Shown in pieces: positions 1 to 36,649 of a stretch of 36,649 nt of DNA. This DNA comes from a virus. The position numbers were made by a program, and so were the translations under genes. The notes beneath the pieces are model-generated. The model saw only the letters and a program-made list of their open reading frames with translations, was not told where the DNA came from and ran no database searches. The DNA lies in IMG/VR virus record IMGVR_UViG_3300030044_000046, positions 1-36,649 of that record. One strand, written 5' to 3'. Position 1 is the first letter of the stretch; every line of letters begins with the position of its first letter.

Positions 1-43
1 CAAATATTTTACCTATCAAATTAGGTTTAGTCATATAACTCAT
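1..43 (-). CDS. Possible 5' end of a gene running off the left edge
   Basis: On the minus strand an ATG at 43 opens a frame (MSYMTKPNLIGKIF) that stays open to the window edge. It lies 55 bp downstream of the ribonucleotide reductase stop and in the same direction, so it could be the next gene of the nucleotide-metabolism operon. Only 14 codons are visible and there is no ribosome-binding site, so this is weak. No function can be assigned. Confidence 0.25.
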   Translation of the reverse strand, partial: MSYMTKPNLIGKIF

Positions 44-97
44 ATATATCACAGAACATAAAATATGTCAATGCTAAGTGTTATATATGGTTTTTAA

Positions 98-2209
98 TTA
101 TAAAAGATCACATTTTCCACCACTACATGCTGCAACTGCCATTAAAGCAGTAGTATCTTCCTCTTCTTTAAGTTTCTTATAATCTACTTTCTTAAAATTA
201 CTAACTATATCATCCCATTTATCTTTATCTTCTTTAGTAGAAACACTTTCCATAGGAGCTTGTTTATATAACTTGTCTCCAATCTTAGCTAGAAAGGAAA
301 CCGCTGCAAAATTTTTCTTATTATTATAAATATATTTAGTAACTTCTTCCCATTCATCATCAGCTACTTGAATAGTACAAGATACATTATGAGTAATATT
401 CTTCTCATTATGTATGGTACTACCTGGCAATACCCAATTTTCCTGAATTAACTTTATATATTCAAGATGCTTTAATGCTGTTAGATCTTCTTTAACTATA
501 GCATTTTCGTCTACACTTAAAGGAAACATAACTACATCATCTGTCTTGTTAGCACTCCATACGCTAGGCTCACACATATGAGGGTTTATACTCTTAAAAT
601 ACTTATAGATTGGTTCGTGTTTATTACATTGAATCCTTCTAAAGTACTTTCTACTATGATGTGGATGTGCACCAGAAGCACTCATTAATACAATACTGTT
701 AGTTCCTTCTGGCTTAACACAAGTACATCTAGCAGCCGGATTAATACCTAACTTCTTAGCCCATAATTCATTAGTCTTAACAACTAATTTAGAGCCTTCT
801 TGTAACATTTCAGCAGTTAATAGAATATCTGGTGAATCCATAAACCCGGTAATCGACACTCCTAACAAAGCTTCTTTCTCTGTAAGTTCTTTAGTTACTC
901 TAGATAAATAAACCATATCTTCTGTGTACGAAGCTTGTAAAGTACCTAATATCGATGCAGCTTTAGCAGCATTTAAGAAGTCTTGTTTATTCTTAACCTT
1001 AGCTCCATTAATTGAACTTAAGTTACAAAACTGAACACCACATCTACCATCTTCAGTAACCGGAATAAACCCTATCTCAAAACAAGGGTTAAATAATTGA
1101 TGGGGGTGGTCCGCCCAAACAAACCCCGGCTCTCCAAACTGTTTAGTCTTTTCAATTATATCTGTAAACTCTTCTAACGTAGTACTAGCTCTAAGTAATA
1201 ATACACTATTATTACTTCTAGCTCTTTGAGGTTCGATATGTATCCAGCTAATTGTATTATCCTTAACTAAGAAATCATATTCAAACTTATCAATAACAAC
1301 TTCATACTTCTCTCCATCTACAGTAACTTTTCCTTCATATTTATTAGTATCCTTGTCAAAATCAAATTTATTATACCTAGTTACTTTAAATAATGTTTTA
1401 GCATTAATCAAATCTTGGTCGTTTTTATCAAATATAATGGCACAAGCTGACCTTCTAATACCTCCACTTAATACAGCATCAGCACAATGCATTAAAATAT
1501 CATAAGCATTAATAGTTTTAAGACTGATTTGCTTATTTTCTTCAATAATTTTATCTAGTAGTTTCTTAACTTTTATGTGAGCTTGCTTTAATCCTTTATA
1601 ACCAGGAGCTTTGCCGCCGCCGGTCTTTAATGGAGTACCTTCAGGTCTAATCCTACTATAGTCAAACACAATCTTCCTACCAGTATAAGCAGTGTTCTTA
1701 AAATAACAGTTCAATAATGCTTCAATAGAGTCTGCCCATCCTTCTATTGTGTCTTCGATTACATAAGTTATTACAATACCGTTCTTATCTTTTTCATTTA
1801 CTAATTTGGGTAACCTGTTAAGAAAATAATCTGAGATACCAAACCCGACACCACAACCACACAATAGTAAATAAAAAGATTCAGAAAATGAACGAATACT
1901 ATCTATATGTCTTACAGCACAATTAAACATTCTACTATTATGAGCAAGAATAGCTTTTCCACCAAATTGCATAGAACGCATTGATGGTGTGAGGCCTTTT
2001 TCTTTCACTAAATTGAATGCTTGTTTAATTTCATTCAAATCTTCTTTAGGTAATTTCCTAAACTTTTGAAGATGCATACTTTCTACTCTATCTACACACT
2101 CATCCCAAGTTTCTCTTCTTTCAGCTATTGAGTTATACCTTGCATATTTACTCATGAAAGTAAAGTTAGCAATTTCTTCTAAAAAGTTAATATTATCTTT
2201 ATTATCCAT
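98..2209 (-). CDS. nrdJ: Adenosylcobalamin-dependent ribonucleoside-triphosphate reductase (class II RNR)
   Basis: Reduces ribonucleotides to deoxyribonucleotides for phage DNA synthesis, using a cobalamin-derived radical and no oxygen. The 703 residues match the monomeric class II type known from Lactobacillus leichmannii. The redox pair is C97 (in FNCAV) and C395 (in FCNLSS). The thiyl cysteine and its partner glutamate are C376 and E378 in NPCFE. GGIRRSA (249-255) and VKPEGTNS (498-505) are family motifs. The C-terminal CSGGKC (C695 and C700) is the shuttle that re-reduces the active site. All catalytic residues are present and there is no intein. It starts 3 bp after the dCMP deaminase stop, so the two are probably one transcript. 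Cobalamin dependence implies B12 in the host and makes the enzyme usable without oxygen. The assignment of family is firm. The monomeric triphosphate-using subtype is inferred from length and motif spacing. Confidence 0.95.
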   Translation of the reverse strand: MDNKDNINFLEEIANFTFMSKYARYNSIAERRETWDECVDRVESMHLQKFRKLPKEDLNEIKQAFNLVKEKGLTPSMRSMQFGGKAILAHNSRMFNCAVRHIDSIRSFSESFYLLLCGCGVGFGISDYFLNRLPKLVNEKDKNGIVITYVIEDTIEGWADSIEALLNCYFKNTAYTGRKIVFDYSRIRPEGTPLKTGGGKAPGYKGLKQAHIKVKKLLDKIIEENKQISLKTINAYDILMHCADAVLSGGIRRSACAIIFDKNDQDLINAKTLFKVTRYNKFDFDKDTNKYEGKVTVDGEKYEVVIDKFEYDFLVKDNTISWIHIEPQRARSNNSVLLLRASTTLEEFTDIIEKTKQFGEPGFVWADHPHQLFNPCFEIGFIPVTEDGRCGVQFCNLSSINGAKVKNKQDFLNAAKAASILGTLQASYTEDMVYLSRVTKELTEKEALLGVSITGFMDSPDILLTAEMLQEGSKLVVKTNELWAKKLGINPAARCTCVKPEGTNSIVLMSASGAHPHHSRKYFRRIQCNKHEPIYKYFKSINPHMCEPSVWSANKTDDVVMFPLSVDENAIVKEDLTALKHLEYIKLIQENWVLPGSTIHNEKNITHNVSCTIQVADDEWEEVTKYIYNNKKNFAAVSFLAKIGDKLYKQAPMESVSTKEDKDKWDDIVSNFKKVDYKKLKEEEDTTALMAVAACSGGKCDLL

Positions 2210-2212
2210 AAT

Positions 2213-2704
2213 TTATACATTCATTTCTTTACCATCACAAAACCCCTTAATCCCTAGTACTTTATCTAAGTAACTAATATTTATTTCTGCTTCTCTAGCC
2301 ATAATTGTAGATATTCTAAAAGCTTCAACCCAATCTCCAGAATAAGTCATCTCTGGCCATTGTTTATGAAGTACTATACTTGTAATCCCTCCTTGAATTA
2401 TTGTTTTCATACACTCATTACAAGGCATCCCAAGAGTATATAAGGTAGTTCCTAAACTAGAATAACCTAGTTTAGCACATTGGAGTACAGAATTAGCCTC
2501 GGCATGTACTATCATTTTTAGCTTAGTATTTCTATCACTATATCTTTCTGGTGAATCTTGAACTTTAGCAGGGAATCCATTAAAACCTGATGAAATATCC
2601 CACTTACCATCTCTAACCAATACTGCCCCTATTTTAGTTCTCGGGTCCTTGCTCATCTCGGCTGCTAAATATGCACGCCTCATAAAATATTCATCCCAGT
2701 TCAT
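2213..2704 (-). CDS. dCMP deaminase (zinc-dependent)
   Basis: Converts dCMP to dUMP, the precursor for thymidylate. It carries the zinc-binding cytidine/deoxycytidylate deaminase signature: H67-A-E69 and the PCNEC motif with C95 and C98 (numbered from the ATG at 2704). The N-terminus MNWDEYFM is typical of the family, which is why the ATG at 2704 is preferred over an in-frame TTG at 2710 that overlaps the MazG stop. Length (163 residues) is normal for phage dCMP deaminases. It lies between the MazG-like gene and ribonucleotide reductase, with gaps of only a few bases, in a dNTP-supply operon. No thymidylate synthase is visible; it may lie beyond the left edge. Confidence 0.93.
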   Translation of the reverse strand: MNWDEYFMRRAYLAAEMSKDPRTKIGAVLVRDGKWDISSGFNGFPAKVQDSPERYSDRNTKLKMIVHAEANSVLQCAKLGYSSLGTTLYTLGMPCNECMKTIIQGGITSIVLHKQWPEMTYSGDWVEAFRISTIMAREAEINISYLDKVLGIKGFCDGKEMNV

Positions 2705-2706
2705 AA

Positions 2707-3033
2707 TCAACGCAAATCCCCAGAGCCACCTATAGTTCCTCTTTCTTTCCTAGAAGATAGTTTCATATAGTTATGTTCTAACAATTCAGTTAATGTAAGA
2801 CCTAAAGTATCGGCCAGTCTAGTTAAATACCAGGCTGCATCACTTAATTCATCTGTCAACCTTAACTTTACTACATCACTTAAAACTCCATTATCATCTC
2901 TAATCACTTTCTTTAATTTTCCACACACCTCGCCTGCTTCTGATGCTAAGCCCAAACCCAGGTATTCTAATTCTCTATCTTTAGGATAGATTGCAGTTGT
3001 TCTTGTAAACTGTAAGTATTCGTCATTTGTCAT
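2707..3033 (-). CDS. MazG-like nucleotide pyrophosphohydrolase
   Basis: Small all-alpha NTP pyrophosphohydrolase. It probably hydrolyses non-canonical or excess (d)NTPs, or alarmone-related nucleotides, during infection. The metal-binding pattern ExxE...ExxD is visible as E32-AG-E35 and E62-LS-D65. The 108-residue single-domain length fits phage MazG homologs. Its TGA stop overlaps the alternative TTG start of the dCMP deaminase, so the genes are coupled. It appears to be the first gene of the operon running to ribonucleotide reductase. Exact substrate cannot be inferred. Confidence 0.85.
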   Translation of the reverse strand: MTNDEYLQFTRTTAIYPKDRELEYLGLGLASEAGEVCGKLKKVIRDDNGVLSDVVKLRLTDELSDAAWYLTRLADTLGLTLTELLEHNYMKLSSRKERGTIGGSGDLR

Positions 3034-3151
3034 ATAGTTATTATTGTTGATTGAATAATCAAGTTATCATAAAAAATGCCCCTTAGGAATAGGGACAAGG
3101 AAGATTTAGGCAAATTTTTTACTTGCCTACCGTTAAATTTGTTATATCTAA
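3034..3151 (-). other. Intergenic region with two small hairpins
   Basis: Between the 67-residue gene and the MazG-like gene. It contains a 7-bp stem (TAGGCAA at 3107-3113 with TTGCCTA at 3123-3129) and a CCCT/AGGG hairpin near 3079-3094, followed on the minus strand by a run of T. It could be a terminator for the upstream small gene followed by the promoter of the dNTP operon. Weak evidence. Confidence 0.35.
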
Positions 3152-3355
3152 TTAAACCTCAGTAAGCTCCATTAAAGACAGGGTAATACTTCTAAGTGCA
3201 GTATAAAGTTTCTCGTTATCATCTTTTATATCTTTAAACTTCTTATTAAGCACTAGTAAATTCTTTTCCCCTAATGTAGCTTTAAGAACGTCAGCATTAT
3301 CAACTATAATAGTGACTTCCTCATCTTCTGGTTCGTAATTTATCTCTAATTGCAT
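3152..3355 (-). CDS. Small acidic protein of unknown function
   Basis: A 67-residue acidic protein (motif EPEDEEVTI near the N-terminus, predicted mixed beta/alpha). I do not recognise a family. It is preceded by a good sigma70-type promoter (3362-3390) and is divergent from the 3436 gene, which supports its being real. It may be the first gene transcribed towards the dNTP module. Confidence 0.65.
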   Translation of the reverse strand: MQLEINYEPEDEEVTIIVDNADVLKATLGEKNLLVLNKKFKDIKDDNEKLYTALRSITLSLMELTEV

Positions 3356-3361
3356 AACACT

Positions 3362-3390
3362 ACTTTAGAAATGTACGGTAATGTTGTCAA
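3362..3390 (-). promoter_or_regulatory. Sigma70-like promoter for the 3355 gene
   Basis: Minus strand: TTGACA (3390-3385), 17-bp spacer, TAAAGT (3367-3362), ending 6 bp before the ATG at 3355. The same TTGACAA-type start recurs at 16086 and 25618 upstream of other minus-strand genes. The very short distance to the ATG would give an almost leaderless transcript. Confidence 0.5.
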
Positions 3391-3435
3391 CTTTATTTTA
3401 TTGTTTAAGTAGTTCCAAGAAAGTAGAATAATACT

Positions 3436-4176
3436 ATGAACTATAAATTAGGACGTAATAAGGCTGTATTTGATAAGAGGGCGCTTAAACTAGAAAAGTA
3501 TTTAGCTCCTACACTAATACCACCAACTTCTATTAATTGGTGGGCTAAAATAGGTAATAACCCTTATCAGATGTTTCTCAATGATAGTCTAGGAATTTGT
3601 ACTTGTGCTGCTGCCGCTCACTATATTATGAACTGGACTGCAAATAGTTCTACACTCATCACACCTACTAATGATGATGTATTAAGAGCCTATGAAGCAA
3701 TTACTGGCTATACTCCTAATAATCCTGCTACTGATAATGGAGCAGTTGAACTTGAGGTATTGAAGTACTGGCAAACTACAGGTATTGCTAATCATAAGAT
3801 AGGGGCATTCGTAAGTGTTAATCCTAAGAATATACTTCATCTAAAAATAGCTATCTGGTTATTTGGAGGGGTTTATACTGGGGTTGATTTGACTGAGGAT
3901 GATATGAATGCTGTGGAAAGTGGCATAACTACCTGGCAATATACTACTGGGAATATAATTGGAGGACATGCCATACCATCATTTTCATTTTCAGAGAATA
4001 CTTTTGAATATATTACTTGGGGTGCTGTACAATCCGCTACTTATGATTGGGTGACTAATAGGACTGAGGAAGCTTATGCATTGATTAGTCAGGATTGGAT
4101 TAATAATACTGGTTTATCTCCTTCCGGGTTTAATATGGATCAATTAGTAGCTGACCTTATACAAGTACAGAATTAA
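3436..4176 (+). CDS. Papain-like cysteine-peptidase-fold phage protein
   Basis: A 246-residue protein of a widespread phage/metagenome family that I recognise by its layout: ND-x-x-G-x-C-T-C-A-A-A-A-H near the N-terminus (C55/C57), TPT.DDVLRAYEAITGY (92-106 region), and GGHA (H178) followed by ITWG (193-196). The Cys...His order and the trailing Trp-Gly look like a clan CA (papain/C39-like) fold with C55 and H178 as candidate catalytic residues. The family usually has GDC where this protein has GIC, so activity is uncertain. No signal peptide. It lies 1 bp upstream of the RNA polymerase beta fragment, so the two are co-expressed as a plus-strand island between minus-strand modules. A role in virion protein processing is possible but only inferred. 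Confidence 0.6.
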   Translation: MNYKLGRNKAVFDKRALKLEKYLAPTLIPPTSINWWAKIGNNPYQMFLNDSLGICTCAAAAHYIMNWTANSSTLITPTNDDVLRAYEAITGYTPNNPATDNGAVELEVLKYWQTTGIANHKIGAFVSVNPKNILHLKIAIWLFGGVYTGVDLTEDDMNAVESGITTWQYTTGNIIGGHAIPSFSFSENTFEYITWGAVQSATYDWVTNRTEEAYALISQDWINNTGLSPSGFNMDQLVADLIQVQN

Positions 4177-4177
4177 T

Positions 4178-4864
4178 ATGTTAACTAGAACCGAGAAACT
4201 AACTAAATTTAAGGAATGGTTAAATCATACCTCCCTAGATAAAGATATTGTTAAGAATAATATTGGAGTAGATGAGGATAAAATAAGTCCCCAAGTCTTA
4301 TTAGCTAGTTCAGCAAAATTAATTAAGATTAATAAAGGTGAGGTTGAAGGTGATGATCGAGATAACCTTAAATTCTCCAAATTTATGGGACTAGAGGATT
4401 TTATAGCCGACCATATAAATAAGGATGCAGGTAAAATACAACAAAAAGCAGCTTATAAAATGCAAATGAAAAAGAATCTTAACTGGCTTACTCCTGGTTT
4501 CTTCTCTCAGCAAGTCAGGTCGGTTATTGTAGGAAATCCTTTAGCTAATAACGTTGAAGGTATTAATCCATTAGAACACTTTGATAATAGTCATAAAGTA
4601 ACTAAGATGGGGCAGGGAGGAATTGTATCAGAGTCAGCAATACCAGATGAATCTAGAAATGTAAGTCCTTCTAGTTTTGGCTTTTATGATCCCGTTCATA
4701 TTGCAGAAAACACGAAGATAGGTGTTACTAATTATATAAATCAAAATGTAGCTAAAGGAGCAGATTGTAATTTATATAGGATTATGAAGGATAAGCACGG
4801 AAAACTTAAATGGATGAGTCACAAAGAAATTCTAGATAAACAAGTATTAATCCCTGAATACTAA
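4178..4864 (+). CDS. RNA polymerase beta subunit fragment (rifampicin pocket / fork region)
   Basis: A 228-residue protein colinear with the central part of bacterial RpoB. GEVEGDD and what follows (54-80) matches RpoB GKGEVDDIDHLGNRR. NPL..... to MGQGG (130-148) aligns without gaps to E. coli 519-537. NVSPSSFGFYDPVHIAENTKIG (161-182) matches the [20 protein letters not shown] segment. The protein stops shortly after this, at the position of the RpoB YVIAQA segment. The beta flap and catalytic C-terminus must therefore be encoded elsewhere, and the N-terminal lobes are a separate gene (18350-19048, opposite strand). Residues equivalent to rifampicin contacts are changed: Q513 to N124, D516 to E127, H526 to N137, R529 to K140, S531 to T142, I572 to T184. 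Split beta subunits are known in phiKZ-like giant phages. A fragment this small is unusual. Confidence 0.88.
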   Translation: MLTRTEKLTKFKEWLNHTSLDKDIVKNNIGVDEDKISPQVLLASSAKLIKINKGEVEGDDRDNLKFSKFMGLEDFIADHINKDAGKIQQKAAYKMQMKKNLNWLTPGFFSQQVRSVIVGNPLANNVEGINPLEHFDNSHKVTKMGQGGIVSESAIPDESRNVSPSSFGFYDPVHIAENTKIGVTNYINQNVAKGADCNLYRIMKDKHGKLKWMSHKEILDKQVLIPEY

Positions 4865-4868
4865 ATGA

Positions 4869-4884
4869 AAGAAGAGGGCTTCTT
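4869..4884. terminator. Short hairpin between convergent genes
   Basis: AAGAAG-AGGG-CTTCTT: a perfect 6-bp stem with a 4-base loop, sitting exactly between the stop of the beta fragment (plus) and the stop of the repeat protein (minus, stop codon inside the right arm). Probably a weak bidirectional terminator. The surrounding sequence AAATGAAAGAAGA recurs at 18032 at the next plus/minus junction. Confidence 0.4.
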
Positions 4885-6646
4885 AAACATTCGCCAATAA
4901 TTTAGATTTTCGAACCGGAAATCTACTTATAAATTTCTTATTAATCACACCTTCAACAAATGGGTTATTGTTGATATTACTGTCTAAAGCCAAGGCTGCT
5001 TCTAATACATTTACACTATAAATAATAGGTGGGGCATTAGTTGAAGCTGTATCAATTGCGGTAATAGATTCTAATACACTAGCTAGAGTTAATAGTGTGG
5101 CATCAGTATTATCTATAGCTGAGGCACTTTCAGACTCACTATTTATAGAACTTATAATAGCTGATAAACTATCCAAGGCTGAAGCTGTTTCAGTAATAGA
5201 AGTATTGAATAGTACTGAAGCTGAACTAGAATCACTTGCACTACCTGACTCTGTAATAGAACTTGTTAATAAATCATTAGCTGTAGGAGTATCATTAGCT
5301 GAGACTGACTCTGATATACTAGCTAATAGTGTAGAATTAGCTGTAGGGCTGTCTAGGGCTGTTCCTGACTCATTTATACTAACTTGATAAGTAGCAGTTG
5401 AGCTAGGACTATCAGAAGCACTGCCTGACTCCGTAATAGAAGCTGCTAATAAATCATTGGCTGAAGGATTGTCATTAGCTGAGACTGACTCTGATATAGT
5501 TACACTATAATTAGCAGTAGAACTAGGAGTATCAATTGTGGTAACTGATTCTGTGATAGAAGCTGCTAATAAATCATTGGCTGAAGGGTTATCTACTGCA
5601 CTACCTGATTCTGTAGTAGAACATGCATATATAGCAGTAGAACTAGGATTATCCGTTGCTGTTCCTGATTCTGTTATAGTTACTAAATAACCACCAACTA
5701 TACTATCTAGAGCTGAAGCTGATTCTGTTACACTAGCTTGTAGGGTAGAATTAGCTGAAGGAGAATCTGTTGCACTACCAGATTCACTAATACTTACACT
5801 GTATTTAGCAGTAGATGAAGGACTATCAGAAGCACTAGCAGCTTCACTTACTGAACCTGCAAATATAGCATTAGCAGAAGGGTTATCAGAAGCACTAGCA
5901 GATTCAGTTACACTTCCTGCAAATAAAGCATTAGCACTAGGATTATCTGAAGCTGAACCACTTTCTGATACTGTTGCTGCTAATAAATCATTAGCTGAGG
6001 GTGACTCTGTAGCTGAAGCAGATTCAGATATAGTTACTAAATAACCGCCAGCTGGACTATCTAGAGCTGAAGCAGACTCAGTTATGGACCCTGCAAATGT
6101 AGCTGTTGAACTAGGACTATCTACTGCACTATTAGATTCACTAGTACTAGCTTGAAGAGTAGAATTAGCTGAAGGATTGTCAGTTGCTGTACCACTTTCT
6201 GAAGTACTTGCAGCAAATATAGCATTAACAGAAGGACTATCTACTGCACTACCTGATTCTGTAGTAGAACCTGGATATATAGCAGTAGAACTAGGAGTAT
6301 CAGTAGCAGATGCAGATTCACTATCACTTGCTCCATATACAGCTATACTAGAAGGGCTATCTAGAGCTGAAGCTGATTCACTTACACTAACTAGATAAGT
6401 TTGAGAAGTAGGAATTGCTGTACCACCAGCAAATTGATTCTGAGCGAGATAAAAACCACCGAAAGTTACTGAAACTGTACCTGCTAAATCAACTGAATCT
6501 GAAGCTGAAGCTGTTTCTGTTACGGAAACATTATATACTGCTATACCACTAACTGAATCAACTGCACTAGCTGCCTCAATTACCCTATCTGGTAATGGAG
6601 GATCGCCACCAAAATAACCTTCTCCAAAGTATGAAGAGCCAAACAT
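4883..6646 (-). CDS. Repeat-rich appendage/tail protein with 20-residue S/T-E-S-A-S-A-x-D-S repeats
   Basis: A 587-residue protein. The N-terminus MFGSSYFGEGYFGG is of a type seen at the start of phage tail/fibre proteins. About 25 near-perfect 20-residue repeats of the form SxSESxSAxDSPSxxAxYxx follow from about residue 20. They are interrupted once (about 54-86) and shortened to 18 residues where PAGGYLV or IVGGYLV occurs. The C-terminus (INKKFISRFPVRKSK) is basic and non-repetitive. The composition (Ser, Ala, Thr, Asp) and the regular period suggest an elongated, surface-exposed beta-structured stalk or adhesin-like fibre. It ends the late fibre gene set and starts 4 bp after the stop of the SGNH-fibre gene, so the two are co-transcribed. 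Repeat number is likely to vary between relatives by recombination. Confidence 0.75.
   Translation of the reverse strand: MFGSSYFGEGYFGGDPPLPDRVIEAASAVDSVSGIAVYNVSVTETASASDSVDLAGTVSVTFGGFYLAQNQFAGGTAIPTSQTYLVSVSESASALDSPSSIAVYGASDSESASATDTPSSTAIYPGSTTESGSAVDSPSVNAIFAASTSESGTATDNPSANSTLQASTSESNSAVDSPSSTATFAGSITESASALDSPAGGYLVTISESASATESPSANDLLAATVSESGSASDNPSANALFAGSVTESASASDNPSANAIFAGSVSEAASASDSPSSTAKYSVSISESGSATDSPSANSTLQASVTESASALDSIVGGYLVTITESGTATDNPSSTAIYACSTTESGSAVDNPSANDLLAASITESVTTIDTPSSTANYSVTISESVSANDNPSANDLLAASITESGSASDSPSSTATYQVSINESGTALDSPTANSTLLASISESVSANDTPTANDLLTSSITESGSASDSSSASVLFNTSITETASALDSLSAIISSINSESESASAIDNTDATLLTLASVLESITAIDTASTNAPPIIYSVNVLEAALALDSNINNNPFVEGVINKKFISRFPVRKSKLLANV
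4990..6390 (-). repeat. Tandem 60-bp coding repeats
   Basis: About 23 contiguous units of roughly 60 bp (20 codons) within the fibre gene. Units are diverged at the DNA level but keep the ESxSAxDS core. A few units are 54 bp. Boundaries are approximate. Confidence 0.8.
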
Positions 6647-6650
6647 TTCA

Positions 6651-9600
6651 TTATGTTACAGTTATTGTCATTCCTACAGCTGGAGCTGTAGTAACTGCAG
6701 TACCAGCAGCTAATGCACTAAATTCATTAGGTAAAGCACCAGCAGCTACACTAGTTACTTTCCAAGCAATAGGTGAAGCAGTACCACCAGCGGCCAACCA
6801 CTGTGGCATATACGGACTAGGACCTCCAATTGTATTAACTATACTAGCAGTTGTACCGAGGGAATCTATCTTAAATACTTGCCAATAAAGTCCTGATCGT
6901 AGCCATCCAAAAGTATTAGTTCCAATAGTCTTTATAGCTGCAGTAGTTCCCATCGCAAATGCACCGCCTGATGTAACTTCATATCTAAGGTTACAAGGAT
7001 AACCTGTAAACATAGTATCATCATAAATACCAAATCTTACGTTAGATCCAGCTGTAGCAGGAGCATTGGTTTGTTGTACTTGGAATGCAGTAATATTAGC
7101 CCCACCTTCTGATACCCAGAAAGGAATAGCAAACGTATCACCAGCAACTGCAGTATATGTAGCACCCCAAACACCAAATTCAGGTAAATAAACATTACTA
7201 CCAGGACGAATAATATTTCGTTTAGGAGCGACTGGATAACCTTGTGGAGTCTGTGTCTCTAATACACCTAGAGTCCCTAAACCATCAGCAACAGGTACTA
7301 GCTTCTTAATAGCAGCAAATATAGCATTAGTTGCCAAAGCTGCTCCAACCGCATTAGGATGATAACCATCAGCAGATGTTGTATAGACGTTAGTAGGCAG
7401 AGTTCCAGTTCCACCAATCCCCATAGCTGTATTTACGTCAGCTAATTGAACCATTGAATCGAATGAATTAACTACTGTAGTAATTGTGCTATTTAAATTT
7501 TGTAAATCTGTGTCTGCTGCACTATGACTAGCTGGAGTTGCCCCACTAAAATCTGTATTAGTAGCATAATTAGCGTAACCGTTTAAAATACGCCCAAAAG
7601 TATATTTAATGGATGTAAAAGCACCAGTAGCATTTCCTGATAATACTATGGTGGTTGCATTAGTTACAGATGAAATAGTCTTACCAGAAGTAAAAGCACC
7701 TTGAGCATCAGTCTCAGTTATTGAATTTCCAGCATCAGTACTTGAATTAAAATTGGCTGAACCAGAAGTAAAAGAAGTAGTAACACCAGAAGTTACCCCA
7801 TCCCCTAAAGCGTAAGTAATAGTTCTACAATCACATTGATATACATTGGCTACAACTACAGGATTTGGTTTAAGAGATTCAATCCAGGCTGAATCTAATT
7901 GTACTGTCCCACTCGCAGTAGTTACCTTGATAGTAATAGTCTGACCAGCATTAGCAGCTGATAATCCATTAGTACCAGAAGTCCATCTAACGAATACAGG
8001 TCCATGAGCATCTATGGAAGTAGAGTTTAAAGTGGTAGTAGTTCCAATAATACCACTAGTTCCAGTAATATTTCCACCCCAAGTAACAATACCTGAAGTT
8101 GCTCCGGAAGTACCAACTAATAGAAATCCTATTGGTTCTCCTTTATAGCCAAATGGAATGGTGAAAGTTGCTGTAGAAGTACCACCAGAATCTACTACTG
8201 TTGCTTGCATTCCAACAGTAGACATCCACTCAAGGTTAGCTACTGGACCGGCTGCATAATTAGTACCAAAAGCCCATTGAGCTAACCCAGTGCCACAAGG
8301 AAAAATAGCTGAAGCTCTTATTCTACTAATAGCCATGGTTAAGGCTTGCGAAAATACTGAGCGCATTAATGATTGATTAGCTGATGTATTATTACCTAAA
8401 TCATTAATACCATATACAATTACAGATAAACCACCTTGTCGATAAAATGGAGAATATTTTTTGGTACGAGTTATTTCAGTTAAAAACCTCATATAACCGC
8501 CCATTAAACATCCTTGAGACGTAAGGTTTGCACCACTCCTAGCATGATTTCTTACTCTATCTTGAGAAATTCCCAAAGCATTTGTAAGTACGTTATTTAA
8601 TATTTCAGCAGGATCAGTAATTTGATTTGCGCCAGTAATATAAACTATATCATCAAGCCAGGAATGTCCCCAAAGATCAAGTTGGGTTATAGTAGGTGGT
8701 GGTGGACCGTAAGATATATTACCACTTCCATCATTCTGAAATACCCCTGGAGTATTGGCTACTGATGTTAAATTATCAGCTAAGTTAATGACTTTTCCTG
8801 TTGATACCGTACTACCAAAATATTGAGTATTCCAGGTACCAGCTGAAGTTCCATTACTAGTTAATACTAACTCTAAAAATGCTCCAGCTCCTACAATCCA
8901 TAAAGTAGTTCCACCATTCATATTTACAGTAACAGCTCCAGTTGAACTATTATCAATAAAGAATGACGCCCCATTAGAAAGTGTAGTGGCATTAGGTAGT
9001 ACACAAATCTGAGTTAATGTACCAGTAAAAATTATATAATTAGTAGCTGATCCACTTAATGTAGTTGTACTTCCAGCTGTAGCTACTGAAGAAAACCCTA
9101 ACACACCATAAGATGCTGTCGTTTGATAAGGTCCACCAGGCAAATCACCAGACGCTGCAATACTAGGAACACCAGTACCAGTAGTGTTTTTAAGTATACC
9201 GGTAGCAAGACCTGCTAATGAAGTACCGTTAATCTTTGCTACTGTAGGACCTGGATAACTACCTGATAAATCACCAGAAGCAGAGGCAGTAGCACCTAAA
9301 TATGGCCCACCAGGCAAATCACCAGACGCTGCAATACTAGGAACACCAGTACCAGTAGTATTCTTTAATAACCCTGTAGCTAATCCTGCTAAAGAAGTGC
9401 CGTTAATCTTTGCTACTGTAGGACCTGGATAACTACCTGATAAATCACCGCTAGCAGAACCATTAGGAGGTAACGTAGTAGGAATTGCATTTTCAATATC
9501 TGTAACTACCTTTTTAGTAACAGTATTGGCTATTTGGTATCCTACAGCAATAGATACAGCAGATGTTCCTTCTTGTGCTCTAGTTATAGTAAATGTATCA

Positions 9601-9803
9601 GTGGCAACTGCAGTAACCCTAATAATCTCAGCATTAACTGTAGTAGGTATAACACCTGAAGGCCAGACAGTGCAATTAAATGGGGGAGTAGGAAATAATG
9701 CACCCTGACCAGTAGTTACAGTTAGTGAAGTACCAGAAGTAGGTGGTGATGGAGCAGTGGCTACTTGTGATATTGCTAGATTTGAATGGGCATCAAAAGC
9801 CAT
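6651..9803 (-). CDS. Tail fibre protein with GDSL/SGNH hydrolase domain
   Basis: A 1050-residue fibre. Residues 1-105 (MAFDAHSNLA... ITRAQEGTSA) are a conserved phage fibre N-terminal domain, probably for attachment to the tail. Residues 117-174 and 175-229 are two copies of a GDLSGSYPGPTVAKINGT-type fibre repeat. Residues about 373-840 form an SGNH hydrolase: block I GHS (S381), oxyanion motif GIND (N467), and DGYHP with D812 and H815 completing a Ser-Asp-His triad. About 300 residues of beta-rich sequence are inserted between blocks III and V. The C-terminal 200 residues resemble a receptor-binding or trimerisation tip. Enzymes of this family remove acyl groups such as acetate from surface glycans, so the fibre probably modifies host polysaccharide during adsorption. 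It lies in a run of fibre genes with 3-4 bp gaps. Confidence 0.85.
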   Translation of the reverse strand: MAFDAHSNLAISQVATAPSPPTSGTSLTVTTGQGALFPTPPFNCTVWPSGVIPTTVNAEIIRVTAVATDTFTITRAQEGTSAVSIAVGYQIANTVTKKVVTDIENAIPTTLPPNGSASGDLSGSYPGPTVAKINGTSLAGLATGLLKNTTGTGVPSIAASGDLPGGPYLGATASASGDLSGSYPGPTVAKINGTSLAGLATGILKNTTGTGVPSIAASGDLPGGPYQTTASYGVLGFSSVATAGSTTTLSGSATNYIIFTGTLTQICVLPNATTLSNGASFFIDNSSTGAVTVNMNGGTTLWIVGAGAFLELVLTSNGTSAGTWNTQYFGSTVSTGKVINLADNLTSVANTPGVFQNDGSGNISYGPPPPTITQLDLWGHSWLDDIVYITGANQITDPAEILNNVLTNALGISQDRVRNHARSGANLTSQGCLMGGYMRFLTEITRTKKYSPFYRQGGLSVIVYGINDLGNNTSANQSLMRSVFSQALTMAISRIRASAIFPCGTGLAQWAFGTNYAAGPVANLEWMSTVGMQATVVDSGGTSTATFTIPFGYKGEPIGFLLVGTSGATSGIVTWGGNITGTSGIIGTTTTLNSTSIDAHGPVFVRWTSGTNGLSAANAGQTITIKVTTASGTVQLDSAWIESLKPNPVVVANVYQCDCRTITYALGDGVTSGVTTSFTSGSANFNSSTDAGNSITETDAQGAFTSGKTISSVTNATTIVLSGNATGAFTSIKYTFGRILNGYANYATNTDFSGATPASHSAADTDLQNLNSTITTVVNSFDSMVQLADVNTAMGIGGTGTLPTNVYTTSADGYHPNAVGAALATNAIFAAIKKLVPVADGLGTLGVLETQTPQGYPVAPKRNIIRPGSNVYLPEFGVWGATYTAVAGDTFAIPFWVSEGGANITAFQVQQTNAPATAGSNVRFGIYDDTMFTGYPCNLRYEVTSGGAFAMGTTAAIKTIGTNTFGWLRSGLYWQVFKIDSLGTTASIVNTIGGPSPYMPQWLAAGGTASPIAWKVTSVAAGALPNEFSALAAGTAVTTAPAVGMTITVT
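9117..9455 (-). repeat. Two direct 58-codon repeats in the fibre gene
   Basis: Codons 117-174 and 175-229 of the SGNH fibre encode nearly identical segments (ASGDLSGSYPGPTV...IAASGDLPGGPY). The DNA is also highly similar, suggesting recent duplication or recombination within the fibre gene. Confidence 0.8.
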
Positions 9804-9806
9804 ATA

Positions 9807-10400
9807 TTACATGCTAGTACTATATGATACTTGAATTGTATCACCAGGGTTAACAATCTTATCACCACCTGAGAATAGACCAGCAGACCAAAGAGTACCT
9901 GAAGTATTAGCAATAGTGGACGAAGCACCAGAGCCAAAGATAATAAAACATCCTTTAACTGTACCACCAGTAGTGATAATAGGAAAACTTAGAGCTGCGG
10001 AAAGTGAAATCGAACCAGCAGAAGCAGCAGACCAGGCACAAGTTTTTCTAGGAGTAGTGTATAATGGATAATTAGTGCTGGAACCTGCTTCCTTCCAACC
10101 ATTAGTACCATTAATTTGAGCAGCTGTATCACCAGCAGCTACGGTAGAATAAGATACTGAACTAATTAAACCCATATAAGGCCCAGTAACAGTATAAGCA
10201 GAGCCGTTTAAAAATGTATTAAAAGCCAGGTTTTTACCTTCAGTATTAACTACATTATCTATAGTATCTTCCCAAATTAAATTATTATTAGAGTCTATAC
10301 ATCTAGCAGTATAAACACCATGAGCTTCACAAGTTTCAGTGTGTTGGGCTCCTCTTAAAACAGTACAAGAATTATAATCAATCGCATTAGATGTTTCCAT
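9807..10400 (-). CDS. Conserved phage tail/fibre-associated protein
   Basis: A 197-residue protein of a conserved phage family recognisable by GVYTARCIDSNNNLIWED (28-45), then a VVNTEGKNLAFNTFL segment, then YMGLISS and AAGDTAAQINGTNGWKEA. Homologs of this layout lie beside tail-fibre genes in many phages, but I know of no proven function. A virion role is inferred from its place between two large fibre genes. Predicted soluble and beta-rich. The gene stops 3 bp before the SGNH-fibre start. Confidence 0.65.
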   Translation of the reverse strand: METSNAIDYNSCTVLRGAQHTETCEAHGVYTARCIDSNNNLIWEDTIDNVVNTEGKNLAFNTFLNGSAYTVTGPYMGLISSVSYSTVAAGDTAAQINGTNGWKEAGSSTNYPLYTTPRKTCAWSAASAGSISLSAALSFPIITTGGTVKGCFIIFGSGASSTIANTSGTLWSAGLFSGGDKIVNPGDTIQVSYSTSM

Positions 10401-10442
10401 AATTCCAACTCTAACACAAACTTGATATACCAGTCAATTCAA

Positions 10443-13337
10443 TTAAGTTATTAGCGATATTAAAGCTGAAGTATCGGTAACAAATGCTGCACATATAGGA
10501 GATTGTACTACTTGACCTTGAGATACACTATTAGTAGAAGCAATAGCTAATGCTTGAACATCAACTCTTTCACTACATTGATATACTAAGGCATCACTTG
10601 TAAATATGGGCCAAAGAACTTGATTAGTTGTACCAGTATTATAAGTTGCAAATGGACTAAATACACTACTTCTAATACATCCTAAAGTTACAGCTACGGT
10701 TCCAGCAGTACTAGCTATTCTATTAATAGATACACTATATATCCACCAACCATAAGCTTTTCCTTTAGCTGGTGTATCAGTAGGACCTACTTGATGCCAA
10801 CCTTGATCAAAGCTAGGAGAATTATAAGTATTATATTGCCACTGATCATAAGCTCCCCAAATAGTATTACCGCTAGTAAGTGTAGGGGGCATCATTCTAG
10901 GAATTGTCTCACTATACCAATAAACAGGGTATCTAGGAAGTGGTGGGATTCTATGTTGGCCTGGTTGGAAAGCTTGATAACGAGAAGTAAATTTCCAGGT
11001 TATAGTATTATCAGTTACTGTACCTCCTAAAGTTCCAGGCCAGGCAGGTGCTGATGAATTACTAGTACCGGTATTTTGAGCAGTTTCAATATTACCGTTA
11101 GAATCTATTATAGTTTGTCCTGATTGAAATACTGTACTAGCTATCCAAGTAGTAGCCGGTGCAGTAAATACTTTAGAACAATGCCATACCACTCCATTAT
11201 CAGTAGTAGATCCACCAAATGCCCCAGACCAAACTGGATGTGAACCGCCAGATATACCACCTGTAAATACTGTTTGATAATTACCGTTAGAATCTATAAT
11301 TGTAAATCCAGACGTAAAATATATAGAAGCAGCCCAACTAGGAGGCTCGGATTGACTTTCTACTGGACTGAGTTGATTATATGAGTTAGATACTTGAGCA
11401 TAAGCACCAAACATACCTGAACCGTTAGGAGCCAAATCACCTTGTAGCATTGGATTTACTGTAGCATTACCGGCTACTGCATATTTAGTTCTAGTTAAAT
11501 TCCAAGGCATTGAAGTTAAACTAGGAATAGCTAAACTACTAATAGCAGGTGACATTGAAGACCAAAATCCAGCCTTACTAGTACCAATACTCCAACCATT
11601 ACCAAATATTTTTTCCGGATCATATGTAATAGCAGGAAATGTAGGGCCAGCTCCAGAATTCCAATTATTATTAGGTATATCCTGCACAAATAATAATCCT
11701 GGGCCGTGAGAAAGTCCATCACCAGGTAAGTTTATCTTTTTAATTGGCCATGCATTATCAATTCCATAAGCTGTAACTGCTGTACTATAACTAATACTGG
11801 CTGTGACAGGGCCAAATAATTTTCCATTGCCGCCGCTGCCATCATCTAGTGGGTTAGTGCCATTTGGGAAAAGGCGTGTATATGTGGTCTGTGTACCGGT
11901 TATAGGAACTGATGTGTCATCCGGTAATTGTGGTATGTCCACCTCAAGTTCATACCGCCCCGGTGCTAGAGTCGCGCTCACCGCTATTGAAATTTCGACA
12001 ATCCCAATACTACAAAATCCTGTATCAGCCACCAATGTAGAATAAGAAACTGAACCAGGAAATGCATTATAACCACCACTAGGAGATAGATTTACAGACC
12101 AAAGCGTATTAGGGTCAACTGTATCGGGTGTAATGGTTGTGGTTGGTCCAGGGTATGTTATCACAGCAGTCCCTCCACGCACATACTCCGCAGTTATATG
12201 GAAGGTCCCACTAACAAAGAGAGAATCAACACCACCAACCACAAAGGCTTGTCGTTGCTTTGTTGTTACTGGATAATAGTATGGTGATGGTGGAAACGTT
12301 GACAAAAGCATACTGCAAACGGCATTAGTTCTTAAACCTGCAGAAAAAGGTGCACCACTACCAGGGAAATTACTACTAATTGTAACTGTTGCTCCACCAC
12401 CAGTATCTTCAAAATAAAACCAGGTACTTGCATAATTATCATTTGGTCCACCTACAGGCCAGGGTCCAGAAACACACAATAATGAAGGTGAAGTAACATT
12501 CATAAATGTAAAAGAATCATCCAAATCCTTCAACCCCCAAATAGCACTACGAAGTCTATTTAGTTCAGCTAGCCAAGTAGGTCTTTGAGGAACTATAAAC
12601 AAACCACCAAAAGTTGCCCCACTACCGGTTCCACCACTAGCAGCTAAATATTGTGGAGTATTAGATAAGTATTGAAGAAATCCTATATAAGTAGTATTAG
12701 GTAATGTGAATGTTAATATCTTGCCACTACCATCAACACTTACAACATGTACTGGAACTGGACTGCCACCAACTATCTTAGCTCCAGGCAAAGTTAAATT
12801 ATCGCCAGCAGTATAACCAGTACCTCCAAAACAAAGATAAAAATCGGTAAAATAACCATTACCAGGATTATAGTCTGGAAATGAATAATTTTGAGAAGGG
12901 CCTACTTGACTAACAGTAAAAGTAATAGTAGCTCCAGTACCAGAACCAGTTACTGTATTAAGTGCGCCAGGAGTAGGGTCTGTATATGAAGGGAATGGAG
13001 GTGTGGTAGTCAGATCACCGGAAGGAGAAAAGGCAGAATTAGTATAAGTTACCAATCCTATAATAGCTCCAGTAATATCTACTGAACCAACTTCAAAATA
13101 TGTAGTATAGCCTGGGGAAACTACTATATCTCCAACAGCATAACCACTTCCTCTAGCAGTTAAAGCAAAAGCACCACAAATACGATAACCATATGGATTA
13201 CTACTTAAGTCATAAAACATTGGATACACATAATAAAATGTACTCAAGTCAAAACTAGTAGATGAGACTGCATTAGCTTGAGTTGCTAATGCTTGTAAAT
13301 CAGTTAATTTAAAGTTATTACCAGGAGCTACAGACAT
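10443..13337 (-). CDS. Large fibre/appendage protein with carbohydrate-binding-like modules
   Basis: A 964-residue Gly/Ser/Thr/Pro-rich protein with no catalytic motif that I recognise. In its C-terminal half are two similar modules of about 55 residues, each reading W.AS..F.SG.TIIDSNGN, then a gap, then P.W.G..GG...DN...W. The gene immediately upstream (13341-15161) contains the same IIDxNGNxQT module once. Such modules occur in phage receptor-binding fibres. The N-terminal half has Gly-rich segments such as GGTGYTAGDNLTLPG that are typical of fibre shafts. It starts 3 bp after the stop of the 606-residue gene. A short non-coding gap of 42 bp separates it from the next gene. Confidence 0.65.
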   Translation of the reverse strand: MSVAPGNNFKLTDLQALATQANAVSSTSFDLSTFYYVYPMFYDLSSNPYGYRICGAFALTARGSGYAVGDIVVSPGYTTYFEVGSVDITGAIIGLVTYTNSAFSPSGDLTTTPPFPSYTDPTPGALNTVTGSGTGATITFTVSQVGPSQNYSFPDYNPGNGYFTDFYLCFGGTGYTAGDNLTLPGAKIVGGSPVPVHVVSVDGSGKILTFTLPNTTYIGFLQYLSNTPQYLAASGGTGSGATFGGLFIVPQRPTWLAELNRLRSAIWGLKDLDDSFTFMNVTSPSLLCVSGPWPVGGPNDNYASTWFYFEDTGGGATVTISSNFPGSGAPFSAGLRTNAVCSMLLSTFPPSPYYYPVTTKQRQAFVVGGVDSLFVSGTFHITAEYVRGGTAVITYPGPTTTITPDTVDPNTLWSVNLSPSGGYNAFPGSVSYSTLVADTGFCSIGIVEISIAVSATLAPGRYELEVDIPQLPDDTSVPITGTQTTYTRLFPNGTNPLDDGSGGNGKLFGPVTASISYSTAVTAYGIDNAWPIKKINLPGDGLSHGPGLLFVQDIPNNNWNSGAGPTFPAITYDPEKIFGNGWSIGTSKAGFWSSMSPAISSLAIPSLTSMPWNLTRTKYAVAGNATVNPMLQGDLAPNGSGMFGAYAQVSNSYNQLSPVESQSEPPSWAASIYFTSGFTIIDSNGNYQTVFTGGISGGSHPVWSGAFGGSTTDNGVVWHCSKVFTAPATTWIASTVFQSGQTIIDSNGNIETAQNTGTSNSSAPAWPGTLGGTVTDNTITWKFTSRYQAFQPGQHRIPPLPRYPVYWYSETIPRMMPPTLTSGNTIWGAYDQWQYNTYNSPSFDQGWHQVGPTDTPAKGKAYGWWIYSVSINRIASTAGTVAVTLGCIRSSVFSPFATYNTGTTNQVLWPIFTSDALVYQCSERVDVQALAIASTNSVSQGQVVQSPICAAFVTDTSALISLIT

Positions 13338-13340
13338 AAT

Positions 13341-15161
13341 TTATAACCAGGTAGCATAAGAACAGGCTTGAAACCAGCCAGTACCAGTATCAGGACTATT
13401 AGTATTAGAATTTATTAAACATATATACATACCAGACGAAGTACCTGCCCCTAATACTGCAACATCATTAAGATTATAAGTAGATAATGCACTCCAAACT
13501 CCTCGATAATTAAGCCCGGAACCAGCTGGACTTATTGTAATTGTAGCACTGGAAGTAGTACCACTTAAAGTACCACCTACAAAAGTAAGCATCTGTGCCC
13601 CATTTAATGTAGTAGTGCCATCAGTTAACTTAGTTCCAGTTACGGTAGCTGCCCCACTAGTACCTCCAACTGTCATTCCATTAAAAGTAATATTAGATAC
13701 ATTACTTAAACTTGTAGTACCATCAGTTATTCCTAAACTTGAAGCACTGCTAAATGAAAATGAACCAGAAGGAGTTATACCACAAGTAGTAGGAGTTACA
13801 GTTAAATAGCTGCTAGTAGTAGGAGAACCACTAGAAATAGATAATGTAGTAGTTCCACCTGAAGTAGAAGAATTTAAATACCAATTAACAAAATTACCAG
13901 GAGCACAACCAGGAACTATTAGATTACCTAGATTTGATAATCCTAAACAAGCTGAGGGGGTTATTTGAAAAGGTGTATTTCCTCCACCAGTCTGACTAAC
14001 TGTATTTCCTAATACATCCTTTACACTAGTTACTGAAACTGCGTTTGCTGTATAACCTGAAGCACATTTTAAAGCCGGGAAACTTATATTAGTAATACCA
14101 AAATTTAAATTACAAGAACTAATAGATAACGCAATAGTTGGATCACCTACTGGAGCACTATAACCTATATCACCAGGGAATAAAAAGGTAGCTGTCCCAC
14201 TACCTCCTACACTTAAACCTGATGGACAAACAATACCTAATTCAAGATTACCTAACAATACTGAACCGCAATCTTTGGTAGTAGGGGGAATTCCATGTAT
14301 TAATCTATAATAATCATACTGACTTAAAACATCAACATAAGCATAGTTACTTATTGATGCTTGAGACATGGTCCAGGTAACATTATGATCTACAGTAGTA
14401 CCAGATATAGCCCAGGTAGGAGCAGTTACACCGGATGTACCATCACCAGTAATAGCAGTGACTGTTTGTAGATTTCCATTAGTATCAATTATGCTCTGTC
14501 CTATAGAATAAACCCTTGAATATAAATATGTTATTACTGGTGGTAGAGCTGTACTATTATTTAGATTTACCGTTACATTGCTCTGAAATGAAATACCAGC
14601 TGCGCAATTAGGGGTTGGTAGATTTATTATAGTATCAATATTCCAGGTACAAGGCTGGGTTATATCTCCACTAATTCTAGTAGTGCTTAATGAAAAATCA
14701 TCTGCAATTGGAGAACCATCACCAACCATCTTAAACTGTAAAACTCCACTAAATAAAGGACCAGTAGGATAGCAAGGTATAATTAGTGTAGGTGGGATGT
14801 CTAAATTAAAATGACAAACATCAACTCCTGGAGTTATACCTACAGTAATAGAAGTATAAGGAATCATTCCAGAAGTATTTAATATCCCTATAGCTTGAGT
14901 ATTAGGAGTAAATGAAATACCTGAAGGGCAATTCTCAGGTAATGGAAAGGGTTCTGGTACTAATGGAAATTGTACGAATAAAGGTACACAAGCTTTTACA
15001 TTAGATGGTGGTGTGACTGCTCCGATAGTAGGAGGTGTGAGCAATGCTGGTAAAGTACATCCAGAACTAGGAATACTACTAGACGGTTGTGGTATATACT
15101 GTGCTTGATGATTAGTAGAATTAGTTACCTCAATCAAGCTATCTATGAAACTATTACTCAT
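13341..15161 (-). CDS. Fibre/appendage protein with IIDxNGN and CBM-like modules
   Basis: A 606-residue beta-rich virion protein. It contains one IIDTNGNLQT module (about residues 225-270) also present twice in the next gene. Its C-terminus (YRGVWSALSTYNLNDVAVLG, then MYICL and TGTGWF) looks like the small aromatic carbohydrate-binding module of chitinase/CBM5-12 type. A run of TLSNV/TLNG repeats at about 480-540 resembles a fibre shaft. Together these suggest a host-glycan-binding fibre. Its ATG overlaps the stop of the upstream membrane-protein gene (ATGA), so translation is coupled. Confidence 0.65.
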   Translation of the reverse strand: MSNSFIDSLIEVTNSTNHQAQYIPQPSSSIPSSGCTLPALLTPPTIGAVTPPSNVKACVPLFVQFPLVPEPFPLPENCPSGISFTPNTQAIGILNTSGMIPYTSITVGITPGVDVCHFNLDIPPTLIIPCYPTGPLFSGVLQFKMVGDGSPIADDFSLSTTRISGDITQPCTWNIDTIINLPTPNCAAGISFQSNVTVNLNNSTALPPVITYLYSRVYSIGQSIIDTNGNLQTVTAITGDGTSGVTAPTWAISGTTVDHNVTWTMSQASISNYAYVDVLSQYDYYRLIHGIPPTTKDCGSVLLGNLELGIVCPSGLSVGGSGTATFLFPGDIGYSAPVGDPTIALSISSCNLNFGITNISFPALKCASGYTANAVSVTSVKDVLGNTVSQTGGGNTPFQITPSACLGLSNLGNLIVPGCAPGNFVNWYLNSSTSGGTTTLSISSGSPTTSSYLTVTPTTCGITPSGSFSFSSASSLGITDGTTSLSNVSNITFNGMTVGGTSGAATVTGTKLTDGTTTLNGAQMLTFVGGTLSGTTSSATITISPAGSGLNYRGVWSALSTYNLNDVAVLGAGTSSGMYICLINSNTNSPDTGTGWFQACSYATWL

Positions 15162-15538
15162 TTATTCATTAGTTTAACCAAAATATAGTACATTAGCAAA
15201 CTAAAGTAAGCTGCTATAAATATACTTACAGGAATAAATATTAAAGGAAAATCTATAAATACGATAATAGGAATATGTAATAGTATAGATAACCAGACTA
15301 CTATACATTTGGGACAACTAATAATTTTTACAAGGAAGTTAGACCGATTAGCAGCTAAATATTCTAGATAAGACAAACTAGGGTCATCTACAGTAATATT
15401 ATTGTATTCTTCTATATAAAAGAACTTAGTCAATCTTAGTAAATTCATATATTCAACAAAAGTATTATTAAACCATATAACTAAAAACATGGCTATACTT
15501 GCACTTAATAATAGGTATGAAATTAAAATATCAATCAT
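15158..15538 (-). CDS. Membrane protein with CPKC motif
   Basis: A 126-residue protein with an N-terminal membrane segment (about 4-24), a central acidic loop, then the motif SCPKCIVVW at about 74-82 followed by two hydrophobic segments (about 80-118). The CPxC-next-to-membrane arrangement resembles DUF1360-type small phage membrane proteins. Function is unknown. A role at the host membrane is inferred only from the hydrophobic segments. It follows a strong hairpin terminator and is coupled by ATGA to the downstream fibre gene. Confidence 0.6.
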   Translation of the reverse strand: MIDILISYLLLSASIAMFLVIWFNNTFVEYMNLLRLTKFFYIEEYNNITVDDPSLSYLEYLAANRSNFLVKIISCPKCIVVWLSILLHIPIIVFIDFPLIFIPVSIFIAAYFSLLMYYILVKLMNK

Positions 15539-15547
15539 ATAAATAAA

Positions 15548-15582
15548 ATGAGGCTAAACTACATTAAATAGCCTAGCCTCAT
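15548..15582 (-). terminator. Hairpin terminator downstream of the 15598 gene
   Basis: ATGAGGCTA (15548-15556) pairs with TAGCCTCAT (15574-15582), a perfect 9-bp stem. On the minus strand it is followed by TTTATTT. An alternative shorter stem AGGCTA/TAGCCT is nested inside. It separates the coiled-coil genes from the membrane/fibre operon. Confidence 0.65.
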
Positions 15583-15597
15583 ATTACTTCAATCTAT

Positions 15598-15792
15598 TTA
15601 ATCGTCAATACTCTTTTGAGCATTCTTTACAACTTCTGCTTCTTCATTCAGAATATCCTTAATTTCAGATTTAATCCGTTTAATATTTTCTGAATGCATC
15701 TTACTAGTAGCTTTCTTTTCTTCCTCTGCTTCCAACTGTTCTATATAAAGGTTGTATATTCTAGTCTTGGTGTCATTTAGCGTTATAGCCAT
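15598..15792 (-). CDS. Small coiled-coil protein
   Basis: 64 residues, almost entirely charged helix (heptad-like EQLEAEEEKKATSKMHSENI). No family is recognised. It lies 3 bp after the stop of another coiled-coil gene and is followed by a terminator, so the two form a small transcription unit between capsid-decoration and fibre genes. It may be a virion assembly or chaperone protein, which is inference from position only. Confidence 0.55.
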   Translation of the reverse strand: MAITLNDTKTRIYNLYIEQLEAEEEKKATSKMHSENIKRIKSEIKDILNEEAEVVKNAQKSIDD

Positions 15793-15795
15793 AAT

Positions 15796-16050
15796 TTATT
15801 TAGTCTCTTCTTTAGGTGTGTCTACCGTCTTACTTAGTATATCTTGTATCAATTGTTTCTGTCCTACTATAATCAACTGCATTCTCTTCCATTCATTCAA
15901 TTTATTTGTAGCATCATCTATATTAGATTGTAAACTAGTTAAACTAGTATCTGCTTGTGCCAAATAACCCTGCAATAACTTAACTATCTGCTCAGTCGAC
16001 ATCTTAAAATTAGGTATCACTGGTGTGTCTAACGTAGCTTGTTCATTCAT
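15796..16050 (-). CDS. Coiled-coil protein, start chosen at MNEQ
   Basis: Start at ATG 16050 (MNEQATLDTP), giving 84 residues. An ATG at 16062 is possible. A start at 16098 would lie inside the upstream terminator hairpin and is rejected. Residues about 17-75 form a helical, coiled-coil-like region (QIVKLLQGYLAQADTSL, SNIDDATNKLNEWKRM). No family is recognised. A TTGACA promoter lies just upstream. It is probably co-expressed with the 15598 gene. Confidence 0.55.
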   Translation of the reverse strand: MNEQATLDTPVIPNFKMSTEQIVKLLQGYLAQADTSLTSLQSNIDDATNKLNEWKRMQLIIVGQKQLIQDILSKTVDTPKEETK

Positions 16051-16057
16051 GTTTAGT

Positions 16058-16086
16058 ATCATTTCAAAATAGAGGAAAGTTGTCAA
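16058..16086 (-). promoter_or_regulatory. Sigma70-like promoter for the coiled-coil genes
   Basis: Minus strand TTGACA (16086-16081), 17-bp spacer and AATGAT (16063-16058). It lies between the terminator of the decoration gene and the ATG at 16050. The -10 box is poor; the -35 is perfect and shares TTGACAAC with the promoter at 3390. Confidence 0.4.
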
Positions 16087-16087
16087 A

Positions 16088-16118
16088 TAAAAAAGCAACC
16101 TAAGTAAATAGGTTGCTT
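16088..16118 (-). terminator. Strong rho-independent terminator of the decoration-protein gene
   Basis: AAGCAACCTA (16093-16102), 6-base loop, TAGGTTGCTT (16109-16118): a perfect 10-bp stem, followed on the minus strand by TTTTTTAT. It sits 20 bp after the stop of the 16138-17271 gene. With the promoter at 17350 it makes that gene a single-gene, probably highly expressed, unit. Confidence 0.85.
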
Positions 16119-16137
16119 TGTGATAAGATTAAATAGC

Positions 16138-17271
16138 TTACTGAGGTTGCAAGATAACAGTACCAGTCAACCCAGCCAAACCTGTGACAGTACCAGTAAA
16201 TCTAAGGGCCAAAGCCTGTCCAGTAGTTATTTGAGTATTAGCAATAGTGGCATTCAAAGTACCAATTTGTACAATACCCGGACTTGCAGTGAGTGGGATG
16301 GTAGCAGTAAACACATTAGTACCATAAGCTGGCACACCAATAAACAAGGTGCTATATGACCAAGTTGTAGCAGCTGCATTAAAAGCAGCATTGGCGGTTA
16401 GAGTAAGAGATGTAGTACTATTAACGGAAGCAATCACACCAAGAGTTCTACCATATTGATCATACAAGTTACTACCAACTGTAACAGAACTAGCAAAACC
16501 AGCAGCAGTAACAGTCACAGCAGAAGTTGCAGTAGACGCAGTAAGGTTACCAGTACCAGTAAGATAAGGGCCGTAATTCCAGGCAGAACCAGTCAATACC
16601 TGAGTACCACCACCCCATGCATTAGAAGCAGCCACAGCCAATGTAAGAGAGGTTGTGCTACCTACAGCTGAGACTGTACCAATATAAGTACCTGAAGGAC
16701 TGAAAATTGCGGAACCAATTAGTGCAGAAGTAAATGTAGTACTAACACCATTAACAGTAGCAGAAGAGTTAGTAGTAGTAATAGTACCAGCACCAGCTAA
16801 TATACCTTGAGAGAAAGGACATACACCTAACTGAAGTGCACAAGAAGAGCCACCAGGAGTAGTATATACAAATGAACCACTCAATACGTTATAAGGACGG
16901 TCAGCTACATAAACATATTGATCAATAGCATTAGCGGCGAGGGGGACATTGATATCTAGTGGATTGTTACCAACTGGAGTCCACTGCGTGCCTGTATTAA
17001 TGTAAGCCTGACCAGTTTCACGGAGTCTACTAATACCACTTGTATCAGTATAAGTGAAATAATACCCAGATGGATTTAAACAAAATCTGATACCACCAGC
17101 AAAAAATCCAGCTGCTGTGGCTTGAGCACCAGCAAAGCCAGTACCACCAGGGTTATTTTGTTGTGAACCAGGAGTCAAAACTCCAGGCAATGTACCAGGC
17201 TTAGGGTTAGCATTACCAGAAGTTGGAGCTAAAACTGCTGATGTCCTTCTAATACTAGAGGCGTCTGACAT
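16138..17271 (-). CDS. Probable head decoration / major virion protein
   Basis: A 377-residue Ser/Thr/Gly-rich protein. The middle YVYVADRPYNVLS (about 118-130) and the C-terminal pattern IGTLNATIAN....TGQALALRFTGTVT (about 340-370) match a phage virion family often described as head decoration or head-fibre proteins. Two related segments of about 60 residues (about 155-215 and 235-300, each ending S.TSLTL) look like an internal duplicated beta domain inserted into the core. It has its own promoter and a strong terminator, and base composition somewhat less AT-rich than neighbours, consistent with an abundant structural protein. The exact virion role is inferred. Confidence 0.6.
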   Translation of the reverse strand: MSDASSIRRTSAVLAPTSGNANPKPGTLPGVLTPGSQQNNPGGTGFAGAQATAAGFFAGGIRFCLNPSGYYFTYTDTSGISRLRETGQAYINTGTQWTPVGNNPLDINVPLAANAIDQYVYVADRPYNVLSGSFVYTTPGGSSCALQLGVCPFSQGILAGAGTITTTNSSATVNGVSTTFTSALIGSAIFSPSGTYIGTVSAVGSTTSLTLAVAASNAWGGGTQVLTGSAWNYGPYLTGTGNLTASTATSAVTVTAAGFASSVTVGSNLYDQYGRTLGVIASVNSTTSLTLTANAAFNAAATTWSYSTLFIGVPAYGTNVFTATIPLTASPGIVQIGTLNATIANTQITTGQALALRFTGTVTGLAGLTGTVILQPQ

Positions 17272-17321
17272 AGATTGTATAATTAGTTAAAATAAACATA
17301 ATTGTTTATTCGTATATTTCT

Positions 17322-17350
17322 ATATTAACTATTATTATAAGTTTAGTCAA
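17322..17350 (-). promoter_or_regulatory. Sigma70-like promoter for the decoration protein
   Basis: Minus strand TTGACT (17350-17345), 17-bp spacer, TAATAT (17327-17322). It is 50 bp upstream of the ATG at 17271, leaving a short AT-rich leader. Correct spacing and good boxes. Confidence 0.55.
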
Positions 17351-17357
17351 CAGATAT

Positions 17358-18056
17358 ATGCGCTATAATATTGACAGCGTGGTAGCTAATGTGTACTGTC
17401 ATTATATGGATTTAACTAATATAACAGCAGAGACAGCATATACGTTAGGATTTATCTGGGCCGACGGGTCTATATCTAAAGAAAATAAAATTAAAATAGC
17501 TATAAAACAAGTTGATGCAGTAATTATTGAACCAACACTTATGAAAGCCTGGAATTGGAATATACGTAGAAATATACAAAAAACAAATCCACCAGGGCAA
17601 TTACAAATGAGTTTTCAAAAAGGTAGTGTAGAATTAGCAACTAAATTAATTAGTTACAATTATAGAAGTAAAGATCAAGCTCCTACAATATTAAGCATTA
17701 TACCTGAAAACCTAACTCATTACTGGTGGAGGGGTTACAGTGATGGGGATGGTTGTTTTTGTATATCCAGAGATGGTCATTGTTCTTATAGTATTTGTGG
17801 TCCCTACACTCAAGATTGGTCTGCTTTTGAGAAATTAGTATTACCTATGGAGATTCATTATAGAATAGGGAGGGAGATTAATAAAAAAACTGGACATAAG
17901 GGTTCTAGAATAGTTATACCTAGCATTTGTGGTGGTTATAAATTCGGTAACTATATTTATCAAGGCTTTCTAGAAGACAGAATTGGACTGACTAGAAAGT
18001 ATGAGAAATATCTACAATTCAACTTACCAAGAAATGAAAGAAGAAGGCCTGCTTAA
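17358..18056 (+). CDS. LAGLIDADG-family homing endonuclease (free-standing)
   Basis: A 232-residue protein with two LAGLIDADG-like helices: TLGFIWADGSI (about 29-38, acidic D36) and RGYSDGDGCF (about 125-134, acidic D129/D131). The two-motif single-chain layout predicts a monomeric site-specific DNA endonuclease that spreads its own gene. A second possible start is the Met at 17406 (MDLTNITAE). It is on the plus strand between minus-strand virion genes, is not inside an intron or intein that I can see, and its stop overlaps the stop of the 18053-18337 gene. Its natural target is probably in a related phage at this intergenic position. Confidence 0.8.
   Translation: MRYNIDSVVANVYCHYMDLTNITAETAYTLGFIWADGSISKENKIKIAIKQVDAVIIEPTLMKAWNWNIRRNIQKTNPPGQLQMSFQKGSVELATKLISYNYRSKDQAPTILSIIPENLTHYWWRGYSDGDGCFCISRDGHCSYSICGPYTQDWSAFEKLVLPMEIHYRIGREINKKTGHKGSRIVIPSICGGYKFGNYIYQGFLEDRIGLTRKYEKYLQFNLPRNERRRPA
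18032..18056. other. Junction motif shared with position 4863
   Basis: AAATGAAAGAAGA followed by AGGCCTGCTTAA here, and by GGGCTTCTTAA at 4863-4886. Both copies lie exactly where a plus-strand insert ends against the stop codon of a minus-strand gene. Confidence 0.4.
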
Positions 18057-18337
18057 CTATGATGTACAAGCAGTAAAGTCTGAATACACCAGCCCGCAAA
18101 AATTAATATCACATTTACGGCTACCAATACTCCAGTAGTTTTAGCTTTAGATAATTCAAGTTTTTCGACCTTTTCTCTCAGACTTTTTACTTCATCTGCT
18201 TGAGCACAACTTAGCTTAATATCAGTAATATCCTTAGCTAATTGTTTTTGACCAGTCCTGAGTTCTTCAAGATTATCTTTAATAGTTTTTCTCCATTCAG
18301 CATTCAATTGCTGTTCTAATTGTGTTTCGTTCGACAT
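18053..18337 (-). CDS. XhlA-like coiled-coil protein with C-terminal membrane anchor
   Basis: A 94-residue protein. A charged coiled-coil spans about residues 5-65, followed by one C-terminal membrane segment (about 68-90, VLVAVNVILIFAGW). This matches the layout of haemolysin XhlA/holin-associated small phage proteins, which act with holins or anchor lysis proteins. Sequence alone does not prove a lysis role. It is the last gene of the ejection/RNA polymerase operon, 12 bp after the stop of the beta N-terminal fragment. No endolysin is evident nearby. Confidence 0.55.
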   Translation of the reverse strand: MSNETQLEQQLNAEWRKTIKDNLEELRTGQKQLAKDITDIKLSCAQADEVKSLREKVEKLELSKAKTTGVLVAVNVILIFAGWCIQTLLLVHHS

Positions 18338-18349
18338 ATATTTGAGTAG

Positions 18350-19048
18350 TTATTCTTCTTCATTACCTATGACTTTATTATACAATTTATCAAATTCTAG
18401 TCCAGTATATTGAGATTTATTTTTATTGAATATTTCAGAACCCCAAACTTTCTCCATCTCACTATCAGATACGCCCATTTCTTTAAGTAATCCATATAGC
18501 TTAATTTGAGTAGTTCCAACTTGATAAACGAATAATGCACGGTCAGGGTAAAAAATTACTTTGCCACCTACTCCAGTTCCAGGTAAGACATTGATGTGGG
18601 CTTCAGCTTCTCCAGATTCCTTAGTACGAGTATAGACACCTGGTAGTAAACGTTGTTGATGTGCAACTGAGTATTCCGCACCATGTAAGATTACTGTATT
18701 CCTTTCAGTAAGCCAGGGGATATGAGCGATAGTTGTAGTTTTGGTATCTAATACATTACCAGTTTTCTTATCTATCATCTGAAAAGTACCTCGTAATGGA
18801 GTGGACAAATCTCTTTTCTCCATTATAGCCTTATTTTGTTCTTTATAAGTTGGAGAATGTTCAGGAGCATTATAAGATAAGTCTGTTACTTTTAGTTTGT
18901 AGGCTGGACTTTCAATTGTATTAAGCTTCTTCTGAAAAGAATCCAAGGCTTTAGTATGTAACCATTCCCTAGTCTTCTCTGGATCGAAAAAACCACGCAC
19001 ATTCTTTGGAATAGGCAAACTATATAATGGATCTATATGATTGTTCAC
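18350..19048 (-). CDS. RNA polymerase beta subunit N-terminal fragment
   Basis: A 232-residue protein matching the N-terminal protrusion/lobe region of bacterial RpoB. STPLRGTFQ (82-90) corresponds to the segment where RpoB reads T-x-x-APL. IAHIPWLTERNTVILHGAE (107-125) matches GEIPLMTDNGTFVINGTE, and HQQRLLPGV (130-138) matches SQLHRSPGV. KVIFYPDRALFVYQV and LLKEMGVSDSEME match the lobe segment that in RpoB ends LRALNYTTEQI. The protein stops in the lobe, just where the 4178-4864 protein begins in alignment, so the two are adjacent pieces of one beta chain encoded 14 kb apart on opposite strands. Rifampicin-side residues R143 and V146 are replaced by Y126 and A129. It lies in a tight operon with ejection-type proteins, which suggests a virion-packaged polymerase. 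Catalytic motifs are not in this piece. Confidence 0.85.
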   Translation of the reverse strand: MNNHIDPLYSLPIPKNVRGFFDPEKTREWLHTKALDSFQKKLNTIESPAYKLKVTDLSYNAPEHSPTYKEQNKAIMEKRDLSTPLRGTFQMIDKKTGNVLDTKTTTIAHIPWLTERNTVILHGAEYSVAHQQRLLPGVYTRTKESGEAEAHINVLPGTGVGGKVIFYPDRALFVYQVGTTQIKLYGLLKEMGVSDSEMEKVWGSEIFNKNKSQYTGLEFDKLYNKVIGNEEE

Positions 19049-19050
19049 AA

Positions 19051-19860
19051 TTATAATGATTGTGGAGCATTCAGCCTAGGTTGTAAACTATTTTGTTGAG
19101 TTTGTTGGGTAGCTTGGGCTGTGGCTGCGGTATTTTTCATAATACTATACACCAAACCTATCAAAGCTGTTCCACCTATCACACTAGCCAGAGTCTGCCA
19201 ATTATTCTTTAACCACTGACCACTAAGTTCTCCAGCCCTCCCTAACATAGAATTAGTGACTAGAGACTTTATTTTAGGATCTTGCATCATCACACTAGAT
19301 AATGTTTTATGATCTCCAGTTAGGCCTTGTTTAGCAGCACTACCTAAATCAGACCAGGAAGCATTACTAAAACTGGATTTAGCTCCTCTCTCTATCTGAC
19401 TACTTAAGAATTTGGCTAAATCTGGATGATAAGTACCTATAGTATTTATTGCTACTGCTTGCTGTTCAGGAGGTAAATTTTGAAAACTAGTAAATACATC
19501 ATTAAGTTTACCTTGATTATCAGCTAATGAAGCACTATTTATAGGATGTGCTAGTATCTGTGAAAATGAAGGAGTGACTGTATTTTTAAATTGCTCAGGA
19601 GTAGTGGAAGCTAATTGATTATCTGGTATACTACTAATAGATTTCTCTATATTAGGCAAAGCTGATTCTACTTTAGGATAAACACTTTCAAAATCATTTA
19701 TTGTATGCTGAGTTTGAGAGAGAAGAGGTGCCTTAATACCTGAGATAACTGGACTAGGAGCTGAAGGTGTTATTTGAGGTGTAGGAGGAGTTACTTGAGC
19801 AAACTTATTTATCTCACTAAGTACTCCTCTATAAAAAGCATTATTTTGCATATTCAACAC
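19051..19860 (-). CDS. Ejection-operon protein with N-terminal FYRGVLSE motif and membrane segment
   Basis: 269 residues (a start at Met4, 19851, is equally possible). The N-terminus NAFYRGVLSEINKFA resembles those of four other genes here (a possible capsid-targeting peptide). A Pro-rich linker follows, then a helical middle, and near the C-terminus a Gly-containing hydrophobic segment (about 222-240, LASVIGGTALIGLVYSI) before a Gln/Thr-rich tail. No family recognised. It overlaps the upstream gene by 20 bp and lies 2 bp before the RNA polymerase fragment, so it is co-expressed with it. A virion-internal or membrane-penetrating role is inferred. Confidence 0.65.
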   Translation of the reverse strand: MLNMQNNAFYRGVLSEINKFAQVTPPTPQITPSAPSPVISGIKAPLLSQTQHTINDFESVYPKVESALPNIEKSISSIPDNQLASTTPEQFKNTVTPSFSQILAHPINSASLADNQGKLNDVFTSFQNLPPEQQAVAINTIGTYHPDLAKFLSSQIERGAKSSFSNASWSDLGSAAKQGLTGDHKTLSSVMMQDPKIKSLVTNSMLGRAGELSGQWLKNNWQTLASVIGGTALIGLVYSIMKNTAATAQATQQTQQNSLQPRLNAPQSL

Positions 19861-20809
19861 CTACAGGATATTGAGCTTTTTCTTCCTTCTCTTTTTTCTT
19901 TAGATGATTATTTAATAGTATACCGAATGTACCAGCTGTACCTAAACCAGCTAATGCCTTCCAAGTATCTTTAGTCTGTCCCCAATAATTACCAGTAAGC
20001 TTGTTTACAAATGCATTACCACCTTTAGAAGCTTTATTAGATAAACTATCTTCAGCACTTAACAAGCTAGCATCATCAGTAGGGAGATTCTTCATAATAG
20101 TACTACTATCAATACCAGGTACTGCTGAGGGAGCAAATCCCATAGCATTTGGTGCATTTTCTGTTAAAGATTTAGTAGTTGGTTCTACATAATTATCAGC
20201 CACACCTAATGCACCTAAACCTGCGATAGGGGTAACCCATTTATGTTGATTAGTGAAACCTTTTACAGCATTAAGACCTGGTACTTTATTTATCAGACCT
20301 TTTGTCAAACTAAGTAAAGAAGCAGCTTCTTTATCCAATTCTTCTGCAGCAGCTTTACAGAATGCATCTACTAATGGTGTTTCTTCACTCATTTTATTCA
20401 TTTGTTGAGCTAGCATTAACTGCTTAGTATAATTCTTTTTAGCTTCGGCTATCTGAGCATTTCCTTGATTCTCCTGATATTTGTCATAAAGCGCTTTAGT
20501 TCCTAAGAATCCTATAGGCAAACCTACTAAGGCTGAGAGAGGAGAAACATACCAATCAGGCTGCATTGGTTCTGCTGATTTACCGAAACCTTGTAATGGA
20601 CCAGCTTCCCCAGGAGTTACTGAAGCAATTCCATTATTTTCCGGTAATTGTAGCTTGATTTTATTTTGCTCTACTTTAGGTGGATTTAATTTACTCCCCA
20701 TATCTGTGAGCAACCTTAGTCCGGCAAATACACTTCCGCCACCCAAAGCAGATAACAACATCAATTCTGGGGGAGTATAGCCTGAAGCTTTCTTTAAAAT
20801 TTCATTCAT
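19841..20809 (-). CDS. Multi-spanning Gly-rich virion/ejection-type protein
   Basis: 322 residues with four Gly/Ala-rich hydrophobic segments (about 16-34, 91-110, 193-208 and 287-303). These resemble glycine-zipper membrane helices of phage ejection proteins. It begins MNEILKKASGYTPPE. An internal amphipathic stretch (VDAFCKAAAEELDKEA, about 145-160) resembles the N-terminal peptide of neighbouring proteins. The C-terminus is very basic/acidic (KKKEKEEK). The ATG overlaps the upstream stop (ATGA). No family name can be given. Confidence 0.6.
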   Translation of the reverse strand: MNEILKKASGYTPPELMLLSALGGGSVFAGLRLLTDMGSKLNPPKVEQNKIKLQLPENNGIASVTPGEAGPLQGFGKSAEPMQPDWYVSPLSALVGLPIGFLGTKALYDKYQENQGNAQIAEAKKNYTKQLMLAQQMNKMSEETPLVDAFCKAAAEELDKEAASLLSLTKGLINKVPGLNAVKGFTNQHKWVTPIAGLGALGVADNYVEPTTKSLTENAPNAMGFAPSAVPGIDSSTIMKNLPTDDASLLSAEDSLSNKASKGGNAFVNKLTGNYWGQTKDTWKALAGLGTAGTFGILLNNHLKKKEKEEKAQYPVGVEYAK

Positions 20810-21210
20810 ATATTGTTTTCCTTCTCTTTCTCCAACTCTGCTTTAACATCCAGGTTTTCAACATATTCAACAAACATTACCAAATCTCCTTTATGGGTCC
20901 AATTATCAGACCGATTCAAAACTCTATATCTTCTAGAGTTATTATATAAATCTTGTAATAATTGAGCATGTTCATCATCACTACATGGTTTTAAAAATAT
21001 ACACTTATAGATCTCATTAGGAATAGGTACATTATTTGATTTTATACCTAGTTGAGTTTCAAAAGCATCAAGTATCTTATCCGGGTCACTACTTTTAAAT
21101 AAATCTTTCTGAATCTGTTCTTCAGACTTTGGTTCCCAAGGTACCTCACTCAATGTTCCTTGCAGCATGAAGTCTTCACGATTCTTAATCTCAATATTTT
21201 TCTTAGGCAT
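20806..21210 (-). CDS. Hypothetical soluble protein of the ejection operon
   Basis: A 134-residue charged protein without membrane segments or a recognised family. The N-terminus is MPKKNIEIKNREDF and the C-terminus is a charged helix (VKAELEKEKENN). It is one of the few proteins in the operon lacking both the shared N-terminal peptide and a Gly-rich membrane segment, so it may be a chaperone or adaptor. Its stop overlaps the next start (ATGA) and it lies 2 bp from its upstream neighbour. Confidence 0.6.
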   Translation of the reverse strand: MPKKNIEIKNREDFMLQGTLSEVPWEPKSEEQIQKDLFKSSDPDKILDAFETQLGIKSNNVPIPNEIYKCIFLKPCSDDEHAQLLQDLYNNSRRYRVLNRSDNWTHKGDLVMFVEYVENLDVKAELEKEKENNI

Positions 21211-21212
21211 AA

Positions 21213-21551
21213 TTATAGAGTTGAAGGGTTTTTAATATGTTCTATTAAAGATCTGGTAGCTTCTTCGTATTGTTGTTTTTCCCTGATTTTCTTTAATTGT
21301 TGATTAGTACTATCCTCATTAGCCTGCAACCCCATATAAGCACCAGTACCTCCTAATGCACCTACCGCTAATGCTGAGGCTCCGTAAAGATTTAATAGAC
21401 CTTTACCTACATTAGTGAACGATTCTGGTGAAAAGAACAAGCCACCTCCACCAGCCTCTTTACTCAAGGCTCTCTCCAAGTCTAACAATGTCTTACCTTC
21501 TTTAGCTAATTCAGCAGAGATTGCTTCTTTTATCAATTCAGCTTTATTCAT
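21213..21551 (-). CDS. Small ejection-operon protein with Gly-zipper helix
   Basis: 112 residues. An amphipathic N-terminus (MNKAELIKEAISAELAKEG) is followed by a Gly-rich hydrophobic helix (about 52-75, LYGASALAVGALGGTGAYMG) and a charged helical tail. It has the same two-part plan as its neighbours. It lies 3 bp after the 21555 gene's stop. No named family. Confidence 0.6.
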   Translation of the reverse strand: MNKAELIKEAISAELAKEGKTLLDLERALSKEAGGGGLFFSPESFTNVGKGLLNLYGASALAVGALGGTGAYMGLQANEDSTNQQLKKIREKQQYEEATRSLIEHIKNPSTL

Positions 21552-21554
21552 ATA

Positions 21555-21857
21555 TTAATATTTATCAGTATCAATCTTATAAGTTCTAGTCTTGTCATCG
21601 TAATTAGCAAACTTACTACGATGATAATAATCATAAATCACACTACCCAGACCAAAACCTAATAGTGTTAACAATACTTGGGTAGTCTTGCTTAAATCAT
21701 TAAATTTAGCAACTACCAATCCTATAGCGGAACCAGCTACACTAGATAATAACTTTTCAAGTTTCTGTTTATTCTCTGCTTGATTCAATTCCTGTTTCTG
21801 CTCACTACTCAGGTTATTATCATTATTAACCAGATTCATTATAGTATCAATATCCAT
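21555..21857 (-). CDS. Small membrane protein of the ejection operon
   Basis: 100 residues. A charged N-terminal helix is followed by two hydrophobic segments (about 37-52, SVAGSAIGLVVAKF, and 60-78, VLLTLLGFGLGSVIYDYY) and a basic/acidic soluble tail. It looks like a two-span hairpin membrane protein. The shared N-terminal peptide is not obvious here. It is tightly packed between neighbours (4 bp gaps). Function unknown. Confidence 0.6.
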   Translation of the reverse strand: MDIDTIMNLVNNDNNLSSEQKQELNQAENKQKLEKLLSSVAGSAIGLVVAKFNDLSKTTQVLLTLLGFGLGSVIYDYYHRSKFANYDDKTRTYKIDTDKY

Positions 21858-21861
21858 TTAA

Positions 21862-22773
21862 TTAAGGAAATATGTTTAATTTAGGATCATTAATAGCGTT
21901 AGGTAGCATCTGTCTACCAGCTATATTTAAACCAGCCATACCTAGAGCTGGTAACATCACTCTTTTACCAAGTTTTCCACCTTCTGCATCTTCTTCAGCA
22001 TTTTCTTGAGTCGTATTTAACAGATTACGTTTAGCTAAATGATATAATAAACCACTACCAGCACCTATCCCACTAGCTAGCAAGGCATTACCGGCTATAG
22101 TTCCTGCACCCTCAGTAGATATTGGACCGTTATCTGATTGTTGTACTGGTACTTCTCCACCAATTCTACCAGGTAATAGAGGAAGTTTAGTAATTCCATT
22201 AGCCAATCCTTGCACTCCTCTACCTATTACATGATTGGCATTATCAAAAAAACTTGGTCCATCACCTTCTTTAATGAATTCCTCCAACTCTTTTAACATA
22301 CCTTCTTTTACTTTTTCCAAGTTTACATTAAGAGGAGTAACTGTTTCTTTTAGTTGGGCTTTGACTTTTCTAGGTTTAGGAATAGCTTTCCATTTACTAT
22401 CTCCCTGATGTTTTAAAGTATAGGTTGGATTATTTCGTCCTTCTTGCAAAGTAAAATATATACTACCTGGATCTGATCTATGTACCTGAGCCCTACCCTT
22501 AATCTTAGCATTGGAAAATACATTAGGTAGTGGTGCTTCTGGCATCTTCTCCAATTCTGTATCATACTCACTTAGATCACCTTTAAAACTATAAGTATGA
22601 GTACCATCAGAGAAATGTATATTACCATTATCCTTGGCGAACTGCCAGGTAGATTGAGAAGTGTTGTGAGGGAATAAATCACCACTCTTCATTTCAAAGA
22701 TATTGTTACCTTGTTTATATAGTGCCAGGATATCTTTAACACCTTCACTAAAATCATTAATATCTAGTTTCAT
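21862..22773 (-). CDS. Ejection-operon protein, beta-rich N-terminus and C-terminal membrane segments
   Basis: 303 residues. The first 140 residues are polar and beta-rich (for example NIHFSDGTHTYSFKGD). A helical section at about 150-170 (EGMLKELEEFIKEGDG) resembles the amphipathic peptide found at the N-termini of neighbours. Two Gly/Ala-rich hydrophobic segments lie at about 228-247 and 270-290. No recognised family. The ATG overlaps the stop of the 22770 gene (ATGA). Confidence 0.6.
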   Translation of the reverse strand: MKLDINDFSEGVKDILALYKQGNNIFEMKSGDLFPHNTSQSTWQFAKDNGNIHFSDGTHTYSFKGDLSEYDTELEKMPEAPLPNVFSNAKIKGRAQVHRSDPGSIYFTLQEGRNNPTYTLKHQGDSKWKAIPKPRKVKAQLKETVTPLNVNLEKVKEGMLKELEEFIKEGDGPSFFDNANHVIGRGVQGLANGITKLPLLPGRIGGEVPVQQSDNGPISTEGAGTIAGNALLASGIGAGSGLLYHLAKRNLLNTTQENAEEDAEGGKLGKRVMLPALGMAGLNIAGRQMLPNAINDPKLNIFP

Positions 22774-22982
22774 ATAGTTCTGGTAAACCCTGGGCTGTTT
22801 GTCTGTATATTAGGTGTCATACCGCCAATACTAGGAACAGGACTAGGTCGTGGGGCAGGATTAGGAGGAGGTAATGAAGCTGATTGTGGAGCTGGATTTG
22901 TATTACTAAAACTTGTATTTGGTTGATTAGCGAAACCAAACTCATTAGCTTCTTTAAGGATTTGTGTAAGATATAGAAACAT
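22770..22982 (-). CDS. Short Pro-rich virion-type protein
   Basis: 70 residues from the ATG at 22982. An upstream in-frame start at 23042 would overlap the preceding gene, and the ATG at 22982 is 4 bp after that gene's stop. The N-terminus (LTQILKEANEFGFA) has the same hydrophobic-E-x-hydrophobic plan as the neighbours' targeting-like peptides. The rest is Pro/Ser/Asn-rich and probably disordered, ending FTRTI. Similar Pro-rich tails are in the 23748 and 35668 genes. Confidence 0.6.
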   Translation of the reverse strand: MFLYLTQILKEANEFGFANQPNTSFSNTNPAPQSASLPPPNPAPRPSPVPSIGGMTPNIQTNSPGFTRTI

Positions 22983-22986
22983 ATGA

Positions 22987-23748
22987 TTATTTATGTGGTA
23001 CTGTATTTGTTGCATTATTAACAGGACTAATAGGTTTAACATTAGGAATACTATTAGTAGGAGCTGAGGTAGGAGTTGGTTCTATAACACCATGACTCTG
23101 ATTACTAGGAGCACTAGTAGGTAGATCGTCAGGACCATGATTCAGACTACTAGGAGCCCTGTCTGGAAGTTCTTGAGGAGGAGGAGTAGGTTTGGGAACT
23201 CCATCTCCAGAATTAAACATATCTCTAATACCTTGATTACCTAAGAATGCTCCTGAAGCTGCACCACCTAAACCACCCAGCATCAGACCAGACATTGGAT
23301 GACCTAGCAATGCACCAATTAATAGTCCTCCTAAACCACCACCCATACTACCAGAGAGTAGACTAGATAATAGGTTTGGATTGTTATGTAATGCTTGCTG
23401 TATAAATTGAGGCATCCAGGATTGATGCTCCAGCCAATTTTGACCCTGGCTTAATCCTCCATTATTAAGTCCGCCTAGGAAGTTTTCATAACCTTTCTCA
23501 GTATCTTGTAAATCTGCTTGTTTATGTATTTGAGGTAGTAGTTGAGTAAATCTAATAATCTCATTAGCTAGCTTAACCTTGTATTGAGGGTCACCAGATT
23601 CTTTAGCTAGTACGTCAAAGGCTTGCGTCCAAATATCTACTATTTCATCAGCTTGCTTAATATAGCCTTTGAGGAAATCTACGTCACACTTCTCTTCTTC
23701 AGCCAGCTTTAAGAAACCGCTTACAAATTCATTATATAAGTTACTCAT
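22987..23748 (-). CDS. Ejection-type protein with glycine-zipper core and Pro-rich tail
   Basis: 253 residues. N-terminal peptide YNEFVSGFLKLAEEE (5-19); helical section to about 130; then a long glycine-zipper stretch (about 133-172, GGGLGGLLIGALLG... GGLGGAASGAFLG) typical of proteins that insert into membranes; then a Pro/Ser/Asn-rich tail. The combination fits a pilot or internal ejection protein that crosses the host envelope. It lies 2 bp after the 23751 gene's stop. No specific named family. Confidence 0.65.
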   Translation of the reverse strand: MSNLYNEFVSGFLKLAEEEKCDVDFLKGYIKQADEIVDIWTQAFDVLAKESGDPQYKVKLANEIIRFTQLLPQIHKQADLQDTEKGYENFLGGLNNGGLSQGQNWLEHQSWMPQFIQQALHNNPNLLSSLLSGSMGGGLGGLLIGALLGHPMSGLMLGGLGGAASGAFLGNQGIRDMFNSGDGVPKPTPPPQELPDRAPSSLNHGPDDLPTSAPSNQSHGVIEPTPTSAPTNSIPNVKPISPVNNATNTVPHK

Positions 23749-23750
23749 AA

Positions 23751-24770
23751 TTATTTGGTTAACTCTGCCTCTCTACGTACTTGTTCTAGTAAATGTGCAA
23801 TAGTCTGAAAATTCTCAGTATTTCCTTTATTAGACCAAGGAGTAGGGTTATAACCTATATTAGCTAATGTACCAGGACTTGTCACTAGATTATTTGATCC
23901 AGAACTAAAGAAACTATTTAATCTTTGTTTAGCATCATTGATTAAGGCCGGATCGCCAGACCTTAGTTCCTGTCTTATACCAGGGTTATTCTTAGTACCT
24001 ACTAGACTATCTGCTACACTACCTAGCAAATCTGAATGTTGTTGAGCTTTATCTCCTCCTTCATTTAATAAAGCTTGAACTGCAGCCCCACCAGATAACG
24101 GTACAGCAGCTACACTACCAGCAGCAGCAGTCATGGCTCGAGGTGCAGCAAAACCTGGTAAGAAGCTTTGTATAGCTGGGGCAGTACTTCTAAGAGCTGA
24201 TGGTAGTAGTTTGGAGGCAAGGTTGGTTATTGGTCTCATAGATACTGATCTACCTAGACTACCAAATCCACCCATAGGAACAGATTTACCAGCCAAACCT
24301 AAACCACCTAATACTGCTTGAGATGCACCACCTACACCTTGAACTGCTCTTAAACCAGGACTTAAGTTATCAGGATTTGAAACACTATCATATATATTAT
24401 TAATTCCACTAAGAGCATCAACTCCACCAGATACTCCATTAAGGCCCCATTTCTTTACAGCCAAACCACCTAAACCTGCTCCAACTCCAGTAGCTATTCC
24501 ATTATTCAAAGAGTTAAATGAGGTAGGGGCAGGAGTGGTAGGAGTGGTAGGAGTAGAGGTAGTAATTGATTGGGTTGGGCTTGTTGCAGGATTATCAAAA
24601 TATCTATTCAATCCATAAGTACCTAGAGCGCCAGCACCAATACCTAATCCTCCTAATACATAAGGATTCTGATACCAATGTTTTTTAGATGGTTCTTTAG
24701 CTAGTTCAGATAGTTTGGTTAGTTTGGTTAACTCAGCTAGTAAACCTTTATAGAAGGATGTTTTATTCAT
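23751..24770 (-). CDS. Ejection-type protein with N-terminal FYKGLLAEL motif and Gly-rich helices
   Basis: 339 residues. N-terminus TSFYKGLLAELTKLTKL, strikingly like the FYRGVLSEINKFA of the 19860 gene. A Gly-rich membrane segment (about 36-54, YVLGGLGIGAGALGTYG), a Thr/Pro linker and a second (about 95-108, GVGAGLGGLAVKKWG) follow. The remainder is Gly/Ala/Ser-rich helix. Its start overlaps the stop of the Rep-like gene (ATGA). A virion-internal, membrane-active role is inferred. Confidence 0.65.
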   Translation of the reverse strand: MNKTSFYKGLLAELTKLTKLSELAKEPSKKHWYQNPYVLGGLGIGAGALGTYGLNRYFDNPATSPTQSITTSTPTTPTTPAPTSFNSLNNGIATGVGAGLGGLAVKKWGLNGVSGGVDALSGINNIYDSVSNPDNLSPGLRAVQGVGGASQAVLGGLGLAGKSVPMGGFGSLGRSVSMRPITNLASKLLPSALRSTAPAIQSFLPGFAAPRAMTAAAGSVAAVPLSGGAAVQALLNEGGDKAQQHSDLLGSVADSLVGTKNNPGIRQELRSGDPALINDAKQRLNSFFSSGSNNLVTSPGTLANIGYNPTPWSNKGNTENFQTIAHLLEQVRREAELTK

Positions 24771-25576
24771 TGAGAACGAAGTAAATGCAGGGCTACAGTT
24801 GACTTTAATTCATTATATTTGATTAATTCTAAAGAGTCTAAAGAATCTATATGTTTGATCAATTCATTAACACGATAATGCCAGGAATTACCTAGTACAT
24901 CTCTTAAAACCATATTATAGGATTCACTAGTTAATTGCAAGCCTTCAGCAAATGACTTGAGCTTATTACGGTATGCTTTAGTATACTTATTTAATATCTG
25001 ACATTTATCTACTACCGCCATACCCCAACTAAAGAAGAATCTAATGTATTTATCTCTCTTTTCTCTTTTATAAGGAACATTAGATACTAAATACCATTTA
25101 TATGCAGTTAGATTCTTTCTAATAGGGGTTAGGAATATTCGACCTAAACCCAGCTTTTTACCTATACTCATTAGTTTACTATTAATAACTTGCCAGGTAG
25201 TAGGGAGGCTATTTCTATACTTCTTGGTATAATAGTTGTAGAATTTCAAGCTATCCTTATCTTTAAAATGCTTATATAGATTGTAGTATCTTTCACTCTG
25301 TTCAAAAGCTACCCAGTCAAAGTTAGTGACAGGACCAGGCATCTCCACACCTATATGAGCATGTAGTTTACCAGAATCAGACCTGGTTACGATAGAGACT
25401 CCTTTACTAAACAACTTCTTTAAGCAGGCATTCAGCTTATTTAACTTGTTAGGAAATTCACCGTCATACTGATCAGACCTTTTAGCCGTAACCAGTATAT
25501 CTCCAACCAAGTTCTGAGCTGATAGTTGGTCAATACTATAGACTAATTTAGAGATGATCTGACTACGTGAATACAT
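24767..25576 (-). CDS. HUH-type replication initiator (Rep)-like protein, possibly inactive
   Basis: 269 residues resembling rolling-circle Rep endonucleases: motif I-like DILVTAKRSD (26-35), the HUH motif LHAHIGVEMP (H72, H74), and GLGRIFLTPIRKNLTAYKWYL (about 142-162), which matches the GFGR....PIR....YLxKY block of plasmid/filamentous-phage Reps. In that block the usual catalytic Y-x-x-K-Y reads YLVSN, so strand nicking may be lost or use another tyrosine. A Rep at the head of a virion/ejection operon is unexpected. It has its own promoter. It could have been captured from a plasmid or ssDNA phage. Fold assignment is moderately sure, function is not. Confidence 0.5.
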   Translation of the reverse strand: MYSRSQIISKLVYSIDQLSAQNLVGDILVTAKRSDQYDGEFPNKLNKLNACLKKLFSKGVSIVTRSDSGKLHAHIGVEMPGPVTNFDWVAFEQSERYYNLYKHFKDKDSLKFYNYYTKKYRNSLPTTWQVINSKLMSIGKKLGLGRIFLTPIRKNLTAYKWYLVSNVPYKREKRDKYIRFFFSWGMAVVDKCQILNKYTKAYRNKLKSFAEGLQLTSESYNMVLRDVLGNSWHYRVNELIKHIDSLDSLELIKYNELKSTVALHLLRSQ

Positions 25577-25590
25577 TTAGATAAATAAAG

Positions 25591-25618
25591 AGTTTAGAGG
25601 TATACGGATTATTGTCAA
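25591..25618 (-). promoter_or_regulatory. Sigma70-like promoter for the Rep/ejection operon
   Basis: Minus strand TTGACA (25618-25613), 16-bp spacer, TAAACT (25596-25591), 14 bp before the ATG at 25576. It follows the double hairpin that ends the upstream unit and would drive the long operon down to 18053. Confidence 0.5.
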
Positions 25619-25631
25619 TTACTATTAGCTA

Positions 25632-25660
25632 AAAAAAGGAAACACATGAGATATTTCCTT
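25632..25660 (-). terminator. Rho-independent terminator before the Rep/ejection operon
   Basis: AAGGAAA (25636-25642) pairs with TTTCCTT (25654-25660). On the minus strand the stem is followed by TTTT. It sits just upstream of the operon promoter. Confidence 0.65.
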
Positions 25661-25668
25661 CTAAAAGA

Positions 25669-25708
25669 ATGACCTAAGAGAGCCTTATTAGAAGAAATAA
25701 GAGGTCAT
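25669..25708 (-). terminator. Second, longer hairpin in tandem
   Basis: ATGACCT (25669-25675) pairs with AGGTCAT (25702-25708), with an inner CTTATT/AATAAG helix. It lies directly after the stop of the cysteine-rich gene, so termination is by two hairpins in tandem. Confidence 0.5.
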
Positions 25709-25711
25709 ATT

Positions 25712-26107
25712 TTATAGTTCAAGTTCTAGCCTTCTATCATTAATATTCAGTTCTGGTCTAGTATCATTTTGAATTATTTTAGGTCTGGGCGATGGTTCAC
25801 AATCTATTAAATTAGTACAATTACTGCAACTACTACACTCACTACAAGTAATACAATTAATACACGCAATACAATCACTACAATCATCACAATAACTACA
25901 ATCAATACAATCTCTACAATCAATACAATTACTACAATTATAACAATCTCTACAACCATTACAACCACTACAACCACTACAAGCATTACAATCTCTACAA
26001 TTATAACAATTAGTTAAGGTAGGTGAATATGTAGTAGCTGATTCTTCTGTAGACCAACTATTATCGTTTTCGTCATACCATCTATCAGCTCTTTTTGTTA
26101 GTTTCAT
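25712..26107 (-). CDS. Protein with 22 consecutive x-x-Cys triplets
   Basis: 131 residues. After a charged N-terminus (MKLTKRADRWYDENDNSW), Cys occurs at every third residue from C34 to C97 (22 in a row; typical triplets are NGC, RDC, IDC, SDC, INC), then once more at C103, followed by a Pro/Arg/Glu tail. The DNA shows a matching 9-bp near-repeat on the plus strand (ACAATCxxT type). The register would put all cysteines on one face of a regular three-residue-per-turn helix or a narrow beta-solenoid, able to bind metal or make stacked disulfides. Similar Cys-triplet proteins occur unannotated in some phages; I know no function. The start overlaps the upstream stop (ATGA), so it is coupled to the small membrane protein. 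Confidence 0.75.
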   Translation of the reverse strand: MKLTKRADRWYDENDNSWSTEESATTYSPTLTNCYNCRDCNACSGCSGCNGCRDCYNCSNCIDCRDCIDCSYCDDCSDCIACINCITCSECSSCSNCTNLIDCEPSPRPKIIQNDTRPELNINDRRLELEL

Positions 26108-26241
26108 AAGTCATCAAAGCGTTTATTTTCAATGTCAGAATTAATATCCCTACGTCTTTTACTTTCACTTCTGATATAGGTGGACCAGAACCAATAGCTG
26201 AGCAGGGAGACTACCAGGATTAAAGGTATGAATAATCTCAT
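26104..26241 (-). CDS. 45-residue single-span membrane protein
   Basis: ATG at 26241 overlaps the stop of the 26238-26606 gene (ATGA), and its own TGA overlaps the ATG of the cysteine-rich gene, so it is translationally coupled on both sides. The peptide is MRLFIPLILVVSLLSYWFW followed by a basic cytoplasmic-type tail (SESKRRRDIN). It is a single membrane segment with a positively charged C-terminus. Function unknown. Confidence 0.7.
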   Translation of the reverse strand: MRLFIPLILVVSLLSYWFWSTYIRSESKRRRDINSDIENKRFDDL

Positions 26242-26606
26242 AATTTAGGACAGATAGTATCAACGTAAATACAGTATATGCCAGGAATTGCAGCCACTAC
26301 TTGATTATATAAGGATTTCAATTCATTTTCACAGTAAGTTCTATTACAGGTAATTATAGTATCGCCGTAGTGACTAGTATCAAATCCTATCCACCACAAT
26401 GTTGTATCATATATATTATTAGGTAAATACGGGTTGGAATAAGTAAGCCCACCGTGAATGGAAACGTCAAGATTAGTATAATACTTACCGAACCAAGGAT
26501 GTTCAGGAGGCATACCTACATAACCATTAGCATATCCACCACTTAAACTAAGAGGTAGCTCCATAATACTGCGTTCAATCAATACTTTCTTAATCTTATC
26601 TTTCAT
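26238..26606 (-). CDS. Conserved phage protein (GYVGMP...HPWFGK...HGGLT...WWIGFD family)
   Basis: 122 residues of a widespread phage family recognised by GYVGMPPEHPWFGK (28-41), HGGLTYS (51-57) and WWIGFDTSHYGD (71-82), with a C-terminal ENELKSLYNQV helix. Conserved His, Asp and Gly residues suggest a small enzyme or metal-binding protein, but no function is established as far as I know. It is coupled by ATGA to genes on both sides (26606/26603 and 26241/26238). Confidence 0.7.
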   Translation of the reverse strand: MKDKIKKVLIERSIMELPLSLSGGYANGYVGMPPEHPWFGKYYTNLDVSIHGGLTYSNPYLPNNIYDTTLWWIGFDTSHYGDTIITCNRTYCENELKSLYNQVVAAIPGIYCIYVDTICPKL

Positions 26607-26959
26607 AATATCAGTTGTTTAAGTAGTTCGTATTCATGTTCAGTTAGCAGATTAATAACTCTGCTTCCTCGTTGATATGTAAGCGTCTCGGCCAAGTTCT
26701 GACTATTCTTTATATATACTAGTATTCTTACCCACTTAGTTCTTTTACTAGTAGGTAGAGTTCGCCAGTAATCACCTAGATTAACAGTATCCCGTTCCAG
26801 GTTATTTACTATACTATTAATAACTATAAAAGAATCAATTAATATAGTATGGCTGAAATTACTTATAGCTAGTTTACATAAGGCTTTAATTAGTAGTAGT
26901 TTGGCCTCACTACTTAAATTGAGGATAAATGGTTCATTAAAGATAGGATTGTTATTCAT
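26603..26959 (-). CDS. Small all-alpha paralog 1
   Basis: 118 residues, helical. It shares with the two upstream genes a core of KLLLIKALCKL near the start, a central I-x-x-I hydrophobic helix, a K.VRILVYIK segment and a C-terminus of the form LTEHEYELLKQLIL. It overlaps both neighbours by 4 bp. Three such genes in a row point to local duplication. Function unknown. Confidence 0.6.
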   Translation of the reverse strand: MNNNPIFNEPFILNLSSEAKLLLIKALCKLAISNFSHTILIDSFIVINSIVNNLERDTVNLGDYWRTLPTSKRTKWVRILVYIKNSQNLAETLTYQRGSRVINLLTEHEYELLKQLIL

Positions 26960-27267
26960 ATAATTGATTTCAGTAGTTTTATATGTTTCTTAGTAAAATA
27001 TATATTGATATTAGGATCAGCCTCTAGTTCATCTTCTTTAATGTAAGTTAGGAGCTTTTTATAATATCCTGTTATCGGATACCAGTCTGAGCTAGGAAAA
27101 GATAATGCATGTACTACGGTTAATAGTGATACTTTATCTTTATTACTTCTACCAGTATTAACTAGAATGGTATCAAAGAATATATTAGTTAAACTATAAA
27201 TAAGGTCTAGTCTATCAGTTTTGGATATTAGCTTGATTTTGTTCGGTAGTAAGGTCATGGAATTCAA
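26956..27267 (-). CDS. Small all-alpha paralog 2
   Basis: 103 residues (start at the ATG 27267, or 27258 giving MTLLPNK). The middle is LLTVVHAL (about 43-50), followed by YYKKLLTYIK and a C-terminus FTKKHIKLLKSII. It overlaps the upstream paralog by about 50 bp, an unusually long overlap for this operon. Same predicted fold as its neighbours. Function unknown. Confidence 0.6.
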   Translation of the reverse strand: MNSMTLLPNKIKLISKTDRLDLIYSLTNIFFDTILVNTGRSNKDKVSLLTVVHALSFPSSDWYPITGYYKKLLTYIKEDELEADPNINIYFTKKHIKLLKSII

Positions 27268-27562
27268 TCAGGTTGGAGAGGATTTGCATGTCAGTTTCGG
27301 TTAAGTATTGGTTAGCATTAATATATACTCTATCTTCAACTTTATTATTCTTAATACATTTAAATAGTTTATAAAAGAATCTACCAATCTCATAATAGGT
27401 AATATTAGTGGTAGCGCTAGTTAAGGCATGTATAAGAACGATTAAATAATAGTGAGTAGTTGAAGAGAGGGGGTATAGGAGGGTTAGTTTATTTATCAGG
27501 GTTAGTTTGTATTCTGGAGGTAGGGAGTGGTGGTTTATTGTAATTCGAGTTGTATGTTTCAT
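27215..27562 (-). CDS. Small all-alpha paralog 3
   Basis: 115 residues: LPPEYKLTLINKLTLLYP at 14-31, LIVLIHALTS at about 42-51, FFYKLFKCIK, and YLTETDMQILSNLI near the end, matching paralogs 1 and 2. It is the first gene of the coupled set running to the cysteine-rich gene. Function unknown. Confidence 0.6.
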   Translation of the reverse strand: MKHTTRITINHHSLPPEYKLTLINKLTLLYPLSSTTHYYLIVLIHALTSATTNITYYEIGRFFYKLFKCIKNNKVEDRVYINANQYLTETDMQILSNLIEFHDLTTEQNQANIQN

Positions 27563-27592
27563 ATAGATAAAATAATACTACAGTTTGATATA

Positions 27593-27742
27593 ATGAGTAA
27601 TGTTTATAGGGTAAAGGTGAGGGTTAGGGGATGCAGAGAGGGGTGGAGGGAGGTGGATAGGAGGGTAAATGTGGTATATAAGGTAAAACAGTTACTTATA
27701 GTTAAAAATAAGTTAAATTATTTATTTTTAAGGAATTGGTAG
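27593..27742 (+). CDS. Possible 49-residue basic peptide
   Basis: Plus-strand frame starting MSNVYRVKVRVRG, rich in Arg, Lys and Val, ending inside the 27733-27773 hairpin. A TATAAT box lies a few bases upstream of the ATG. It faces the pseudogene at 27759 convergently across that hairpin. Purine-rich, low-complexity DNA could by itself produce such a frame, so this is tentative. Confidence 0.3.
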   Translation: MSNVYRVKVRVRGCREGWREVDRRVNVVYKVKQLLIVKNKLNYLFLRNW

Positions 27743-27773
27743 AATAGCCAGAGTTGAACTATTCTACCAATTC
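27733..27773. terminator. Perfect 15-bp inverted repeat (bidirectional terminator)
   Basis: GAATTGGTAGAATAG (27733-27747) and CTATTCTACCAATTC (27759-27773), 11-base loop. It lies at the convergent junction between the plus-strand basic peptide and the minus-strand Gly-Gln frame, and both stop codons are within it. There is no clear T-run, but stem length alone makes termination likely. Confidence 0.6.
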
Positions 27774-28124
27774 AAATTGCTTACTTAATAGCACCTGCCC
27801 TTGACCCTGACCATTACGATGACCCTGCCCTTGACCCTGACCCTGACCCTGACCATGACGATGACGATGACCCTGACCCTGACCCTGACCATGACCTTGT
27901 CCCTGACCATGACCTTGACCCTGACCATGACCTTGACCTTGACCCTGACCTTGACCTTGACACTGACTCTGACCCTGACCTTGACCATGACCTTGACCCT
28001 GACCCTGACCCTGACCCTGACCCTGACCCTGACCCTAACCTTGACCCTGACCCTGACCCTGACCCTGACCCTGACCCTAACCTTGACCTTGTCCCTGACC
28101 ATGACCTTGACCCTGCGTTATCAT
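27759..28124 (-). pseudogene. Interrupted Gly-Gln repeat gene (first copy)
   Basis: From the ATG at 28124 (MITQGQGHGQ, identical start to the intact copy at 28956) the frame encodes (GQ)n with a few His/Arg, and stays in register for 121 codons to a TAG at 27759. Two in-frame TAG codons interrupt it (in GGT-TAG-GGT at about codons 16 and 30), each exactly where CAG or CAA should be, so both are single C-to-T changes. The tail (VLLSKQFELVE) differs from the intact copy. Either a decayed duplicate or a gene needing amber suppression. Other frames through the repeat are open only because the hexamer lacks stops. Confidence 0.55.
27796..28117. repeat. Hexanucleotide repeat array 1 (TGACCC/TGACCT)
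   Basis: About 320 bp of 6-bp units, mostly TGACCC and TGACCT, with some TGACCA, TGACGA and two CTAACC variants. On the minus strand this reads GGGTCA/AGGTCA. Consecutive CCC runs spaced 6 bp apart occur at 27997-28035 (seven) and 28045-28077 (six), i.e. G3N3 repeats on the minus strand that satisfy the G-quadruplex rule. Confidence 0.95.
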
Positions 28125-28195
28125 ATTGTGCTCGTAGTAAAGAAATGTTCATGTTGTTTGTTATTGTTAGCTGGCAAAAAAATTAGATGACAAAA

Positions 28196-28261
28196 TAGTA
28201 AGTAAACTGCTTACTAAATATAATTAGGAGAGGCTGAAGACTATTCTTCTCCAACCCCTCC
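28196..28261 (-). promoter_or_regulatory. Conserved 3' hairpin pair, copy 1
   Basis: Downstream of the 28274 gene stop. GAGGCT-GAAGA-CTAT-TCTTC-TCC-AACCCC (28230-28258) folds into a two-part stem with a TCC bulge, closed by GGA/TCC. A smaller TAGTAAG/CTTACTA hairpin (28196-28216) follows. A second copy with compensating changes is at 29026-29123. Probably a terminator or processed 3' end. Confidence 0.55.
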
Positions 28262-28273
28262 TATTAACTTCAC

Positions 28274-28636
28274 TTACTTGGTCTGGGTAGGTAACACCGG
28301 AATCATTACTGCATCCAAAATCGCAGCCCTACCAATAATCACTTTCTGGCAAGCCGGGTACATCTCAACTTCATTGAAATTACCAGAACTGACCGCTGCT
28401 GAAAACTTACCATCATCTGCAACCCATGCGGCCTGGGAGAGGACCAACTCATGTTCCGATACCTGCTCTAACTGGCCGGTATAGTGATGGGTAACGGTCC
28501 GTACGAAATATTTATCACCGACTTGGTACGGATGGGAGTTATTTTCAGGAGCAGGTTTGGAACAGAGGTTTAACGACTGAGCAATTTTTGCCAGTTCCTT
28601 GACTTCCCCAATAGTTAGTTCATTAATGTTAATCAT
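28274..28636 (-). CDS. Conserved phage protein (YFVRTVTHHYTG family)
   Basis: 120 residues matching a small phage family: VGDKYFVRTVTHHYTGQL (39-56), ELVLSQAAWVADDGKF (63-78), then VEMYP and VIIGRAAILDA near the C-terminus. Found in many phages, function unknown to me. GC content is visibly higher than in the virion genes. Its ATG overlaps the stop of the Gly-Gln repeat gene (ATGA), so the two are translationally coupled. Confidence 0.7.
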   Translation of the reverse strand: MININELTIGEVKELAKIAQSLNLCSKPAPENNSHPYQVGDKYFVRTVTHHYTGQLEQVSEHELVLSQAAWVADDGKFSAAVSSGNFNEVEMYPACQKVIIGRAAILDAVMIPVLPTQTK

Positions 28637-28956
28637 ATTTTTGTTGTTGTTTGTTGTTTGTTGTTTGTTGTTTGTTGTTCGTTGGTAGAGTTGATCAGAA
28701 CTTTATTATTTTTACCATGTCCCTGACCTTGACCCTGACCTTGACCTTGACCTTGACCCTGACCTTGACCTTGACCTTGACCTTGACTCTGACCATGACC
28801 TTGACCCTGACCTTGACCATGACCTTGACCCTGACCTTGACACTGACCATGACCCTGACCTTGACCCTGACCCTGCCCTTGACCTTGACACTGACTCTGA
28901 CCCTGACCTTGACCCTGACCTTGTCCCTGACCATGACCTTGACCCTGCGTTATCAT
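28633..28956 (-). CDS. Gly-Gln dipeptide-repeat protein (intact copy)
   Basis: 107 residues: MITQGQGHGQ, then (GQ)n with scattered His, Ser-Gln and Cys-Gln to about residue 78, then a polar tail (NNKVLINSTNEQQTTNN...). This frame is chosen over the VRVKVR and SGSRSG frames because it has an ATG next to the shared leader, its stop overlaps the ATG of the 28636 gene (ATGA), and its non-repeat tail is a plausible protein end. Predicted fully disordered; Gly-Gln chains could phase-separate or bind nucleic acid, but that is speculation. The coding DNA is the second hexamer array. Confidence 0.6.
   Translation of the reverse strand: MITQGQGHGQGQGQGQGQGQSQCQGQGQGQGQGQGHGQCQGQGQGHGQGQGQGHGQSQGQGQGQGQGQGQGQGQGQGQGHGKNNKVLINSTNEQQTTNNKQQTTTKI
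28717..28948. repeat. Hexanucleotide repeat array 2 (TGACCT/TGACCC)
   Basis: About 230 bp of alternating TGACCT and TGACCC units. The sequence to its right (28919-29035) is nearly identical to that right of array 1 (28088-28200), showing that the whole cassette was duplicated. Fewer consecutive CCC runs than array 1, so less G-quadruplex potential. Confidence 0.95.
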
Positions 28957-29025
28957 ATTGTGCTCGTAGTAAAGAAATGTTCATGTTGTTTGTTGTTCGC
29001 TAGCAAAAAAAATTAGATGACAAAA

Positions 29026-29069
29026 TAGTAAGTAAACTACCTATGAGTATCTAGGTAGTTTACTTACTA
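29026..29069. terminator. Perfect 18-bp inverted repeat
   Basis: TAGTAAGTAAACTACCTA (29026-29043), 8-base loop, TAGGTAGTTTACTTACTA (29052-29069). On the minus strand it follows the small membrane gene and precedes the leader of the Gly-Gln gene; copy 1 has only a 7-bp version at 28196. Strong terminator or regulatory hairpin. Confidence 0.6.
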
Positions 29070-29086
29070 CTGAATGTAACTGGAAG

Positions 29087-29123
29087 GATAGGGGCTGAAG
29101 ACTACTCTTCTCCAGCCCCCTCC
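29087..29123 (-). promoter_or_regulatory. Conserved 3' hairpin, copy 2
   Basis: GGGGCT-GAAGA-CTAC-TCTTC-TCC-AGCCCC (29091-29119) with the same bulge and inner GAAGA/TCTTC helix as copy 1 (28230-28258). Outer-stem bases differ between copies but still pair (AGCCCC/GGGGCT versus AACCCC/GAGGCT), i.e. compensating changes. Confidence 0.55.
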
Positions 29124-29173
29124 TACCGCAACCGTTGGCTTACTGCTGGGCGCGCCAGGGTTGAAACTTGTAC

Positions 29174-29287
29174 TTACTTCTGGGCAGTAGGGGCCGGGGC
29201 TCTGCTCCCAGAGGGGGTGGTCTTGACAATGGCCCAGCCCAGTAAAACGACACAGGCCACGGATAAACAGATAACAGTGATCTTCAT
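29174..29287 (-). CDS. 37-residue small membrane protein
   Basis: ATG at 29287, stop at 29174: MKITVICLSVACVVLLGWAI, then a short Ser/Pro/Ala-rich tail ending APTAQK. One membrane segment or uncleaved signal; the CLSVAC stretch is only an imperfect lipobox. A TATAAT on the minus strand (about 29360) could be its promoter, and the conserved 3' hairpin follows. GC-rich for this window. Function unknown. Confidence 0.5.
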   Translation of the reverse strand: MKITVICLSVACVVLLGWAIVKTTPSGSRAPAPTAQK

Positions 29288-29652
29288 AATGTTTTGTAGT
29301 AACGTTTGTTGCGGTTTACTGAGAACATCTCTAAATATTTAAAGACGCTCTATCAGACTATTATACCTTTATTTAGGCAAAATAATTAGGAGGGGAGGGG
29401 TCGGGTACTATATTACACGATACATATGAATAACGACCCCTCCCCCCACCATCTATATTTACCATAATCAGGTATAATATATTGAACAGAGTTTGTTAAC
29501 TTAATGAAAATCAAAATCGCAAAAATTCAATTGCTGGCTTTTGTTCCAGCAATAAAGATAAGGCAGGAGGGGGTTGTTAGAACTCCTGTAAAACTCACAA
29601 TCAATAATAGGGACAAGATAAATTCCTTGTTCCTCCTTCAAACTAAAAACAT
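29288..29652. promoter_or_regulatory. Divergent regulatory region and long leader of the 29653 gene
   Basis: No gene seen in these 365 bp. It contains a minus-strand TATAAT near 29360, a GC-rich 12-bp stem-loop (29392-29445), a plus-strand GGTATAAT (TATAAT 29473-29478; a similar GGTATAAC is at 33836), and in the presumed 170-nt leader two hairpins: ATTGCTGG/CCAGCAAT (29530-29553) and GGGACAAG/CTTGTTCC (about 29611-29637). A structured leader before a cold-shock-domain protein suggests RNA-level autoregulation. Confidence 0.5.
29392..29445. other. GC-rich 12-bp stem-loop with AT-rich 30-base loop
   Basis: GGGGAGGGGTCG (29392-29403) and CGACCCCTCCCC (29434-29445) pair perfectly; the loop contains ACTATATTACACG. 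It stands out in base composition from its surroundings. It could be a bidirectional terminator between divergent units, a protein-binding site or an origin-type stem-loop. Confidence 0.7.
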
Positions 29653-30495
29653 ATGCGCGTTCACGAATTAGCTAAGAAGTTGGGAATCTCTAGTAAGGAG
29701 ATTCTCAAGTATGTCCCTCGGCTCAACTCAACCTCCTGCTCCTTAACAGAACTTGAGGTTGAGGAAGTTGTTAAACTCACTAAACTCACTAATATTCAAC
29801 CAGAGATGAAGTCGGTCAAGGTCGAACAGGAGGTAATCGATCTGGTTATTGACATTACATTGGCGGGTGGGAAGTATGCCGGATTCATGCTCCGGAAACT
29901 GCAGGCTGGGAAAATTCAGCTTAATGTGGTAAAGCGTGATCCGGTTAGTGGCGAAACCAACTCCATTGCTACTTTGGTAGTGAAGGAGATCAAGCCGGAG
30001 GCATTCCCACCAATATCAGATGTAGTGAAGCAGCAAATCAAGGCTGCCTATTTAGCTACGATAAGGCAGTTGGGTGGGCCGAGTGCGAACTTAGCATCTG
30101 TAGGGGAGACTTTGAAAAAGCTCAACCCAGAGATAGACTACACTGAGTTCGGAGTTACATCGCTCTCCGAAATCATTGAAATGTTACCTGAGTTCGAGAT
30201 GAAAACCGTTTCTTCAGTTGGTGGGCAGATTCGGTACATTGGGTTGAAGGAACTGACCTCATCTAATGAAAGGGTGGAGGGTACTGTCATCTCCATCTTC
30301 ACTAATGGGTATGGATTTATTCTTCCCAATATCCCTGGGGCACAACGGCTATACTGGCACGTCACTAACTGGGAAGATGTAACATTTCCCATCGATAGCG
30401 GGAAACTATATGAAGGAGATACCGTCTCTTTCGTATATTCCACTAATAAGAAGGGGCCATGTGCAGATAAGATCAGGTTTGTTCGGGAAGGGTAA
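29653..30495 (+). CDS. IF2N - LOTUS (OST-HTH) - cold-shock domain RNA-binding protein
   Basis: 280 residues with three recognisable parts. Residues 1-45 (MRVHELAKKLGISSKEIL) match the small N-terminal domain of translation factor IF2. Residues about 125-186 (TIRQLGG....LASVGETLKKLNPEIDYTEFGVTSLSEIIEMLPEFEM) match the LOTUS/OST-HTH domain known to bind RNA, including G-rich RNA. Residues 206-278 form a cold-shock domain with RNP1-like NGYGFI (218-223), RNP2-like LYWHVT (233-238), EGDTVSF and KKGPCADKI. Residues 46-115 are unassigned. No catalytic domain (such as NYN) is attached. This combination is new to me. It probably binds RNA or the ribosome to redirect translation or transcript stability. 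It is the first gene of the plus-strand small-gene cluster, behind a long structured leader. Confidence 0.8.
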   Translation: MRVHELAKKLGISSKEILKYVPRLNSTSCSLTELEVEEVVKLTKLTNIQPEMKSVKVEQEVIDLVIDITLAGGKYAGFMLRKLQAGKIQLNVVKRDPVSGETNSIATLVVKEIKPEAFPPISDVVKQQIKAAYLATIRQLGGPSANLASVGETLKKLNPEIDYTEFGVTSLSEIIEMLPEFEMKTVSSVGGQIRYIGLKELTSSNERVEGTVISIFTNGYGFILPNIPGAQRLYWHVTNWEDVTFPIDSGKLYEGDTVSFVYSTNKKGPCADKIRFVREG

Positions 30496-30565
30496 AATAA
30501 TATAGTTGGTTGACTATAATAACACAACCTGGACTAGCTCCCATAAGAAGCTGTAGTTAATCTAA

Positions 30566-30952
30566 ATGAAAACAAAAACTAACCGACTAGTAGGAGAGGT
30601 TTTAAAAACCCTCTTCACTGAATTGGAAAATATAGGGGTACATGGAGATCATACCCTACTATTACATCATCCTGATTACCAGGAGTTAATTCAGGAATTC
30701 GTTCCGATGTGCTATGCCTTCGGACTTAACCCGTTAGGAGCCTTGAGACTTCGGTTTCCAGGCTTTGTATTCACATATCACCTGTTCCAGCTAGATGATA
30801 GTTTGGAGCAACTACAAGGATTCAATAGACCGGTTGCATTAGTGCAGCACGGTCATGTAGTTAAAATAGAGCTAGTCAAAGCTCTCAAACTAGACCAACC
30901 AACGAAAGCTGGGTACATTCCGTATCTAGTAATAACCAAAAAACAATATTGA
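30566..30952 (+). CDS. Hypothetical early-region protein
   Basis: 128 residues, mixed alpha/beta, with LLLHHPDYQELIQEFVPMC (26-44) and a hydrophobic mid-section. I recognise no family. It is 1 bp from the next gene and probably co-transcribed with it. The 70 bp before it contain a small TATAGT/ACTATA hairpin. Codon use is richer in GC than the virion genes, like the rest of this cluster. Confidence 0.6.
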   Translation: MKTKTNRLVGEVLKTLFTELENIGVHGDHTLLLHHPDYQELIQEFVPMCYAFGLNPLGALRLRFPGFVFTYHLFQLDDSLEQLQGFNRPVALVQHGHVVKIELVKALKLDQPTKAGYIPYLVITKKQY

Positions 30953-30953
30953 T

Positions 30954-31283
30954 ATGGCATCATTAGATAACTATAATAGGGCGAACCGTCTCTTTAAGAG
31001 GCGGACAGATCCGGGGAAAATTCCACTGCATACTGATATTGCAGTGAACTTAGGGCAGCAGAATAGTAGTGCTAATCCTCACAAGATTCTGAAGTTGGAA
31101 AGCATTACTTTTTGTGGCAAGACGATCAACGGTCACTTCACTGTGATCGTAGTAGGGCATTACCAGGGTGGTGTGCATATCGAGAAGCACTACTCTGATG
31201 ATATGACGGCAACTGCTGGCGATCTACCAGCTTATGTTAATGTTCCGGTAGAGTCTCAGCCCGTTCACTGGTCTCAAATTTAA
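30954..31283 (+). CDS. Hypothetical early-region protein
   Basis: 109 residues, basic N-terminus (NYNRANRLFKRRTDPGKIPL) and a beta-rich core (SITFCGKTINGHFTVIVVGHY). No family recognised. Starts 1 bp after the preceding stop; its own stop is inside the first copy of a duplicated hairpin/leader element (31281-31343). Confidence 0.6.
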   Translation: MASLDNYNRANRLFKRRTDPGKIPLHTDIAVNLGQQNSSANPHKILKLESITFCGKTINGHFTVIVVGHYQGGVHIEKHYSDDMTATAGDLPAYVNVPVESQPVHWSQI

Positions 31284-31343
31284 ACTAGGAGTGGTGGATT
31301 CTAAATGAGTCCACCCTCTTTAATAAAATGATAAAATATGAAA
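31281..31343 (+). repeat. Duplicated intergenic element, copy 1 (hairpin plus start region)
   Basis: TAAACTAGGAG, then GGTGGATTCTAAATGAG-TCCACC (6-bp stem) CTCTTTAATAAAATGATAAAAT, ending at ATGAAAAA of the 31338 gene. Almost identical to 31984-32045. The hairpin is terminator-like; the AT-rich part precedes each start codon. Confidence 0.85.
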
Positions 31344-31976
31344 AAACATAGAAGATTAATTGCAGCTTTGATGGCTGCAAAGGAAAATGGAATAAAAGAG
31401 GTTGCCCAAAAATGGGCAGAATCCATGACTAAATCCCAGCAAGACTGGGAACATGGGTATCTGGCAGGGACGGCGGAATGCCAATCTTATTGGATAAAAG
31501 AAATTCCGGAAAACTATCCGGACGAGTTGGTTTACACCCCATTCAGCCGGTGGGATGGTAGAAAGTTCATATCTACCGGCATTAATGCCGAATTCAGGGA
31601 CACATCGGAATCGTACCGAGCCGGATATATTGCTGCTTTAAAGCAGTATATGGCTGATGAAACAGCCAAGCACCTTTGTTACCTCGAAATAACAAGGCTA
31701 GGTCATTGGATAGGCCTAGCAAAAGAGGTGGCCCTATATCTATGGGCTAATAATCAGGACTTCACAGAAGTTCGCAAACTGAAAACAGAGTTTATCCGAT
31801 GGGATGTCGGTGGTACATACCGCCATCAAGTGCTGCTAGTAGGTGCACATATATGTACCAGCCACCATGGGCATTATAGGCCAGGCATAGTGGGCTACCT
31901 GTTTGGTCGTGGTAGCAGTTCTAAATCTGGAGTGGTTGATACTCTAGAAGGGATCTTGGTCTATCAAGATCAATAA
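31338..31976 (+). CDS. Hypothetical early-region protein
   Basis: 212 residues. A helical basic N-terminus (MKKHRRLIAALMAAKENG) is followed by a section rich in Tyr/Trp and a C-terminal part with HICTSHHGHYRPGIVGYLFGRGS (about 167-190), His-rich enough to bind metal. No family recognised. Flanked on both sides by the same duplicated element, so it may have been inserted with one copy. Confidence 0.6.
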   Translation: MKKHRRLIAALMAAKENGIKEVAQKWAESMTKSQQDWEHGYLAGTAECQSYWIKEIPENYPDELVYTPFSRWDGRKFISTGINAEFRDTSESYRAGYIAALKQYMADETAKHLCYLEITRLGHWIGLAKEVALYLWANNQDFTEVRKLKTEFIRWDVGGTYRHQVLLVGAHICTSHHGHYRPGIVGYLFGRGSSSKSGVVDTLEGILVYQDQ

Positions 31977-31983
31977 CTACAAT

Positions 31984-32045
31984 TAAACTAGGAGGGTGGA
32001 TTCTAAATGAGTCCACCCTCTTTAATAAAATGATAAAATATGAAA
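31984..32045 (+). repeat. Duplicated intergenic element, copy 2
   Basis: Same as 31281-31343 with one base missing in the left part; the stem here is 7 bp (GGGTGGA/TCCACCC). It ends at the ATG of the 32040 gene. Confidence 0.85.
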
Positions 32046-32309
32046 AATTTTGCAAATGCAGTTTGTTGTGAATGCCAACGATTCGTAGTTAATGGAGCAT
32101 TCTTGGATAATCCGGCTAATCAAGAATATGTAATGAAACGCCATCCAGCTAACAGTGTTTTTGTTGATGTATCGAAGGATGGATGGGAAGCCGAGTTCGA
32201 TCCGGCAGTCCATACTTCTTGTTTAGGAGGTGGTTCTACTCCTCAACTAGTTGAAGGAATGGTACCTTTATTTGAACGAGGTACAGTTCTATGGTTGGAA
32301 AAAGAATAA
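32040..32309 (+). CDS. Hypothetical small protein with CCxC motif
   Basis: 89 residues. VCCECQRF near the N-terminus (C9, C10, C12) and a C60-range TSCLGG could form a small zinc site. No family recognised. Stop is 1 bp before the next ATG, so it is coupled to a run of four overlapping small genes. Confidence 0.55.
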   Translation: MKNFANAVCCECQRFVVNGAFLDNPANQEYVMKRHPANSVFVDVSKDGWEAEFDPAVHTSCLGGGSTPQLVEGMVPLFERGTVLWLEKE

Positions 32310-32310
32310 T

Positions 32311-32568
32311 ATGAAAACTACTCAAGAAACAATTAACTGGCTGGTAGGAGTTGTTAAAACCTCTCCTACCCAAATCACAGTGAGAGACTTGATAAATTCT
32401 GCTCTCAACAACGGGGTGCGTTCAAAAGATATTAGTCACTCTGGTAATTTGTTCCAAGCAATCCAAGCCTTGATAGTATTAGGCTTCATTAAATCATCAG
32501 AAGAACTAGTCTTTATGAATGATGATACAATATTGACTCTTGGAGAAACAACGCTATTACAATCATGA
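32311..32568 (+). CDS. Hypothetical small protein, possibly winged-helix
   Basis: 85 residues from the ATG at 32311, 1 bp after the previous stop; an earlier in-frame start at 32251 would overlap that gene and is not needed. ITVRDLINSALNN, then FQAIQALIVLGFIKSSEELVF, resembles a winged-helix (helix-turn-helix then hairpin) but without a clear family. Its stop overlaps the next start (ATGA). Confidence 0.55.
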   Translation: MKTTQETINWLVGVVKTSPTQITVRDLINSALNNGVRSKDISHSGNLFQAIQALIVLGFIKSSEELVFMNDDTILTLGETTLLQS

Positions 32569-32693
32569 ACACTACAATTAAAACTATGAGGGCAGCAGGA
32601 TTTTCCCTCCAAGATTTCCGGGGCAAGTCCAAATTCAAAAGGTACTTGCTCTGGTGTCTTGTAATTTCCTGCTCATTTCAAGAACCACTATGA
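32565..32693 (+). CDS. 42-residue coupled small protein
   Basis: ATG at 32565 overlaps the previous TGA and its own TGA overlaps the ATG at 32690 (ATGA on both sides), strong support for translation. MNTTIKTMRAAGFSLQDF, basic (GKSKFKRY), then a short hydrophobic segment (LLWCLVISCSF). Perhaps membrane-associated. Function unknown. Confidence 0.55.
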   Translation: MNTTIKTMRAAGFSLQDFRGKSKFKRYLLWCLVISCSFQEPL

Positions 32694-33028
32694 AATACAA
32701 AACAGTAATAACCCTCTCTGTTGAAGAGGCACAGGAAGAACTTGCAAGGCAAAAAAAGGAATTGTCAATAAACCAAGAGTTGCCTATTACTACTGAGTAT
32801 GTTATTGAATTGCCTACTACTAGACGGAAAGCTGGTGATCCTCTTCCTCTCCGTCTCCGTCTTTACAAAGACCAAAAATTAGAACTGGCAAAATTTCTGA
32901 TAGAAGTTATGATAGCCCTGGAGTCTGGTGAACTTAAATATGAGGTTACCGATAATGGTTGTAGTGTTCCAGTTACAATCGAACGCGCAAAACTGTTTGT
33001 AGATAATTATCTTGCTAGTCAACCTTAA
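32690..33028 (+). CDS. Hypothetical early-region protein
   Basis: 112 residues from the ATG at 32690, which overlaps the previous stop (ATGA); an earlier non-ATG start at 32654 would lie inside the coupled 42-residue gene. Helical N-terminus (VEEAQEELARQKKEL), basic centre (TTRRKAGDPLPLRLRLYK) and a helical C-terminus. No family recognised. Confidence 0.55.
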   Translation: MKYKTVITLSVEEAQEELARQKKELSINQELPITTEYVIELPTTRRKAGDPLPLRLRLYKDQKLELAKFLIEVMIALESGELKYEVTDNGCSVPVTIERAKLFVDNYLASQP

Positions 33029-33044
33029 ACAAGAAAGGAAAAAT

Positions 33045-33296
33045 ATGGAAGTAGACTTTGAGTTAGTCCAAACCTGCATTCTTGAAATTAACAAGATTGC
33101 AGGGAAAAATTTGCAGTTCACCAAAGTCCTGTGGCATAATGACTTGGACAATCCTGAAAATGAAGAAGCGGTTGTCTCGGTAGTGGTTAATGTCAAGGCG
33201 ATGAAAAAGTTGCCAGGCATTGGTGATAAAAAAGTAGGTCAACTATTAGTCCAGCCTTTGAAAGATGCTGGATACCGGGTTTTCACTGAGCTTTAA
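33045..33296 (+). CDS. Small protein with helix-hairpin-helix-like motif
   Basis: 83 residues from the ATG at 33045, preceded by AAAGGAAAAAT, one of the few Shine-Dalgarno-like sequences here. KLPGIGDKKVGQLL (about 56-69) has the L-x-GIG-x-K pattern of the helix-hairpin-helix DNA-binding motif. A small DNA-binding protein is plausible, not proven. Confidence 0.5.
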   Translation: MEVDFELVQTCILEINKIAGKNLQFTKVLWHNDLDNPENEEAVVSVVVNVKAMKKLPGIGDKKVGQLLVQPLKDAGYRVFTEL

Positions 33297-33309
33297 ATAA
33301 TCAATAAAA

Positions 33310-33333
33310 GTTAGTAGAGTGCATGCTACTAAC
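33310..33333 (+). terminator. 8-bp hairpin before the frameshifted gene
   Basis: GTTAGTAG (33310-33317) and CTACTAAC (33326-33333), loop AGTGCATG, followed by TATAATAAAAAGG. No T-run, so it may be regulatory rather than a terminator. Confidence 0.4.
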
Positions 33334-33355
33334 TATAATAAAAAGGAATTAAGAT

Positions 33356-33508
33356 ATGAATAAAGCAATCCATGCTATACATTATGTTGGTTTCGGGGAC
33401 CGAAAACTTATTCAGGACGTGCTGGTAATCATTACGAGCGGACAGGAGCTCGACTTGCAACGGTTTGCCGGGGGTCGAGCAGGCCGGAGTCAAAATATTC
33501 AGAACTAA
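33356..33508 (+). CDS. Upstream part of a frameshifted gene
   Basis: From the ATG at 33356 (MNKAIHAIHYVGFGDRKLIQ) the frame runs 50 codons to a TAA at 33506. The next frame (+1), open from about 33465, continues as a plausible protein, and the two overlap where the sequence reads CAACGGTTTGCCGGGGG. A single extra base near 33457 would join them. GGAATTAAGAT precedes the start. Confidence 0.45.
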   Translation: MNKAIHAIHYVGFGDRKLIQDVLVIITSGQELDLQRFAGGRAGRSQNIQN

Positions 33509-33788
33509 ACCTAAGGACCTAGCTTTTCAGCTAGTTGACGGTATAGTGTATAACGCGAACGTACTCACTAATGGAGTTAACCATGGTGGGTATTCACGGA
33601 CGTTATGGGTAGATGATTCCTTGGTTAGTATATGTCTAACTATAGATTCAGTATTAATAAGAGACAGTTACATCTGGGACATGACTGGTAACTTGATTGT
33701 TGAACCAAGACAATCAGTGTTAGCCCAATTTACTGACAAAGAGTTGACAGAATTCGCCAGGACTGGGCTTCTCATTAAGATGAAATGA
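33465..33788 (+). CDS. Downstream part of the same gene
   Basis: 107 residues (PGVEQAGVKIFRTKPKDLAF..., ending LLIKMK). It has no good start of its own (only a TTG), so it is best read as the C-terminal part of the gene starting at 33356, giving about 140 residues if fused. No family recognised. Frameshift may be a sequencing error in the G/T runs, a mutation or programmed. Confidence 0.5.
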   Translation: MPGVEQAGVKIFRTKPKDLAFQLVDGIVYNANVLTNGVNHGGYSRTLWVDDSLVSICLTIDSVLIRDSYIWDMTGNLIVEPRQSVLAQFTDKELTEFARTGLLIKMK

Positions 33789-33831
33789 AATTCACTTACC
33801 TACCCCACCCCTCTACCATGATTTCAAGTAA

Positions 33832-33897
33832 TTGTGGTATAACATAATGAACAAGGATATTAGCCTTTGTTATAAGAACAATCAACAATTAATAAAT
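33832..33897 (+). promoter_or_regulatory. Possible promoter and leader of the 33898 gene
   Basis: GGTATAACATAATGAAC (TATAAC 33838-33843) resembles GGTATAATATATTGAAC at 29471. A short AACAAGG/CCTTTGTT hairpin with a bulge follows. No convincing -35. Shared sequence suggests the same regulation for both units. Confidence 0.35.
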
Positions 33898-34299
33898 ATG
33901 AAAAAAGCATTGTGGTTTTCACGGCATACCCCAACCCCTGTCCAAACCGCTGAGGCGGTGGGGATGGGGTTCGAACTGGTGATATTGGAGGAGGCAACAA
34001 AGTATGCCTCCATGTCAATCCAGACTGATGACGATTTATTGGGGGTGGTGGCGTACTTGCAGTACGCGGAGCTTCCTGACTGTCCTCCTGACTGTCCTCC
34101 CTCCGAGAATATATTCTCGGCGGTGTTTGGTGTCTTTGCAGCACCGGTGCAGTCCCATTTGGTTAATGAAACTGCAAGATATGTAACTGGAGGTGGGACG
34201 GCAATTCCATGCTACTCTGCATGGAATGTGCAACGGACGGTGGAAGGTGGGAAACCTACTTTCGAACACAAGCAGTGGGTGTTTGTAGGGCGGATTTAG
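33898..34299 (+). CDS. Conserved mobile-element protein (SRHTPTxxQ family)
   Basis: 133 residues from the ATG at 33898 (MKKALWFSRHTPTPVQTAEA), chosen because this start matches a small family seen in phages and mobile elements: an initial LWFSRHTPT..Q and a final GGKPTFEHKQWVF. The middle has a duplicated LPDCPPDCPP. An upstream in-frame start at 33832 is less likely. Function unknown. It ends with TAG, rare among stops in this window. Confidence 0.6.
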   Translation: MKKALWFSRHTPTPVQTAEAVGMGFELVILEEATKYASMSIQTDDDLLGVVAYLQYAELPDCPPDCPPSENIFSAVFGVFAAPVQSHLVNETARYVTGGGTAIPCYSAWNVQRTVEGGKPTFEHKQWVFVGRI

Positions 34300-34307
34300 T
34301 ATTTCAT

Positions 34308-34332
34308 GAGGGATTAATCATCCCTCTTTTTT
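34308..34332 (+). terminator. Rho-independent terminator
   Basis: GAGGGAT (34308-34314), 5-base loop, ATCCCTC (34320-34326), then TTTTTT. Directly after the 33898 gene. Confidence 0.85.
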
Positions 34333-34385
34333 AACAATACAATCCCAGCATAACAAACTAAGCAAAAGGATGAAAGACAAAAAAT

Positions 34386-34826
34386 ATGAGAACGAGGCAG
34401 GAAATAAAAGAAATATTTGAGGGAAGGGGCTGCACCGTAATAGTGGCTTCTTGTGAGCGTTGTTGGCCTCAACTGCCGGCAAGCGATGGATCCGGTGAGA
34501 TATGGATTTTGGCACCAGGCTTGCCAACAAAAGGACCATTTGAAATAACCAAAGCTCCTTTTGGGGCTTCTGATGCTGCAAATACTAATCATCCTGATAC
34601 ACAGGAAACCTATGATATATGGGTGTTTTCAAAACCTGATGAAACCGGCGATGGTTATGTTCCTTGTTCTGAGCAGGAATTTAATGAGGCAGCGGCAGAT
34701 AAGAAAATGTTGTTTAAATACAACTTTTTACCAACAAGCAGAGGCGTTGGTTGGTTCTGTAGGGCCTCAGAAAAGAAGCGTCTCCAAGCTGACCTTACTA
34801 GTACCTTTAAAGTATTAGGAGTATAA
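34386..34826 (+). CDS. Hypothetical early-region protein
   Basis: 146 residues. An N-terminal helix (MRTRQEIKEIFEGRGC) is followed by CERC (about 24-27) that might bind a metal, a Pro/Gly-rich middle and a charged C-terminal helix. No family recognised. It stands alone between two terminators (34308 and 34838), so it is a single-gene unit. The minus strand of the same region is open but is a shadow. Confidence 0.55.
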   Translation: MRTRQEIKEIFEGRGCTVIVASCERCWPQLPASDGSGEIWILAPGLPTKGPFEITKAPFGASDAANTNHPDTQETYDIWVFSKPDETGDGYVPCSEQEFNEAAADKKMLFKYNFLPTSRGVGWFCRASEKKRLQADLTSTFKVLGV

Positions 34827-34837
34827 GTTAAAACAAC

Positions 34838-34867
34838 AGGTTGAGAGTGCAAACTCAACCTCTTTTT
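34838..34867 (+). terminator. Rho-independent terminator
   Basis: AGGTTGAG (34838-34845), loop AGTGCAAA, CTCAACCT (34854-34861), then CTTTTTT. Ends the plus-strand small-gene region. Confidence 0.88.
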
Positions 34868-34873
34868 TAACTA

Positions 34874-35668
34874 TCAATTTTGCCCAAAGTACTTCTGATA
34901 CAATTCTTGAGCTAAAGGTGGATTAGTAGTGGCTAGATGTTTAACCATCTGCAATAGTTGACCCATACCTTGTTCATGAATTCCAGGATCACTATTCCAC
35001 AATCTACCAGGCAGACCATTAGCAGCACTTTGTAATTGATCGAATAGACCGTTATTATTCGTCATATTGTGTTGCAGTCTTTGATATAACTCATTAGGAT
35101 CAGGTTCAGGACTACCACCTCTAGTAACGCTATCTACTCTAGGAAGACCAACACTAGTATATGGATCACCTAATATATCGTTAGCAGATCTATTCAAATC
35201 CAGATCTGGTTTCCCTAAATTACTATAAGCTGAACGCAAAGCTTGGTTCTCTACTTCTGGAGTAATAGCTTGTCTAGCAATTGGTTTTTCATTAGATATA
35301 CTATTATCGTTGTTAAAATCCTCCAAACTTTGAGCACCTTCACCTAATTCATGATTCATTAAATGATACTTACCAGCAGTATCTTGGTAATCATAAGTTC
35401 CACCATTATTAGATTTAGCATATCCCCTCAATTTCCAACCATCATATTGTGGCATAATACCATGATTTAGATTAGTAGGTGGTTGAGTAGGTAGAACTTG
35501 AGGTGGAGGAGTGTTGGCTAAAGGAGGAGGTGGAGCTGGGTTAGGTGAAGGAGCTGATTGAATAGGTGGAGAGCTGGGTTTAGGAGCTGGCTTAGGTTGA
35601 CTAATATTGCCTGGATTAGTTAGAGCAGCCTTAATAAAACCATTAATAAAGTGTTCATTTAAATGCAT
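34874..35668 (-). CDS. Pro-rich virion-type protein with NEHFINGFIKAA N-terminus
   Basis: 264 residues. The N-terminus (NEHFINGFIKAAL, 4-16) matches the peptide at the start of ejection-operon proteins, e.g. YNEFVSGFLKLA of the 23748 gene. A Pro/Ala/Ser-rich linker (about 20-70) and a helical, polar remainder without membrane segments follow. NLNHGIMP also recalls SLNHGPDDLP of the 23748 protein. Its location 9 kb from the operon, on its own, makes the shared peptide more notable. Probably a virion-internal protein; inferred. Confidence 0.65.
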   Translation of the reverse strand: MHLNEHFINGFIKAALTNPGNISQPKPAPKPSSPPIQSAPSPNPAPPPPLANTPPPQVLPTQPPTNLNHGIMPQYDGWKLRGYAKSNNGGTYDYQDTAGKYHLMNHELGEGAQSLEDFNNDNSISNEKPIARQAITPEVENQALRSAYSNLGKPDLDLNRSANDILGDPYTSVGLPRVDSVTRGGSPEPDPNELYQRLQHNMTNNNGLFDQLQSAANGLPGRLWNSDPGIHEQGMGQLLQMVKHLATTNPPLAQELYQKYFGQN

Positions 35669-35713
35669 AATGATATAATACCAAACAATAACAATTTTTA
35701 CAATAACAACAAT

Positions 35714-36160
35714 ATGGCTTTAATAATTTATACAGATGGTGGAGCAAGTTCAAAAGATAAGGTTGGTGGGTGTAGCGCCATTATATGTAATGACGATATA
35801 GTAATAAAAAGATTAACTGCGGCTTACCCTGATGTTACTAATAACCAGATGGAAATTTATGGTGCTATTTTAGGATTATCATACATACTAGACAATCCCG
35901 AACTAGGTACTATAGTTAAAGTAATTGCTGATAGTGAGTATGTAGTATTGGGAGCTAGTCTATGGATAACTAATTGGAAGAGAAATGGTTGGAGGACAAA
36001 AGATAAAAAACCAGTAAAAAATAAAGTACTGTGGGAAACTATGGATTGTTTTATGGATAAATTAAAGATTACCTGGGAATGGACTAAGGGCCATGCCGGA
36101 AATCCTCTAAATGAAGAAGCAGATAGTTTGGCAGTACAGGCTTATAAAGACTTGTTGTAA
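35714..36160 (+). CDS. rnhA: Ribonuclease HI
   Basis: 148 residues from the ATG at 35714 (MALIIYTDGG); an upstream in-frame start would add a low-complexity Asn-rich leader. Cleaves RNA in RNA:DNA hybrids, for example primers. The catalytic set is complete: D8 (YTDGG), E47 (NQMEIYG), D73 (ADSEYV), H127 (KGHAG) and D137 (NEEAD). Length is normal for the bacterial type. Divergent from the 34874 gene, with the promoter in the AT-rich 45 bp between. A hairpin terminator follows. Confidence 0.95.
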   Translation: MALIIYTDGGASSKDKVGGCSAIICNDDIVIKRLTAAYPDVTNNQMEIYGAILGLSYILDNPELGTIVKVIADSEYVVLGASLWITNWKRNGWRTKDKKPVKNKVLWETMDCFMDKLKITWEWTKGHAGNPLNEEADSLAVQAYKDLL

Positions 36161-36164
36161 TGAG

Positions 36165-36190
36165 AGGGGAGACTGCAAATCCCTTTTTTT
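36165..36190 (+). terminator. Terminator after RNase HI
   Basis: Short stem GGGA (36167-36170)/TCCC (36180-36183) extended by A-T and G-T pairs, followed by seven T. Modest stem, good T-run. Confidence 0.6.
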
Positions 36191-36202
36191 AGCTATCAGT
36201 AA

Positions 36203-36230
36203 TTGACATAAGAAAATATTAAGCTATATT
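36203..36230 (+). promoter_or_regulatory. Sigma70 promoter for the 36238 gene
   Basis: TTGACA (36203-36208), 16-bp spacer, TATATT (36225-36230), 7 bp before the ATG. Again a nearly leaderless arrangement. Confidence 0.6.
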
Positions 36231-36237
36231 TACAGTT

Positions 36238-36492
36238 ATGATAAATATTAATTCTTATATCGTTACAGAAAATTCAGTGGTTAGTGGAGTTACTTCTGGA
36301 GTTGAGGCATTACTTAAAGATGTGAATAACTTTAGCAAACCTGAGGTAGTTATAAATACAATCGCTAGTTCGGTAATGGATGAACTATGCAATGTATTTG
36401 ATTTCGGAGATCAGCCGCTAAGATTCACCCCAGACTTGATGCGGAAAATACTGCAATTAGCTAAGGAGCAGGAAAAGGAAGAGAAAGCTTAA
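36238..36492 (+). CDS. Small helical protein
   Basis: 84 residues, mainly helical, with a charged C-terminus (LAKEQEKEEK). No family recognised. It has its own promoter. Its stop overlaps the stop of a convergent truncated gene. Confidence 0.6.
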   Translation: MININSYIVTENSVVSGVTSGVEALLKDVNNFSKPEVVINTIASSVMDELCNVFDFGDQPLRFTPDLMRKILQLAKEQEKEEKA

Positions 36493-36647
36493 TTGTAGTT
36501 AAGCCAAGATTTAGGTTCTTGATTCTTGGCTATTAAATTAGTTATTTCTTGATTAAGATTATCTTTTGGTTTACTGATTGAATTTCTAATATATGAATCT
36601 GTACCAGTAGGTTTGGGATTGAATGTAAGTTTATCCAATAAACTAGG
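36489..36647 (-). CDS. C-terminal end of a gene cut by the window edge
   Basis: A minus-strand frame is open from the right edge to a TAA at 36489, encoding a polar tail that begins PSLLDKLTFNPKPTGTDS and ends SWLNYN. The TAA overlaps the stop of the 36238 gene; an AGCCAAGA/TCTTGGCT inverted repeat lies at the junction. Only about 52 residues are visible and no family can be named. Confidence 0.5.
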   Translation of the reverse strand, partial: PSLLDKLTFNPKPTGTDSYIRNSISKPKDNLNQEITNLIAKNQEPKSWLNYN

Positions 36648-36649
36648 TT

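What the first reader, a model, noticed from the sequence alone, without database searches (positions are those of the whole stretch)
4178..19048. RNA polymerase beta subunit split into at least three pieces on opposite strands
Two short genes match consecutive parts of bacterial RpoB: 18350-19048 (minus) the N-terminal protrusion/lobe, and 4178-4864 (plus) the segment from GKGEVDD through the fork/rifampicin region. The first ends in alignment about where the second begins. The second stops before the flap and catalytic C-terminus, which must be elsewhere. PhiKZ-like giant phages split beta and beta' into two genes each. A beta chain cut into three or more small pieces, with 14 kb and a strand switch between two of them, would be a new arrangement.
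Basis: partly seen in the sequence, partly recalled or inferred. Interest (0 to 1): 0.9.

Follow-up and report, generated by a model that had tools for sequence, protein, structure and literature searches.

The report
Phage RNA polymerase beta in three pieces
An uncultured bacterial virus, and at least seven related ones, encode one large subunit of their RNA-copying enzyme as three separate proteins from scattered genes on opposite DNA strands, an extreme natural dissection of one of life's most conserved machines.

Summary
The finding holds. Gene 18350-19048(-) encodes the start of RpoB (protrusion plus first part of the lobe; E. coli 50-224). Gene 4178-4864(+) encodes the next segment through the fork (E. 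coli 420-597). In relatives such as Salmonella phage Arash gp206 the two stretches are neighbours in one 1,525-aa protein.

The window is part of a 151-kb contig, G001. There I found the missing third piece: beta from about residue 639 to its end, fused to the N-half of beta'. The C-half of beta' is a further gene. Each beta domain was found once. Eight distinct related phages share the layout, with lobe and fork genes on opposite strands in 8 of 8. Purifying selection, no intron found and little or no room for inteins at the cuts argue for separate chains that assemble non-covalently. Arash's homologue is the most-detected protein in its particles, so this is probably a virion RNA polymerase.

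Split phage polymerases are known; one paper states beta is in three pieces in phiKZ-type virion enzymes. The cut sites and the beta-C/beta'-N fusion differ here. New variant of a known kind.

Beyond the window, the catalytic DxDGD motif is interrupted by an intein that looks naturally split.

The parts
18350..19048 (-). beta piece 1 (232 aa, GTG start): protrusion N-part plus first part of the lobe, E. coli RpoB about 50-224
   Evidence: orthologues in 7 further phages, 49-77% identical by tblastn in six and by profile in G012
4178..4864 (+). beta piece 2 (228 aa): end of lobe, second part of protrusion, fork region, E. coli RpoB about 420-597
   Evidence: orthologues in 7 further phages, 46-78% identical
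3436..4176 (+). neighbour just before the fork gene (1-base gap), phrog_19005, function unknown; not part of the enzyme
   Evidence: directly before the fork gene in G002, but directly before the third piece in the G013 locus
17358..18056 (+). LAGLIDADG-like homing endonuclease gene near the lobe gene; weak match; not needed for the split
   Evidence: E 0.006, below cut-off

Best explanation
The phage encodes one multisubunit RNA polymerase whose beta subunit is made as three chains: lobe (18350-19048-), fork (4178-4864+) and a beta-C chain that continues into the N-half of beta' (G001 57238-60033-, outside the window; in the window's strain interrupted by an intein). The C-half of beta' is a further chain. 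The chains fold onto each other without being joined: from domain limits that I recall, the protrusion and the lobe are each built from parts of chains 1 and 2, and the fork of chain 2 packs against the catalytic barrel of chain 3. Shown: homology, complementarity without overlap, single copy in the contigs searched, conservation in a clade, purifying selection. Inferred: non-covalent assembly, catalytic activity, and (from Arash) packaging in the virion to transcribe early genes after injection. How it arose is open; insertion of mobile introns and inteins followed by gene relocation is plausible but not shown.
For: Profile matches to consecutive parts of RpoB and RNA polymerase matches in fold search. 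Abutting pieces on fused homologues. Third piece and beta'C found in G001 and G002. Rpb2 domains once per contig: PF04565 in 6 of 7 contigs (the 7th, G003, ends about 10 kb from its lobe gene, on the side where the fork gene is expected), PF00562 in 7 of 7. Eight distinct phages with lobe and fork genes on opposite strands in 8 of 8; they form one clade, support 100/100. Nonsynonymous differences per site 0.11-0.26 against synonymous 0.70-0.91; dN/dS about 0.06 in the pairs where dS could be computed at all (fork 2 of 6, lobe 1 of 6, these near saturation). Pieces end within 0-4 residues of the homology and begin at their own start codons (7 lobes, 8 forks). No Rfam match in the window up to E 1. 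Arash gp206 is the most-detected protein in its particles, 3516 spectra (PMC10585845, passages).
Against: No biochemistry, expression or mass-spectrometry data were found for this clade. Virion location rests on Arash, whose lobe and fork are only about 26-31% identical, and its authors also allow that such enzymes might be carry-over from infected cells. The lobe protein alone gives no Pfam hit and its model matches PDB chains with a TM-score of only 0.3-0.4. Completeness of the contigs is not given, so a second polymerase elsewhere cannot be excluded. The x of DxDGD is Ser, Asn or Thr in the five uninterrupted members read, where a review calls it bulky (PMC7598289), so activity needs testing.
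Confidence: 0.87

Rival explanations
1. The pieces are rejoined after expression, by trans-splicing of split introns or by split inteins, into one ordinary beta chain.
For: Relatives do carry group I introns and inteins in these genes: a group I intron lies at the break between beta parts in Vibrio phage D181, and inteins or intein-like inserts sit in beta' of G001 and in other relatives.
Against: No Rfam match of any kind in the window up to E 1, and none at gathering score in the G001 and G002 stretches with the third piece. Lobe pieces end 0-4 residues after the homology, leaving no room for an N-intein. Fork pieces begin 3-4 codons after a stop in G004 and G008, leaving no room for a C-intein; in others 9-67 codons are open upstream, but each has a start codon at the homology. 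No intein family on either protein.
Confidence: 0.04
2. Lobe and fork proteins are decaying or repurposed fragments (for example decoys that bind host polymerase), not parts of a phage enzyme.
For: Small proteins, and the lobe is strongly diverged (no Pfam hit).
Against: They are exactly the parts missing from the phage's own beta-C/beta' chain, are kept together in 8 of 8 phages, and change at the same nonsynonymous rate as the catalytic chain (pN 0.147-0.153 in all three, window against G002).
Confidence: 0.06
3. The separation or inversion is an assembly artefact.
For: Metagenomic contigs; long simple repeats lie elsewhere in the window.
Against: The same strain shows both genes about 14 kb apart on opposite strands in three contigs (the window, G001, G005), and seven other phages at 46-78% identity (fork) show the same opposite orientation with different spacing.
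Confidence: 0.01

Closest known systems
Salmonella phage Arash RNA polymerase (gp206 + gp216), detected in its particles
   Same: Homologous over all pieces; beta-C fused to beta'-N; beta' cut after the catalytic barrel.
   Different: In Arash lobe, fork and beta-C are one 1,525-aa chain; here three genes.
phiKZ-type virion and non-virion RNA polymerases
   Same: beta and beta' in several chains, no alpha, beta' cut after the catalytic barrel (PMC7598289, PMC7824862, PMC8287921: passages).
   Different: Weak matches put fork and catalytic barrel in one chain in phiKZ gp178, and beta and beta' parts are listed as separate chains; here lobe and fork are separate and beta-C is fused to beta'-N; only one polymerase set was found. 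The cut of the phiKZ non-virion beta could not be placed by sequence.
Vibrio phage D181 polymerase (D69 and D148 gave like hits and were not opened)
   Same: Homologous, beta over more than one ORF.
   Different: In D181 the break coincides with a group I intron, and lobe+fork are one ORF on the same strand as the rest.
mReC, multi-subunit RNAP-encoding Caudovirales (Weinheimer and Aylward 2020, PMC7481178)
   Same: Uncultured tailed phages with beta and beta' (abstract, passages and one section read).
   Different: The text says that beta' of 12 RefSeq phages was typically fragmented, and the word 'split' does not occur in it; whether our contigs are in their set was not tested.

Membership tests
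Multisubunit (two-barrel) RNA polymerase | beta lobe/protrusion, fork, beta catalytic barrel, beta' with DxDGD, beta' C-half, all encoded | tested here: met
   G001 and G002; in G001 the DxDGD motif is interrupted by an intein
Arash-type phage RNA polymerase | homologous beta-C fused to beta'-N in one chain | tested here: met
   G002 985-aa protein matches Rpb2_6, Rpb1_2 and, below its cut-off, Rpb1_1; the G001 copy is interrupted by an intein
Arash-type phage RNA polymerase | whole beta in that same chain | tested here: not met
   lobe and fork are separate genes in 8 of 8 phages
Arash-type phage RNA polymerase | enzyme present in the virion | not testable with these tools
   reported for Arash by mass spectrometry (PMC10585845, passages)
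phiKZ-type jumbo-phage RNA polymerases | beta' cut after the catalytic barrel | tested here: met
   beta'N match ends near RpoC 519, beta'C match begins near 572
phiKZ-type jumbo-phage RNA polymerases | same beta cut sites as the virion enzyme (fork with catalytic barrel) | tested here: not met
   phiKZ gp178 matches the fork (4.4e-4) and the barrel (2.9e-7) in a search of nine proteins; here they are apart
phiKZ-type jumbo-phage RNA polymerases | same beta cut site as the non-virion enzyme (gp123 | gp71-73) | tested here: inconclusive
   no convincing match of the lobe or fork profile to gp123
phiKZ-type jumbo-phage RNA polymerases | two polymerase sets per phage | tested here: inconclusive
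   one set found per contig, contig completeness not given
Intron-interrupted gene (as in D181) | recognisable self-splicing intron at the break, parts on one strand | tested here: not met
   opposite strands
mReC clade | falls in the deep-branching RNAP clade of that study | not tested
   their contig list was not held

The most novel reading that the evidence does not exclude
In the window's own strain the polymerase core is put together from at least five separately translated chains, one bond of which is made by protein trans-splicing inside the catalytic centre: the beta-C/beta'-N chain ends ...GYGAD plus a 13-residue intein N-fragment, and a separate 573-aa chain carries the rest of the intein (with a homing endonuclease) followed by SDGDQLN..., so that only trans-splicing restores the Mg-binding ADSDGD motif found uninterrupted in G013, G015 and G016. 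With the non-covalent lobe, fork and beta'C (itself carrying an uninterrupted mini-intein in the presumed trigger loop) the core would be as finely cut as the at least five-chain phiKZ virion enzyme, but at other places and with a splicing step in the active site.
Probability: 0.4. Interest if true: 0.87.

Novelty: new variant of a known kind. Interest (0 to 1): 0.72.

Why it matters
It shows how far the most conserved transcription subunit can be cut in nature, and where: one cut lies in the lobe (E. coli 224-420), the other between fork and catalytic barrel (597-639). Because relatives carry the uncut chain, the system lets one test directly how a multisubunit enzyme survives fission and gene scattering, whether the extra chains are used for regulation or assembly control, and how a phage polymerase without a recognised alpha subunit assembles. 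It also gives small, separately expressible pieces of beta.

Tried and rejected
Pfam on the lobe protein alone gave nothing; the profile of 50 relatives was needed. PHROGs gave phrog_24349 (unknown function, 1191 positions, 4e-5) and weakly phrog_9058 (0.081) for the lobe and nothing for the fork.

Idea that the LAGLIDADG gene next to the lobe caused the split: not supported. It is only a weak match, and the split is shared by phages down to 46-51% identity.

Idea of a stepwise path (first fork | beta-C, then lobe | fork) with L146/L147/L154 as the intermediate (lobe and fork fused; beta-C 4-6 kb away in L146 and L147, not seen in the held stretch of L154): the lobe+fork tree joins them to the split clade with weak support (81/47), the beta-C tree puts L146/L147 elsewhere (SH-aLRT 95). 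Left open.

Idea that a second group (L145, L149, L161, L166, L190), where lobe and fork are neighbouring or nearby ORFs on one strand, is an independent split: the best trees need two changes, but the AU test does not reject one origin (p 0.233). Left open.

Sigma (PF04542): only below-cut-off matches in 3 of 7 contigs, two of them the same strain; control rang in 11 of 14 genomes. Alpha (PF01000): 0 of 7 contigs; control rang in 13 of 14.

Rows dropped: contigs of the window's strain other than the chosen pair and the twin L142 were left out, and rows with under 180 residues of either domain; of the 155 rows then left, 39 were dropped as sharing the same lobe stretch and state, leaving 116. 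The careful tree used 54 rows: four long-branch rows, and one-ORF rows at 72% identity or more to a row already kept, were dropped. The lobe scan kept the best 80 of 138. The beta-C tree holds 47 rows, one of them from the second group. In the lobe+fork trees G012 had its fork only.

Literature: searches gave no paper, among the listings and passages that I saw, describing a beta cut into lobe, fork and beta-C/beta'-N chains; most papers of subscription journals and most preprints are outside that library.

Full report
WHAT WAS CHECKED. The plus-strand protein matches Pfam Rpb2 domain 3 above its cut-off (1.1e-5) and the end of domain 2 weakly; the minus-strand protein matches no Pfam family on its own. 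Profiles built from relatives settle it: 48 fork sequences hit 53 distinct PDB sequences at E up to 0.01, all bacterial-type beta or archaeal B subunits, best 2e-21; 50 lobe sequences hit 51 at E up to 0.1, all beta, best 1.1e-15. In E. coli numbering the pieces match RpoB 50-224 and 420-597. Predicted structures have mean pLDDT 86.8 (lobe) and 78.2 (fork), and the 50 listed PDB matches of each are RNA polymerase or transcription-complex entries; the lobe model superposes only in part (TM 0.3-0.4).

THE REST OF THE ENZYME. The window lies in a 151,189-base contig (G001) with 99.997% identity over its whole length. Searching G001 with Arash gp206 and gp216 finds the lobe and fork once each, a 931-aa ORF (57238-60033, minus) covering gp206 from about residue 484, a following ORF with the last stretch of gp206, and beta'C at 50816-53155. 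The profile of the third piece matches RpoB from about 639 to 1338 and then RpoC up to about 519; the G001 protein matches Pfam Rpb2_6, Rpb1_2 and, just below its cut-off, Rpb1_1. In the 134-kb relative G002 the third piece is one 985-aa protein and beta'C one 636-aa protein. In terms of beta the cuts therefore fall at E. coli 224-420, inside the lobe domain, and at 597-639, between fork and catalytic barrel. I recall, without a call, that the first region is where E. coli beta carries a lineage-specific insertion and where engineered splits were tolerated.

A CLADE, NOT AN ACCIDENT. Eight distinct phages (window strain/G001, G002, G004, G008, G012, G013 with its twin G014, G015, G016) have the lobe and fork as separate genes, on opposite strands in 8 of 8, 3.5 to 13.5 kb apart. 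The third piece was seen in six of them: on the fork's strand in five and on the lobe's strand in G012. Where PF04565 and PF00562 were sought, each occurs once per contig; PF04565 is missing only from G003, a contig of the window's strain that ends about 10 kb from its lobe gene. In the lobe+fork tree of 54 rows these eight are one clade (100/100), and likewise in the beta-C tree for the six with that piece (SH-aLRT 100). Of the 116 rows compared, 103 have lobe and fork in one ORF, 8 are this clade and 5 are another group with the two in separate ORFs on one strand. Neighbouring genes are conserved widely in the G002 and G004 loci and only patchily in the G012, G013 and G016 loci.

WHY SEPARATE CHAINS. 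Nonsynonymous differences are few beside synonymous ones (0.11-0.26 against 0.70-0.91 per site over 6 fork and 6 lobe pairs). dN/dS is 0.059 and 0.060 for the fork in the two of six pairs, and 0.065 for the lobe in the one of six, where dS could be computed; even there dS is 2-3, near saturation. Lobe ORFs end 0-4 residues after the homology (7 read); fork ORFs begin with a start codon at the homology (8 read), in G004 and G008 only 3-4 codons after a stop, in the rest 9-67 codons after one. That leaves little or no room for intein halves. Rfam finds nothing in the window up to E 1, whereas it does find group I introns in D181, one of them at the break of its beta gene. So the parsimonious reading is non-covalent assembly, as for the split beta and beta' of phiKZ, whose five-chain non-virion enzyme initiates transcription without alpha or omega (PMC8287921, passages). 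No alpha family match was found in 7 contigs.

WHAT IT PROBABLY DOES. Arash gp206 is the most-detected protein in purified Arash particles (3516 spectra) and gp216 has 1210; the authors name early transcription as one possible role and carry-over from infected cells as another explanation (PMC10585845, passages). By homology the enzyme of this clade is probably carried in the virion and injected to start phage transcription; only one polymerase set was seen, so it may also serve later. This is inference.

PRIOR ART. Split phage polymerases are known. Sokolova et al. 2020 (PMC7598289, passages) count at least five chains for jumbo-phage virion enzymes, two of them beta. Iyer et al. 2021 (PMC7824862, passages) describe beta in three polypeptides in phiKZ-group virion enzymes: N-part, barrel, C-extension. 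In phiKZ itself gp178 gives weak matches to fork and barrel together, so the cuts differ from ours; the cut of the phiKZ non-virion beta could not be placed with our profiles. Weinheimer and Aylward 2020 (PMC7481178, passages and one section) described uncultured tailed phages with beta and beta'; membership of our contigs there was not tested. I found no paper with the present arrangement.

A SECOND STRANGE THING NEXT DOOR. In G001 the beta'N chain stops 13 residues after GYGAD, and a separate ORF holds intein motifs, a LAGLIDADG endonuclease and ...GGYTKN followed by SDGDQLN. G013, G015 and G016 have GADSDGD, G002 GADNDGD and G012 LDTDGD, all uninterrupted. Both relevant frames contain stops between the halves, and four contigs with different IMG dataset numbers agree letter for letter over the stretch that each holds, so it is not a simple sequencing slip; whether the samples are independent is not known to me. 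In G018, a relative outside the split clade, an intein-like insert a few residues further on is one open frame, by eye. A natural split intein is the best guess; a decayed intein is the rival. beta'C carries a second, uninterrupted mini-intein (CLAEGTLV...LIVHN, then SKHKGG) in what I take to be the trigger-loop region.

VERDICT. Observation confirmed; interpretation supported, with the corrections that piece three is fused to beta' and that a three-piece beta has been stated before for other phages with other cuts.

Noticed in passing
G001 55485-57238 (L058 15485-17238), about 6.6 kb beyond the window's right end: An intein interrupts the catalytic DxDGD motif of beta' and is itself divided into two ORFs by stops in both frames, with a TTGACA-17-TATTGT promoter-like stretch between them (by eye); four contigs agree letter for letter.
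   Followed up: partly
G001 50816-53155 (P0011): Mini-intein (CLAEGTLV...LIVHN, then S) inside beta'C in the presumed trigger-loop region; absent from G002.
   Followed up: partly
G001 61060-63960 (its last 161 bases lie in the window, 36489-36649): SNF2-type helicase gene interrupted in its GSGK motif by an insert with homing-endonuclease domains that looks like an intein (motif by eye).
   Followed up: no
L216, L240, L241, L242, L243: The variable residue of the catalytic DxDGD motif is Asn, Ser, Ser, Ser and Thr in these five members of the clade, where most relatives have Phe or Tyr.
   Followed up: partly
L145, L149, L161, L166, L190: Another group with lobe and fork in separate ORFs on one strand; all five lobe ORFs (496-608 aa) run well past the lobe homology, and three fork ORFs carry intein-like inserts; in G018 (L161) the matched parts of beta and beta'N are spread over about 25 kb.
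   Followed up: partly
L019 13584-13864: Group I intron at the break of the beta gene in Vibrio phage D181, whose two parts are annotated as separate hypothetical proteins.
   Followed up: yes
window 3436-4176 and L141 3158-3925: The phrog_19005 gene sits directly before the fork gene in the window but its relative (30% identical) directly before the beta-C gene in the G013 locus, a possible trace of a former fork/beta-C neighbourhood.
   Followed up: no
window 27794-28115 and 28721-28944: Two long arrays of 6-base (12-base) CCTGAC-like repeats beside small ORFs.
   Followed up: no
window 29653-30495 (+): Protein with an OST-HTH/LOTUS domain above cut-off and, just below cut-off, IF2_N and cold-shock domains, an unusual combination.
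   Followed up: no
window 4178-4864, residues 124-142: By eye on the alignment several positions of the rifampicin pocket (as I recall it) differ from E. coli, so the enzyme is probably rifampicin-insensitive.
   Followed up: no
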